This document shows positions 1 through 51,533 of a DNA stretch of 51,533 nt, in pieces (the stretch's first letter is position 1; every line of letters starts with the position of its first letter). Made by a program: the position numbers and the translations under genes. Location: NCBI GenBank assembly GCA_027313705.1, contig DAHVDE010000098.1, positions 1-51,533 of the forward strand, written 5' to 3'. The DNA is from Actinomycetota bacterium (GTDB lineage: Bacteria; Actinomycetota; Actinomycetes; Streptosporangiales; Streptosporangiaceae). Under the pieces are notes generated by a model that was not told where the DNA came from, searched no databases, and worked only from the letters and a program-made list of their open reading frames with translations.

Positions 1-71
1 GCGCCCTCATCACCGAGCTCGAAGCCCTCGGCCTGGCCATCGCCGACGCAGACCCCCGCTGGCAGCGCTAA
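1..71 (+). CDS. C-terminal end of a truncated CDS (product unknown)
   Basis: The reading frame that starts at base 3 is open from the window edge and stops at TAA 69-71. It encodes about 22 residues ending in ADADPRWQR. Codon use is typical of the high-GC host, and a terminator-like hairpin and T-tract follow at 165-189. Both points support this as the true end of a gene that begins outside the window. The fragment is too short to assign a family. Confidence 0.55.
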   Translation, partial: ALITELEALGLAIADADPRWQR

Positions 72-164
72 ACCACCCTGAAACGCCGCGGGCACAGCCC
101 GCTTAACCCGCGGGCAAGCCCACCGGAAACCTGCATCGTCCCAGGTCAGCGCCAAACGTGAAGA

Positions 165-189
165 CCTGACACAGGTCAGGGGATTTTTT
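165..189 (+). terminator. Rho-independent terminator
   Basis: The hairpin CCTGAC-ACAG-GTCAGG (165-180) is followed by GGA and six T residues (184-189). It lies about 95 bases after the stop codon of the partial CDS. A second GC-rich hairpin, GCGGGC-ACA-GCCCGC (88-102), lies closer to the stop but has no T-tract. T-tracted terminators stand out in DNA this GC-rich. Confidence 0.7.
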
Positions 190-344
190 CGAACTTTCCA
201 TCGCTCCCTCAGGCGAGTGCAGCAGCAAAGTACAGCTGCAATTTCTGCATCTCCGGGCTCTTATCTGGCGAACATGGCGACCTGCTCACACCCTGCAGCG
301 GTGATGCGCCGACTCAGCTGACCTGCCGCCCACGGTCGCTTGGT

Positions 345-572
345 CTAGCGGACGTATGAGCCGCGTTGCGGGAGTGTGTAGATCAGGCCCTCGGTTCTGA
401 GGACTTCCATGGCTTTGCGGACGGTGACGCGGGAGACGCCGTGGGTTTGCTGGAGGTAACTCTCGCTGGGGATGAGGTCGTCTTTCGCGAAGTTGCCTGA
501 GGTGATGTCGGCCCGGATGGCGGCGGCGAGCTGCACGTACAGCGGGGTCGGGTCGCGGTGGTCGACGGTCAC
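345..572 (-). CDS. Minimal GntR-family winged-helix regulator
   Basis: This 75-residue protein is essentially only the GntR DNA-binding domain. The start TPLYVQLAAAIRADI is the first helix, IPSESYLQQTHGVSRVTVRKAMEVL is split across the classical GntR helix-turn-helix, and the wing ends in PQRGSYV. There is no effector-binding domain, so it is much shorter than the usual 230-250 residues. Such single-domain GntR proteins are common in actinomycetes, often near mobile elements. The start used is GTG at 570-572. It is divergent from the gene at 686, and the shared intergenic region carries repeated TACGT-type half sites, so it may regulate that gene and itself. A related short GntR lies at 34845. 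Confidence 0.8.
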   Translation of the reverse strand: MTVDHRDPTPLYVQLAAAIRADITSGNFAKDDLIPSESYLQQTHGVSRVTVRKAMEVLRTEGLIYTLPQRGSYVR

Positions 573-584
573 GAGTTCACACGG

Positions 585-652
585 TAGAGATACGTCTCTG
601 ACGTACCTCTCAGCAGCTACGTTCCTAACGTTAGATACGTCTGATACGTTAG
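585..652. promoter_or_regulatory. Putative GntR operator/promoter region
   Basis: This intergenic region is unusually AT-rich for the window. It has several copies of a (G/T)ATACGT(C/T)-like element (about 589-596, 634-640 and 643-649) and the perfect palindrome CTAACGTTAG (625-634). It lies between the divergent GntR gene and the GRDP-like gene. GntR proteins typically bind short inverted repeats in such positions. The assignment as an operator is inference. Confidence 0.45.
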
Positions 653-685
653 CTAGCGGTTTTGAAATTCACGTGGAGGTGATCC

Positions 686-1213
686 ATGCGGCTTTCCGGT
701 GCTGACCTTGACCTGGCGCGGCGGGTGGAGGCGCTTGATCTTGAGCCTGTCGTATTCAAGCTCGTGCGGCCGGACGCTGGCGAGAAAGGTCTCAGCCTTG
801 AGCTAGCGGACCTAGGCGCCGGGTTGTATCGCTGTTTCCTGAAGCTGTGCGGGTGGCATCCGGGGACCTCGGTCGTGCCGACCGCCGCGATTGACCAGGT
901 CTGGCATGCACACTTGCTGGACAGCGCGAAGTACCGCACCGACTGCATGGCGGTATTCGGCCGGTTCCTGGATCACTTCCCTTATGCCGGGTTGCGGGGC
1001 GAGCAGGACCGGGTCGCCTGGCTCGACAGTTTTGCCCGGACTCGGGCGCTGTTCAGGGATCACTTCGGCGTTGACGTCGGCGGCGAGGCTGCGGTGAGTG
1101 CGTGCTTCAGCCACGGCGGCGGGGCTGACTGCTGCGTGGGCGCTGCCTTCTCGGCTTGCGGGGTCCGGCCCCGGCCAGAACGTCCTGGCGGGCAGGCCGG
1201 GGCCGGCGGCTGA
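686..1213 (+). CDS. GRDP-like (glycine-rich domain-containing-protein-like) conserved protein
   Basis: The core of this 175-residue product (about residues 55-105) has the signature PTAAIDQVWHAHLLDSAKY followed by DCMAVFGRFLDHFPYAG. This matches the WHxHxLDT..Y..DC...G....H.P pattern of GRDP-like proteins (Pfam GRDP-like family), whose biochemical role in bacteria is not established. The ATG at 686 is preceded by a near-perfect Shine-Dalgarno sequence, GGAGGTGA (675-682). After about residue 130 the sequence becomes low-complexity (Gly/Ala/Arg/Pro). The real protein may therefore have ended nearby or been frameshifted, because broken remnants of other genes follow directly. It is divergent from the GntR gene and probably controlled by it. 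Confidence 0.6.
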   Translation: MRLSGADLDLARRVEALDLEPVVFKLVRPDAGEKGLSLELADLGAGLYRCFLKLCGWHPGTSVVPTAAIDQVWHAHLLDSAKYRTDCMAVFGRFLDHFPYAGLRGEQDRVAWLDSFARTRALFRDHFGVDVGGEAAVSACFSHGGGADCCVGAAFSACGVRPRPERPGGQAGAGG

Positions 1214-1226
1214 CGGCCAGCCGGGG

Positions 1227-1499
1227 CTGGCGGAATTGCTGAGGCTTGCGGAGTGCGGGCTCGGCAGCTTGTCGTGCACCTATCCGGGCGGGACCGGGTG
1301 CTGCCGGGCAGCTGAAGCTATCGCGGCTCATGTGGCGGCGCTGCGCCAACTGGATGATGCGCACGGCGGCGGGGCGCTGAGCCTGAGATACGTGACGGCT
1401 GAGCTGCGCGCTGTCATCGAGCTGGCCGGCTACGCCAGCTACGACGCCGCGACCGGCTCCCGGCTGCTGACGGTCGTTGCCCATCTGGCACAGGTAGCG
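1227..1499 (+). pseudogene. Remnant of an XRE/TPR-type regulator (middle portion)
   Basis: The translation contains AEAIAAHVAALRQLDD, then [20 protein letters not shown] and [23 protein letters not shown]. This resembles the middle of actinobacterial helix-turn-helix/TPR regulators (pattern V..LR.LDD..GG...L..V...L......YD...G..LL...A.LAQ.AGW). There is no HTH and no C-terminal part, and the similarity stops abruptly where an NRPS condensation-domain scrap begins. I read it as a decayed gene fragment. The family call is from memory of the pattern and is moderate. Confidence 0.45.
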
Positions 1500-1504
1500 C
1501 CGAG

Positions 1505-1711
1505 ATTCCCATCCGGGCCTGGCTGTTCGAGCTCGCTCCAGACGAGCATGTTCTGCTGCTCGTGCTGCACCACATCGCCTGCGATGGGCTCTCCTGGCAG
1601 CCTTTGTGCGAGGACATGGCGACCGCGTACGCGGCCCGGCGAGCGGGCCAGGCGCCTGCCTGGAACCCCCTCCCTGTGCAGTTCGCTGACCATGTCGCGG
1701 CACCGCAGGTC
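1505..1711 (+). pseudogene. NRPS condensation-domain fragment
   Basis: One frame reads ...[24 protein letters not shown] followed by [20 protein letters not shown] and PLPVQFADH. The HHxxxDG motif (HHIACDG) and the downstream S...L..D....Y.....G pattern are diagnostic of the condensation-domain superfamily. Only about 70 residues survive, with no start, no remaining C-domain and no adenylation or carrier domain. It is flanked by unrelated fragments. This is a relic of a lost peptide synthetase, separate from the intact NRPS at 15.3 kb. Confidence 0.75.
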
Positions 1712-1734
1712 ACCACCGAGCCGGTGAACGGCGT

Positions 1735-2087
1735 CACCCTGCTGAGCTTTGCCGTCGGCTGCTGAGCTTTGCCGTCGGCTCGCCGTTTAGCGCCTCGCTC
1801 TTGGTGGCGCCGAACCTGCGGGAGGTGGTCAGCGGCGTCGTCGGCTGGCCGGTCCTGGCCGTCGCGCCCGAGCGTGACCTCGTCTGCATCCGGAACGCCC
1901 GATACCGTGACCTCGCCGGCAGCGTCGGAACCATGGTCGTCCGCAGACAGGCCAGCGCCCCCTACCCGCTGTCCGCGCCGCAACTAAGGCTCGATCTGGC
2001 GCGGCAGGCCAGCCTTGCCGGTCAGGTCGCGGTGAGCCGTAAGGATCGTTCTTACTCGGTCTCAGCGTTCCCGGCTGTGTCGCCTGT
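1735..2087 (+). pseudogene. Hypothetical gene remnant frameshifted by a 20-bp tandem duplication
   Basis: Before the duplication one frame reads [14 protein letters not shown]. After it a different frame continues SPFSASLLVAPNLREVVSG, WPVLAVAPERDLVCI and ARYRDLAGSVG. Deleting one copy of the 20-bp repeat (1739-1758 or 1759-1778) joins the two into a single continuous frame, so the duplication is the lesion. The ...PERDL... segment resembles conserved actinobacterial hypothetical proteins I cannot name. The frame stays open to about 2087 without a convincing end. Confidence 0.5.
1739..1778. repeat. Perfect 20-bp tandem duplication
   Basis: The unit CTGCTGAGCTTTGCCGTCGG occurs twice head to tail (1739-1758 and 1759-1778). 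Because 20 is not a multiple of three, it shifts the frame of the surrounding gene remnant. It is a typical slippage duplication. Confidence 0.95.
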
Positions 2088-2122
2088 ACATCTTTGCCAT
2101 GGTCATCTTGTACACTCATGGC

Positions 2123-2386
2123 ATGGATGTCGCCGTCTCGGACTTGCGTGCCCATCTCAGCGACTGGCTGGAACGCGCCCGGCAGGGCGCGGAAGTCGTC
2201 ATCACCGACCGGGGCCTGCCGGTCGCCAGGCTGCTCGGCCTCGACAGCGCGCCCGTGATCGAGCGCCTGACCGCTGAGGGCGTCATCGCCCGGCCACGAC
2301 AGCCGGTCCGGCCCGTCGCCTCCGGTCGTGCCCGGCCGCGTTCCCGCCGCCCCGTCGCCGACATCATCAGCCAACAGCGAGACTGA
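2123..2386 (+). CDS. Type II antitoxin, Phd/YefM-like
   Basis: This 87-residue protein starts MDVAVSDLRAHLSDWLERA and continues GAEVVITDRGLPVARLL, the classical Phd/YefM N-terminal DNA-binding and dimerisation fold (V...ARA.LS..L..V..GEEV.IT.RG.PVA.L). The basic C-terminal tail (about residues 55-87) would be the disordered toxin-binding part. I chose ATG 2123 over the upstream in-frame ATG 2099 because the family begins at this point. It sits five bases upstream of a PIN-domain toxin gene, with which it forms a toxin-antitoxin operon that is probably autoregulated. Confidence 0.85.
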   Translation: MDVAVSDLRAHLSDWLERARQGAEVVITDRGLPVARLLGLDSAPVIERLTAEGVIARPRQPVRPVASGRARPRSRRPVADIISQQRD

Positions 2387-2391
2387 CCACC

Positions 2392-2823
2392 GTGGCGGTC
2401 ATCTACTTCGACTCCAGCGCGCTGGTCAAGCTCCTGGTCGAGGAGGACGGCAGCGAACTGGCGGCCGAATTGTGGGACGGATGCGACGCCGCCTTCTCCA
2501 GTCGGCTGGCCTATCCGGAAGTCAGGGCCGCGCTGGCTGCCGCCGGGAGGAACCATGACCTGGACCCGGCGGGGCAGGCGGCCGCCCAGGACGCCTGGGA
2601 GGAGTACTGGTCAGCCACCCGCCCCGTCGAGCTCACCCGCGCCGTCGAGCAGAACGCCGGCGAACTCGCCGTCCGCCACGCCCTGCGCGGGGGCGACGCA
2701 GTGCACCTGGCCAGCGCCCTGGCCCTCAGCCAGCCAGGCCTCATCCTCGCCGCCTGGGACCGCCGGCTGCGCGACGGAGCCCAGGCAGCCGGACTCGCCA
2801 TCACCCCCGCCGCAACTCCCTGA
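2392..2823 (+). CDS. vapC: VapC-like PIN-domain ribonuclease toxin
   Basis: This is a 143-residue PIN-domain protein. It starts VIYFDSSALVKLLVEEDGS, with the first acidic residue Asp7. It then has an acidic residue in the SSRLAYPEVRAAL segment (Glu), the GGDAVHLASAL motif (third acidic residue) and a final Asp in ILAAWDRRL. These four acidic positions form the metal-binding site of PIN ribonucleases, which cleave tRNA or other RNA when free of antitoxin. The start is GTG 2392, just after the antitoxin stop. Length and order (antitoxin first) are normal for VapBC-type operons. Confidence 0.88.
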   Translation: MAVIYFDSSALVKLLVEEDGSELAAELWDGCDAAFSSRLAYPEVRAALAAAGRNHDLDPAGQAAAQDAWEEYWSATRPVELTRAVEQNAGELAVRHALRGGDAVHLASALALSQPGLILAAWDRRLRDGAQAAGLAITPAATP

Positions 2824-3096
2824 CGCCACCTGGCACAGCCAACGACCACGCCCCGGCTCCCGGGCAGCCTCCATGACTCCCCCTGCGACACGTTCAGCTG
2901 AGGTTCTGGTGTTCTCCCTGTTCAGGCCGGAGCGTTTGGCCATCGTGATGGCGGCGGGGGCGATGCGGGTGATGGTGTCGGCCGTGCTTGCGTGCGGGAA
3001 CGACGAGGGGGACTTGGACTTTCGGGGGGTGCCGATCGCGGTCCGCGACATTCCTGTGCGCGGCGATTTCGCTGGTTTCGGCGGGTGAGGAGCCTG

Positions 3097-3276
3097 ATGG
3101 CGACTTATGAGCAGTGGCTGGAGGTCTTTCAGCGGGCCTACGGTGCACGCCATCTTCGCCCTCGGCACCAAAGACGGCGAGCAAGACGTCGTAACACCCA
3201 TCACCATCGCCACCAACCACGCGGGAAAGCCAGTCACCGTCGGCGGCAAACCCGTAGCCATGATCGCAGTGCCCTG
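3097..3276 (+). pseudogene. Small frameshifted hypothetical gene
   Basis: An ATG at 3097 with a GAGG-type RBS opens MATYEQWLEVFQRAYG. The sequence then makes sense only after a frame change, giving VHAIFALGTKDGEQDVVTP, ITIATNHAGKPVTVGG and KPVAMIAVP before a TGA at 3274-3276. Together these would form a 55-60 residue protein. I do not recognise the family, and the frameshift interpretation is by eye only. Confidence 0.35.
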
Positions 3277-3510
3277 ACCCGCCAGGAACCGCCCTACTCG
3301 GCCTCAAGTTCCGCTTCCCACTCCGCAGCCCAGCCTTGAACGTGCGACAGAGCCGCGTCCGCGGGGACGGTTTCGGGCCGGGCGACTGAATGATGGCGTC
3401 TTGTTGCCAGCGAGCTTGCACGGCCACGGCTGGGCTGATGTCGAGTCCGGCCGACTCGGGCGGGCCGGGTACGGCAGCAACTGGGAGGCCGGCTGGCGCC
3501 TTCGCGTCAG

Positions 3511-4677
3511 TCACGATGGCCTGAGCGGCCAGTTTCGCGAGGGCACCGACGTGCTGCCGAGCCCTGGCGCAGTGGTGGCCTGGATCGTGACAGCGCTGGC
3601 GGCAGGATTCCTGGAGTTGTCGAAGAGACCGCTGACCGCTCCGGTGACAGCTTCGGTGACGGTGCCGTGGTCCAGTCCGAGTCGCGCGGCAAGACGGCTG
3701 ACCTGCCGCGCCACGTCGGGCGGCGGCATGGCGGCGATGACCGGCGCGATCGCGCGGAGCGCGCCGATCCGCCCTTCGGCATACGGCAGCCACCGCTTCC
3801 ACCGCACCAGTTCGGCGCTGACGACCAGGTCCGCGAGCGGCACGCGGCGGCACGCCAGCGCCCCGGCGAGACCGGCGGCGCCGTGTTCGTGCAGCACCTG
3901 CGCGGGGTCGGTGCCTGGCGCGAACACCACGGCTCCGATCCGCTGGGTGACCGGGCGCAAGAGATGATAGGCGCTGACCGCGGCCCGCCGGCCGGCCAGG
4001 TCGGCGTCGAAGGCGACCAGCACTCCGCTGCCGCCGAGGTCGCACGCGCCTGCGAGCGCGGCAACGTGGCTGGCTGTCAGCGCGGTCCCGCACGGAGCGA
4101 CCGCAGCGTACCGTCCGCGCCCTGCCTCGGCCACCGCGATCGTGTCGAGCGGTCCTTCGGTGATGACCGGGATTGCCCTGCGGGCCAGCGCCGGCCGGGC
4201 CTCGGCCAGACCGAACAGCGTGCTGCTCTTGCCGTACAGAACGGTGCTCGGGCTGTTGAGGTACTTGGGCACCTCTCCGCCGGCCTGCTCGCTGGCGCGG
4301 CCGGTGAACGCGATGATGCGCCCGCCGGCGGAACGGACCGGCATCATGACCCGGTCCCTGAAGGTGTCGATCAGGGCGCCGTGCTGAGTGCGGCGGGCCA
4401 GGCCCGCGGCCAGGATCAGCGTGTCGCCGTAGCCGGCCTGCCGCAGGTGCCCGGTCAGCGCGTCCCGGGCCGCCGGCGCGTAACCGACCCGCCATTCCTC
4501 CTGCAGGGCGTCGCTGAAGCCGCGCTGGCGCAGGTAGTCCCGTGCCCAGCTGCCGGGCAGCCGTGCCCGGTAGAACCATGCGGCGATGTCGTGAACGGCC
4601 ACGATCTCGTCATACCCGTTCTTCGAAACCTTGTTCGGTAAACTCAGGGCAGGATGACGAGGACCGGGCGTGCTCAT
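3511..4677 (-). CDS. DnaG-like Toprim-domain protein (orphan primase core)
   Basis: This 388-residue protein resembles the catalytic half of bacterial DNA primase without a CHC2 zinc finger or helicase-binding domain. About residues 20-130 match the DnaG core N-terminal subdomain (ARDYLRQRGFSDALQEEWRVGYAP, split across the motif, then DRVMMPVRSAGGRIIAFTGRA and the PKYLNSPST...YGKSSTLFGL motif). The Toprim domain follows, with VITEGPLDTIAVAEAG (catalytic Glu) and VLVAFDADLAGRRA (metal-binding DxD). Such proteins often sit in actinobacterial integrative elements or plasmids, where they may prime replication. ATG 4677 was chosen because the upstream in-frame extension is Pro/Ala/Arg-rich and unlike the family. 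No replication initiator or integrase is adjacent, so the element is probably degraded. Confidence 0.78.
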   Translation of the reverse strand: MSTPGPRHPALSLPNKVSKNGYDEIVAVHDIAAWFYRARLPGSWARDYLRQRGFSDALQEEWRVGYAPAARDALTGHLRQAGYGDTLILAAGLARRTQHGALIDTFRDRVMMPVRSAGGRIIAFTGRASEQAGGEVPKYLNSPSTVLYGKSSTLFGLAEARPALARRAIPVITEGPLDTIAVAEAGRGRYAAVAPCGTALTASHVAALAGACDLGGSGVLVAFDADLAGRRAAVSAYHLLRPVTQRIGAVVFAPGTDPAQVLHEHGAAGLAGALACRRVPLADLVVSAELVRWKRWLPYAEGRIGALRAIAPVIAAMPPPDVARQVSRLAARLGLDHGTVTEAVTGAVSGLFDNSRNPAASAVTIQATTAPGLGSTSVPSRNWPLRPS

Positions 4678-6186
4678 GGCGGCCGTCCGGTGTTCATGCC
4701 CCGGCGCCGAGCTGGCGCGGGCCTTGCCGCTTCGCTGACGCGCGGTCCGGGCGCGGCTGTGCTTGTGGCGGCCAGGACCTGGCCGATGTCCAAGGGGAAC
4801 TCGTGCTGCCAGGGCCGGCGGTTGCGCGGCGGAGGCGGCTGGCCGGGAGGCGGTGGTCTTCCTGGCCGTTTGGCCGTGGCCGGCGATGCTACGGGGCCAC
4901 CTGGGTGGTGATGGTCCCCCTGTCGGTGCGGCGGGCGCTTTACGGGCCGGGGGCACGCGGGTAAAGGTCGTGACTGTCGGGCCTATATGGTTACCCGATC
5001 AACCAGCCCCGCCCGCACCCCACGCAAGCCAGCATCGCTATACCCCGACATCTCCGCCGCTCGCCCACGCGCACTAGCGATGACGGCGTGCCACCGTTCC
5101 TGACTGACGAACATGGTCACCGTCTTACGAGACACATCTGATACCGCAAACTGCTCGCCTCAGGCTAGCCTCTGACGCCTAGTCGGCGCCTTCCTCATAG
5201 CCAGCGGACTTTCGCCAGCATAAGGCTAAAGCAAACGTTCTTGCAATGCACTAGTACGGCCGTCGCCTGCCCTCGGTTCCCGATATCTCGAACCCGGCCG
5301 CGCTCAGGGCAGCCGCTACACTGGCACGCTCTCGGCTGAAGAAATAGGCCGACGACTTCCCGGAAACCCGGAACTCAAGCCCCTGTCACAGACGGTTCGA
5401 GGCGACCGGAAAGATGACTGCGCCGGTGCCCGGAGTCAGGATCAGCGGCTCGATTCCGGTCAACTTCACCAGCGCTCCAGGACGCGCATGAAGGACCAGG
5501 CGCGGCCCGGCGAACTCAAGCACTACCAATGGCCACGCGGCATTCACATAGCCGAATTAACTGCTTTCCATCATCCCGTAACCAACCCGCCGGCCGACTT
5601 GATAATCGGTCAACTCGCCTCCAATTGCGAATTCAATTTATTTCACGCCGAAGAATTTCTGGATAAATCCATCCTCCGGCGATTTGGTCTCAGCCCTGCT
5701 GTCTCCCAATGCTCTTCCGCCTCGCAGCGAATTTGCAGTCGCCTGATCTCGGAGAACAGAACACCCAATTAGCGTACTTGAATATATCGCACGGCCTGTT
5801 ATTGCACGTACCAGGAAGTTCGGCCAGTTTCACCCGCACCGGAACGACCGGCGGGTATTCGGCAACCGGGAGACCGGCGCGTACCCGCCCCGGTTCGGGT
5901 GGACGAAAACCGTCCGCCACGACCTGGTGAAAGGCAGTGCGTCCCCGACGACCCCGCACTCGCCGGCCGCCCGCCGCAGGAAGGAACGGCCTCCGCCAGT
6001 CAGCGCGGGCAGGCAGCAATGCGCCGCCCGCCCCCGACCCGAGGTCAGGATGAGCAAGCTTTGGATCAAGGTCTCGGGCTGCATGCGGCGCTGCCGCTGG
6101 TAAGGCATAAAGCGGAGGAGGTCCTTGTGCTAACTAGTGGCGGCCTGATATGGTTCGGGGTAAGTGAAATCATTCAGTATAGTGGA
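4678..6186. other. Intergenic region with no convincing gene
   Basis: About 1.5 kb lies between the divergent Toprim gene and the 602-residue gene. Open frames here have poor coding character. One frame (5488-5772) spells a 94-residue sequence with no recognisable family. Parts (about 5560-5800 and 6110-6340) are clearly more AT-rich than the rest of the window, which suggests recently acquired or regulatory DNA. The frame of the following large gene is open back to 5899, but the residues before 6187 look like non-coding translation. Confidence 0.5.
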
Positions 6187-7995
6187 ATGAAAACTATTCG
6201 AATGAATAACGACGCTCTTGACACCGGCTCTGACGCTTCCGCCTGGATTATAGATTTACTTACATTTGGTGGCAAGATTCCGTTTCACGTGGCCACTTCC
6301 AGGTTGTCGAAATGGGAATGGCTTATTGTCCATCACGCCATCGGGCGTTCTGATGTCCTGCTGGTAGCCGATGGTGCCGAGTTTGACGGTCTGGTGGCCG
6401 TCACTCAAACGCATGGCGGCTGGCTGGAATTCTGGCAGCCTGGCCAGGTGATCCCGCCGGAATCGACCGTGATCGGCTGGCTGCGGATTCCCGCGCCCGT
6501 CATGGACATGATCGCCGAAGAATGGCGCCGCGCCCGGGATCGCGAGGTCATGGATCTCGCCGAGGTAGATGCGATCCTGCGCTCCTGGGAGGCAGAGAAG
6601 GTGCTCGACGAGCGGCTCGCGGAAATCGCGGATCGCGTCGAGCGGGTCGAGACCGTCTTCATCCACATCGGCCGGGATGTCTTCTCCAAGTCCGACGCGG
6701 GTTCCAGCACGCTCACCCGCGATGGGCTGCTGGCCGGGCTGCGCAAGGTCCACTACAGCAAGTGGCGTGAGTCGGACCGGCTCTTCGTCGTCCTCGGCCT
6801 CTGCCTGTTCGCCAGCGGCCGGTCGGTCCGGTTCGAGGAGTTCAACGGTCGGCAGCTCTCGGTCGCGGGTGTCCGCGACTTCTTACTCGGCCGGTACGCG
6901 GGCTACTGCGTGTCGGCGGGAATCGACTTCGGGACGGATCAGCCCCTGGGCTTGTTCGAGCTCGCCGAGCGAGTCCGGGAGCTGCAGCCGGCGGCCGACC
7001 AGTCGCCGGACATGCGGTACCGGCGCATTAACGGGCTCACGTTCGTGAAGAGCGAGCACCTGATGGCCTTTCCCTTCCCCCGTGACCCGAGCGTCCTGCC
7101 CGCCCCGGTCGCCGAGTACGGCGCGGCACTTGGCGTGCAGCTCACCGGTGACGTGCGCGGGGACATGAACCGGATCACCCGGGTCGCCGCGAATGTGGAC
7201 GCCGGCTTGGCCGGGCTATCGGCGCCTGGCAGCCAGGGCGCGCTCGGCGAGCTGCTGGCCGCTGTCGTGCTCTCCGCAGTCGTCGCGACCGGGTCCGACT
7301 ACGGGATGAGCAGCTCCATGCGGAACCTCGCAGGGCTTCGCGGCGCGGCGCCTGGGGGCATCGACGGGGTGCTCAGCCTGAAGAAGGGCGACTTCTTCTG
7401 CTGCTGCCTCCCGCACCCCCTCCGTCTGCCTGCCGCCGCCGATGGCGAGGATGTCGCGATCGTGTGGCGCGCCGCGCAGCGGATGATGTATAACCGCTGG
7501 CACTTCGCCCCGGGAGAATTCGACCGGTCCGACATCCCCGAGAAGCGCCATTACTTCTTCCCGCCGCAGGTGCCCGATATCGCGGAGCATTCCGAGAAAC
7601 ACCACGGCGGCCATGTCGCATCGCGGGTACGCTTCACGATCCGGGCTCCGGGGGCGCAGGCCTGGCACCCGCCCTTCACGGTCTTCGGCCACGGTTTCCG
7701 GGGCTGCTATGACATCAGGCTCGTCCGCATGGAAGGGCCGGCCTTTACGATCGGGCATCTTATCGAGGCGGTCAGGCACTGTTCCCTGGTCGATGAGTTC
7801 TGGCGGACGCTCGCAGTCGGCGTCGAGTCCGGCATATTTCCGGTTCGCCCGATGCAGGGATTCGACCGCGAATGGTACGAGGCCCGCACCTGGCAGCAGC
7901 TCCGGCCCTTTGCCACGGCGCACCGCGCGGCCTCAGCGGGAATTCCCCTGGGCGGCGCCGAGGTATTAAGGGAACTGATTGGCATAACGTTCTGA
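6187..7995 (+). CDS. Large protein of unknown function (602 aa)
   Basis: From ATG 6187 (MKTIRMNNDALDTGSD) the frame is open for 602 residues with normal high-GC codon use. The first about 60 codons are visibly AT-richer. I see no signal peptide, membrane segment or catalytic motif I can name. Features include a charged helical segment around residues 110-160 (EEWRRARDREVMDLAEVDAI, then ERLAEIADRVERVETVF), which could be a coiled coil, and a KKGDFFCCCLPHPLRLP segment with three consecutive Cys. There is also a C-terminal half rich in aromatic residues (HFAPGEFDRSD, HYFFPPQVPDI). A start further upstream (to 5899) is possible. The gene stands alone, with no operon partner. I do not assign a function. 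Confidence 0.6.
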   Translation: MKTIRMNNDALDTGSDASAWIIDLLTFGGKIPFHVATSRLSKWEWLIVHHAIGRSDVLLVADGAEFDGLVAVTQTHGGWLEFWQPGQVIPPESTVIGWLRIPAPVMDMIAEEWRRARDREVMDLAEVDAILRSWEAEKVLDERLAEIADRVERVETVFIHIGRDVFSKSDAGSSTLTRDGLLAGLRKVHYSKWRESDRLFVVLGLCLFASGRSVRFEEFNGRQLSVAGVRDFLLGRYAGYCVSAGIDFGTDQPLGLFELAERVRELQPAADQSPDMRYRRINGLTFVKSEHLMAFPFPRDPSVLPAPVAEYGAALGVQLTGDVRGDMNRITRVAANVDAGLAGLSAPGSQGALGELLAAVVLSAVVATGSDYGMSSSMRNLAGLRGAAPGGIDGVLSLKKGDFFCCCLPHPLRLPAAADGEDVAIVWRAAQRMMYNRWHFAPGEFDRSDIPEKRHYFFPPQVPDIAEHSEKHHGGHVASRVRFTIRAPGAQAWHPPFTVFGHGFRGCYDIRLVRMEGPAFTIGHLIEAVRHCSLVDEFWRTLAVGVESGIFPVRPMQGFDREWYEARTWQQLRPFATAHRAASAGIPLGGAEVLRELIGITF

Positions 7996-8152
7996 CGATC
8001 TCGGCAGTGAGCTGGCCTACCGGGGCAAGCGCATGCCTTGCGCGGGACATCATCCATCCCGCAGGTCATGCCCCCATCTGGCGACGAGCCTTCCGGCAGG
8101 GCCGCGCGAACCTCCTCACATCAGCCCCACAGTCCCCCGTCCCTCCCCACCC

Positions 8153-8262
8153 AACCCCCACAACCCCACAACGTGCGCACTCGCCGGCGCGCACCCAGCC
8201 CCCACTACGCCACAACGTCCGCGCCATAACCCCCACAACCCCACAACGTGCGTACTCGCCGG
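8153..8262. repeat. Two 35-bp direct repeats
   Basis: Positions 8153-8187 and 8228-8262 are identical except for one C/T difference. Each unit runs from AACCCCCACAACCCCACAAC to GACTCGCCGG-like sequence (ending ACTCGCCGG). The spacing is 75 bp start to start, and only two copies exist. They overlap the 3' end of the minus-strand DUF4232-type gene and so encode part of its odd C-terminus. A short third relative (CACTACGCCACAACGTCCG) lies between them. Confidence 0.9.
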
Positions 8263-9008
8263 AACGCGCCCGAGCCCCATAAGGCGCCTGAATTACGACT
8301 AGGCGGATAGCTCGACGTGATGGGTACGCTGGACGGATACAGCGGCGACACCTCGATCAAACTGGACGAGCACACCAGCGTCGGGTAACCGTGAACGCGC
8401 ACCGGCGCCGATCCTGGGGCGGGCGGCGAGACCCGCCAGGCCAGTTTGGTGCATGGAGGCAACATGGCGGGCGGCACGGATATGGTCACTGCCGACAGGG
8501 CAGTCGCGCCGGGGCGGAGTCTGACGCGGGTAGGCCTGACGAATCGCCGGAATTCGTGCTTCCACCACTGATCGAGGTGGGTGCGATAGAAGAAGTACAC
8601 CAGATGTCGCACGGGCCCTGGCGCGGTTAGCCGCGGCCAGCCGTCGAGCACGCACGCAGATCTTCCGGTGTTCCGCGCCGATAGCAGGTAAGTCTCGGGC
8701 GGCGCTTCCGGGTACGTGCGCATCCCGTTGACCCCTGCTGGCGGTAGCCAGGTGAAGCGAAGGTTGCGGCTTGCGCACAGGTCGTGGGTGTTCTTGCCCG
8801 CGACCTCGTGTCCTGGCTGAGGTGCACGCGGCAGCCAGAGCACGAGCGCAGCTGCCGTGATGCAGGCGATCGTGAGCGCCCCGGCGGAAGCCTGCCTGGC
8901 GCGCCTGCGACGGGCACGGCGGCTGAGTACCGACCGATCGGGGGCTGGTACCTGCCCCAGTGGCCTGAGCCAAGCCGCTAGCTGAGAGCGTAGCTCTTCA
9001 TCGTTCAT
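8205..9008 (-). CDS. Membrane-anchored DUF4232-type protein, probable ECF sigma partner
   Basis: This 267-residue protein begins MNDEELRSQLAAWLRPLG. A very basic stretch (SRRARRRRARQ) and one transmembrane helix around residues 38-57 (ALTIACITAAALVLWL) follow. The outside part has the beta-rich DUF4232-like pattern (FTWLPPAGVNG..., YLLSARNTGRSACVLDGWPRL, LRPGATALSAVTISVP). The topology, with a short cytoplasmic N-terminus, one TM helix and an extracellular domain, together with the 11-bp overlap with the sigma gene upstream, suggests an anti-sigma or sensor role. A canonical anti-sigma zinc motif is not visible. The last about 40 residues run into repetitive DNA and may be a read-through extension. 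Confidence 0.65.
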   Translation of the reverse strand: MNDEELRSQLAAWLRPLGQVPAPDRSVLSRRARRRRARQASAGALTIACITAAALVLWLPRAPQPGHEVAGKNTHDLCASRNLRFTWLPPAGVNGMRTYPEAPPETYLLSARNTGRSACVLDGWPRLTAPGPVRHLVYFFYRTHLDQWWKHEFRRFVRPTRVRLRPGATALSAVTISVPPAMLPPCTKLAWRVSPPAPGSAPVRVHGYPTLVCSSSLIEVSPLYPSSVPITSSYPPSRNSGALWGSGAFRRVRTLWGCGGYGADVVA

Positions 9009-9510
9009 CGCGGGCCTCCTGCTGTTGTGATGCGAGTTCGCGCTCAAGCCGGCGCCGCCCAGCGGCCAGGCGGTCCTTCACTGTCCCGGCGGGAATGCCG
9101 CGGTCAGCGGAGATCTGTTCCACCGACATGTCGGCTACGTAATGCAGGACGAGCACTTCGCGCTCGCGAAGCGGAAGCCGCATCAGCGCCACGCCGACCG
9201 GTGTGAGCGGCAGCGCGCCGGACTGCTCGCGCGCCTCGGCCAGATCGGCAACCGTCAGCCGGGCAGACGCAGCACTCCTGCGACGCTGCAGGCGCCCAGA
9301 GTCGATCGCGATCCGCAGCGCTACCCGCCGTACCCATGCCTCGGGCAAGTCGTATCCGCTCAGCCTGGGCCACCGGGCGAAGGCCCGCGAGAACGCTTCC
9401 TGAACCGCGTCCTCAGCTCCGGGCCTGTCGCCGAGCACCGCGAACAGCACGGTCACCAGCCGACCGTAATTCGCCTGGTAGAACTCTTCGAAATCATCGC
9501 CTGGCTGCAA
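8998..9510 (-). CDS. ECF-family RNA polymerase sigma factor
   Basis: This 170-residue sigma factor contains region 2 (FEEFYQANYGRLVTVLFAVL then GAEDAVQEAFSRAFARWPRL) and region 4 (LPLREREVLVLHYVADMSVE then QISADRGIPAGTVKDRLAAG). The spacing is usual for SigE/SAP-like ECF factors. The start appears to be TTG at 9510 with AGGTGAG upstream; no ATG or GTG fits better. It overlaps the downstream membrane protein gene by 11 bp, a common sigma/anti-sigma arrangement. A candidate ECF-type promoter lies upstream (9549-9572), so autoregulation is likely. Confidence 0.88.
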   Translation of the reverse strand: MQPGDDFEEFYQANYGRLVTVLFAVLGDRPGAEDAVQEAFSRAFARWPRLSGYDLPEAWVRRVALRIAIDSGRLQRRRSAASARLTVADLAEAREQSGALPLTPVGVALMRLPLREREVLVLHYVADMSVEQISADRGIPAGTVKDRLAAGRRRLERELASQQQEARDER

Positions 9511-9548
9511 CGGGCGCTCACCTGGCGCGGTTCTGAACTGTCATGTGC

Positions 9549-9572
9549 TAGACACGACCGGCCCGCTGTTCC
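9549..9572 (-). promoter_or_regulatory. Candidate ECF promoter (autoregulatory)
   Basis: Read on the minus strand, GGAAC is followed about 14 bases later by GTCTA. This resembles the GGAAC / (C)GTC-type -35/-10 pair of many ECF sigma promoters, upstream of the sigma gene. The spacing is slightly short and this is a visual match only. Confidence 0.3.
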
Positions 9573-9635
9573 GGTTGGCTATTCCGGTAACGGTCACATA
9601 ACGAGGATCAGAAGTCGGCCCGCCTCAGGACCTGG

Positions 9636-10059
9636 CCGGGACCTTGAACTCGGCAGGCACGCACGCGACGCTGACCTGGCAGCCACCCCTGGCCGTCGCC
9701 GGCCAGGCAGTTCGCACGTATTTGATCAGCACCAGCCCGCCTACTGCCGTCACTACCGTGCCGGGCTCGGCGACCAGGGCGACCATCTCCGGCCTGTCGG
9801 CGGCCCAGGACCGTGATCTCCCTTGGCCCGGCCGAGTCCGACGACCTCGGGCCTATCGTGCTCAACGCCTACGGCCTTACCCAGCGGGAGCGCGAGGTGA
9901 TGCAGCATGTCCCTGCGCGGTCACCACGCCGATGCGATAGCGAAGGCGCTCAGGCTGCGGAAGGATACTTTCCCAAAGCATGTCCAGGCCGAGTACCGGA
10001 AGATCGGCGTCAGGACCCGCCAGGAGTTCACAGCCCACGTCTGCTCGCGGCTGACCTGA
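9636..10059 (+). pseudogene. FnIII-like fragment fused to a frameshifted LuxR-type HTH remnant
   Basis: The first part reads ATLTWQPPLAVAGQAVRTYL then ATRATISGLSA, the typical strand pattern of a fibronectin type III domain. It is followed in frame by GPIVLNAYGLTQREREVMQHV, the start of a LuxR C-terminal HTH. After a frame change it continues RGHHADAIAKALRLRKDTF, PKHVQAEYRKIGVRTRQEF and TAHV, stopping at TGA 10057-10059. The LuxR HTH is thus split across two frames. Neither part has a start or partner domain. Confidence 0.6.
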
Positions 10060-10235
10060 CCGAGGCGTACCAGCAGCTTGCCGGCCTGCTGGCGGATGAA
10101 GAGCAGTTCGCCTGATGACCGGCCCGTGACGGCACTCACCGCTCGGATCGGCCTGGCGCATGGTTGTGAATGGGCTGCGGATGCGAGCAGCCTTCACTGG
10201 GTGCCGGTCTCGCCATGGGCTCTCGCCTGCCCCCT

Positions 10236-10560
10236 GCCTTGATCACGTTCTGACGGTCCCGTCCCACTGCCAGTTTTCTGGCTGCCGCGGCAGATCGCCC
10301 AGGGCGATGCGGCCACAGCTATACAGCAGCACATCAGCAGCATCGCCGCAGGCCGCGGACCACGTCAAAGGTGTGGACCAGCGTCTCGGTGACACCCATC
10401 GCGGCGAACCCCGCGGCGTCCGAGACGCCGTAGTTGTGATGCGCGCGCAGGCCCGCGTCAGCGGACCGGGCGATGCGGTGGAGCAGCTCGGCGTGCGCGC
10501 CCAGCGCAGCGAGCAGCCGCAGCGGCGAAGCGCTGGCGTCCAGCGCCAACTCAGTGCACA
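10236..10560 (-). pseudogene. Remnant of a maleylpyruvate isomerase/DinB-like (mycothiol-dependent) protein
   Basis: On the minus strand one frame reads LHRIARSADAGLRAHHNYG then AAGFAAMGVTETLVHTFDVV. This is the conserved helix segment with the metal-ligand-type His of the mycothiol-dependent maleylpyruvate isomerase family. The sequence continues in another frame as ADVLLYSCGRIALGDLPRQP and ENWQWDG, the family's ...GR..L.G.PR...W.W ending. The break between frames and the missing N-terminus mark it as a pseudogene. Confidence 0.6.
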
Positions 10561-10621
10561 AGTAGCTGCTCCGTCGAACGAAGGACCGATGTCACGCCGA
10601 TCGACCTGCCGACAGGCAAGT

Positions 10622-10702
10622 CTCACGCCAATCGGAGTTACCGGCAGTCCGACGGCAATCGCGATCTCTCCCGATGGCACCGCCGCCTACGTAGGCGCCG
10701 CC
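10622..10702 (+). pseudogene. Single YVTN beta-propeller repeat fragment
   Basis: The translation LTPIGVTGSPTAIAISPDG then TAAYVG matches one blade of YVTN/SMP-30-like beta-propeller proteins (I.VG..P.AIAISPDG..AYV). Only one blade survives. It lies in the decayed stretch just upstream of the biosynthetic cluster. Confidence 0.55.
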
Positions 10703-11007
10703 GCCGGCTCTGGCCGCCCCGGAAGAAACGGCCCGCAACGCAATTCATCAGCCCACGCCACCGGCCAGGGTCCACCATCTGGCCAGCCGCCACCCGCACC
10801 GTCATTACCAGTCTTCACAGACCGGAATGATCAAGCGGTAGCCCTTCCGCGTCCAGCGCCGCCATGCCCACGATCACGAGCTACGGCTGGAGTACTAAGG
10901 GACGTTGAGTCTTGCGCAAGCACCACGGACATGCTTACCCTAAACGGTAGGAAGCACGCGTGAGCCTCTGCGAGCGTCGCGCCAACGATTCGAAGGAAGG
11001 ATTCATA

Positions 11008-11133
11008 ATGGACCCGGATGACACCTTACTTCCGGACGTCCCTGAACTCGGGAATCCTGATGATCTTCGGGTCGAGAACTTTTCCGATGACACGCCGATG
11101 CTCGATCACTCCATCATCGGCAACGGTGAGTGA
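11008..11133 (+). CDS. 41-residue acidic peptide at the head of the nucleoside cluster
   Basis: A strong RBS (GAAGGAAGG, 10992-11000) precedes ATG 11008 with ideal spacing, and the ORF ends at TGA 11131-11133. The product begins MDPDDTLLPDVPELGNPDD and ends in DHSIIGNGE. It has nine Asp and three Glu against one Arg and one His, with no Cys and no Lys. It lies 53 bases upstream of the first carbamoyltransferase gene, on the same strand, and is probably co-transcribed. I do not recognise a family. Possibilities are a RiPP-type or carrier peptide (the C-terminal Glu recalls amino-group carrier proteins, without their other features), a small regulatory protein, or a leader peptide. The RBS and spacing make translation likely; the function is unknown. 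Confidence 0.6.
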   Translation: MDPDDTLLPDVPELGNPDDLRVENFSDDTPMLDHSIIGNGE

Positions 11134-11186
11134 TCAATTCTCCCCAGTAAACTTTTGATGAACTAAAGTCAGGTGGTTGACTTAGA

Positions 11187-12767
11187 ATGTTGATTGTGGC
11201 GGTCAAGCCGGGGCATGATGGAGCGGTTGCGGTGCTGGATAATCGGCATCTAAAGTTCTCTCTTGAGTCAGAGAAGGATTCGTATGTCCGGCACAAAGCA
11301 TTAACCGTGGAAACATTATTGACGGTTTCGGAACGTCTCGACGCTGTTCCCGACGTGATCGCCATGGGGGGATGGCAAGGTGCCGGTGGCCTCTTCGGTC
11401 GACCGATCGGTCAGGGATACCATGGTGCTGATCGGGCGACGATTCGTAGCGCTCGGCTATTTGGAAGGAATATAGACCTATTTTCTTCTTCGCACGAACG
11501 TTCCCACATCATGATGGCCTTGGGTATGGCGCCTGCTCACGATGCTGCGGCCGAGGCAGTGCTGGTATGGGAAGGGATTATAGGAGCTTTTTATTACATA
11601 AACCATGTTGAGGCAACTAGGCGTCCTATTCCAGTTCTGACCTACCCCGGAGTCAGATATGGACTAGCCTATACTATCGCCGATCCCCGTCTCCCCGATA
11701 GCGCTGGTGCGCCGCTTGACGGCGCAGGCAAACTGATGGCATTGGCTGCATACGGCGATCCCAAGGCAGCGAACAGCGAGATTCATCAAATCGTCGACCG
11801 CTTGCTCGCCCCGCAGCCGCCGTTACTTAAGCGTCAGTTCGCGGATACGATCTTGTACAACGCCGGCGTAGAGTCGGAGGTCTGCAAGGTTACCGCAGCC
11901 CTTCTTACTGAACGTATGTTCAAATTGTTCGCCACGGCTGCGGAAAAGAAACTACCAGCTGGCCTCCCCTTGCGGATCTCCGGCGGATGCGGTCTCAATT
12001 GCGACTGGAACTCGATGTGGCGGGCGCTCGAACACTTCGACACGGTATTTGTCCCTCCTTGCACGAACGACGCCGGTTCGGCGCTTGGCACGGCAATCGA
12101 TGCCCTGGGCTATATCACGGGCAATCCGCAGATCGACTGGAACGTCTATGGAGGACTGGAGTTCGAAGTGGACACCCAGCCCGACCCTATCGTCTGGATG
12201 CGGCGCCCTCGCGACGCCCAGGCTTTGGCCGCAGCGCTTAGCGACCAGAGAATTGTGGCATGGGTGCAGGGTCGCTGGGAAATAGGACCACGAGCGCTCG
12301 GCCATCGGTCACTGCTGGCAGAACCCTTCGACCCCATGACTAGAGACCGGCTGAACAAGCTGAAGCAACGGGAAGGTTACCGCCCGATAGCACCGATCTG
12401 CAGACTCGAAGACGCCTCGACAGCTTTCATCGAGAACTTCCCTGATCCCTATATGCTCTATTTTCGTAAAGTGCGAGATCCGGAATTGCGTGCTGTCACC
12501 CATGTCGACGGCTCCGCACGAGCTCAAACTGTCACAGCTAGCGAGAACCCCGCCATCCACGAACTTCTTACAGCTTTTGCCCGCCGGAACGGCACTGGCG
12601 TCCTCTGCAATACGTCTCTCAATTTCCACGGCTATGGTTTCATTAACCGCATGTCCGACCTCATCCGCTACTGCAACGAGCGCGGCATCGATGACTTCGT
12701 GGTCGATGATAATTGGTACCAACGCCGAGAGACACTCGATCGTTCCGATTCAATCAATGGCGCATAG
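11187..12767 (+). CDS. Carbamoyltransferase, NodU/TobZ/CmcH family (first copy)
   Basis: This 526-residue two-domain carbamoyltransferase would use carbamoyl phosphate and ATP, through a carbamoyl-adenylate, to carbamoylate a hydroxyl or amine. The N-terminal Kae1-like part shows GHDGAVAVL, the metal-binding SSHERSHIMMALGMAP (HxxxH) and GGCGLNCDWN / CTNDAGSALGTAI (metal-binding Asp). The YrdC-like C-terminal part shows EIGPRALGHRSLLAEP, GYRPIAPICR, HVDGSARAQTV and CNTSLNFHGYGFIN. The gene is noticeably richer in A/T than the downstream NRPS genes. It follows the acidic peptide gene. A second paralogue lies at 23338. Its substrate in this cluster (probably a nucleoside OH or NH2) is inference. 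Confidence 0.88.
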   Translation: MLIVAVKPGHDGAVAVLDNRHLKFSLESEKDSYVRHKALTVETLLTVSERLDAVPDVIAMGGWQGAGGLFGRPIGQGYHGADRATIRSARLFGRNIDLFSSSHERSHIMMALGMAPAHDAAAEAVLVWEGIIGAFYYINHVEATRRPIPVLTYPGVRYGLAYTIADPRLPDSAGAPLDGAGKLMALAAYGDPKAANSEIHQIVDRLLAPQPPLLKRQFADTILYNAGVESEVCKVTAALLTERMFKLFATAAEKKLPAGLPLRISGGCGLNCDWNSMWRALEHFDTVFVPPCTNDAGSALGTAIDALGYITGNPQIDWNVYGGLEFEVDTQPDPIVWMRRPRDAQALAAALSDQRIVAWVQGRWEIGPRALGHRSLLAEPFDPMTRDRLNKLKQREGYRPIAPICRLEDASTAFIENFPDPYMLYFRKVRDPELRAVTHVDGSARAQTVTASENPAIHELLTAFARRNGTGVLCNTSLNFHGYGFINRMSDLIRYCNERGIDDFVVDDNWYQRRETLDRSDSINGA

Positions 12768-12822
12768 CTTGAGTTGTTTCGATAAATACAGGTAAGAGCG
12801 ATTTGGCGAGGATGGCATATAG

Positions 12823-13893
12823 GTGGCATCAAACGAGCTAATTTTCAGGTATGCCCTCAAGCGATTTCCATCGGACTTTCGAGTTTCAGAGGTCCTGCTC
12901 CCGGCAGTTGTCGAACCTTCAACAGATAGTTTTCATTATCTTCGACTGACCAAGAGCGGATATACGACTTTCGAGGCGATTGACCTGGTCGCCAGCCATT
13001 TGGGGCTGGCCAGCAGTCAAGTCGGTTACGCGGGTTTAAAGGATGAAGACGCTGTCACCGATCAGTACCTGTCGATCGCCGGGTTCGTTGCGCAGCGCGA
13101 AATCGACCGATTCAATCATCTGTACCTGGCCGGCGGATATCAGTCCGAGGCACCATTCATGCAACTACAGCATCACTGCCACAGCGACCGAGGACTTGAG
13201 GCAGGCGAACTTGACGGTAATAGCTTCAGGATCGTAGTGCGCGATCTTCATGAGGACCGCGCGAACCGCCTTGCCGATGTTAAGAGCAGATACAACTTCT
13301 TCTTTATTAATTACTATGACACCCAAAGATTTGGTGTCCCGCACGGCCCAAAGCAGACTCATCTTATCGGGCAGGCAATCTCCGTTAAGGATTATGCGAC
13401 CGCATTCAGACTGCTGAAATCATCCTGCTCGCCCGAGGCGGCGAAGTGCGCGGAATTCACCGGCACCCCGGAGGACTTCTTTGGCCATCTTGATCAGCGC
13501 CGCGTTGCTTTTTATCTATCGGCGTCCTCCTCTGCTACCTGGAACGAGCAGGTCAGGCAGGGCCTGCGGGACACGAGCACGGGCGGTCTTGTTGAGCTGA
13601 GCCGGGACGGAATTCCTTACTCGTTTCCCAGATCAACGGAAGCAGTACTTGGCTTCCTCGCCCACGGCAGCGCATTTGAATACCACACGTACCGATCACG
13701 GGAGGGACGCGTCTTCTCCTACCCGTCCCGGCGACCTGTGGTGACCCAGACCCAGATGCGAGTCTCTAACGTCCGGCCAGATGACTCGGCACCCGGGCAG
13801 TGGCGTTGCGATATGCAGTTTTTCTTGTCCTCTGGTTGCTACGCGACCATGGCCGTCGCGCAATTCCTGCATCAGATTGAAACAGAGCAATGA
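12823..13893 (+). CDS. TruD-like pseudouridine synthase (C-nucleoside-forming)
   Basis: This 356-residue protein shows TruD-family motifs: FRVSE (residues 19-23, motif I), VGYAGLKDEDAVTDQYLS (67-84) with the predicted nucleophile Asp74, and NYYDTQRFG (TruD NYFGxQRFG motif with Gly changed to Asp). RRVAFYLSASSSATWNEQV matches the helix lining the active site. TruD normally isomerises U13 of tRNA-Glu. TruD-like enzymes are the C-nucleoside-forming step in the pseudouridimycin and malayamycin clusters. Its place between a carbamoyltransferase and a MurA-like gene argues for that role. The start is GTG 12823 with GAGGA 12808-12812. The stop overlaps the next start (ATGA). The coding sequence is AT-richer than its downstream neighbours. 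Confidence 0.9.
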   Translation: MASNELIFRYALKRFPSDFRVSEVLLPAVVEPSTDSFHYLRLTKSGYTTFEAIDLVASHLGLASSQVGYAGLKDEDAVTDQYLSIAGFVAQREIDRFNHLYLAGGYQSEAPFMQLQHHCHSDRGLEAGELDGNSFRIVVRDLHEDRANRLADVKSRYNFFFINYYDTQRFGVPHGPKQTHLIGQAISVKDYATAFRLLKSSCSPEAAKCAEFTGTPEDFFGHLDQRRVAFYLSASSSATWNEQVRQGLRDTSTGGLVELSRDGIPYSFPRSTEAVLGFLAHGSAFEYHTYRSREGRVFSYPSRRPVVTQTQMRVSNVRPDDSAPGQWRCDMQFFLSSGCYATMAVAQFLHQIETEQ

Positions 13894-15287
13894 TGGCAGG
13901 CTCGTGCACCGAAGTCCGCGGCCGCGGCCCCGTTCCCGCCACGGTGACCGTGAACGGCGGGCGCAATTTGTCTGGCCAGGTCCGCGTCGCTGGCTTCAAG
14001 CACGCGCTCGTCACGACCATGGCGGCTGCAGTCGTCGGGCGCGGCCCGGTCACGCTGGAGAACTGCCCGGATATTGAGGAGACGCGCATACTGGCAGCGC
14101 TACTGACGCACATGGGCGCACGCGTCACGATGCGGGGCAGTGTTCTTGAGCTGGACGCGGCTCCGATGCGAACCGGGTTCCTTCAGCCCGCGCTTGTCGG
14201 CCAGATCCACGGCTCGATCTATCTCCTGCCCGGGCTGCTCAGCCGGTTCGGCTCAGTACGGATGCCATTGGCCGGGGGATGCCGGATCGGGGCAGGCCCC
14301 TCAGGCGAGCGGCCGATTCGTCAATATGCCGCAGTTCTGGAGCGGTTCGGTGCGCGTGTCACCATAGCGCCCAGCGGAGCGCTCGACGTTTGCGCTGACC
14401 AACTGCAGGGCTGCGAGATCGACCTGCGAGACTATACCGCTGACCGGACCCGGCGCACCGGGCCGCTGTACTCCGGCGCGACCAAGATGGCCATCTTGAC
14501 CGCAGCAGCCGCGCATGGACGCACCCGACTTCTGCATCCCTACCCCAAGCCTGACGTGACCGAACTGGTTGCCGTCCTCGCGGCAATGGGCTGCGAAGTG
14601 CGTTACGTCTCTGGTCGCGAACTCGTCATTGACAGCGATGGGCCCGCCGCACTCACCCAACCGGTCCGTCATATGCTGGTAACAGACATCATCGAGGTAG
14701 TCACCTGGGCGACGGTGGCTGCTTGCACCGCGAGCGTGCTGCGCCTGTCCGGCTTGACACTGGACCGTCTCGGGACAGGGATCGCACCCGAGTTGAAGGT
14801 CGGGCGCCAGATAGGGCTTGGCTACACCATTGACGGCCCTGACTCGGTGTTGCTGCACCCAGATCCGCCGTGCGCGAGCGCTGACGTCACGGTCTCCTCG
14901 CACGGCGTCTATAGCGACAGTCAGCCATTTCTTACGCTACTCGCTACATTTGCCCCCGGTGTGTCACGGATCCGCGACACGGTATGGACACACCGCTTCT
15001 CCTATGTCGAAGGCCTGAACAAGATGGGCACCTGCATTGATGTCCGCGGGGCCGAGGCGCACGTAACGGGCGGGCGACCACCAAGCCGTTCGCCTGGGAC
15101 AGTGGTCGCCACCGACCTGCGAGCAGCGGCAGTGTTGCTCCTGGCGGCACTACGGGTGCCCGGCACGACGCAAGTGTCCGGTGCCGCGCACCTCAGTCGG
15201 GGTTACGAGGATCTCGTCAGACGACTCAATGCACTGGGCGCCGAGATACACATAGACGAGACGGTCACGGACGGGGGCGCAGCGTGA
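13890..15287 (+). CDS. MurA/NikO-like enolpyruvyltransferase
   Basis: This 465-residue EPT/MurA-fold protein would transfer the enolpyruvyl group of PEP to a hydroxyl. Catalytic positions are kept: Lys37 (GFKHA; MurA has GAKNA, so the Asn is His), Cys131 in LAGGCRIGAGPSGERP, and Asp343 in HGVYSDSQPF. A true cell-wall MurA has a longer conserved Arg-rich loop and would not lie in this operon. In nikkomycin/polyoxin biosynthesis the homologue NikO/PolA attaches enolpyruvate to the 3'-OH of UMP as the first step to octosyl acid. Next to a TruD-like enzyme, the likely acceptor here is pseudouridine monophosphate (inference). It overlaps both neighbours by 4 bp, giving tight translational coupling. 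Confidence 0.88.
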   Translation: MMAGSCTEVRGRGPVPATVTVNGGRNLSGQVRVAGFKHALVTTMAAAVVGRGPVTLENCPDIEETRILAALLTHMGARVTMRGSVLELDAAPMRTGFLQPALVGQIHGSIYLLPGLLSRFGSVRMPLAGGCRIGAGPSGERPIRQYAAVLERFGARVTIAPSGALDVCADQLQGCEIDLRDYTADRTRRTGPLYSGATKMAILTAAAAHGRTRLLHPYPKPDVTELVAVLAAMGCEVRYVSGRELVIDSDGPAALTQPVRHMLVTDIIEVVTWATVAACTASVLRLSGLTLDRLGTGIAPELKVGRQIGLGYTIDGPDSVLLHPDPPCASADVTVSSHGVYSDSQPFLTLLATFAPGVSRIRDTVWTHRFSYVEGLNKMGTCIDVRGAEAHVTGGRPPSRSPGTVVATDLRAAAVLLLAALRVPGTTQVSGAAHLSRGYEDLVRRLNALGAEIHIDETVTDGGAA

Positions 15288-18200
15288 CAGCGAGTCCACC
15301 AGAACTCACGCCATATGCCGAGCCAGCGGAGTTCATACCGGATTGGCAAGCCGAGACTAATTCCGCGCGGCATAGCGAGGCGATCGTGGCTGCCAGCCGC
15401 TGGCGCGCCGACCACCTCGCCCGCCTGGCTGCCTCCCTGAGCACGACCCCGGCGGCAGTTGCGGTAGCTGCAGTACTTGAACTTGTCCGCAGATTCGGCG
15501 CTCCCGACCCAGCCCTGATCGGAGTGCGCCGGGGAAGCGCCGTGACGGCCGTGTCGTGCGTCTGTGGCGCCAATGACTCCTTCCTAACCAGAGTCCGGCA
15601 ACTCTGTGACGCACTGGATCTGGCACATGGCGCCACATCAACTCCCATTGCACCGGTTCGCATTGAGATTGACATAGATTGTCCGGCCAATCCTGAGGGG
15701 CCGCAGCGCCCGGCCTCCGTCCTACTCGGCTACCGCCTAGCCGCTGGCCGGGGAGACCTGGCCGGGGAAAGCCGCAAAGGCCTGGCCGACATGGGCGCGG
15801 GTGACCTGGTAGTGCGCTACGACACTGCCGGTTACGCTGCGCGCAGCATGAGTTCGCTGGCACGCCGCTGGGCCGACATGCTCGACCAGGCGCTCAGAAC
15901 ACCGCAGATAGCGATGGCTGACATAGCTCTTGCGGATGACGTCGCCGAGCCCGCAGGTGGCGGGAGCGCCAGTGCAAGCTATCCCCCTGCGGCAGCTGAG
16001 CGCACCATCGGCCTGGTTCACCACGAATTCCGCGATGTAGCCGGCGCCATGCCGTCCGCGATCGCCGTTATCGACTCGGCCGGCAGCCTCACCTACGCCG
16101 CCATAGACGCCTGGGCCGACATCGTGGCGACCGCGCTGCGCGCGAAAGCGGTTGGCCGGGGCGAGGTCGTCGGTGTGCTGCTGCCGCGCGGCGCGGCAGC
16201 GGTCGCGGCGCTGCTCGGCATCCTGCGGCATGGGGCGATTTACCTGCCGCTTGATCCCGAGACCCCGTTAGAACGGCTCAGTTATCAGACCGCTGACGCT
16301 TCCGCGTGCCTGGTCCTGACAGACGGTCAGGGGCCAGCGGCAGACCTGGCCTGCCCTAGCCTGGCGATGCCAGGCCAAGACCCGCAGCCAGGCCGCGTTC
16401 GGGACCCGCGAGGCAGACCCGCGGATTTCGATCGGGCCGACGATCCCGCTTACATCATCTACACCTCAGGAAGCTCAGGTCGCCCGAAAGGCGTGGTGCT
16501 GCCGCATCGCGGGCTGGCCGCCACGATCGCCGGCGCGCGGCTCCTGCACCGGCTGGATCCCGGGGACCGGATGCTGCATTATGCTTCCCCGTCGTTCGAT
16601 GCCTCCCTGTACGAGATCTTCCTAGCCACCACGTCGGGCGCTACGTTGTGCGCCCCGGCACGCACTGACCATCTAGAGACTTACCTGCGCGAGCATGAGG
16701 TCAACATCGCCTTGCTCGCACCGTCGGTCCTGCGGACGTTGGACCCGGCCCGGCTGCCGAGCTTGCGGCAGGTCATCGCGGCAGGCGAAGCGCTGTCGCT
16801 AGACCTGGCCCGCACCTGGGCCCGCAGCGCCGAACTCATTAATGCCTACGGGCCAACCGAGATGAGCATCGCCACGCACGCAGCGACGATAAGCGCGCAG
16901 GACCGCAGCGTTCGCATCGGCGGCCCATTCCCCGGCGTCAAAACCCTCATCCTAGGTGAACACGATCGCCCGGTACCGGCCGGGATGCCAGGAGAATTGT
17001 GCACCGGGGGTCCAGGCGTTGCCCTCGGATACCTAAACCTGCCGGATCTGACCGCCAGCCGGTTCATCATGAATCCGGCTCTTCCCGGCCAGTTGCTCTA
17101 CCGCACCGGCGACCGGGTGCGCGAGCATCCGGACGGTGGCCTGCAGTTCCTTGGCCGCATAGACGCCCAGGTGAAGCTGCGCGGCTACCGGATCGAGTGC
17201 GGCGAGATCGAGGAACAGCTGTGCCGCCTGCCGTGGGTGCGTGCGGCAGGAGTCGCCGTCACCGGCGGCGAGAAAGCGCGGCTTGAAGCGCACCTGGTGT
17301 TCAAGCCCGGCACATCCGGCCCGTCCGAAGTGCCCGCTGTCGGCGTGTTGCGTGATGCGCTGCGCGGTACTCTGCCCAGCTACATGATTCCCGCTGCCTT
17401 CTGCCGTCATGAAGACCTGCCGCGGCTTCCAAGCGGGAAACTCGACCGGCGCGCCCTCGCCGCCGGATGCGACGGACAGCGACTGGCCGTTGTGCCCAAG
17501 GCTGACGATCCGCTCAATACAGGTCGGGTGCGCGACATGGTGGAGGCGCGCCTGGCCGCGATCTGGTCCTCGCTGCTTGGATTGCCCGACTTCGGCATGA
17601 GACAGAGCTTCTTCGACCTGGGAGGTGACTCTCTCCTTGTCACCACGATGCTGTCCGAAGTCGAGCGGGAACTCAGCTGCCAGGTGCGGCTAGCTGATTT
17701 CTTTGAAGAACCGACACTCGAGGCCATGGGGATCTTGGTGCGGGCCTCGCGTCACCGCAGCGCTAGCTCGGAGGTACTTGTCCCGTTCACGCGCGAGTCG
17801 GCCAGAGCTCCTTTCTTCTGCGTGCATGCCCGCAATGGCGAGGTTTTCTTCCTGCGGGCACTTCGCGACGCCGGCCTGCCTGCCGGGGTCATCGGGATCC
17901 GGGCCGTAGGGCTGGACGGGCACGAGCCGCCGTTGCGCTCGGTCCCTGCGATGGCGCAGCGTTACGCAGCAGAGGTCAGGCAGGCGCAGCCGCGGGGACC
18001 ATATCGGATCGGCGGGTTCTGCGCCGGTGGCGTGATCGCCGCAGAAACGGCCCGCATCCTTCATGAACAGGGTGAACGGGTGGAGGTTCTCGCCCTGTTC
18101 GACGCCGATCCCAGCATTCAGCAGGGTGAAGCCGCACAGGATGAGCAGATAATCGCCGAACGGCTAGCGCGAATTCGCGAGCTGTACGGCATCTCGGTCC

Positions 18201-18541
18201 TGCCGAGCCAGTGGGAGGCCGCCGTGGCCACGATGAAGGAGTACGGAGCCATCAATGCCGACATGACGCCTGAACTGGTCAGGACGCGCCTAGAGGTGCT
18301 AGCGGCCATCGTCAGCGCCGTGGCGCGGCACAAGCCGGCTCCCTCGCCCGTTCCGGTGACGCTTTTCCTCAGCGACGCACTCGGAGCGCAGGGTCAGGCT
18401 GCGGAAGCCATCTGGCGTGAGCTCGCGCCCGCTGGCTTCGAGTCGCACTACATACAGACCAGTCATCTTGCGGAAGATTTCTTCAGGTCAAAAGCTCTTC
18501 AGGATTGGCTGACGGACCGGCTCGCGCGGAGCCCTTCGTGA
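15284..18541 (+). CDS. NRPS: degenerate C-like region, A-PCP-TE
   Basis: This is a 1085-residue peptide synthetase. Residues 1 to about 225 look like the C-terminal half of a condensation domain (VVRYDTAGYAARSMSSLARRW ending is split) with no HHxxxDG, so they are probably inactive or structural. The adenylation domain (about 245-740) has YIIYTSGSSGRPKGV, FDASLYEIF, NAYGPTEMSI, YRTGDRV and LPSGKLDRR. My by-eye specificity code is D-A-Y-L-I-A-A-I-A-K, which I cannot match to a substrate. The PCP site is Ser783 (LGGDSL). The thioesterase (about 840-1080) has GGFCAGG with Cys913 in place of the usual Ser. Start GTG 15284 overlaps the previous stop, and the stop overlaps the next GTG. Probably loads one amino acid onto the nucleoside scaffold. 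Confidence 0.9.
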   Translation: MTASPPELTPYAEPAEFIPDWQAETNSARHSEAIVAASRWRADHLARLAASLSTTPAAVAVAAVLELVRRFGAPDPALIGVRRGSAVTAVSCVCGANDSFLTRVRQLCDALDLAHGATSTPIAPVRIEIDIDCPANPEGPQRPASVLLGYRLAAGRGDLAGESRKGLADMGAGDLVVRYDTAGYAARSMSSLARRWADMLDQALRTPQIAMADIALADDVAEPAGGGSASASYPPAAAERTIGLVHHEFRDVAGAMPSAIAVIDSAGSLTYAAIDAWADIVATALRAKAVGRGEVVGVLLPRGAAAVAALLGILRHGAIYLPLDPETPLERLSYQTADASACLVLTDGQGPAADLACPSLAMPGQDPQPGRVRDPRGRPADFDRADDPAYIIYTSGSSGRPKGVVLPHRGLAATIAGARLLHRLDPGDRMLHYASPSFDASLYEIFLATTSGATLCAPARTDHLETYLREHEVNIALLAPSVLRTLDPARLPSLRQVIAAGEALSLDLARTWARSAELINAYGPTEMSIATHAATISAQDRSVRIGGPFPGVKTLILGEHDRPVPAGMPGELCTGGPGVALGYLNLPDLTASRFIMNPALPGQLLYRTGDRVREHPDGGLQFLGRIDAQVKLRGYRIECGEIEEQLCRLPWVRAAGVAVTGGEKARLEAHLVFKPGTSGPSEVPAVGVLRDALRGTLPSYMIPAAFCRHEDLPRLPSGKLDRRALAAGCDGQRLAVVPKADDPLNTGRVRDMVEARLAAIWSSLLGLPDFGMRQSFFDLGGDSLLVTTMLSEVERELSCQVRLADFFEEPTLEAMGILVRASRHRSASSEVLVPFTRESARAPFFCVHARNGEVFFLRALRDAGLPAGVIGIRAVGLDGHEPPLRSVPAMAQRYAAEVRQAQPRGPYRIGGFCAGGVIAAETARILHEQGERVEVLALFDADPSIQQGEAAQDEQIIAERLARIRELYGISVLPSQWEAAVATMKEYGAINADMTPELVRTRLEVLAAIVSAVARHKPAPSPVPVTLFLSDALGAQGQAAEAIWRELAPAGFESHYIQTSHLAEDFFRSKALQDWLTDRLARSPS

Positions 18542-20196
18542 CCTCGCATCCGTGGTGGTCAGCATCGGTGCGCGCCGCCCACCGATGGTCACGTCGTGCC
18601 CGCATCGGCGCCTACCGCCGGCTGCTTCGCGGGCTGCTCGCCGACATCGCCAGCGACGCCAGGCCATACGGCTTTCCTACCATGACCTATCCTGAGCGGA
18701 TTTCCATCGGATCAGGCTCCACGATCAACTATGACGTGATTCTCGGCGGCCGGGGCGGCATCACTGTGGGTCGCAGAGTGCGCTTGTCCAGCCGGAGCGT
18801 ACTGGAGACGCAGTACATCGACCCATTCTCCACCGCGCGCGACAAGCACGAAGCCAGGCCGATCGTGATCGAAGATGGCGTCGATGTCGGAGTTGGCGCC
18901 ATGATCCTCGCGGGCGTCCGGGTCGGTGAGCACTCGGTGATCGCCGCAGGCGCCGTTGTGACCAGTGATGTGCCGCCCAACTCGCTCGCGGTCGGCGTGC
19001 CGGCCACCGTATTGCCGTTGAGATCGCGAGCCGCGGCTGCCGACGGTGCCGAGCCTCTGCCGACGACCGCGGCTATCACGGGTGAGATCGGCGAAGACGC
19101 CGTGGTATCCAGGGTGATCAAATGGATTAGTGAGGTTATCGGCGAGGTGACGGACGCGGAGACTCCGCTGCGGGAAAGCGGCGTGGGCTCGCTCGAAGCG
19201 GTCGAACTCGCGAGCGTGCTTGAGGCCACCTTCAGCGTCAGCTTGGACGGCGCACTAACCCACGAGGCGCTGCGGACCCCGCGCACTCTCGCGCGGCTCG
19301 TCGCGAGCCGTGCTGGTTCGGGCCAGCGCCAGTGGACCACTGTCAGCACCGGATCGCAGTCTTTGCGAACCGACGAAGTACTAGTCCGCGCTGCATCGCT
19401 GCCCGCAGGTACGCTGGTGGCCAGGCAAGGACGGCGCACGCTGCTGATCGGCAGCCCGCGCCCAGCGCTCCCGGCTGACGGCGGCGCCCGGCACGGACAC
19501 GTGATAGAGGCCAGCACGGGCAGCCTGCTGGCGGTCGGGCCGCCAGCACGGGCGCTTTCATCCTTCGTCGAGGCGCTGACGCAGCTCGCGGCCGGGTGGC
19601 GCGCCGAGCCGGTATGGTTCCCGTTGCTGCGCTCTCCCGGCGGCGACGAGCACCCGCAACAGGTCGCCAGCGGCCATTCCGACGGCATCCTGCCGCACGC
19701 TGTGTGCATTGAGCTTCTCCGGAAGGTGGACCTGGCACACGACCGGGTCATGGCCGGCTTGGGCTGCGCGCACCGCCGGGAGCCTGCCCGCCGGGTTAGC
19801 CCGCGTGGCCGACTGGAAAGTTACCGGGTATTCGAGGTCGTCGTATGCGGCAGCGACGAATACTGCCACCGGATGTGGCGCCAGATCGAGGCTGACGTGG
19901 GGTCCTTCCTGGCGGAGCGATTCACGGGGAGCTGGGCTCCCGGCCGTGATTCCTTCCACGCCGCCATGACGCGCAAGCTCGAATGGGTCGCTCGCGTCGA
20001 AGGTGCCGAGATGCTGGCCGTCGCCTCGCTTAACGACCACGGCAGAGCATTCACCGGCTCGGCCGATCACACCTCGTTCTGCCTGGGCGTCGGGGTCGAC
20101 CGCGCCGCAACGATCCTGGGCGAAGCCCTCACCGACATGCCAGACGCCGATGGGCACGCGGTCACGCCCGCGAGGAGAACCAGTGAAGGCGCTTGA
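18538..20196 (+). CDS. Fusion: hexapeptide acyltransferase - carrier protein - amino acid:[carrier protein] ligase-like domain
   Basis: This 552-residue protein has three domains. Residues 45-165 are a left-handed beta-helix acyltransferase (ISIGSGSTINYD, RPIVIEDGVDVGVGAMILAG, AAGAVVTSDVPPNSLAVGVP). Residues about 190-260 are a carrier protein with attachment Ser218 (SGVGSLEAVELAS). Residues about 275-535 resemble the SerRS-like amino acid:[carrier protein] ligases. They carry CAHRREP (Cys410), YRVFEVVVCG (Glu433, class II motif 2) and SFCLGVGVDRAATIL (Cys515 and motif 3 Arg522). These would be the three zinc ligands and the ATP-binding Arg. In that family an amino acid is activated and placed on a separate carrier protein; here the carrier is built in. 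I chose GTG 18538 (GTGA overlap) over TTG 18505 because all neighbours are coupled this way. Confidence 0.75.
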   Translation: MTSHPWWSASVRAAHRWSRRARIGAYRRLLRGLLADIASDARPYGFPTMTYPERISIGSGSTINYDVILGGRGGITVGRRVRLSSRSVLETQYIDPFSTARDKHEARPIVIEDGVDVGVGAMILAGVRVGEHSVIAAGAVVTSDVPPNSLAVGVPATVLPLRSRAAAADGAEPLPTTAAITGEIGEDAVVSRVIKWISEVIGEVTDAETPLRESGVGSLEAVELASVLEATFSVSLDGALTHEALRTPRTLARLVASRAGSGQRQWTTVSTGSQSLRTDEVLVRAASLPAGTLVARQGRRTLLIGSPRPALPADGGARHGHVIEASTGSLLAVGPPARALSSFVEALTQLAAGWRAEPVWFPLLRSPGGDEHPQQVASGHSDGILPHAVCIELLRKVDLAHDRVMAGLGCAHRREPARRVSPRGRLESYRVFEVVVCGSDEYCHRMWRQIEADVGSFLAERFTGSWAPGRDSFHAAMTRKLEWVARVEGAEMLAVASLNDHGRAFTGSADHTSFCLGVGVDRAATILGEALTDMPDADGHAVTPARRTSEGA

Positions 20197-20851
20197 AGCA
20201 ATCCGGCGTCCGGGATTGTCCGGCGGGCTGGCCTGCGCGGCCGGCTTCACCACGGTACTGATCGCCGTCAAGATGCGTCCCGACGCCGTCACCAGGTCAG
20301 AAGCCTGGCTGCTGGAGTGGGCCTACCGCCGGACCAGCAAGAGCCCGTCGCTGCAGCGCTTGGCGGCGGTAGGTCATGCCGCCGGGCGGGCCAAGGTCTC
20401 CGATCCGATTGCCTTCGGCGTGCTTGGCTGGTGCTTGCTCCGCCGCGACCTGCGTGGTGCCGCGTGGTTCTTCGGCACGGCGACAGTCGGCTCCATACTG
20501 AGCAAGAGTCTCAAGCGCGGAATCAAACGGCCTCGTCCGCAGATCCTGCCGCCTGAGGAGGCCTACAAGGAACCCAGCTTTCCCTCCGGACATGCGCTAC
20601 AGGCTGTCTCGTTCTACGGCGCGATCACGGTCTTCGTGCTCAGGCCAATGCTCAGCCACCGGCCGGTTAGCCGCCAGGCATTGACGTCCGCAGCCACCGT
20701 CGGCATCGGCCTGATCGGCTCATCCCGGCTGATGCTCGGCGTACACCATCCGACCGACGTCATCGGCGGCTACCTGCTGGGCGCCTCGGTGCTGTTGCTG
20801 TCCCGTGAGTTCTCGCTACTGGTCCTGCCAGTACCCCCATCTCACCATTGA
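20183..20851 (+). CDS. PAP2-family membrane phosphatase
   Basis: This 222-residue membrane protein has the complete PAP2 (lipid phosphatase/BcrC-like) signature: KRGIKRPRP (KxxxxxxRP), PSFPSGHA (PSGH) and SRLMLGVHHPTD (SRxxxxxHxxxD). About five hydrophobic helices surround these motifs. GTG 20183 has GAGGAG at 20172-20177 and overlaps the previous gene by 14 bp. PAP2 enzymes act on undecaprenyl pyrophosphate or other phosphoesters at the membrane. In nucleoside-antibiotic clusters they have been proposed as self-protection or as phosphate-removing steps. Here either immunity or release of a phosphate from the nucleoside product is possible, and the sequence does not decide between them. Confidence 0.88.
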   Translation: MKALEAIRRPGLSGGLACAAGFTTVLIAVKMRPDAVTRSEAWLLEWAYRRTSKSPSLQRLAAVGHAAGRAKVSDPIAFGVLGWCLLRRDLRGAAWFFGTATVGSILSKSLKRGIKRPRPQILPPEEAYKEPSFPSGHALQAVSFYGAITVFVLRPMLSHRPVSRQALTSAATVGIGLIGSSRLMLGVHHPTDVIGGYLLGASVLLLSREFSLLVLPVPPSHH

Positions 20852-20864
20852 CTAGAGGAGTCTC

Positions 20865-22217
20865 ATGTCCGCCGATCAGCCAGCAAGCGCCGCAGGTCGG
20901 CGGGTGCTCGTCATCTGGCCACCGCAAGTTCTCAGCTATTTCAACGCTGGGCATCACATCGGCCTGTACCTGACCGCTGCCTACCTCCGCCGCCAGCCAG
21001 CGATTGAGGCTGTCACGGTCATCGACGCGTCGATGCCGGGCTACACCTGGAAGGACATCGGGGATGTCCTCTACCAGGGCGACTTCGATGCCATCGCGGT
21101 CATGAACGATCTGGACGGCATCGACGGCCTCGCCCGCTTCCTAATCTACGCGCGCCGACTGAGTCCCCGGTCGATTATAGTGACCTTTGGCCGACTCAGC
21201 GGCGTCAACCCGGGGTTCTTTTTCAGCTACGATCTTGACGCCGTTGTGCATAGCGGCGATTATGAGCCAGGCGTTGCGGCCGCTTTCGATGCGCTAGCGG
21301 GGGGGCGCACTCAGGTTCCCGGCGTCTACTTGCGTGTCGATGACGACTGGCACTCGCCTGCGGAACCAGGGGCCTTCCTTCCGGCGGCGAAATGGGAGCT
21401 GCCCGATGTGTCAGAGATTCCTTATGCCGACTACGACGTGCTGTACAGGCGTGACGAGAACAAGTTCTGCGGCATTCCGTTCCGCCGCGAGCTTGTCGTC
21501 CCGGCGAGCCGCGGCTGCCCGGTCGGGTGCGCGTACTGCGAGGTGCCAGGCGTTTTCGGACGCCGCGACCGCAGGCTCGCCGTGGACCGGGTCGTCACGT
21601 ACATTGAGGAGTGCTTCGGACGTCAGCCATTCGAGTACGTGGCCTTCTATTCGCCGACCTTCACGCTGGACCGAGCCTGGACGATGGATCTGTGCCAGGA
21701 GCTCATTAAGCGCGGTTCCAGCTATCCCTGGAAGTGCGCCACCACGACGCATCACCTGGACCAGGAACTTGTCGCGGCGATGGGCCAGAGCGGGTGCGTG
21801 CGCGTGAGCGTGGGTTTAGAGACGCTCGACGAAGGCGGGGCCGTCGCGCTGCCGCGCATCAAGCGCGACGTTGACCGCCAGTTGGCGGATCTGGCGGCCT
21901 GGTCGGCCAAGGCTGGCCTAGAGCTCAACTGCTTCATCATCGTCGGCCTGCCCGGCACCACGATAGAGGGCGCGCGCCGCACCATCGCCAGGGTGAGGGA
22001 GCTTGGGGCCAGGGTTAGGCCCACCATGTACTCCCCCATCGAACTGATGCGGCCGGAGATGTCCGCCACCGAAATCGCCCGGTTCAACCGGCAGCTACTT
22101 GTCGACGGCACGTGCTCATTCACCGATGCGGAAACCCGCGGCGCATACGGCCTCATCTTCGGCCACGAGCCGACCCTGACTCAGGTTTTCACCAAGATCC
22201 CGGAGCGCCGAGCATGA
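20865..22217 (+). CDS. Radical SAM enzyme with B12-binding-like N-terminus (octosyl-acid synthase candidate)
   Basis: This is a 450-residue protein. Residues 12-145 have the fold pattern of the cobalamin-binding-type N-terminal domain (VLVIWPPQ, then HIGLYLTAAYLRR), but without a clear DxHxxG. The radical SAM core has CPVGCAYC (Cys218, Cys222, Cys225), plus VSVGLETLDEGG and FIIVGLPGTT. Start ATG 20865 has GAGGAG just upstream. The enolpyruvyl-nucleotide made by NikO/PolA-type enzymes is cyclised by the radical SAM enzymes NikJ/PolH to octosyl acid phosphate. Beside a NikO-like gene this protein is the natural candidate for that C-C bond formation (inference). Methylation or another radical step is the alternative. 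The stop overlaps the next start (ATGA). Confidence 0.82.
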   Translation: MSADQPASAAGRRVLVIWPPQVLSYFNAGHHIGLYLTAAYLRRQPAIEAVTVIDASMPGYTWKDIGDVLYQGDFDAIAVMNDLDGIDGLARFLIYARRLSPRSIIVTFGRLSGVNPGFFFSYDLDAVVHSGDYEPGVAAAFDALAGGRTQVPGVYLRVDDDWHSPAEPGAFLPAAKWELPDVSEIPYADYDVLYRRDENKFCGIPFRRELVVPASRGCPVGCAYCEVPGVFGRRDRRLAVDRVVTYIEECFGRQPFEYVAFYSPTFTLDRAWTMDLCQELIKRGSSYPWKCATTTHHLDQELVAAMGQSGCVRVSVGLETLDEGGAVALPRIKRDVDRQLADLAAWSAKAGLELNCFIIVGLPGTTIEGARRTIARVRELGARVRPTMYSPIELMRPEMSATEIARFNRQLLVDGTCSFTDAETRGAYGLIFGHEPTLTQVFTKIPERRA

Positions 22218-23341
22218 CCATCACAGAGCCTGCGAGTTCCGTCATTCCCGGCCTCTGCCTGCCGCCCGTCCCAGGCGCGCAGGCGGTGCGCAGGCACGTG
22301 CGGACGCGGCGGCCTGGCGAGGTGAATCTGAAGAGCTGTGAACTGCTTCATCCGGAAGTGGATGCCCTGCACGCGGGTCTGCTCCGGGCGATCGATCCGG
22401 GGGACGTGGTTTTCTACCCTCTGTACCAGAGCACGCTTGACCAGGTCGGCGCTCACCTTGGGGTGCCCTCCGACCGCATCCTGATCAGCGCGGGCAGCGA
22501 TAGTGCGATCGCGCTGCTCATCACGGCTTTTGCCAGAGGTGGCCGGCTCGTGATCCACAATCCCTCGTATGAGGGCTGGCAGAGGTATGCCGCGCTGAAT
22601 GGCACGGCGATCGACTTCGTCACACCGGACGCGGACGGTGAGCCTGCCGTCTGCGATCTGTTGCGAGCGGTCACAGCGGGGCCGCCCGCGATGGTCGTGC
22701 TCACCCAGCCGCACAGTCCGACCGGGCGGGTGTTCGATGGCGATGAGATCGCACGGCTCTCCGCCGCTGTGGCCAAGCACGGCAGCTTGCTCGTGCTAGA
22801 TACCTGCTACCTCGCCTTCTCCGAATCTGGAGAGCAGACCGTGCGCGAGGTCGCGCTTGCGCCCCACGTGGTGCGGGTGAACAGTTTCTCCAAGGCCTTC
22901 GGCGTCGCCGGCGCGCGGCTTGCGGCCGTAGTCGCTGATCCGCGACTTGAGGGTTACCTGGCGCGGTGGCAGCCAGAAGGCGCGGTCTCGGGGGTCAGCC
23001 TGGCGTTGCTGCGCGGAGCGTTGTCGTCGGTCACGCTGTTCCAGGGGATATGGGAGGAACTGCGGGGGGGTCGCCAGCAGTTGGCTGACCGGATCCAGGC
23101 GGACCTACCGGGCTGGCATGCGCGTCCAAGCGGCGGCAACTTCGTTGCTTTCGATGTGCCGACGGCCGCTGAGGCCGGCGCAGCTTACAGCCACCTGCTT
23201 GAGCACGGCATCAGAACCCGCGACCTGTCCGGGCTGCCCGGCCTAACGGCCGCGCTCCGGATTGGACTGGCCGCCACCCCGATCCTTGACCAGGTCGCCA
23301 GGACCATGGCCCGCTTCGCCGACCTTCGGCAGACGGCATGA
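22214..23341 (+). CDS. Fold-type I PLP aminotransferase (HisC/AspC-like)
   Basis: This 375-residue class I/II aminotransferase has the PLP lysine Lys227 in NSFSKAFGVAGARLA. The cofactor-binding VLDTCY has Asp196, and TQPHSPTG is the variant of the usual NPxNPTG motif. NPSYEGWQRY corresponds to the substrate-side segment. The ATG 22214 start overlaps the radical SAM stop. In nikkomycin/polyoxin pathways an aminotransferase (NikK/PolI) installs the sugar amine after oxidation. A matching role here would create the amine that a carbamoyltransferase could convert to a ureido group, as in malayamycin or ezomycin. That link is inference. Confidence 0.85.
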   Translation: MTITEPASSVIPGLCLPPVPGAQAVRRHVRTRRPGEVNLKSCELLHPEVDALHAGLLRAIDPGDVVFYPLYQSTLDQVGAHLGVPSDRILISAGSDSAIALLITAFARGGRLVIHNPSYEGWQRYAALNGTAIDFVTPDADGEPAVCDLLRAVTAGPPAMVVLTQPHSPTGRVFDGDEIARLSAAVAKHGSLLVLDTCYLAFSESGEQTVREVALAPHVVRVNSFSKAFGVAGARLAAVVADPRLEGYLARWQPEGAVSGVSLALLRGALSSVTLFQGIWEELRGGRQQLADRIQADLPGWHARPSGGNFVAFDVPTAAEAGAAYSHLLEHGIRTRDLSGLPGLTAALRIGLAATPILDQVARTMARFADLRQTA

Positions 23342-24813
23342 GCCGAGCCCTGGTCGGCGTCAGCTGCCTGTCACATGACGCCGCTCTCGCCGCAGTTACC
23401 GAAGATGGAATCCAGTTCGCCGCACATGCGGAGCGGTACAGCAGGCGTAAGAATGACCCGCTGCTGCACCAAGCGCTAATCGAAGACGCGGCCAGATACT
23501 GGGGACATCCCGGTGAGCTGGCGTTCTACGAGCGTCCGTGGCTCAAGCGCTCCCGGCAGCTGTACGCGGGCCAGTACCGGCGAGCACTGGTCGATCCGCG
23601 CCCGGCCGCTTATCTGCGCGGTTTCGAGCCACTGCGGGACCTGCCGATCTTCTATGTGGATCATCACCTGTCGCATGCCGCAGGCGGTTATTTCACCTCA
23701 CCTTTTCGCGAGGCCGCCGTGGTGGTTGTCGATGCAATCGGCGAATGGGACACCATCACCGTCTGGCATGGGCGCGACCGGGTACTGAGGCGCATCTTCT
23801 CGACCCGGTACCCGCACAGCGTCGGACTGTTTTATTCCGCGTTCACCCACCGGGCCGGACTGAAGCCGAACGAAGAAGAGTACATCTTCATGGGTATGGC
23901 CGCTTACGGCGAGCCACGTTACCGTGCCCTCATAGAGAATGAGATCGTCCAGCTCGGCCCCCCGCCCCAGTTCCGGCTCCGCCGCCCACTTCATCGCGGT
24001 CTGCGCGGCTGGCGACAGGAGATAGTAGACGGACCGGACATCGCTGCCAGCGTACAAGCAATCACCGAGGCATACCTCACCTCGCTGCTGCGCTGGACCG
24101 CCCAGACCGTCGGCTCACGCCATCTTGTGTACTCGGGCGGCGTGGCCTTGAACTGCTCCTTCAACGGCCTACTGGCGGGCATGGCCTTGTTCGATGACAT
24201 CTGGATCATGCCGAACCCAGGCGATGCCGGGTCGGCGCTAGGAGCTGCGCTCGCCCAGCTGCGTGAGTTCGTACCCTGGCCTGGCCCCTATCTCGGGTAC
24301 GACATCGACCGTCCGCTCGATACCAGCGCCGTCGCGCGAACGCTGGCTACTCAGGGGACTGCCGGGCTGGCGAACGGCAGGGCCGAGTACGGGCCAAGGG
24401 CGCTCGGCAACAGGAGCTTGCTTGCCGATCCGCGGGGCATGGCGATGAAAGAACGCGTCAACGCCATCAAGCGACGGCAACGGTATCGCCCTTTCGCGCC
24501 TGTCGTCTTGCGCGAGCAGGCGGCTGAGCTATTCAACATGCCACCTGTCGATGCTCCGTACATGCAATACGTCGTGCCGTGCCGCAAGCCTGATGAATAC
24601 CCGGCCATCTGCCATGTCGATGGATCAAGCCGGGTGCAGACACTGACTCGTGAGCAAAATCCGCAGCTGCACGCGATACTGGTCGAGTTCCAGAAGCTGA
24701 CCGGCTGCCCGATGCTACTCAACACCAGCCTCAACATTAAAGGTGAGCCTTTGGTCAACACCTGGGACGACGCACTCAATTTCGCCGCTCTGCACAATGT
24801 TCCCGTGTTCTAA
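23338..24813 (+). CDS. Carbamoyltransferase, NodU/TobZ/CmcH family (second copy)
   Basis: This 491-residue protein has the full set of family motifs: CLSHDAALAAV, VDHHLSHAAGGYFTSPF (HxxxH metal site), LVYSGGVALNCSFN, MPNPGDAGSALGAAL, EYGPRALGNRSLLADP, RYRPFAPVVLREQ, HVDGSSRVQTL and LNTSLNIKGEPLVNT. It is clearly a different lineage from the copy at 11187, being GC-rich and canonical in the N-terminal domain. Two carbamoyltransferases imply two carbamoylation sites or two acceptors (for example a ureido nitrogen and a carbamate oxygen). The start ATG 23338 overlaps the aminotransferase stop, which hints that it acts on the amine made by that enzyme. The stop overlaps the MFS start (TAATG). Confidence 0.9.
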   Translation: MSRALVGVSCLSHDAALAAVTEDGIQFAAHAERYSRRKNDPLLHQALIEDAARYWGHPGELAFYERPWLKRSRQLYAGQYRRALVDPRPAAYLRGFEPLRDLPIFYVDHHLSHAAGGYFTSPFREAAVVVVDAIGEWDTITVWHGRDRVLRRIFSTRYPHSVGLFYSAFTHRAGLKPNEEEYIFMGMAAYGEPRYRALIENEIVQLGPPPQFRLRRPLHRGLRGWRQEIVDGPDIAASVQAITEAYLTSLLRWTAQTVGSRHLVYSGGVALNCSFNGLLAGMALFDDIWIMPNPGDAGSALGAALAQLREFVPWPGPYLGYDIDRPLDTSAVARTLATQGTAGLANGRAEYGPRALGNRSLLADPRGMAMKERVNAIKRRQRYRPFAPVVLREQAAELFNMPPVDAPYMQYVVPCRKPDEYPAICHVDGSSRVQTLTREQNPQLHAILVEFQKLTGCPMLLNTSLNIKGEPLVNTWDDALNFAALHNVPVF

Positions 24814-26084
24814 TGGTCAGATCTGCTGAGGTCTCGGCACGCCGCTCGCTGACAGGCGTGCTGCACGAGTTGCCAGGCCCGGCGCGAATGCTCGTCGCGG
24901 CGAACTTCGTGAGCGCCGTTGGCAACGGTCTGACTCTGCCCTACCTTGCCGTCTACCTGTCCCGAGTGCTCCATTTCGGCATCCTGACCGGTACGCTGGC
25001 CGTGACCGTCGTGGCCGCCGCATCGCTGGCGGGCGGCCTCATCGCCGGTCACCTGTCCGATGCCTGGAACCGGCGCGGAGCCGCGATCATGACACTGGCG
25101 GCCGGCTCGGCCGGATCAGTGTTGCTCGCGTTCACCCACGACGTGTTCATGGCCATGGTCGGTGCCGCGATCTACGGGCTGGGCATGGGTGGGATCTCCT
25201 CATATTACGCGTACTTTGTCACGAGCGTTTCTTCTGAGCGACGGCAAACTCTTCTCGGCCTCAATTTCGGCGTCATGAATGCGGGAATCGGCCTTGGAAC
25301 GCTGATTTCCTCGTCTGTCGTCGATGTTCACCACGCCGGCACGTTCCGCGTGCTGTACGGCAGTGACGCCTTCTCATTCATCGTGATAGCCATTGCCGTG
25401 CTGTGGGTTTCTCCCGGGACGCGGCTGCCTGGTGACGCCTCCGCCCCGGACAGAACGGCGGGCGCTGGGGCAGTCGCCGGCTACCTGGCAGTACTTCGAG
25501 ACCGTCGGCTGCTGGCGCTCGTCGGTTTCTCCGGCATCGTGACGGCGGCAAGCTACGGCCAGGTGTCGGCATCGCTGCCCATCCTGGCGACCGGCCCGGC
25601 CCGAGTGTCGGCTCGAGTGCTGGGCCTGATGTTCCTGCTGAACACCGTGATCGTCGTCGTTGCTCAGATGAGCTGGCTGCGGCGCGACAGACGAGACCCG
25701 AGCCGCCGGACTCTGGTTGCGGCCTGCCTGCTCTGGGCAGCGTCATGGCTTTGCGTCACCGCTGGTGCCTGGGGCGCCGCTGCAAGCAGTTGGGCCGGGG
25801 CAGCTGGACTGGCAGTCGGCATCGCCCTGTTCGCGCTAGCCGAGCCTCGCTTCGGACCGGTTGTCGCGACTGCAGTTAACGACCTGGCACCACAGGCGGC
25901 ACGCGGACGATACAACTCGATCTACGGCTTGTCCACCTCGTCAGGTTTCTTGCTAGGGCCCGTTCTGGCGGCGGGGCTGCTACCGGTTCTGCAATCCGGA
26001 TTCGGGCTGCTGCCGGCTGGTCTGTGCCTCTGCGCTGGGCTCGCCGTGCACCGCCTGCCGCTAGGAAATGGGGCCAAGTCGTGA
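24813..26084 (+). CDS. MFS exporter of the nucleoside cluster
   Basis: This 423-residue membrane protein has about 12 hydrophobic segments. The MFS cytoplasmic loop pattern follows TM2 (AGHLSDAWNRRGAAIM, matching GxLaDrxGRr) and the chain ends in a short basic tail. It belongs to the drug-proton antiporter type of MFS. The ATG overlaps the upstream stop (TAATG), so it is translated with the biosynthetic genes. It is the only transporter in the cluster and is the likely export and self-protection route for the product. Confidence 0.85.
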   Translation: MVRSAEVSARRSLTGVLHELPGPARMLVAANFVSAVGNGLTLPYLAVYLSRVLHFGILTGTLAVTVVAAASLAGGLIAGHLSDAWNRRGAAIMTLAAGSAGSVLLAFTHDVFMAMVGAAIYGLGMGGISSYYAYFVTSVSSERRQTLLGLNFGVMNAGIGLGTLISSSVVDVHHAGTFRVLYGSDAFSFIVIAIAVLWVSPGTRLPGDASAPDRTAGAGAVAGYLAVLRDRRLLALVGFSGIVTAASYGQVSASLPILATGPARVSARVLGLMFLLNTVIVVVAQMSWLRRDRRDPSRRTLVAACLLWAASWLCVTAGAWGAAASSWAGAAGLAVGIALFALAEPRFGPVVATAVNDLAPQAARGRYNSIYGLSTSSGFLLGPVLAAGLLPVLQSGFGLLPAGLCLCAGLAVHRLPLGNGAKS

Positions 26085-26833
26085 CAGCGGCGCGATCACG
26101 GGACTTCCCCGGTATGCCCAACGTCAGGGATCTGGCAAATCTGCGCGGTCCAGATCAGGATTGGGTCCGGGCCGGCATGCTCTTCCGCGGACCAGCGCCC
26201 GTAATCGCGTCATCGGATCTCAGCCGGCTCAGATTGCGCACGGTGATCGATCTCCGCACCCCCACGGAGCGTTCCCTCGCGCCCTTGGCCGGCGGCGCGA
26301 CGACGATCCTGACGCTCGTGCGACCGATGCACGCCGATGCTCCCTGGCTGGCACGGGGCCAGCGGCCGGTCCCCAGCCAGTACCTGGCCAACTATCGTGA
26401 GCTGCTGCCTCAGGCCGGGACTGTTGTCGTGGAGATGCTCGAACTGCTGGCGGCTGGTGGAGCGACACCCGTTCTCGTTTGCTGCTCAGCCGGCAAGGAC
26501 CGCACCGGAGTGGTGTGCGCGCTGCTGCTACGGGCGCTGGGGGTCAAGCTAGCCGATATCTGCCGCGACTACGCCCTGACCGCTCGCATCCTGCGCCGAG
26601 TCGGGCCTGATGATGCAGGCACCTGGAGTGCCGGGCTCTCACCCGCGGAGTTTGCCCCGCGCGTGGAGACACTCGCGGCGACGATGCGAAAGTTGCTCGC
26701 TGGCGTGGAAGGTAATCATGGCCAGACACTCGGTTATCTGGGCCGATTCGGGCTGACAGCCAGGGTAGCCGCCCAAGCGCGCCTGCGGCTGATGGTTTCC
26801 CAGCCCACCCGTTATGAACGAAATCAGGGATGA
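26081..26833 (+). CDS. Tyrosine-phosphatase-like enzyme (NikL/PolJ-type)
   Basis: This 250-residue protein of the PTP/Y_phosphatase3 superfamily has the signature loop CCSAGKDRTGV (nucleophile Cys135, Arg141; the usual preceding His is Cys). The general-acid region lies upstream, and an N-terminal NVRDLANL / MLFRGPAP segment (N.RD.G..R, LYRS..) is typical of the family. In polyoxin/nikkomycin pathways a homologous phosphatase removes a phosphate from octosyl acid intermediates. With the P-loop kinase at 28418 it could form the kinase/phosphatase pair of a cryptic phosphorylation strategy. GTG 26081 overlaps the MFS stop by 4 bp. Confidence 0.85.
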   Translation: MTAARSRDFPGMPNVRDLANLRGPDQDWVRAGMLFRGPAPVIASSDLSRLRLRTVIDLRTPTERSLAPLAGGATTILTLVRPMHADAPWLARGQRPVPSQYLANYRELLPQAGTVVVEMLELLAAGGATPVLVCCSAGKDRTGVVCALLLRALGVKLADICRDYALTARILRRVGPDDAGTWSAGLSPAEFAPRVETLAATMRKLLAGVEGNHGQTLGYLGRFGLTARVAAQARLRLMVSQPTRYERNQG

Positions 26834-26839
26834 CCCGCT

Positions 26840-27730
26840 ATGTATGTGTATGCCAATGGTTGTTCGTTCACATATGGTTCTGAGTTGCACGATGACCCGC
26901 AGACCCGGATTTGCACCAACAACTCCTACAGATGGGAACATAGCTGGCCGGGCGCGCTAACCCGGCTGCTCGGTGTCAGCGGAGCAGGGGCCTACAACGA
27001 CGCGACGCCAAGCGGCTCCAACGATCGGATCACCCGGACCACGGTCCAGTTCGTGCTGCGCAATTGGCAAGCCGCCGACCTGCCGGCCGAACAGCTGCTG
27101 GTGGTAATCGGCTGGTCCCACCCCGCCAGGCGCGAGTTCTTTGTCGACGGAGCATTCCGCCAGGTCGTGCCGCACCACGGGTACGACATCCGCGCGCTCG
27201 ACCGGCTGGCTCGCGTCTACCGCCAGGTGGCGTGGGATGACACAGAGTCGAGGTGGCGTTTCGCCACCCAGGCGCTCACCCTCGCCTCATTCCTCAGGGA
27301 CCTAGGCATAAGGTTCGTCTTCTTCGACGCGATCGAACCTAACCGGCTGCCGGACGAACTCGCGGACGACCCCGCCGTCCCTGGCTTGCTAGGGGGGGAC
27401 AGTTGGATACGCGGCAGCGACGACCTATCCATGGCCCGGGTGCTGCGCGCAGACCCGAGTAACTGGACCGGCCAGCACCCGTCAGAGACCGGGCACGCTG
27501 CCTGGGCGGCGTTGCTCGCGCAGCGGCTCGGCACTGACCTGCCTGCCGGGCCGCCGGCCAGCACTCTGAAAGCCGCCGGCCTGCCGCAGCTTGGCGGCAC
27601 CAGAGCGGTTCAGCGGCACGACGTCAAGGAGGGCAATTTGACCGGAATGCGGCCGTTGATCCAGCATGCGGCTCCGCTGCGACGTCGTATCGCAAGCGCG
27701 GTACAGCGTGATCCCTTTCTCTATCCGTGA
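26840..27730 (+). CDS. SGNH-hydrolase-like protein
   Basis: This 296-residue protein starts MYVYANGCSFTYGSEL, where Ser9 sits like the GDS-type nucleophile of SGNH esterases/acyltransferases. SGSNDRITR (Asn/Asp region) and QHPSETGHAAWAALLA (the C-terminal catalytic His block) follow. The set suggests an esterase, deacylase or O-acyltransferase, although block II Gly is not obvious. The start ATG 26840 lies six bases after the phosphatase stop. It could act with the built-in acyltransferase or NRPS thioesterase to add or remove acyl or aminoacyl groups. It is a poorly characterised family and I do not assign a reaction. Confidence 0.6.
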   Translation: MYVYANGCSFTYGSELHDDPQTRICTNNSYRWEHSWPGALTRLLGVSGAGAYNDATPSGSNDRITRTTVQFVLRNWQAADLPAEQLLVVIGWSHPARREFFVDGAFRQVVPHHGYDIRALDRLARVYRQVAWDDTESRWRFATQALTLASFLRDLGIRFVFFDAIEPNRLPDELADDPAVPGLLGGDSWIRGSDDLSMARVLRADPSNWTGQHPSETGHAAWAALLAQRLGTDLPAGPPASTLKAAGLPQLGGTRAVQRHDVKEGNLTGMRPLIQHAAPLRRRIASAVQRDPFLYP

Positions 27731-27773
27731 CCACCCACCCGCACTGCCCTACGACCATGACTTGTGAGGCACC

Positions 27774-28421
27774 GTGTCCACATTGATCGACCTCGACGCT
27801 ATCCGCGGCACGACCGTCAAGGATGAGCCCTACCGGTACGCAGTCATGACCGAAACCTTCCGCAACCCTGAGACCTCGCGGCAGCTCAGGGAGCAATTCC
27901 CCCAGGAGAATTTCTCCTTGTCTGAACGGCTCGACAAGCGGGCGAGTCAAAAGCGCTACCGAACCTATGACTATCAACTCGTCTTGCACGACAAGCGCGA
28001 TGAATCGCGGATCGCCTCGTTGACCCCGTTGTGGCGGCAACTGGTAGACGAGGTGACCGGCACCGCCTACCGGGATGCGCTCGCGGAACTGACAAGCAGC
28101 GATCTGGGCTGCCTTCAGCTAGAGGCACGGCTGACCCGGTATTCCCCTGGATGCTGGATTGAGCCGCACACCGACCGCGCCGACAAGGTGGTCACCCATC
28201 TGATGTATTTTAATGAGCCCTGGCGAACGGAATGGCTTGGCGACTTCCGGGTGCTGCGCAGCTCGGACATGGAGGACTATGCTGAACGTGTTCCTCCTCA
28301 TCTGGGCACCTCCGTCGTGATGGTTCGGTCGGAACGGTCCTGGCACGGAGTACCACCGGTGCAGGCCGACATTCCGCAGGCCCGTATGACCTTGCTCGTC
28401 CACTTCGCAACCGGGGCATGA
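27774..28421 (+). CDS. 2-oxoglutarate/Fe(II)-dependent oxygenase
   Basis: This 215-residue enzyme has the facial triad His132-x-Asp134 (IEPHTDRADK) and His191 (SWHGVPP), plus Arg204 (PQARMTL) in the 2OG-carboxylate position. This is the P4H/phytanoyl-like cupin layout. GTG 27774 has a purine-rich RBS (TGTGAGG). 2OG oxygenases act on octosyl acid-type intermediates in nikkomycin/polyoxin assembly (hydroxylation, oxidation or chain shortening). Here it may prepare a ketone or alcohol for the aminotransferase or carbamoyltransferase. The stop overlaps the kinase start (ATGA). Confidence 0.85.
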   Translation: MSTLIDLDAIRGTTVKDEPYRYAVMTETFRNPETSRQLREQFPQENFSLSERLDKRASQKRYRTYDYQLVLHDKRDESRIASLTPLWRQLVDEVTGTAYRDALAELTSSDLGCLQLEARLTRYSPGCWIEPHTDRADKVVTHLMYFNEPWRTEWLGDFRVLRSSDMEDYAERVPPHLGTSVVMVRSERSWHGVPPVQADIPQARMTLLVHFATGA

Positions 28422-29023
28422 CCGCGGTGGCTCAGCTTCGTCGTGTGATCGTCGGCGGAATCACTGGAGCGGGCAAGACCACTCTTGCCCGACGCATCGC
28501 GACGCTCCGCGGACTCACCCACGTGGAACTCGATAGCATGTACCACGGCCCGGACTGGCAACCAAGGCCAGAGTTCGACGCCGACGCCGACGCCGCTACG
28601 CGCGGAGACGAGTGGGTGGTCGACAGTACTGGCTATCCCTCCGTGATGGACATGCTGTGGTCCCGGGCAGACACTTTGGTCTGGCTCGATCTACCGCGGC
28701 ATGAGGTGATGCGCCGGGTGGTGATCCGCTCGGTGCGCCGAACCTGGCACCGCGAACGGCTGTGGAACGGCAACCGTGAAACGCTGCGGTCTTGGCTGTC
28801 GCCCGAGCACCCGGTTCCCTGGGCATGGCGACACCACTGCCTGCGTCGCCGCCAGATCAGGGACCGGCTCACTCAGCCAGTCGCCTCTCACCTCCATGTC
28901 ATTCATCTCACATCGGCTCGTGAAGCCGAAGCCTGGCTGCGGGATCTCGATCAGTCGTCCCGAAGCCCGGCCAAAGGAGACCGAGAGCAGTCCGCTATAA
29001 AAGCCTGGCCAGATCCAAGCTGA
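28418..29023 (+). CDS. P-loop kinase (small-molecule/nucleotide kinase-like)
   Basis: This 201-residue protein has Walker A GGITGAGKTTLARR (Lys20, Thr21) and an acidic substrate-side segment HVELDSMYHGPDW. DTLVWLDLPRHEVMRRVV follows, then a basic lid (RRTWHRERLWNG). It resembles adenylate-kinase-like or topology-modulation (FlaR-like) P-loop proteins of about 180-200 residues. In the polyoxin/nikkomycin pathways a kinase that phosphorylates the nucleoside is part of a cryptic phosphorylation scheme; this gene is the candidate for that role. It is the last plus-strand gene of the run, 30 bases from the convergent LLM gene. Confidence 0.72.
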   Translation: MTAVAQLRRVIVGGITGAGKTTLARRIATLRGLTHVELDSMYHGPDWQPRPEFDADADAATRGDEWVVDSTGYPSVMDMLWSRADTLVWLDLPRHEVMRRVVIRSVRRTWHRERLWNGNRETLRSWLSPEHPVPWAWRHHCLRRRQIRDRLTQPVASHLHVIHLTSAREAEAWLRDLDQSSRSPAKGDREQSAIKAWPDPS

Positions 29024-29053
29024 GCCGTCTTCGCGGAACCCAATTCTTCGAAT

Positions 29054-30082
29054 TCACGTGGCCGCAAGGTACTTAGCCATCGCCTCCAACGTAGCCGAGC
29101 GCCGACTGCCGAACGCCGCAAGTACGATCTCAGTGGCTCCGGATGCCAGGCGTCGCTCCGCCGCGTCGGCGACGTCCCGCGTAGTTCCAACTCCGGCAGT
29201 GCTGCGGACCAGACTTAGCGGCACGTCACGGGAAGCGTCTCGAAGTTCATTAGTCGTCGCAGGCCAGGATAGTCGGCTGCGTAGTCTCGAAATTAGTTCA
29301 GGATCGGCTCCGCTATATGCGGCTACATGGTCTTGCTGAACCAGGTATCGAGTAAGAATGACACGCATTTCATTCACTGCGGACTCAGGGTCAGAGTCGT
29401 CAATAGCGCAGGCCAGTAGCTGCGGCGTATCGATAAGACATGGAGACTTCATGCACCCCTCCGCAAACAGAACTGAGTTTACAGCGCTATGCGTGTATTC
29501 CGGAGGCAGAAAAAAGTCAAGCAGGATCCCATCCGCGATCTGATGCGCCAAGTTCAACATGCGCGGACCAACTGCGGCAAGATAGATTGGAATAGGGTAA
29601 ATTGCGCCATTCTCATCCTCGATCGCATCGAAGGCTATTCGATCTACCTGGACGTAGGCGCCGTTGCAGCTGGCCGCCCGGCCAGCGAACAAGTCGCGCA
29701 GCACCGCGACTACCTCCTGCATCGCCGTAATCGGGCTGGCAGTGTGCAGGCCGACCCGGCTGGCGATCGGCTCCCACCAGGCTCCGAGTCCTAGGCGAAT
29801 CCTGTCAGGGGCCAGTTGATACAACGTCTTCCAGGTCATTGCCAACAGTGCTGCGTTGCGCGTTCTGCTCGGCACTATGCCACTCGCCAGATAACATCGT
29901 CGCGTGGCGATAGCGGCAAGGGTCAGCTGCGTAACCGCGTCGCGCCGCAGTCGGCCTTCGCCAACCCACAAGCCGCGGTATCCCAAGTCCTCTAGTCGCG
30001 CAGCTTCATTTTGCGTATCGCGCACGTGCCCAGCCGACAGGGTCGCAGCAAGGGGCAGAACGAGATGGGGCACTAAACCCAC
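29054..30082 (-). CDS. Luciferase-like (LLM) flavin/F420-dependent oxidoreductase
   Basis: This 342-residue protein has the LLM TIM-barrel pattern: LEDLGYRGLWVGEG near the N-terminus, LAAIATRRCYLASGIVPS, RIRLGLGAWW and PIPIYLAAVGPRMLNLAHQI. Such enzymes use FMNH2 or F420, and the F420 type is common in actinomycetes. GTG 30082 has GAGGAGG upstream. It is convergent with the nucleoside operon, ending 30 bases from the kinase stop. Membership is uncertain: it is AT-richer than its neighbours, like carbamoyltransferase 1 and TruD, and it may be a cluster oxidoreductase or an independent gene. Confidence 0.82.
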   Translation of the reverse strand: MGLVPHLVLPLAATLSAGHVRDTQNEAARLEDLGYRGLWVGEGRLRRDAVTQLTLAAIATRRCYLASGIVPSRTRNAALLAMTWKTLYQLAPDRIRLGLGAWWEPIASRVGLHTASPITAMQEVVAVLRDLFAGRAASCNGAYVQVDRIAFDAIEDENGAIYPIPIYLAAVGPRMLNLAHQIADGILLDFFLPPEYTHSAVNSVLFAEGCMKSPCLIDTPQLLACAIDDSDPESAVNEMRVILTRYLVQQDHVAAYSGADPELISRLRSRLSWPATTNELRDASRDVPLSLVRSTAGVGTTRDVADAAERRLASGATEIVLAAFGSRRSATLEAMAKYLAAT

Positions 30083-30239
30083 TCCAACCTCCTCAAAATG
30101 GATCGGCTCTGAACCGCTCCGGATTCCGGAGAGCGTGGTTCATATCACTCAGCATATTCCACTCGCTGTGCACGTCAGCGTTGCAAAGCGAGCTGCCGCG
30201 GATGCCATGCGCGCCAAAGAAAACGCTCGCCGTATAGTG

Positions 30240-30900
30240 GCCGCGAGGGTCGCCGGGTGGCCCGGGGGATTTCACCCCCGGGCTCCCGCAGAACGGAGCG
30301 TGACAGTCTCCCGTCACCCCGCTCGTCTCATCCCTGACCTGGTCAGAACTCGTTCATCCAGGCCCAGCGGGCGAGCAGGCGTGGCTGCCTTGCGGTCAGC
30401 GCGTGCCACCATTCTCCGGGCTTTCCTGAATGGCCGCAGCCGCTTGTACTTCCGCGCATCAGGTAGGCGTTGATGCGCCGCGGCAGTCCGTCTAGCGCGG
30501 TCCGGTAGAACTTGCCATAGCAGGTGCCAGGTCTTCCAGTTCCGTGGCGGTGCGCAGGTGGATGTGCCAGGAGCGGACTTCCTCGCTCAATTTCTTGAGG
30601 GCGTCCTTGCTGACCGCGGGCAGGAAGCCAGTGAACATGCTGGCCCCGTCCCGGGTGGGTGCGTTCCTGGCACGGAACGTGTAGCCCAGGAAGGTGAACG
30701 ACGTGTGGTCGCAGTCCGCGTACCGCCTCCCGGTGATCGAGCAGGGTGGTGGTGATCGTGCAGGTCTCCGATACCTCGCCGCCGCTACTTCCGGGCGGGA
30801 CGGCGTTGTGCTCGGCGACCCGCAGCGGCAGCCGGTCCGCGACGCGGTGCCGCTCCGGCTCGTTCAGGTAGGCGAGCCGGGACCCGTCGGGCTGCCGCGG
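30240..30900 (-). mobile_element. Group II intron 3' remnant with broken reverse transcriptase/maturase
   Basis: On the minus strand, pieces of the intron-encoded protein appear in order: TSFTFLGYTFRARNAPTRDG, ASMFTGFLPAVSKDALKKL, SEEVRSWHIHLRTATELEDL, YGKFYRTALDGLPRRINAYL and KYKRLRPFRKARR. They are interrupted by frameshifts. This is the maturase (X) and following region of bacterial group II intron proteins. Just downstream lies the conserved intron 3' end: GAGCG...GTTCTGCGGGAG (domain V-like) and a 9-bp GCCCGGGGG/CCCCCGGGC stem (30260-30283, domain VI-like) ending near CCACCCGGCGACC. The reverse transcriptase domain is missing, so it cannot move on its own. Confidence 0.75.
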
Positions 30901-31079
30901 GCCCCAAACCCCCAGGTAACGAGCCCAAACTCCTTAAGTCCCTGGTGTTGCCACGCAAGACCCTTGGCTGGAAAAAGCCGATCGAGGTCTACGCAGAAAT
31001 GCTAGAAGCAGCCGTGGCGCCATGACCGATTGAAACCGCCCTATTTGGGAGTGCAACTCCGCAGCCGGAAAGGCCACGT

Positions 31080-31490
31080 ATGAATGAGAGTCCTGGCGCA
31101 GTCGAATTCGAGGTCGCGGGATGGCCGCCGAAGAAAGCCGAGGCGAAGTCGCTGTTCGCCGCTGGTCACCCTCAAGCGGAGAGGGCACGAAAGCTCCTGG
31201 AGGCCGCCAAGGAGGCGGTGCAGCGCGGCGGCTGGATTCCAGCTAGCAGCGAGGTCGCATTGGAGCTCACGATCCGCTGCCCGGCCAGGCCGCCCGGTGA
31301 CGCCACCAACTTCCTGGGCGGGGTCGCCGACGTCCTGCAGACGACGCTGCCTGCGAATGTCGATGTAACTCATCTCGGTGCCTTGGCCAAGATCGGTCTC
31401 TACACCGACGACAAGCAGATCAGCCGAATCTCCTACCAGGAACTGCGCGCTGCCACCGTCTCGTACCGTGTCCGAGTGTCCGCCACCTAA
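31080..31490 (+). CDS. RusA-like fold protein (Holliday-junction-resolvase-like)
   Basis: This 136-residue protein has a beta-rich start (VEFEVAGWPPKKAEAKSLF) and a C-terminal PPGDATNFLGGVADVLQ then LYTDDKQISRISYQELR. The D..N....V.D.L....DD.QI pattern recalls RusA endonucleases, which use acidic residues for Mg and cut branched DNA. The match is partial and the protein is not in a phage context, so this is a fold-level guess. ATG 31080 is preceded by GGAAAGG. It is convergent with the radical SAM gene that follows. Confidence 0.5.
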   Translation: MNESPGAVEFEVAGWPPKKAEAKSLFAAGHPQAERARKLLEAAKEAVQRGGWIPASSEVALELTIRCPARPPGDATNFLGGVADVLQTTLPANVDVTHLGALAKIGLYTDDKQISRISYQELRAATVSYRVRVSAT

Positions 31491-31521
31491 ATGAGTCCCA
31501 GCGCGCGGGCCCGCCGGCGGG

Positions 31522-32658
31522 CTAGCTCTGGATGGTGCGGATGCATGCGGGGTCGTCGCCGAGCGGATCACCGGTTGCGGCGTAGGCGCGGGCCCGTGAG
31601 CCGCCGCACAGGTCGGCGTACTCGCACTGGCCGCAGCGCCCGCTGAACCGCGCGGCGCGGATGTCCGCGAGCAGCGGGTCGTTGCGGTAGATGTCGCTCA
31701 GCGAGCGGTCACGGATGTTGCCCAGGCTGAGCGGCAGGAACCCGGCCGGGTACACCTCGCCGTCGTGCGCGACAAACAGAATCCCCTTTCCGTCGCGCGT
31801 CGGGGACGTGTGGGCGCTCGGCGGCCTGACCGGCGGGCCGAGCACGGCCTCCAGGCGCTTGGCCAGGAGGCCGTAGAGCGACGTTTCCTGAGGCGAGCCT
31901 CCCGCCCGCCGCTCGGCCACGACACGGCGGAAGAACGGCGCCTCGACGGTTCGCACCGCGAACCCGTAGCCGGACGCGTCGTAGAGGAAGTGGCACACGC
32001 TCTCGTGCTCGCCGGGCGAGATCGCGCCGGCGGCCGTTCCGCGGCCGACGTGGACCAGGAAGAAGACCTCCCAGATGTGACAGCCCGTCTCGGCCACCAG
32101 GCGCGCGACATCGGCAAGCTCGGAGACGTTGGCTCGCATGACCGTGGTGTTGACCTGCACTGTGACGCCGCTGGCCACGAGGTCCCGCATGGCAGCGACC
32201 GTAGCGTCGAACAGGCCGCTGATCCCGCGGATGCCGTCGTGCGTGGCCGGGCCCGCGCCGTCCAGGCTCACCGACACGGCCTTGACGCCGCTGCCCGCGA
32301 TCTCGTCAGCCATGTCACCGAGAAGCGGGGTGACCGAGGGCGAGAGCGCCACCGGAACGCCGAGGGCGGTGGCGTAATCCACCAGGCCGAACAGGTCAGG
32401 ACGCAGCAGGCAGTCGCCGCCGGTGAGTACCAGAATCGGGTGCGGCCGGCCGAATCCGGCGACCTGGTCGATCAGGGCACGCCCCTCCGCGTGGCTGAGC
32501 TCTCCCGGCGGGGCCTCGACGGTCGCACTGGCCCGGCAGTGGCGGCAAGCAAGCAGGCACGCCCGGGTTGTCTCCCAGAACACCAGCATCGGCCGCTGGC
32601 CGAAATTCACCGCCGGCCGCGAGGACCGCGGCCATGTCAGCGTGGCTTGCGTGGTCAC
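31522..32658 (-). CDS. Radical SAM protein, TIGR04053-like with SPASM-type C-terminus
   Basis: This 378-residue protein has the radical SAM motif TRACLLACRHCRA and then ILVLTGGDCLLRPDLFGLV. VKAVSVSLDGAGPATHDGIRG and VQVNTTVMRANVSELADVAR are next, followed by HIWEVFFLVHVGRGT. A SPASM-like Cys cluster is at the C-terminus (FSGRCGQCEYADLCGGSRARAYAATGD is split across CxxCxxxxLCGG, with a last Cys in DDPACIR). It matches the TIGR04053 family; the substrate is unknown, though relatives resemble heme or cofactor maturases. GTG 32658 was chosen over TTG 32664 because GGGAGG is spaced correctly for it. No precursor peptide is visible beside it. Confidence 0.82.
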   Translation of the reverse strand: MTTQATLTWPRSSRPAVNFGQRPMLVFWETTRACLLACRHCRASATVEAPPGELSHAEGRALIDQVAGFGRPHPILVLTGGDCLLRPDLFGLVDYATALGVPVALSPSVTPLLGDMADEIAGSGVKAVSVSLDGAGPATHDGIRGISGLFDATVAAMRDLVASGVTVQVNTTVMRANVSELADVARLVAETGCHIWEVFFLVHVGRGTAAGAISPGEHESVCHFLYDASGYGFAVRTVEAPFFRRVVAERRAGGSPQETSLYGLLAKRLEAVLGPPVRPPSAHTSPTRDGKGILFVAHDGEVYPAGFLPLSLGNIRDRSLSDIYRNDPLLADIRAARFSGRCGQCEYADLCGGSRARAYAATGDPLGDDPACIRTIQS

Positions 32659-33328
32659 CTGCAACTACCTCCCGCGACGCGACTGCACCAGCATGGCCGT
32701 CAGCCGATTCTCGCCGCGCCGCGGGCACCGCGGATAGGGACCAACGTCACAGGAAAGTGCCGCGCGATGTCTCTGGCGACAGCGCGCTGGCCGCGCGGCC
32801 CGGCGGAACCGGAGGACGCAGCGCGCACGACGAGCCAGACCCAGTTGAAGGCAAGCGCCGACATCCTCAATGGACCAGCCGCGCTCGCCGGCGCACTCAC
32901 CAAGCACCCGCGCGCCTACCGCAGTTTCTGCCACGACGTCTTCTTGCCCGCAGACGTGACAAAGCGAGTCTCGAACTTCTCAAGGCTGGCTGCTCGTCGA
33001 GCAACTGCGAAGATCCGCCCCACTGGCACCCGACTAGGTCCCCCGCCAGGAAGAGCAAGGGGTGGACCGGACGGCGGACCCTGACCTCGATGAGGTGCAG
33101 GCCGTGCCGAATCTCCAACCCGGACCTGAACGCTGGTCCCCCCGGACGTCCAGGCCCATTCCCCGAACCCCAGCTCATTCCCCGAACCCCAGCTCAGGGC
33201 GCCTAGGCACTCGATTCGCTCCAGCCGCGACCCCAGGGCAGGCACTAGCTCGGCAGGGAAGGAGGCGACGGTGCCCGCCCGGCCTTTTAACAGGCCCCGA
33301 GCGCGGCGTTCCGGCGTACGTTGCGTCC
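32659..33328. other. Non-coding/degraded region with 19-bp tandem repeat
   Basis: No convincing gene is present. Frames on both strands are open because the DNA is GC-rich, but none has a recognisable family, a good RBS and a start together. A perfect 19-bp tandem duplication lies at 33157-33194. A GGGAAGGAGG stretch near 33258-33268 is too far from the next start to serve it. Confidence 0.5.
33157..33194. repeat. 19-bp perfect tandem duplication
   Basis: CATTCCCCGAACCCCAGCT occurs twice in a row (33157-33175 and 33176-33194), ahead of the sulfotransferase-like gene in non-coding DNA. Confidence 0.93.
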
Positions 33329-34105
33329 ATGGCTGTTTTCGCACTGTGGAGTGCGCCACGGGCACGGTCGACGGCGTTCTTCCGCTCGATGGCTGAGCGC
33401 GGCGATATGACTGTCTTGCACGAGCCTTTCTGCAACCTGAGAGACTATGGCGAGACCGATGCCGGAACGCGGACCTTCGATTCGCCGCTGCCGCTCCTTG
33501 CCTGGCTACGTGATCAGACGCATGACATGAGCGTGTTCATGAAGGAAACTCCCCCGGCCACCAGCCACTTCCGGGAGGTGCTCGCCGACCGGCGCTTCCT
33601 CGCCGAGGCCCGGCATGCATTCCTCATCCGCCGTCCCGAGGAGATCGCAGCGTCCAGCTACGCGCTGTGGACGGGCATGAACATCGACTCGATCGGGCTG
33701 GAGCGATTGTGCGAGTTGCAAGAAGCTGTCCGCGATGCCGGCGGGGACGCCTCAGTTGTCATCGACTCTGACGACCTCGTGGCACGACCTGCCGCGACGA
33801 TGGCGGCATACTGCGCGGCCGTCGGGCTCCTCTTCAATCCGCGGGCACTGTCCTGGGAGCCTGGCGAACGTCCCGAGTGGCGCCGGTCCGCACGCTGGCA
33901 CGCCGACGTCAGCGCCAGCACCGGTTTCGAGCAGCATGGGCACATGTACTCGCACACCGTCGGCAACTCCCCCGACCTGGCCAGGTTCGCCGCCCACCAC
34001 CGGCCGTTCTATGAGCGGCTCTACGCACAGCGGCTGGACGTTACCCCGCGGGCGCACGCGGATCCACGACGACCAGGCAATCCCCTGAGACCGGACCGGC
34101 GCTGA
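33329..34105 (+). CDS. Sulfotransferase-family-like protein
   Basis: This 258-residue protein starts MAVFALWSAPRARSTAFFRS, a P-loop-like PAPS 5'-phosphate-binding segment (S.PRSGST..). A central segment VFMKETPPATSHF with AFLIRRPEEIAASSYAL follows (3'-phosphosulfate-type RxPxE..aS.). This layout matches the sulfotransferase superfamily found in actinomycetes, members of which are often of unknown acceptor. ATG 33329 is used; the open frame extends upstream but the extra residues are low-complexity. It stands alone with no operon partner. Confidence 0.7.
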   Translation: MAVFALWSAPRARSTAFFRSMAERGDMTVLHEPFCNLRDYGETDAGTRTFDSPLPLLAWLRDQTHDMSVFMKETPPATSHFREVLADRRFLAEARHAFLIRRPEEIAASSYALWTGMNIDSIGLERLCELQEAVRDAGGDASVVIDSDDLVARPAATMAAYCAAVGLLFNPRALSWEPGERPEWRRSARWHADVSASTGFEQHGHMYSHTVGNSPDLARFAAHHRPFYERLYAQRLDVTPRAHADPRRPGNPLRPDRR

Positions 34106-34194
34106 GATGCTGGCATGCGAAGCCGCTCCACACCGGGTGCCGGAGGTCGCAATGGCAGGACGCGGCGGCAGTTAGAGGTCGTCGTTCCTGCCCA

Positions 34195-34406
34195 GGCGGG
34201 GCGGGCCTGTTCCAGAACACCCGCCCCGCGACCGACGGCACGCTCACCATCGGCACCGCCGCGTCACGGCCAGGCGACGCGATCTCCTTCACCACCCGCC
34301 GCGACCTCATCATCATCGTGACCGCAAACTCAGTCGACTACCCGCCCTCAACCAGGGCAACTGCAGCCCGCTCCGCATCGAGTTCAACCCGCAAACCACA
34401 CCATGA
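34195..34406 (+). pseudogene. Frameshifted DUF1989-like fragment
   Basis: One frame reads LFQNTRPATDGTLTIGTAAS then RPGDAISFTTRRDLIIIVTA and NSVDYPP. One base later the neighbouring frame continues LNQGNCSPLRIEFNPQTTP to TGA 34404-34406. The GD.I.F...DL..V.....D.P..N......P..I pattern resembles the C-terminal half of DUF1989 (urea-carboxylase-associated) proteins. The N-terminal half is missing and a frameshift splits the rest. Confidence 0.45.
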
Positions 34407-34844
34407 GAGCCGTGCCCGACAACCGCGTCCTCCCGCAACGCGGCTGGCAAGTCATCAATCGTGATCTCGGAGCGCGTCGTTTCAGATGATGCCGTCGTCG
34501 GCCAACTGCCGCAGCGCCCGCTCGCCGGGCCCCATGTGACCATAGGCCGATTCCAGGTCACCATCGGTCAGCTGGGGCAGCCGGCCCGGCAGCACTTCAT
34601 GGCCGCCCGCCATACCGGCCGGCACGCAGTCGTCATCGGTGTCGTGGCCGGTCTGGTGCTCACGGCTGCGGTGATCCTGCATCTCGGCTAGCGGCGCAGG
34701 GCTGCATTCGTGTTCGGCCACGTCATCCCCCATCTGCTGTTATCGCAGCTTAATCGATAGAGCACACGGACGTCTATGTATCACATGACACGCCTGGCCT
34801 GCCTTGGCGTGGTAGCGGGGCCATGGCCGCCTACAGTCAGTCGG
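34407..34844. other. Short region with small ambiguous ORFs
   Basis: One plus-strand frame (ending TAG 34689-34691) finishes in a hydrophobic stretch, HAVVIGVVAGLVLTAAVIL, which could be a tiny membrane protein. The minus strand has an 83-residue acidic frame (34482-34733) over the same bases. Both have high-GC third positions, and I cannot choose between them. The remainder up to the GntR start is AT-richer and likely carries its promoter. Confidence 0.35.
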
Positions 34845-35090
34845 GTGACCATTGATCCGCTGGGCGAGACGCCGGTGTACGTGCAGCTGGCGGACATCTT
34901 GCGGGCGCGGATCGCCAGCGGGGAGTTGCAGCCTAACCGACCGATCCCGTCGCTGGTCACCTTGCAGCAGGAGTACGGGATCGCGCGCGGCACAGCAGCC
35001 AAGGCCGTCAAGAAGCTGGTAGGCGAGAAGCTGGTGAAGATCGTTCCTGGCCGCGGCGCGTACGTCACCGCCCGCTCACCTCAGTCGTAG
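34845..35090 (+). CDS. Minimal GntR-family regulator (second copy)
   Basis: This 81-residue protein is close in layout to the GntR at 345-572. TPVYVQLADILRARIASGEL is helix 1, then IPSLVTLQQEYGIARGTAAK, AVKKLVGEKLVKIVPGRGAY and VTA cover the wing. There is no effector domain. GTG 34845 (GTGACCATTGATCCG) is chosen; upstream residues do not belong to the family. Such proteins often regulate integrative-element genes in actinomycetes; its target is unknown. The two short GntR proteins in the window probably come from separate acquisitions. Confidence 0.78.
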   Translation: MTIDPLGETPVYVQLADILRARIASGELQPNRPIPSLVTLQQEYGIARGTAAKAVKKLVGEKLVKIVPGRGAYVTARSPQS

Positions 35091-35545
35091 CCGCAGCCCG
35101 CGGTCAGCGCGCGCGTGAGCGTGCCGATAATCTCGGCCAGGTCAAGGCCCGGTCCTCTCCGGCCAGCGGGACCAGGCGGCGGTGCGGCGCGAACTGCCCG
35201 AGGAACTCGGGCTGCATGGACCGGGAGCTGACCGGGTTCGAGTTCTGCGACGTCAGCCAGCTTCGCGGGCGGCTCGAGCTGGGTACCTGGCGGCGGGCGG
35301 AGTCCGCGCTGGCAGCGATGCGGCCGGCCAGGTGCCCGTCGGGGCCCTGGTCGGTGCTGAGCCGCTGGCAGGTGCCGCATCGCCAGGAGAAGGACCGGCC
35401 GTAGCTGCGGGTGAGTCCGGCGGGCCGGCGACGTAGGCGAAGGCTGCGTCGGCGGCGCTGTGGCCTGGCTGGCCCTGGCCGGACGCTGCCGCACAGGTCT
35501 TCGTCAGTGGTGATGTCGCCTGGCTCGGCGGTGCCGTAGAGGCGG
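35091..35545. other. Intergenic region without convincing gene
   Basis: All minus-strand and plus-strand frames are open for long stretches because of GC bias. None shows a family motif, apart from a weak Cys pair (CGTCQRL) in one frame. It may hold the decayed partner gene of the small membrane protein. Confidence 0.4.
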
Positions 35546-35701
35546 CTAGCCGACGAGCCTGGACAGGCCATGCGCAGCGGCGGAGATCAGGTCCAGGCCG
35601 GCGTGGGCCAGGAATGCGGCGCCGCCGGGGTCCTTGATCGCGAAGACGACTAAGACGGCAACGGCGAGGTACCACAAGAAGCTGCGGCGCTGGGGATACA
35701 T
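35546..35701 (-). CDS. Small membrane protein (51 aa)
   Basis: ATG at 35699-35701 (minus) has a very good RBS, ACGGAGG, six bases upstream. The product is MYPQRRSFLWYLAVAVLVVF followed by AIKDPGGAAFLAHAGLDLIS and a short tail ending SRLVG. There is one transmembrane helix (about residues 8-24), then an amphipathic segment. It is a small membrane peptide of a kind found beside actinobacterial mobile-element genes. It is divergent from the XRE regulator at 35889. Function unknown. Confidence 0.65.
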   Translation of the reverse strand: MYPQRRSFLWYLAVAVLVVFAIKDPGGAAFLAHAGLDLISAAAHGLSRLVG

Positions 35702-35888
35702 GAAGAGCCTCCGTAGACTGATCTGGCGAGCCGTGATGGCCTCAGTCCAAGAGTCGGCGATGAGGCATATGGCCGGAAGAATGGCGAGGGATGACGACTC
35801 GCGCGTCACCCCTGGTCACTCTTTCCGCCATTGCGCCCGCGCCGGACACTGAGATTGCGCGATCTCAGCGGGAAAGGCAGTTGCTGCG

Positions 35889-37142
35889 ATGGATGACAGG
35901 CCGGCCTGGGCGCGGCGGATCACCGAGGAACGCGAGGCAAGGAACTGGAACAAGCCCCAGTTCATCGAGGCCATGCGGTTGCACGCGCCGGCGGAACTGC
36001 CGGAAAAGGCGTCGCTGCTGCGGCGAGTGCACGCGTGGGAAAGCGGCGCGTCCTGCCCGGATGATTTCTATAAGCCGGTCATCGCCAAGACGTTCGGGAC
36101 GGTGACGACGGCGATCTGGCCGGTGGCCGGGCACCGGGACGCCGATGCGGAGCTGACCGCGGTGACGGGGATGGACACGGTGGAGATCATCACGCGGCTG
36201 CGGTCCTCCTCGGTGGACGCCGCGACGATGGACGGCCTGCGGATCACGGTGGACCGGTTGTGCAGCGAGTACCCGTACCTGCCGGCGCCGCAGCTCCTGG
36301 TGGAGGGTAACGCGTGGCTGCGGCGGATGATCACGCTGCTGGACGGCAGGCTGACGCTGGGCCAGCACCGGGAGATCCTGGCGATGGCCGGGTGGCTGGC
36401 CGCGCTGGTGGGGTGCGTGCAGTACGACTCGACCGACCGGACCTCGGCGGAAGCGACCCGCAAGGCGGCGTGGAACCTGGGTGAGGAATCAGGCAACGGC
36501 GAGGTGATGGCCTGGTCCCAGGAGATGCGGGCCTGGTTCGCGCTCACCCGCGGGGACTACCGGGGCGTGCTCGATGCCGCGGCTGCCGGGCATTCGGTGG
36601 CGCCTTCCGGGGCCGCCGCGGTGCAGTTGCATGCGCAGAAGGCCAAGGCGTGGGCGCGGATCGGGGACCGGCGCCAAGTCGAGGTCGCGCTGGATCAGGG
36701 GCGGGCTTTGCTGGAGGGGCTGCCGTATCCGGAGAACCTGGATAACCATTTCTGCGTGGACCCTGGAAAGTGGGACTTTTACTCGATGGACTGCTACCGG
36801 ATCCTGGGCGGGCTGGACGCAGGGAGCACGGAAAACAAGCTCGCCGGGGCCTACGCGCGGGAAGTGCTGCGGACCGGGATCGACAGCACCGGGTTCGAGC
36901 GGAGCCCGATGCGCAACGCCGAAGCGCGGGTGACGCTCGGGGTGATCTCGGCGCGGGAAGGGGAACTGGAGCAGGCGCTCGACTACGGGCGGCAGGCCAT
37001 CGGCGGGGACCGGGTGTCGCTGCCCAGCTTGCTGATGGTGTCATCCGAGCTGGCGGGCATCGTAGGCGAACGATACGCCGGGGACGCCGAGGCGGCCGGG
37101 TACCTGGACCAGCTCAGGCACCTGCGGAATCCGGCCGCATAG
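35889..37142 (+). CDS. XRE-type HTH regulator with TPR-like C-terminal domain
   Basis: This 417-residue protein has an N-terminal helix-turn-helix region (AWARRITEEREARNWNKPQF, then LLRRVHAWESGASCPDDFY) followed by an all-helical C-terminal half. That half has the typical layout of actinobacterial transcriptional regulators with TPR-like repeats (ILAMAGWLAALVGCVQYDS, AEATRKAAWNLGEESGN, REGELEQALDYGRQA). These proteins often sense a metabolite or peptide and act locally. It is divergent from the small membrane protein, so the 35702-35888 gap probably holds both promoters. Confidence 0.82.
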   Translation: MDDRPAWARRITEEREARNWNKPQFIEAMRLHAPAELPEKASLLRRVHAWESGASCPDDFYKPVIAKTFGTVTTAIWPVAGHRDADAELTAVTGMDTVEIITRLRSSSVDAATMDGLRITVDRLCSEYPYLPAPQLLVEGNAWLRRMITLLDGRLTLGQHREILAMAGWLAALVGCVQYDSTDRTSAEATRKAAWNLGEESGNGEVMAWSQEMRAWFALTRGDYRGVLDAAAAGHSVAPSGAAAVQLHAQKAKAWARIGDRRQVEVALDQGRALLEGLPYPENLDNHFCVDPGKWDFYSMDCYRILGGLDAGSTENKLAGAYAREVLRTGIDSTGFERSPMRNAEARVTLGVISAREGELEQALDYGRQAIGGDRVSLPSLLMVSSELAGIVGERYAGDAEAAGYLDQLRHLRNPAA

Positions 37143-37347
37143 CGGCTGTCTTCGGAGCCGATGGCGCGCAGCGCCGCTTCCGATAGTGATGTCACTGAAC
37201 GGGCACCAGGCCATCGGTGAAGAGTTCTTAGTCTGGCGAGCCCTTTTTCCGTGCCAGCCGCATCAGCCGGCCTGCCGCCGGGCGGGTTCTTCAGCAGGAA
37301 TTGGGCGCCCATTTCGCTGCCGTCTTGTCTCCGCTTGCTGACCCAGC

Positions 37348-37533
37348 GCCGGCGTCATCATCCCGAAGTCGGTCCGCAAGGAGCGCATGGCAGAAGGCAT
37401 GGACATCTTCGACTTCGAACTGACGGCCGATCAGATGGCTGGCATCGCGACGACGGGCGCCGACAGGTCGCTGTTCTTCGATCATCTCGCCCCCGAGGCC
37501 GCCGTTCGCGCAGGCCAGCGAGCACTGGGCTAG
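37348..37533 (+). pseudogene. C-terminal remnant of an aldo/keto reductase
   Basis: The frame reads AGVIIPKSVRKERMAEGMDI, FDFELTADQMAGIATTGADR, SLFFDHLAPEAAVRAGQRAL and G before TAG 37531-37533. This is the NADP-binding ending (VVIPKSVRPERMAEN..VFDF.L) of the 2,5-diketo-gluconate reductase-type aldo/keto reductases. About 61 residues remain; the barrel and catalytic Tyr/Lys are gone. Confidence 0.8.
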
Positions 37534-37709
37534 TGGCGCAACGAGCACCTCATCCGCCGGTCACCTCACGACGCACGGACGGGGGATCGCCGCCGGATCG
37601 GGCGAGCAGGTAGTTGCCCCGCCATTCGCACTGCTCGGGGTGTCTTGCGGTGAAGTGCGATTGCCGCAAGAATCTTGGCTGCGATATCGCCTTGCCAAAG
37701 GAGAAACCT

Positions 37710-38900
37710 ATGCGTCTTCGGTTTTTGTTCGCGTTCGCGTTCGCGGTCACCCTCGTCGTCGCATTTACTGGCGCGGCGGCTGCGCCACGTGCCAATGCGG
37801 CCGGCCGCGGCCAGTCGCTCTGTATCGCCCACCATGGGCAGGCTTTCATCTGGTACACCGCGAGTTGCACCGGCCATGATGAGCCGGAGATCGACCCGCT
37901 CTCGAACGCGCCTGGTTCGGCTCAGGATCTGACCTGGACGATCGTGCTGCCCACGAACCAGGCCGGAACAGCGGCGGGCCAGGAAGGGCAGGTCGACTCG
38001 GTCGGGCCGACGTTCTGGATCGGCGGCACCGTCACCGACCCGAACAGCTTGTTCAACGAGGCATTCCTTGAACTGCAGTTCTACCCGAACAGCATCGTCA
38101 CGAACTGCAACGCGGGCGGCGGCTACGACGTCACCTATTCGGCGAATACCTATTCGGTGTGCGCGCCGGTCTGGGAGGTCTCTAAGACCGGCAACTCTGA
38201 GTCCGCGGCGTTCAACGGCATGCTCACCGATTCGGCGACCGGCGGGCCGCTGCTGATGCATGCGGGCGACACAATCACCGACCACCAGTACGTGACAGCG
38301 GCCAAGGACGGGATGCACATAACCGTCACCGACCTCACAACTGGCCACTCAGGGACGATCGTCCTGAACAGCAAGGTCGACGGGCCGTTGATGCCGGCCT
38401 TCAGCGTGCAAAAGCTAGGCAACGCGCTCAGCTGGGGCCTCGTCAACGACGCGCCGAACTCGCTGGTCTGGGAGGTCGGCCACACCAGCAACTACACGAC
38501 CCCGGCCGGACAGTTCTGCCTGCCAGGTAGCGCGACGAAGCCGCCCTGCTACTCGTTTAACGTCCCGAGCTGGCTCAAGTTCAGTCCGCTCCAGATCAAG
38601 GGCGTCACCTTCGGTGACGGCAGCGCGGCCAGTTCGTGGGCGACCGTCACGGATACAGGCGGAGAGGCCGAGATCCTCGGTAACTCGTTCGTGGGCCCGA
38701 CGGACTGTTCCGGCTTCGGCGGACCGTTCTGCACCTACCCCTTCTATGCGTTCAACAAGACGCTCAACGCCTTCACGATCGGCGGTGACTACCCCGGCAC
38801 CTCGAACGACTTCGGCCAGGCACAGCAGTTCCAGCAGGCCGAGAACTGCACCAGCCCGCTGGGCGGATACCCGCAGTACTGCGCCACGATCCTGAAGTAG
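37710..38900 (+). CDS. Secreted protein, beta-rich (peptidase G1/eqolisin-like?)
   Basis: This 396-residue protein has a clear Sec signal peptide (MRLRFLFAFAFAVTLVVAFT, then AAAAPRANA with an Ala-rich cleavage site). The mature chain is rich in Thr, Ser, Gly, aromatic residues and Asn, with eight or more Cys, as in secreted beta-sandwich proteins. SVGPTFWIGG and WEVSKTGNSESAAFNG are features, and EAFLELQFYPNS has a conserved acidic/aromatic pattern. Similar secreted proteins are widespread in soil actinomycetes, and some resemble peptidase G1, but I cannot point to the catalytic Gln/Glu pair. The RBS AAAGGAG (37698-37704) fits ATG 37710. It stands alone. Confidence 0.65.
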   Translation: MRLRFLFAFAFAVTLVVAFTGAAAAPRANAAGRGQSLCIAHHGQAFIWYTASCTGHDEPEIDPLSNAPGSAQDLTWTIVLPTNQAGTAAGQEGQVDSVGPTFWIGGTVTDPNSLFNEAFLELQFYPNSIVTNCNAGGGYDVTYSANTYSVCAPVWEVSKTGNSESAAFNGMLTDSATGGPLLMHAGDTITDHQYVTAAKDGMHITVTDLTTGHSGTIVLNSKVDGPLMPAFSVQKLGNALSWGLVNDAPNSLVWEVGHTSNYTTPAGQFCLPGSATKPPCYSFNVPSWLKFSPLQIKGVTFGDGSAASSWATVTDTGGEAEILGNSFVGPTDCSGFGGPFCTYPFYAFNKTLNAFTIGGDYPGTSNDFGQAQQFQQAENCTSPLGGYPQYCATILK

Positions 38901-39048
38901 AGCGCGCAACTGAGGAATCCGATGGCGGGGGCGCAGGAGCCAGAGCTCGCCGTTCCCGCCATCGGATTGCGCCGCACTGGGCTGGCTGCCGCTGAGTTCC
39001 GCGCGTGCGGCCTGACCACCGGACAGCGGGTCCGGCGGGTCCGGCGGC

Positions 39049-39690
39049 TCAACTCGGGGCGGGGACCGGGCCGATGAGCAGGCGCAGGCCAAGCTCTGCC
39101 GCGTCCAGGTCAACGAGGTCGCGGTTGCGTTCGGCCCACCGACCGGATGCGAGGTCGTCACGGAGGTTGTGCGCTGCGCGCTGCTCGGCGTCCGGCCCGA
39201 CTCTGGCCCAGATCGATGTTCCGCGGCGGACGTGCTCGTCCAGGTATGCCGCGGGCCGACGCCAGTAGGCCTCGTAGAAACCGTCGGCGCAGTTCCACGG
39301 GATGGGCACCGCTTCGGTCCGGGCTCCGATCGCGCGGGCCAGTTCGGCCAGCGAGGGGCGGCCGGCGACAAGGCCGGCGAACTCGGGCAGGTAGTCGCGG
39401 TTCAGCCAGAAGAGATCGGGGTCGCTGGCGTCGTAGGTGAACACCACCACGCGGCGGGCGACGCGCCGCATCTCGCGCAGGCCAGCGATCGGGTCCTGCC
39501 AGTGGTGGATGGTGGCAAAGGCCATCGCGGCGTCGAAGGACTGGTTCTCGAACGGAAGGCTTTCCGCGACGGCATCGACGCACGGTGCTGCGCCTGCGGG
39601 GCGCTGCGCCCGCATGACCGCCGAGGGTTCCACCGCGGTGACGGCAGCTCGTTCCGGCAGCAGGATCCGCCCGTCGCTGCCCGGGTCCTT
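39049..39690 (-). pseudogene. 5'-truncated class I SAM-dependent methyltransferase
   Basis: The translation contains VTAVEPSAVMRAQRPAGAAP, AESLPFENQSFDAAMAFATI and HHWQDPIAGLREMRRVARR, the post-motif-I, motif II and motif III parts of small-molecule methyltransferases. The glycine-rich SAM-binding motif I (VLDVGAGTG) is missing. Upstream sequence (DPGSDGRILLPERAAVTA) replaces it, and the stop of the adjacent LLM gene lies there. A rearrangement has therefore removed the first about 40 residues. A product could be translated from an internal start but would not bind SAM normally. Confidence 0.65.
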
Positions 39691-40570
39691 AGCCGGCGTG
39701 TCTTCCCGTCAGACCCAGCACAGCGGCCGCTGCGGTGAGAGCCTCGATGTGGCCGTCCACGCCGCCGAGCCTGGCACCCATCGTGTTGATCGACACGTGC
39801 GAGGCTCCGGCGCCCTGCCAGCGCCCGACATCTTCGCCGATCCCGTCCGCGCGATCGGCGCCCCAGCTCACCCGGCCTTCCATGCCGATCCAGGACGGGT
39901 CGCGGCCCGCCTCGGCCGCGGCCTGGTCGATGATCGCTCTCGCCTCATCAAGCTGAGGGCCAGGCGGCACCTGCGGGAACCAGCCGTCGGCCAGCTGACC
40001 CGCCCGGACATAGGCCGGCCGCGTCCGGGCACCGAACCAGACCGGGATCGGCCGCTGGACCGGCAGCGGCGCCAGACCGGCAGCGGTCACGGTTTCATAG
40101 CTGCCCGTGAACGTGACCGACCGCTCGGTCCACAGCCGACGCAGCAATTCGACCTGCTCGCCCATCCGCCGTCCGCGGTCGTCGAAGCTCTTGCCCAGCG
40201 CCTCATACTCCACCGCGTTCCAGCCGAGCCCGACGCCGAGCCGGAACCTGCCGCCGGTCAGCAGGTCCACCTCGGCGGCCTGTTTCGCGACCAGCGCGGT
40301 CTGCCGCTGCGGCAAGATGATGACGCCCGTAACGAGTTCCAGTGGCGTCAGCGCCGCCAGGAAACCGTAGAGCACGAACGGCTCGTGAAAAGTCGCGCGG
40401 ATGTCGTAAGGGCCATCCCAGCCCTCGTGAACCTCCGGATCGGCACCGAGCACGTGATCGTAGGCAAGCACATGACTGAACCCGAGCCCGCTGACCGCCA
40501 GCGCAAAGGCGCGGACAGCGCCTGCATCTGCACCGATCTCGGTCTGCGGAAACACCACACCGACATCCAC
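39689..40570 (-). CDS. LLM class F420-dependent oxidoreductase
   Basis: This 293-residue LLM-fold protein has SGLGFSHVLAYDHVLGADPE, VTGVIILPQRQTALVAKQAA, EVDLLTGGRFRLGVGLGWNA and VEYEALG. IPVWFGARTRPAYVRAGQLA completes the set. These segments are typical of the actinobacterial TIGR03619-like F420-dependent group. The start is GTG 40570. It is followed (in transcription) by the truncated methyltransferase. Its substrate is not evident. It is a different subgroup from the LLM gene at 29054. Confidence 0.87.
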   Translation of the reverse strand: MDVGVVFPQTEIGADAGAVRAFALAVSGLGFSHVLAYDHVLGADPEVHEGWDGPYDIRATFHEPFVLYGFLAALTPLELVTGVIILPQRQTALVAKQAAEVDLLTGGRFRLGVGLGWNAVEYEALGKSFDDRGRRMGEQVELLRRLWTERSVTFTGSYETVTAAGLAPLPVQRPIPVWFGARTRPAYVRAGQLADGWFPQVPPGPQLDEARAIIDQAAAEAGRDPSWIGMEGRVSWGADRADGIGEDVGRWQGAGASHVSINTMGARLGGVDGHIEALTAAAAVLGLTGRHAG

Positions 40571-40818
40571 GGCTGGCAGCCTACCCTCACCAGGCCGTGA
40601 CGCTCGCCCAGTGGAACAGCTTCTGCACCAGCGGGGTCGGCGAGTTCGCCCAGGCGTTCTCCAAGGCCGCTGCCCGGCGTCTGGCGCGACCTGACGACGC
40701 CTTGTCCGGCGCGGCCTTCAAACGGACCAGGTTCATCCAGCCAGCAAGCACCAGCGACATGACCGGCCAGGCCGGCTCTGGAGCAGGACACGGCGCACCC
40801 CACGCCTGGCCGGCTTGG
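40571..40818. other. Intergenic/degraded region
   Basis: No gene with family support is visible. A minus-strand frame ends in ALENAWANSPTPLVQKLFHW but has no clear start, RBS or family. Confidence 0.4.
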
Positions 40819-41286
40819 TTACAGCGGATCAGCGACCGCGTCGGTAGCCGCTTGCCCTGACGTAGCTGCTGCCTCCAGGCCGGCCCGCGGTGGTCCTCGG
40901 GTATTGCCGCCGACGTTGTCGGCGAGGCGGTCGAGGACCTCACTGAGCTTTTCCAGATCGGGCTGGTCAATGCCATGCCGCAGCCGACGGTCGAAGCTGA
41001 CGGCGGCGTCACGAAGGCGAAGGAACAGGATATTGCCGACGTCATTTATCTCGATTATATGGATTCGCCGGTTGCCTGGGTCGCGACGACGGGTGAGGAG
41101 CCCGTCGTTCTCCATCGCGTTGAGGTGATGGGTGATCGTGGCTTCGCGCAGGCCGACCGCTTCGGCGAGCTCACGCTGGGTGGCGCGGGGGTTGATCTTC
41201 AGGTTGAGCAGCACGAGCCACATCGGCAGTGAGCCCCCGGCTTCGGCCAGGGTCTCGTCGAAGGCACGGCCCACTTCCCTCGCCAC
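40819..41286 (-). CDS. MarR-family winged-helix regulator
   Basis: This 155-residue protein has SLPMWLVLLNLKINPRATQR, ELAEAVGLREATITHHLNAM and ENDGLLTRRRDPGNRRIHII, the MarR HTH and wing. A C-terminal dimerisation helix follows (RLRHGIDQPDLEKLSEVLDR). GTG 41286 starts VAREVGRAFDETLAEAGG. MarR proteins usually have about 10-15 more residues before this, and the sequence upstream belongs to a truncated SDR on the other strand. The N-terminus may thus be slightly truncated by the same rearrangement. It probably functions if that helix is dispensable. Confidence 0.7.
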   Translation of the reverse strand: MAREVGRAFDETLAEAGGSLPMWLVLLNLKINPRATQRELAEAVGLREATITHHLNAMENDGLLTRRRDPGNRRIHIIEINDVGNILFLRLRDAAVSFDRRLRHGIDQPDLEKLSEVLDRLADNVGGNTRGPPRAGLEAAATSGQAATDAVADPL

Positions 41287-41295
41287 CCGGTTGAT

Positions 41296-41991
41296 GCGGA
41301 GGCCGCCGCGGCTCTCGCCGCCAATGGGGTGGCAGTGGCGGTGGCGGGCCGCGACGAGGAAGCACTGGCCCAGGTGACCGGGTCTATCGAGCGCGGCGGC
41401 GGTCAGGCGATGTGGGTGGCCGCCGACTGCACGGTTGCCAGCGAGGTGGACAGCATGGCTGAGGAGGTGGCCGACAGGTTCGGTCCAGCCCACATCCTGG
41501 CAACGTTCGCCGGCGGGAATGGCATGCCGGTGCCGACCTGCCAGGAAACCGCGGCGCACTGGCGTGAGATTCTCGAAGCGGATCTCACCTCAGCGTTCCT
41601 GACCGTGCACGCCTTCCTGCCGCAGATGATCGAACAGGGCCGCGGCACGATCATCACGATGTCCTCAGCGGCGGCCAGGCAGGCGGCCAGGTCCGCTGCT
41701 GGTTACGCGGCGGCCAAGGCCGGAGTGATCGCGTTTACCCGGCACCTGGCCGGCGAGTTCGCCAGTCAGGGAATCAGGGCCAACTGCGTCGCTCCTTCGG
41801 CGATAGAAAACGATCGGATGCGTACCTGGATGACCGCCGAGCAGCGCGGTGATCTTGGGCGCGAATTCCCGCTTGGCAGGCTCGGCCAGCCCGCTGACGT
41901 CGCCTCAGCGACGCTGTTCCTAGCGTCGGAGGCGTCATCATGGATCACAGGGACCACGCTCGACATCGCCGGCGGAAAGGTCATGCTATGA
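41296..41991 (+). pseudogene. 5'-truncated short-chain dehydrogenase/reductase
   Basis: The frame reads AAALAANGVAVAVAGRDEEA, then an internal part with ILATFAGGNGMPVP and the catalytic region MSSAAARQAARSAAGYAAAK (Ser...YxxxK) and AGVIAFTRHLAGEF. It ends with the normal C-terminus SSWITGTTLDIAGGKVML. The N-terminal Rossmann TGxxxGIG motif is absent; the sequence begins directly with helix/strand 2. It therefore lacks the NAD(P)-binding glycine motif and is probably inactive. It is head-to-head with the MarR gene. Confidence 0.75.
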
Positions 41992-42028
41992 CCGCGCCGG
42001 GAGGCGGCGTGGCCGCCAGGGCGGCACG

Positions 42029-42876
42029 GGGACTGCGGGCGTGATGGGTGGCAGGCTCCTGTCCAACATGAGCCACCAGGCGACCTACCTCGGCGACTTC
42101 GACCATGCCGTCCAGCTTGCCTGGGCCGCCCAGGAAGGCGCCAAGAATGCCGCCAGCGCGACCACCATGTCGATGTTCCTGGCCATGGAAGCCCGCGCGC
42201 ACGCCGGGAACGGCGACGACGACGCCTGCTCACGCGCGTTCGCCGAGTCCGAGCGCTTCCCGCCATGACCGGCCACGCCCTATCGCTCTACGGCTCATCC
42301 CACCTGCGCTCGGCCATACTCGCCGCCCGCGCCGCGAAAACCACCGGCCCCGGCAGCGCCCAGGACGCATGGGCGCACATCGACGCCGCCAGCCACGTCG
42401 CGGCGCGGATCGGCACAGACAGGAACGACTACGGCCTGGCATTCGGACCCTCCAACGTCGCCCAGCACGCTGTCGCCGTCGCCGTCGAACTCGAGGACGG
42501 CCACGGGGCCGTCCGGCGCGGGCTGACCGTCACTCTCAGCGCGGCCGGACCGCCAGTCCGGCGCGGTCACCACTACATCGACCTGGCCCGCGGTTACGTC
42601 CTCGCCGAGGACTACGCCGGCGGCTTGCGCTGCCTGCAAAGAGCCCGCAAGATCGCTCCCCAGCAAACCCGGCACCACCCGATGGTCCGCGAAACCGTCC
42701 TGTCCATCGCCACCGCCCGCCGGAGACGCGAAGAACTCAGCCTCTTCGCATCCTGGCTCGGCATCGGCTCACCATCCAGTCGCCAGCCTCCACATTCACG
42801 CAGGCTCATCGCCCCGAAAACTCTCGCGGCGTGCATCCGGCTTGCCAGCCGCGTCCGACCCAGGCGATCCTGGTAG
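42029..42876 (+). pseudogene. Fragments of XRE/TPR-type regulators
   Basis: Two overlapping pieces are present. The first (42029-42268) reads RLLSNMSHQATYLGDFDHAV, QLAWAAQEGAKNAASATTMS and MFLAMEARAHAGNGDDDAC. The second (42265-42876) reads AWAHIDAASHVAARIGTDRN, DYGLAFGPSNVAQHAVAVAV and ARKIAPQQTRHHPMVRETVL. Both are C-terminal TPR-like parts of regulators such as the one at 35889, and both lack the HTH. The second piece could be translated (203 residues) but has no DNA-binding domain. Confidence 0.6.
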
Positions 42877-42885
42877 GATGAAGGT

Positions 42886-43167
42886 ATGACTACTTCGGCT
42901 AAGCGTAAGGTCTCGGTCACACTCGACGCGGACCTTGTCGAGGCGGTGGAGGCCGACGCCGGCGTGACGCTGTCGGCGGAGGTGAACTCGGCGCTGCGCG
43001 CGGAGTTCACCAGGCGCAAGCGGCAGCAGGCTCTCGCGGATCTTCTCGACAATCTGGCGGGCGAGCGAGGCAGGCTCGACACGCCGGAAGACGAGGCTGA
43101 GATCGCGCGGTACATGCGCCTGCTCGGCGGGATGGCAGAAGAACCCGCCCGGCGGCAGGCCGGCTGA
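42886..43167 (+). CDS. Antitoxin (VapB/CopG-like)
   Basis: This 93-residue protein starts KRKVSVTLDADLVEAVEADA, typical of ribbon-helix-helix or CopG-like antitoxins. A charged helical tail follows (SALRAEFTRRKRQQALADLL, then AEIARYMRLLGGM). It lies directly before, and overlaps by one base (TGATG) with, a PIN-domain toxin gene, so it is the antitoxin of this pair. Such antitoxins repress their own promoter. Confidence 0.82.
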   Translation: MTTSAKRKVSVTLDADLVEAVEADAGVTLSAEVNSALRAEFTRRKRQQALADLLDNLAGERGRLDTPEDEAEIARYMRLLGGMAEEPARRQAG

Positions 43168-43604
43168 TGCGGCTGGTGCTCGACGCCGAAGCGGTGAGCG
43201 CACTGCTCGATCCCAGGCATCCGGCCGAGCGCAAGGTGCGGCGCGCGATGGAAGCAGCACGCAGGCTCCGCCGCGAGGTCGCGATCGCCACCGGCACGCT
43301 CGCCGAGTTGTACCGCGGAGCCGGGCGCAATCAAGCCCTGGACGCATTGCTCTCCCGGCAATCAGGGGACGGCCTGCTGCTCCGCGACACCGACCGCACC
43401 CTCGCCCGCCTGATCGGCGCCCTGCTCACCGAAGCCAGCGCCTCCTCCGCCCTCTTCGCCGACGCCCACCCCGTCGCAGTCGCGATCGAAGCAGGCGGGG
43501 GCATCGTCCAGACAGCGGATCCCGATGACCTCGCCAGGCTCGCGGCACCGTACCGGACGATCGTCATCGAATCACTGGCACGGAAGAAAGGCTCGCCAGG
43601 CTAA
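43167..43604 (+). CDS. vapC: VapC-like PIN-domain toxin (second pair)
   Basis: This 145-residue PIN protein starts LVLDAEAVSALLDPRHPAER (first Asp). A second acidic residue lies in VAIATGTLAELYRG (Glu), a conserved Asp in ASSALFADAHPVAVAI, and a C-terminal Asp in IVQTADPDDLARLAA. The catalytic acidic set is thus present. It is different in sequence from the VapC at 2392. The 96-bp segment 43415-43510 that encodes ALLTEASASSALFADAHPVA and the following residues is duplicated downstream at 43692-43787. Confidence 0.82.
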   Translation: MRLVLDAEAVSALLDPRHPAERKVRRAMEAARRLRREVAIATGTLAELYRGAGRNQALDALLSRQSGDGLLLRDTDRTLARLIGALLTEASASSALFADAHPVAVAIEAGGGIVQTADPDDLARLAAPYRTIVIESLARKKGSPG

Positions 43605-43787
43605 GGACTCTGCCCAACACGGCTTGACGGAGAACCGCTCAACACCATGCTCCTGCGGCAGCGTCGATCATCTTGAAAAACGCGCCTTGCCCGGCGCCCT
43701 GCTCACCGAAGCCAGCGCCTCCTCCGCCCTCTTCGCCGACGCCCACCCCGTCGCAGTCGCGATCGAAGCAGGCGGGGGCATCGTCCA
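43415..43787. repeat. 96-bp direct duplication (43415-43510 and 43692-43787)
   Basis: The two copies are identical over 96 bp and 277 bp apart (start to start). The first is inside the PIN toxin gene. The second lies downstream with unrelated flanks and no start, so it is a dead fragment. It looks like a recent segmental duplication rather than a second gene. Confidence 0.92.
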
Positions 43788-43868
43788 TCAAGCGGATCAG
43801 GTACATCACGGCGCGCATCTCCGCCCGCCCCGGCCAGCCTGACTCGCCGACGCGGCAGGACGCCTACC

Positions 43869-44280
43869 TCAGGCACTGGCGACATTGCCGGCGGTGAGCA
43901 TCCATCTCGGCAAATTCCTGCAGTTCACGGTGGCGCGCAGCAGTTCAGCGGCCTTCGTCGTGCTCATCGCCGCGCACAGCCACGCCGCCTGGTCCTCGAA
44001 CGCGGCGGTGAACCGCGACCCCGGCCCGGCCCGCGGAACCGCCGCGACCACCACCCCGCGCACCGGGCAGACCACCCGCGGCGCCGCTCCCCGCCCGCGT
44101 CGTGCCCCCGGCACCGCCGGCCGCACCGCGAGCACCGGTCCTGATGACCGCCGGCCGGGCGGACCCGCAGCACTAGCGCCTCGCCGCCGCCCGGATGCTC
44201 CTCGATGCCGCCGTCCTCGAACACCACATGCTCGACACCGAGCAGCTTCTTCCGTACCTTGGACAGCCGCACGCCGTGCC
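43869..44280 (-). pseudogene. ISL3-family transposase N-terminal remnant
   Basis: On the minus strand one frame reads KKLLGVEHVVFEDGG and RVRPAGGHQDRCSRCGRRCRGHD, the N-terminal zinc ribbon of ISL3 transposases. After a frame change it continues APRVVCPVRGVVVAAVPRAG, PGSRFTAAFEDQAAWLCAAM and STTKAAELLRATV, the next conserved part. The DDE catalytic domain is missing and the frame is broken. Confidence 0.72.
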
Positions 44281-44529
44281 TCCGCGCCGCTCGCTGACCT
44301 TCGACAGCCAGCAAGCATGCAGGGACGCGGCGTGCCCGATTTGAAACGAGACGCGAGGAACAACCAGGAACGACCGATCACGGCAACGACAGGAGAGCCG
44401 ATACATCGGCGTAGTGGATAGGCGGCGGTTCGCGGCGTTGTGGTGCGGTGGTCTGTCGAAGAGGCGGGCATCGGGTCTGGTCGCAGCGTGCTGGCCATGC
44501 TCGTGGCGGACGCGGTGTCTGATTCAGGG

Positions 44530-45999
<1,470 letters not shown>

Positions 46000-46274
46000 T
46001 CAGGGACGGAAGTCCCGAACGTTCCGGCCAATCCGCGCTCCCCGTTCGCACGCACCTTCGTGGGGGCGCTAACGCTCGCTCGGCGTGCCCGATGTCATGA
46101 GCCACCTCCAGCAAGTGGCGTGGGCGCCACCCTGCGCCGCGGCGGTCGCTAAGTCGGTGGCAGAAGAAGGCGCCGCCCTCGCGATCATGGGCGAGCAGTT
46201 AGCCGGCATCGGCCGCCCCTTCGTCACCGTGCCTGGCACTGGAACAAGCGCCGCCAGGGACGTCCTGGCACGCC

Positions 46275-46568
46275 GTGGCTGACGAGGGCGACCAGGTACG
46301 CGACATTGCAGCGGTCATCGGCCGGCGGCTCGGCCTGCCGGTCCAGCCGGTGCCAGCGCAGACTTACGGTCCTCTCGGCCCGATCTTCTCCGCTGACCAG
46401 CCCTCGTCAAGCACGCACACTCAGCAAGCACTCGGCTGGCAGCCCAAGCACCCGAGCCTGCTCGACGACCTGGAGAACATTCAGCCCTGGCGCGCCGACA
46501 CCGGCAGTGCGGACGACGGTGGCGGGGGCCTGCTCAGCGTAGGTGAGGCGGGCCGGACCTGGCAGTAG
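46275..46568 (+). pseudogene. C-terminal remnant of an NAD-dependent epimerase/SDR
   Basis: The frame reads EGDQVRDIAAVIGRRLGLPV then GPIFSADQPSSSTHTQQALG and WQPKHPSLLDDLEN. This is the characteristic ending (VRDIA..IGR.L..P......G........D.P.SS..T...LGW.P.HP.L..DL) of extended SDRs acting like nucleoside-diphosphate-sugar epimerases. No Rossmann domain or active site remains. Confidence 0.72.
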
Positions 46569-46725
46569 CCATCGGGCAATGACGCACCCTTGACGCAGCA
46601 GGATGCTCGCCATATCATTCCGGTAACATTAATGTCTTCTTCGCGCATTACAGGATGTCGTGTGGCAGATCATTTATCGCACGCCTGGTGGCGAGTGCTG
46701 CCGGCCTTAGGATTAGCCTGCCAAT

Positions 46726-46763
46726 CCCTCCCCTGTCCGAGCATTGTCAATGCGACGGGAGGG
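46726..46763 (+). promoter_or_regulatory. Hairpin sequestering the RBS of the short peptide
   Basis: CCCTCCC (46726-46732) is complementary to GGGAGGG (46757-46763), which is the Shine-Dalgarno region for the peptide start at 46774. An inner stem GCATT-GTC-AATGC (46741-46753) stacks within. In RNA this would hide the ribosome-binding site, suggesting translational control of the peptide. This is based on complementarity seen by eye, not folding energy. Confidence 0.55.
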
Positions 46764-46773
46764 GGTGACATAC

Positions 46774-46824
46774 GTGAAGATTCGCAAGGTAGCCGTGCGT
46801 AAGACCGGGCCGTCATTGAAGTAG
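46774..46824 (+). CDS. Very short basic peptide, candidate RiPP / microcin C-like precursor
   Basis: GTG 46774 follows the strong RBS GGGAGGGGG (46757-46765) with eight bases spacing and ends at TAG 46822-46824, giving MKIRKVAVRKTGPSLK (16 residues, six basic). In-frame alternatives are GTG 46765 (19 aa) and ATG 46750 (24 aa). It lies immediately before a ThiF/MccB-like gene, as short mccA genes do. From memory, the microcin C-like peptide of Bacillus amyloliquefaciens begins MLKIRKVKIV, so the KIRKV start is notable. However, MccB substrates need a C-terminal Asn and this ends in Lys. Too short to be certain; context and RBS are the evidence. Confidence 0.55.
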   Translation: MKIRKVAVRKTGPSLK

Positions 46825-46827
46825 CAC

Positions 46828-46842
46828 CGCACTGAAAGTGCG
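46828..46842 (+). terminator. Small hairpin just after the short peptide
   Basis: CGCACT-GAA-AGTGCG (46828-46842) starts four bases after the peptide stop. It lacks a T-tract, so it may stabilise the peptide message or act together with the larger inverted repeat downstream. Confidence 0.4.
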
Positions 46843-46862
46843 CATTCCAGTTTAAGTGCGCA

Positions 46863-46899
46863 TAGTGGCTGTGCGGTATCTGATGCCGCACAGCCACTA
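46863..46899 (+). terminator. 14-bp perfect inverted repeat between peptide and E1 gene
   Basis: TAGTGGCTGTGCGG (46863-46876) and CCGCACAGCCACTA (46886-46899) form a 14-bp perfect stem with a 9-base loop, followed by CTTGATATTTCC. In microcin C operons a terminator-like hairpin between the precursor and the adenylyltransferase gene keeps peptide mRNA in excess. This element sits in the same place. It could be an attenuator or an mRNA-stabilising end. Confidence 0.65.
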
Positions 46900-46936
46900 C
46901 TTGATATTTCCAGGGCGCCAGAAAGGTGAATGGCAT

Positions 46937-48049
46937 ATGCAGCAGTTACTTGGCTCTCTGCCCGGCAGGCCGCGCATCAAGAATATTTATGATGCCTTCT
47001 ATCTTGCTGGCCGTATCAGGCTGAGCTCGGGTTTCGCCGCCGCTTTCGAGATCGATGATCCTGACGGCTGTTACGCCGGGCTGATGACGCTGCTCGACGG
47101 GACGAGGACGGTTGCCGAGCTTGCCGATGAACTGGCCGGCCGGCTCGGGCCTGACGAGGTGGCGGAGGCGGTAGCCGCGCTGCAGGAGGGCGGGTTCCTG
47201 GAGGACGCCGCGGAGCGCCCGCCGCCCGAGCTTACCGAGCGTGATATCGAGCGGTACGCGCCCAACCTTAATTTCTTCCGCTTCATGGCCGCGCCTGGGG
47301 AGAGCTGTTACGGGCCGCAGGCGAAGCTCAAGAACACCAGGGTGACCCTGCTCGGCCTGGGCGGGATCGGCTCGAACCTCTGCATCGCGCTGGCCGAGCT
47401 CGGCGTCGGCCATATCACGGCCGTGGACTTCGACCACATCGAGCTCAGCAACCTCAACCGGCAGGTGCTGTACTCCACGTCCGCCATCGGGCGCCCGAAA
47501 GCGGAAGTGGCGGCCGCGCGCATGCGGGACTTCAACCCGGACATCGAGTTCGTCGCCGAGCAGCGCCGGATGACCAGCCTCGCCGACGTGACGAATGTCG
47601 TCGAGGAGTCCTCCCCTGACTTTCTTTTCTGCCTCGCGGACCAGCCCATGGGATACATCGATTTCTGGGCCAACGAGGCGTGCGTCCGTAACCGGGTTCC
47701 CTACGCCGGGGCGAGCATCTGCTCGCCGCTCGGGACCACCTACAGCGTCTTGCCGGGGAGCGGTCCGTGCTTCCAGTGCCGCAATGACAGCGAGCTGGCC
47801 GGCCAGCCGGAACTCGCCGAGGAGCTGGAGTACATTCGCGCGCACGACATCAGAGGCCGGAATGGCGCACTCGGGCCAGCCTGCATGATGCTCGCCTACT
47901 TCCTCTCCTACGAGCTGCTGAGGTACCGGCTCGGGCTGTGCCCGATGCTGGCGGAGAACAAGCTGCTTGAGATAAATTTCGTCACTTTCACCCAGCAATG
48001 GCATGAGTTCTCCAGAAGGCCTGACTGCCCGGTCTGCGGCGTCATCTGA
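46937..48049 (+). CDS. ThiF/MccB-like E1 adenylating enzyme with RRE-like N-terminus
   Basis: This is a 370-residue protein. Residues 1-95 form a PqqD/RRE-like winged-helix segment (YAGLMTLLDGTRTVAELADE, EVAEAVAALQEGGFLED), as used to bind leader peptides. Residues 130-350 are the E1 core: VTLLGLGGIGSNLCIALAEL (nucleotide loop at Gly140-144), VDFDHIELSNLNRQ (166-176), GRPKAEVAA (Lys188) and LADQP. The zinc cysteines are Cys278/Cys281 (CFQC) and the C-terminal CPVC. The ATP-binding residues are intact, unlike the pseudo-E1 part of azoline cyclodehydratases. MccB-type enzymes attach a nucleotide to the peptide C-terminus. ATG 46937 follows GAAAGGTGA. No ThiS/MoaD gene is near, and the neighbours are a peptide, an MFS and a peptidase. 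Confidence 0.85.
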   Translation: MQQLLGSLPGRPRIKNIYDAFYLAGRIRLSSGFAAAFEIDDPDGCYAGLMTLLDGTRTVAELADELAGRLGPDEVAEAVAALQEGGFLEDAAERPPPELTERDIERYAPNLNFFRFMAAPGESCYGPQAKLKNTRVTLLGLGGIGSNLCIALAELGVGHITAVDFDHIELSNLNRQVLYSTSAIGRPKAEVAAARMRDFNPDIEFVAEQRRMTSLADVTNVVEESSPDFLFCLADQPMGYIDFWANEACVRNRVPYAGASICSPLGTTYSVLPGSGPCFQCRNDSELAGQPELAEELEYIRAHDIRGRNGALGPACMMLAYFLSYELLRYRLGLCPMLAENKLLEINFVTFTQQWHEFSRRPDCPVCGVI

Positions 48050-49332
48050 TGGAGGAACCCGCCTTGGCTGACGACCCGCCAGGCCGGCAGGCAGGCGGCC
48101 TGCGCGGCAACCGCTTTTTTCACCTCACCTTCTGGGCTCAGGCCTGCGCCGATTATTGCGACCAGCTGCTGCTTGTGGCGCTGACCTGGGGAGTGCTGCA
48201 CCGGCTCGGCGGGGAGGCACTGGGCATAGTTCTCGCGTGCTGGACGATCCCCAGAGGAGCCTTGCTGCTGCTGGGCGGGGTCTTCGTGGACCGCTGGGAC
48301 CGGCGCGCGATCGCGGTCGCGGTGAGCGCCGCCCTGGGCGGCGTTGCCCTGGCCGCGGCCGCCGTCAGCCACCTGCACGTACTTGTCGCCTGGGTGGGCG
48401 TGGCGGTTGTCCTCGGCATTCTCGACGCCTTCAGGATGCCGCTCGGGGCCAGCATCTTGCCGATGATCGTCGAGCCAGAGCACCTGGTCAGCGCCAATCG
48501 CTGGGCCAGCCTGCGCGAGTGGTCGGCCGCGACCGTCGGGCCTGCGGCAGGCGGGGTCGTGGTCGCGGTGACGGGCGTCGCCGGCGCCTTCACCATCGCC
48601 GCCGGCCTGTACGTGGCCAGCTGCCTGCTCATGATCTTCGCGCCGGCTATGAAGGCGAGGGCCGACGATGAGACGAGCCGGGTGCTGGCCGACCTCAGGG
48701 ACGGCTTCCGGCTGGTCGCCAGCCATCCCAGGCTCCGCATGCTGCTGCCCACCTTCGCGCTGGCGAACCTCTTCACCCTCGGCCTGATCGGCGTGGGCGT
48801 TCCGCTGTTCGTCAAGGACGTGCTGCACGCGGGGCCGGCCGGGCTCGGCATCCTCAGCGGGTCGTTCGCCGCCGGGGTGATGGCGGGCACCTTGATCTCC
48901 CCGAGGCTGCCGGCCTGGTGGCAGGATTCACAGGCGATGGTCTTCGGGCTGTTCGCCGTCAGCGACGCGCTGCTTGCCCTGGTCGGGATCGCGCCGCTTC
49001 TTCCGGTGGCCTGCGCGCTCTACTTCCTCAGCGGCATGGCCGGAGGGGCGCCGGCGACCTTCTACCGGACCATGCTGCAGTCGCTGCCGCCCAAGGAATA
49101 CCTCGGCCGCGTGAACGCCCTCGCCCGGGCCGCGTCCTTCGGCCTCGAGCCGGTGTCCACCACCGCGGTCGGCGCCCTGTCGGCCCGCATCTCGGCATCG
49201 GTCCTGCTGGTCGCGGGCGGCGGCTGCGCGATGTGCATAGACGTGTCTGGCTCGCTCCTTTCCCGCAGGGCCGCCCGTCGCGGGCCGGAAGGCACCACAA
49301 CGGAGCCGGCAGCCAGGGAGGTGGCCAGATAA
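48049..49332 (+). CDS. MFS exporter (EntS/MccC-like)
   Basis: This 427-residue membrane protein has about 12 hydrophobic segments and an early LGGVFVDRWDRRAIAVAVS (MFS loop motif). It belongs to the MFS_3/enterobactin-exporter type, the same superfamily as MccC, which exports microcin C. ATG 48049 overlaps the E1 stop by one base (TGATG); TTG 48064 after GGAGG is an alternative start. Coupling to the E1 gene indicates that it exports the modified peptide or gives immunity. Confidence 0.83.
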   Translation: MEEPALADDPPGRQAGGLRGNRFFHLTFWAQACADYCDQLLLVALTWGVLHRLGGEALGIVLACWTIPRGALLLLGGVFVDRWDRRAIAVAVSAALGGVALAAAAVSHLHVLVAWVGVAVVLGILDAFRMPLGASILPMIVEPEHLVSANRWASLREWSAATVGPAAGGVVVAVTGVAGAFTIAAGLYVASCLLMIFAPAMKARADDETSRVLADLRDGFRLVASHPRLRMLLPTFALANLFTLGLIGVGVPLFVKDVLHAGPAGLGILSGSFAAGVMAGTLISPRLPAWWQDSQAMVFGLFAVSDALLALVGIAPLLPVACALYFLSGMAGGAPATFYRTMLQSLPPKEYLGRVNALARAASFGLEPVSTTAVGALSARISASVLLVAGGGCAMCIDVSGSLLSRRAARRGPEGTTTEPAAREVAR

Positions 49333-51332
49333 CATCCCGGTCCGTACCTGAAGTCGCCGACCTGAGCGCCGTCAAGGCCGCCGAGGCGCGTCGCTGGCAT
49401 GGCTTCGCCGAGCGCGTGGCACCGCTGCGTCACGCCCTGGTCGGCGAGTTCAAGGGCCGGACGATGCGGCAGGACCTGACCCCGATCGCGGTCTACGACC
49501 GGATCTGCGGCCCGGTCTTGTTCCTGGCCATCCCGGCAGGATCAGAGCTGCCCTGCCTGCTGGCAGGGTACGAGCGGCCTGAGGTCGTCTTCGACTTCGC
49601 CCGCAGCGAGGAACCGGGCACCGAGCGGCTCATCGGGGACCTCGTGATCCCGCCGGCCGGGGACTCCTTCTTCTACACCCTCGACATCGACGGCAGCGAC
49701 AATCACCTGGTCCGCGCGGGCCGGCTCGGCGGGCCGCCCGCGGCCAGGACCCTGGCACAGGGCGCCGGCCCGGCACTGGCCTGGGATGCCAGCAGCGCAA
49801 GCGTGCTCTTCACCGTCCTGGACGAGGCCATGTCCCCGTCGGCCGTGCACGCGGTACACGCCGACGGCGGCCCCAGCAGGCACATCTTCACCGTGGAGTC
49901 GGACAGCGAGTTCGCGGACGTGCGGACCAGCAGCGACGGCAGCAGGGTGCTTGTCACCGCCGAGACGCACAGCGGCGCCCGGATGTGGCTGCTCAGCGCC
50001 GCAGACCAGTTGCTGCCCCTGGAACCGCCGCGGCCCGGTGGCCGCGTCCGCGCCGACTGCTGGGCCGGCTATGCCGCCATGATCTGCTCAGCGCAGGGAG
50101 AGCCAGACCGCCTCTACACCACGCTGAGCCTGCCCGGCGCGATCCGCCGCCCGGCAACCTGGCATCGCTCTTACGAGGCCGCCGGCGGTGCCTGCCTTGA
50201 GGACGTGGTCTGCGCCGACGGACATGCGCTGGCGATCGAGCGCGCCGCCGGCGGCCAGCGGCTGATCCGCGTGGAACTGCACGGACAGCGCGCCGCACCA
50301 GTGGAGTTCGCCGGCGCCACGGCATGGCCGCCTGGCGATCCGGCCTCCATCGAGTTCGTGCCTGGACTGCGCCAGCGCGGCGTAACCGACATCTCGCGGG
50401 AGACCTGGCAGGACCCGGCCGGCTGGTTCCGGCTCGGCCCGGGTGACCGCACCGCGCGGCCAGCCAGGACCGGAGGCGACGGATCCGCGGACAGCGGCAC
50501 CGTGCCCTCGGCGGAGATGGACATCGTCAGGCTGAAAGTGCCGTCGGCCGGTCAGGTCACCGTTCCGCTGACGTTGCTGCGGCCACCGGGGCGGCCAGGC
50601 CCGCTGCCCACCGTCCTGTACGCTCACGGCGCCTACGGTGTCCCGCTCGACCCGGTGTACATGCCGTTCCGGCTGTCCTTGCTCGACCGCGGCGTGGCCT
50701 TCGCCGTAGCCCACGTGCGCGGCGGGGGTGATCTCGGGCCGGCCTGGCACGAGGCCGGCCGGGGACTGCGCAAGCCCGCCGCGGTGGCCGACTACCTGGC
50801 GGCCGCGCGATACCTGACCGATCACGGCTGGGCGCCGCAGGGAATGATCGTCGCCAGGGCACGCAGCGCCGGCACGGCCGTAGTGGGAGCGGCCGTCAAC
50901 CAGGCGCCCGCGCTGTTCACGGCGGCCGTACTGGAAACGCCGTTCCTCGACTGCCTGCGAGTCCTGCTCGAACCGGACGCCGCGCTCACCGGCCCCGAGT
51001 GGGACGAGTGGGGGAACCCGCTGGCCGACCCCGCGATCCGGGAGATGCTCGCGGGCCTGTCCCCCCTGGCCAACGTCCGGCCAGCCGGGTATCCCGCCTT
51101 CCTGCTCACCGCCGGGGAACGCGACGCCCGCGTGCAGGTCAGCGAGGCCCTTTGCTTCGCCGACGCGGTCCGCTCGGCTACCACCTCAGCCAGGGACGTC
51201 CTGCTCCGCATCGACGACACCGGCCACCTCGGCCACTCATCGGTCACCGCAGACTTCTACGACGAGGCCGACGTCCTGGCCTTCATACTCGATCAACTCG
51301 GCCTGGCAGGCTGTCAGGCGACTGACGTGTAG
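49329..51332 (+). CDS. S9-family prolyl-oligopeptidase-like serine peptidase
   Basis: This protein of about 667 residues has a seven-bladed beta-propeller-like N-terminal half and an alpha/beta hydrolase C-terminal half. LYAHGAYGVPLDP, HVRGGGDLGPAWHEAGRGLR, ARSAGTAVVGA (catalytic Ser513; the usual GGSAGG Gly is Arg), AGERDARVQVSEA (Asp) and DDTGHLGHSS (His) give a complete triad. Oligopeptidases of this type cut short peptides, so it may trim or destroy the modified peptide (maturation or immunity). A strong GGGAGGTGG (49316-49324) sits seven bases before an in-frame ATA at 49329. No ATG, GTG or TTG fits; the next in-frame ones are GTG 49416 or the upstream GTG 49233. The start is uncertain. 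Confidence 0.82.
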   Translation: MTSRSVPEVADLSAVKAAEARRWHGFAERVAPLRHALVGEFKGRTMRQDLTPIAVYDRICGPVLFLAIPAGSELPCLLAGYERPEVVFDFARSEEPGTERLIGDLVIPPAGDSFFYTLDIDGSDNHLVRAGRLGGPPAARTLAQGAGPALAWDASSASVLFTVLDEAMSPSAVHAVHADGGPSRHIFTVESDSEFADVRTSSDGSRVLVTAETHSGARMWLLSAADQLLPLEPPRPGGRVRADCWAGYAAMICSAQGEPDRLYTTLSLPGAIRRPATWHRSYEAAGGACLEDVVCADGHALAIERAAGGQRLIRVELHGQRAAPVEFAGATAWPPGDPASIEFVPGLRQRGVTDISRETWQDPAGWFRLGPGDRTARPARTGGDGSADSGTVPSAEMDIVRLKVPSAGQVTVPLTLLRPPGRPGPLPTVLYAHGAYGVPLDPVYMPFRLSLLDRGVAFAVAHVRGGGDLGPAWHEAGRGLRKPAAVADYLAAARYLTDHGWAPQGMIVARARSAGTAVVGAAVNQAPALFTAAVLETPFLDCLRVLLEPDAALTGPEWDEWGNPLADPAIREMLAGLSPLANVRPAGYPAFLLTAGERDARVQVSEALCFADAVRSATTSARDVLLRIDDTGHLGHSSVTADFYDEADVLAFILDQLGLAGCQATDV

Positions 51333-51533
51333 CCACGACGCCGCGACGCATGGCCGCCACGGCGGCAGCCGCAGCCGAACTCCGGGCAGCACGAACAGGC
51401 AAAGATGACATCGGCGGGCGGGCGTCCCTGTGGCAGGCATGGTGAGCGCAGAGAACTTCCATCGCTCCGCCCGGATCCTGCCCGCCATCCGCAGACACAC
51501 CAGGCGCATCCCCCTCATTACAACACCGCAGGT
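51333..51533. other. Window end, no gene seen
   Basis: A short GCCGCC-AC-GGCGGC hairpin (51354-51367) follows the peptidase stop without a T-tract and may act as a weak terminator. The remainder has no supported gene. Confidence 0.4.

Follow-up and report, generated by a model that had tools for sequence, protein, structure and literature searches.

Within the window, the whole stretch of 51,533 nucleotides analysed here, we confirmed a set of 14 genes encoding the enzymes and motifs claimed for it by an earlier, sequence-only reading (Table 1). By sequence comparison, this operon is likely to make a malayamycin-like octosyl C-nucleoside that is carbamoylated and exported. The interpretation offered by the sequence-only reading is partly supported. 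It had called the combination of a TruD-like enzyme, an enolpyruvyltransferase (EPT) and a radical SAM protein unreported-looking, and had assigned TruD and NikO/NikJ to separate known pathways; this is not supported, because a review describes all three kinds of enzyme in malayamycin, MalO and MalJ alongside a TruD-like synthase (PMC8724604). The core chemistry is already known, and the departures from malayamycin lie in the tailoring genes.

Organisation of the operon

The 14 genes lie on the same strand between 11187 and 29023, with catalytic motifs intact as judged by ORF, Pfam and motif reading. They form the overlapping operon that had been proposed: of the 13 junctions, nine have overlaps (1-37 bases) and four have gaps (55, 13, 6 and 43 bases), figures that depend on the chosen starts, those at 18505, 20183, 22214 and 26081 having been picked in the analysis. 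The left edge given earlier, 11008, falls about 180 bp upstream of the first gene (11187). The motifs predicted for the core enzymes (Asp74, Cys131/Asp343 and CxxxCxxC) were all read in the proteins, as were HTD in the 2OG oxygenase and CSAGKDR in the PTP-like phosphatase. Most of the named enzymes score over their Pfam cut-offs: the two carbamoyltransferases, TruD, the EPSP/MurA fold, the A, T and TE domains, PAP2, radical SAM, aminotransferase, MFS, tyrosine phosphatase-like, DUF6071 and 2OG oxygenase. The P-loop kinase falls below both the Pfam and NCBIfam cut-offs, and the hexapeptide acyltransferase part of 18505-20196 below that of Pfam.

The assembly consists of 118 contigs with an estimated contamination of 4.28%. 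Tetranucleotide correlation of the contig is 0.962-0.990 with two other contigs and, in places, 0.925-0.960 with Sinosporangium; composition is thus a weak test of the contig's origin, because Sinosporangium matches nearly as well in places.

Table 1 Genes of the operon and the matches on which their assignments are based
Feature	Position	Strand	Match
Carbamoyltransferase A, 526 aa, divergent	11187..12767	+	Carbam_trans_C 7e-54, Carbam_trans_N 4e-20
TruD-like C-nucleoside synthase, Asp74 (putatively UMP to pseudouridine-5'-MP)	12823..13893	+	PF01142 6e-39
NikO/MalO-type 3'-enolpyruvyltransferase, Cys131, Asp343	13890..15287	+	NikO 4fqd 1.4e-104
NRPS A-T-TE	15284..18541	+	Pfam AMP-binding, PP-binding, Thioesterase
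Left-handed beta-helix (LbH) acyltransferase, carrier (GVGSL) and orphan C-terminal domain	18505..20196	+	PP-binding over cut-off
PAP2 phosphatase	20183..20851	+	PF01569 1.7e-19; start by codon score
Radical SAM, putative NikJ/PolH/MalJ type, C218xxxC222xxC225	20865..22217	+	PF04055
PLP aminotransferase, putatively NikK/PolI/MalK-like, SFSK	22214..23341	+	PF00155 4e-36
Carbamoyltransferase B	23338..24813	+	Pfam Carbam_trans_N and _C
MFS transporter, probably exporter	24813..26084	+	PF07690 3e-27
PTP-like phosphatase, putatively PolJ/MalL-like, CSAGKDR	26081..26833	+	PF13350 2e-38
DUF6071 protein	26840..27730	+	PF19547 1.5e-37
2OG-Fe(II) oxygenase, HTD	27774..28421	+	PF13640 1.5e-9
P-loop kinase, putatively PolQ2/MalE/PumH-like	28418..29023	+	PRK08118 1e-18, under NCBIfam cut-off

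TruD-like protein and enolpyruvyltransferase

The PF01142 match of the TruD-like protein spans positions 18-202 of the 412 in the profile, and its predicted fold matches human PUS7 (5kkp, Z 22.9) and E. coli TruD (1si7, Z 21.1). In the TruD tree it lies on the C-nucleoside side, which a 100/100 branch splits from a housekeeping side made up of two housekeeping-type TruDs; its position within the C-nucleoside side is without support. It keeps the GLKDE motif (Asp74). Two of its stretches, GLKDED and NYYDTQRFG, correspond to GLKDR and NYFGxQRFG in the two housekeeping-type TruDs. PF01142 occurs in one of 394 genomes of the class, namely the window's own, and the pairing of the TruD-like gene with a NikO-type gene is therefore not chance. 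The two genes share 4 bases.

Among solved structures, NikO (4fqd) is the best match of the EPT at 353.5 bits (1.4e-104), as against 164.2 bits (3.7e-47) for the best MurA, and its motifs read GGCRIG (Cys131) and YSDSQ (Asp343). As judged from these matches, the MurA-fold protein is a NikO-type EPT. The EPT tree did not place the window copy, and by itself does not force TruD-containing loci apart. For the malayamycin enzyme MalO, the review reports activity almost only on pseudouridine-MP (PMC8724604), so that the coupling of the TruD-like and EPT genes is as expected of a C-nucleoside pathway.

Two candidate identities were rejected. A housekeeping TruD (tRNA Psi13) would have to score 172.2 bits against TIGR00094, and the TruD-like protein reaches 121.4; it also lies beyond the 100/100 branch. 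A true MurA would have to reach 392.7 bits against TIGR01072, and the EPT scores 250.8-251.2; a separate gene over the murA cut-off sits on another contig of the same genome. The sequence-only reading had itself raised a TruD acting only on tRNA, a true MurA and a match of the radical SAM and other enzymes to an unrelated pathway as ways in which it could be wrong. At the level of sequence, none of the three was seen: the TruD-like protein is not of the housekeeping type, the genome has a separate MurA gene in addition to the EPT, and the radical SAM protein, as described below, matches octosyl loci.

Radical SAM and octosyl accessory enzymes

The radical SAM protein shares 53-59% identity with its counterparts in five octosyl-type loci of actinobacteria, all of which also carry an EPT; since the comparison was made with the proteins of these loci, its likeness to NikJ, PolH and MalJ is drawn through them. 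AprD4 is its sole solved-structure match. The octosyl module of nikkomycin and polyoxin (NikO/PolA, NikJ/PolH, PolJ, PolQ2) is common to the window operon, and the reactions of PolH and PolJ have been demonstrated in vitro (PMC5365060). The nearest relatives by sequence are two nikkomycin-like Streptomyces loci, G841 and G853 (radical SAM 58-59%, EPT 43%, kinase 49-50%, aminotransferase and PTP-like phosphatase both 47%). The kinase keeps its P-loop motif. The 2OG tree did not place the window's copy.

These relationships bear on whether the product is a C-nucleoside at all. In its tree the radical SAM protein groups with the nikkomycin-like loci as sister to G841/G853 (95/94), and the EPT, PTP-like phosphatase, kinase, 2OG oxygenase and aminotransferase are likewise all closest to these loci, in which no TruD-like gene was found, whereas that of the window is present and overlaps the EPT gene. 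The C-nucleoside claim thus rests on the TruD-like gene. In addition, GC3 is 0.60 in carbamoyltransferase A and 0.62 in the TruD-like gene as against 0.71-0.79 in the next 12 genes, and GC drops to 0.567 at 12-14 kb of the window. One could therefore envisage a nikkomycin/polyoxin-type cluster with an N-nucleoside as main product, to which the TruD-like gene and carbamoyltransferase A were added later, giving a side product or nothing. The 4-base overlap with the EPT gene, the conserved catalytic motif and the near-exclusive preference of MalO for pseudouridine-MP in the review's account (PMC8724604) make this distinctly improbable, and we retain the octosyl C-nucleoside as the preferred reading.

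The C-nucleoside side of the comparison is provided by loci of the pseudouridimycin type (PumJ, PumH; L007, L008, L021), which share with the window a TruD-like synthase (41-44%) and its adjacent kinase (39-41%). Their 10 kb flanks hold no such EPT or radical SAM, whereas the window has both.

Comparison with malayamycin and ezomycin

The mal cluster (Streptomyces malaysiensis, S. chromofuscus) shares with the operon, as far as the available description goes, a TruD-like enzyme, MalO, MalJ, MalL, MalK, a 2OG oxygenase, a carbamoyltransferase and the kinase MalE. The name MalD is also in use for the TruD-like enzyme of this cluster. The review gives it to the carbamoyltransferase, and no assignment made here depends on either usage; the review counts 20 ORFs (sequence records KJ493330 and MH537786) and proposes a PolH/PolJ-type enzyme set for malayamycin (PMC8724604). 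Likeness to the mal enzymes was judged from this description, not from sequence identity.

With the core enzymes, aminotransferase, phosphatase, kinase and carbamoyltransferase all shared, the product might simply be malayamycin A or a trivial variant of it. The gene content makes this highly unlikely. The mal cluster has an O-methyltransferase (MalF), whereas no methyltransferase family was found by Pfam among the 14 operon genes; it has two 2OG oxygenases (MalI, MalM), whereas a second-copy query of the window's own genome gave one match at E up to 0.001. Conversely, the NRPS, the acyltransferase-carrier fusion, PAP2, a second carbamoyltransferase and DUF6071 are extras relative to mal, by the review's description only (PMC8724604). 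One methyltransferase gene lies at 39049-39708, on the opposite strand and outside the operon.

The ezomycins include C-nucleosides and carry an attached amino acid. They are bicyclic octosyl nucleosides, named beside malayamycin (PMC5365060); no comparable gene cluster was found in the papers surveyed on ezomycin biosynthesis.

Carbamoyltransferases and the NRPS/acyl-carrier block

Carbamoyltransferase A keeps the HERSH motif, and what we take to be the next metal ligand, an Asp, reads Glu by eye; for all 12 of its solved matches the best stretch is in the C-terminal half. Carbamoyltransferase B matches the carbamoyltransferase of a Mesorhizobium octosyl locus at 56%. A DUF6071 homologue adjoins a carbamoyltransferase in Mesorhizobium, and a weak one occurs in S. 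goshikiensis (28%, E 8e-6); perhaps the DUF6071 protein partners carbamoyltransferase B.

In the first 239 residues of the NRPS no condensation domain was recognised (best E 0.35). Its TE motif is GFCAGG, in which Cys stands where Ser is usual. The acyltransferase-carrier fusion starts at either 18505 (TTG) or 18568, and solved acetyltransferases match its first part. Its C-terminal domain had been called a fused ligase, which we could not confirm: searches of Pfam, NCBIfam and PDB sequences gave it no match, its structure model (pLDDT 35.7) is too poor for use, and the idea of a SerRS-like amino acid:carrier-protein ligase comes from motif reading by eye only. Relatives of this domain were found in no plasmid and in one of 296 genomes of the class, its own.

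Might this block (15284-20851) be an unrelated small NRPS/acyl-carrier set interleaved with an octosyl C-nucleoside set? The NRPS, LbH-carrier and PAP2 genes are clustered and gave no match in those parts of other TruD-containing octosyl loci that were read. They sit, however, inside the operon, overlapping the EPT gene by 4 bases and ending 13 bases from the radical SAM gene, and the nikkomycin-like locus G853 also carries an A-T protein. We regard two interleaved units as unlikely. Such an arrangement shares the scaffold of the preferred reading and denies only the aminoacyl step. G853 carries P450, thioesterase and MbtH-A-T genes, which we presume to be the nikkomycin-like set (NikQ, NikP1, NikP2).

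Proposed pathway

The placements of the TruD-like protein, EPT and radical SAM protein agree with the route proposed earlier, and make UMP to pseudouridine-MP to 3'-enolpyruvyl ether to octosyl bicycle the best reading. Starting from UMP or some other uridine nucleotide, the TruD-like enzyme would form pseudouridine-5'-MP by isomerisation, the EPT would transfer enolpyruvate from PEP to the 3'-OH, and the radical SAM enzyme would abstract a 5'-H and close the second ring, yielding the octosyl acid 5'-phosphate. As in the nikkomycin and polyoxin pathways described earlier by others, the kinase and PTP-like phosphatase would provide cryptic phosphorylation and dephosphorylation. The one 2OG oxygenase, together with the aminotransferase, would install an amino group in the octosyl moiety, which carbamoyltransferase B, perhaps with DUF6071, would carbamoylate (ureido or carbamate), and the MFS transporter would export the product. 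Least certain is the probable addition of an aminoacyl group by the A-T-TE protein and the acyltransferase-carrier fusion. The predicted product is an octosyl pseudouridine, probably carbamoylated and possibly aminoacylated.

More tentatively, the operon could represent a new aminoacyl/peptidyl octosyl C-nucleoside class, in which the TruD-like enzyme redirected a nikkomycin-lineage octosyl module to pseudouridine, in an event separate from that of the Longimycelium/Sinosporangium lineage, and an amino acid is joined by a carrier-protein route (NRPS A-T-TE plus an acyltransferase-carrier-orphan ligase fusion). We hold this to be possible rather than probable.

Distribution of related loci

In 392 Streptomyces genomes, the TruD alignment matched four (the three pseudouridimycin-type loci, G655, G656 and G660, and G711, which has TruD and a kinase and no EPT or radical SAM in 40 kb), and the radical SAM alignment matched four at E 1e-60 (G771, G841, G853 and, weakest, G1038). 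No TruD-containing octosyl locus was present among the TruD matches or the radical SAM loci G771, G841 and G853, so that the mal cluster was not recovered there; for these three loci, lack of TruD is taken from their absence among the TruD matches (392 genomes, apparently the same draw) and from the 32-34 kb read. Among viral contigs, 98 stretches fit the motif pattern and none encodes a relative.

The TruD, EPT and radical SAM core is found in nine of the 17 named loci (Xenorhabdus, Sinosporangium, Longimycelium, Legionella MAGs), one of the nine having an EPT truncated at the end of its contig, and also on a Mesorhizobium plasmid (L048). The trees were built without L015, L020, L022 and L009, of which L009 duplicates the Sinosporangium stretch. 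Together with the window, these loci show that the C-nucleoside version spans two phyla. Octosyl acid pathways lead to nikkomycin and polyoxin, described as chitin-synthase inhibitors, and malayamycin acts, by the review's account, on plant-pathogenic fungi (PMC8724604). With several enzyme sets available, one can ask how many times pathways changed between N- and C-nucleosides and what the change costs the downstream enzymes. Nitrogen-transfer genes vary among these loci: the window has carbamoyltransferases, and the single locus tested from Xenorhabdus has an amidinotransferase.

A co-directional operon probably of the malayamycin kind

The window is an entire contig (C10) of a 5.31-Mb assembly of 118 contigs. 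Its operon comprises 14 plus-strand genes, which overlap at 9 of the 13 junctions and are separated by gaps of at most 55 bp at the other four, with the gene starts used for this count. By family, the products are two carbamoyltransferases (CarbA and CarbB), a TruD, an EPSP/MurA-fold enolpyruvyltransferase (EPT), an AMP-binding/PP-binding/thioesterase protein (NRPS), a hexapeptide acyltransferase with PP-binding domain (LbH-carrier), PAP2, a radical SAM protein (rSAM), a class I/II aminotransferase, an MFS protein, a tyrosine phosphatase-like protein, DUF6071, a 2OG oxygenase and a P-loop kinase; the catalytic motifs searched for were present. The overlapping operon with TruD, EPT and rSAM noticed in the sequence-only reading was confirmed. 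GC3 is lower in the CarbA and TruD-like genes than in the operon genes downstream, which suggests that these two arrived separately.

Coordinates of features in the window and in compared loci
Feature	Source	Position (strand)	Remark
Operon	window	11187-29023 (+)	14 genes
CarbA	window	11187-12767 (+)	
TruD-like	window	12823-13893 (+)	
EPT	window	13890-15287 (+)	
NRPS	window	15284-18541 (+)	
LbH-carrier	window	18505-20196 (+)	
PAP2	window	20183-20851 (+)	
rSAM	window	20865-22217 (+)	
CarbB	window	23338-24813 (+)	
Luciferase-like oxidoreductase 1	window	29054-30082 (-)	F420-type LLM families; ends 30 bp from operon, convergent
Radical SAM/SPASM protein	window	31522-32664 (-)	different kind
Luciferase-like oxidoreductase 2	window	39689-40570 (-)	
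Beta-eliminating lyase family protein	window	44530-45942 (-)	
ThiF-family and MFS genes	window	46856-49332 (+)	
Octosyl C-nucleoside set	M. huakuii plasmid p_3 (L048)	8658-19389	11 kb; root nodule isolate
Compact operon	Xenorhabdus (L010)	8526-18638	also L011-L013, L018
Octosyl C-nucleoside set	Legionella MAG contig (L014)	5660-14838	also L015
Carbamoyltransferase and DUF6071	S. goshikiensis plasmid (L056)	8556-10720	4-base overlap
GLKDED-type TruD	Gloeothece plasmid Cy782202 (L057)	7980-9784	cyanobacterial, conjugative
1075-codon open frame	Streptomyces G853 (L051/L052 joined)	18455-21682	matches MFS, kinase, EPT

Predicted chemistry

PolH and PolJ convert 3'-enolpyruvyl-UMP in vitro to octosyl acid phosphate, which is then dephosphorylated (PMC5365060), and the same logic is proposed for malayamycin, on pseudouridine-MP, in a review (PMC8724604). 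Cryptic phosphorylation is stated for nikkomycin, polyoxin and malayamycin, a pseudouridimycin enzyme accepting the non-phosphorylated substrate (PMC10127198); PumH, PolQ2 and MalE are kinases, 42% identical (PMC7955054). The window holds a candidate gene for every one of these steps. The chemistry put forward from the sequence alone stands as far as sequence tells, but its core cannot be called unreported, given the malayamycin proposal in PMC8724604. Overall, we consider it quite probable that the operon is a novel variant within the malayamycin kind.

As in the window, CarbB (56% identical) and DUF6071 (46% over 164 residues, 37% over the length) co-occur in Mesorhizobium. The carbamoyltransferase and DUF6071 genes of the S. 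goshikiensis plasmid, with none nearby annotated as nucleoside genes, are perhaps a functional pair; this DUF6071 matches that of the window weakly (28%, E 8e-6). Because it pairs with a carbamoyltransferase in both settings, DUF6071 may assist carbamoylation. TruD is preceded by an arginine:glycine amidinotransferase-like gene (1e-80) in L010, the only locus of Xenorhabdus tested. The amino group installed by the aminotransferase would thus carry a carbamoyl cap in the window and an amidino cap in this Xenorhabdus.

The TruD-like protein and the enolpyruvyltransferase

The PF01142 match on the TruD-like protein is confined to positions 18-202 of the 412-position profile, and the protein scores below the curated tRNA Psi13 synthase cut-off. 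A structure predicted from 17 sequences (pLDDT 89.5) has the TruD/PUS7 fold (Z 22.9 against human PUS7; Z 21.1 against E. coli TruD 1si7, 256 residues, rmsd 2.9). The protein is the sole TruD found in its own genome, which was the only one of 394 class genomes with a TruD; searches of 60 relatives and of 297 family genomes each gave two, its own and that of Sinosporangium album, of the same family, Streptosporangiaceae.

In a 20-row tree, a 100/100 branch separates two housekeeping-type TruDs, from Aquabacterium and from a Xenorhabdus genome carrying both kinds, from the other 18 rows, the window among them; its position inside this side is without branch support. All 18 contain GLKDED and 15 contain NYYDTQRFG, the others reading NYYGSQRFG (Legionella), NYFDTQRFG (Lachnospiraceae) and NYYDLQRFG (Gloeothece). 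This agreement is circular for 13 rows, because they derive from a scan whose patterns include GLKDED or the stretch preceding NYY; the window, Sinosporangium, Mesorhizobium, Gloeothece and G711 (found by profile) are independent of it. The Gloeothece TruD has histidine phosphatase, glycosyltransferase and sulfotransferase genes as neighbours. The source of L021, Streptomyces albus, has been named in the literature as producing pseudouridimycin.

Among solved proteins the EPT matches NikO best (4fqd; 353.5 bits), the top-scoring MurA reaching 164.2 bits, and the Cys and Asp motifs align. Because a second gene of the genome, on contig C17, exceeds the murA cut-off (448 bits), the cluster EPT is not required for the cell wall; a weak third murA match (50 bits, contig C68) was taken for a candidate AroA.

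Distribution and lineage

A single scan of genomes from named species, built on a two-row TruD alignment, yielded 17 loci. The scan depends on short exact motifs and missed relatives such as the plasmids of Mesorhizobium huakuii and M. loti, found by tblastn in a separate collection. Within the fetched stretches, rSAM and EPT accompany TruD in nine loci (Longimycelium, Sinosporangium, five Xenorhabdus and two Legionella MAG contigs, one with its EPT cut by the contig end) and were not found in eight: three Streptomyces (with a kinase, two also with an MFS match), a Rhodobacteraceae contig, Plastoroseomonas and three Lachnospiraceae MAGs (L017, L020, L022), whose TruD is of C-nucleoside type and whose fetched stretches matched no octosyl gene at all. 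M. huakuii p_3 carries TruD, rSAM, 2OG, EPT, phosphatase, aminotransferase, carbamoyltransferase, DUF6071 and kinase genes, with EPT and DUF6071 fragmented into pieces in different frames. Five Xenorhabdus species share a TruD-rSAM-2OG-2OG-EPT-aminotransferase-phosphatase-kinase operon, followed in L010 by an MFS gene. The Legionella contigs hold EPT, rSAM, TruD, phosphatase, 2OG, P-loop protein and carbamoyltransferase genes, with no aminotransferase match seen; in L014 a CmlA-type diiron hydroxylase gene sits between rSAM and TruD.

The window rSAM is 58-59% identical to those of Streptomyces G841 and G853, 56-58% to Longimycelium and Sinosporangium, 53% to Streptomyces G771, 49% to Mesorhizobium and 40-45% to Xenorhabdus and Legionella. 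The octosyl loci of the three Streptomyces genomes yielded no TruD. In a 13-row rSAM tree the window groups with G841/G853 (95/94), and Longimycelium and Sinosporangium with G771 (95/97); TruD-bearing loci are thus mixed with loci in which none was found and not confined to one side, and fitting the starred branches takes two or more changes in TruD presence. The result does not distinguish between two gains, two losses and one of each, since the EPT tree does not force two or more changes, 71 of 500 label shuffles came out as low, long branches adjoin in both trees, and the comparison has neither a malayamycin sequence nor a known root. In G853, genes for a P450, a thioesterase and an MbtH-A-T protein, presumably the nikkomycin histidine branch, lie about 9 kb upstream of the octosyl genes. 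The 1075-codon open frame of G853 is apparently a three-part MFS-kinase-EPT fusion in a nikkomycin-like locus; in G841 these matches likewise share one frame.

Among the titles and abstracts listed in a search of openly available papers, none describes these octosyl loci of Xenorhabdus, Mesorhizobium or Streptosporangiaceae. More clusters with six conserved polyoxin genes are reported (PMC5365060), and a wide occurrence of TruD-like genes in itself was already known, because PMC7955054 places PumJ homologues in diverse, unrelated microorganisms.

Unusual features of the cluster and other genes in the window

A single query (E up to 0.001) recovered one 2OG oxygenase of this family from the window's genome. 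Legionella likewise shows one, whereas Xenorhabdus, Longimycelium, Sinosporangium (second copy about 10 kb away) and G771 each have two. In the stretches read of other TruD-bearing octosyl loci, NRPS, LbH-carrier and PAP2 had no match, and CarbA matched only the Mesorhizobium and Legionella carbamoyltransferases (30-36%). The last LbH-carrier domain had no match in Pfam, NCBIfam, PDB sequences, plasmids or 295 other class genomes. Read by eye, it contains GVGVDR and CAHRRE stretches, which we take to resemble motifs 3 and 2 of class II synthetases, a likeness that offers a lead.

Outside the operon lie two luciferase-like oxidoreductases, a second radical SAM protein and a beta-eliminating lyase family protein, presumably of tryptophanase or tyrosine phenol-lyase type. 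Further on, a ThiF-family gene, whose product weakly matches a PqqD-like family (E 0.16), and the MFS gene behind it possibly form a second small cluster.
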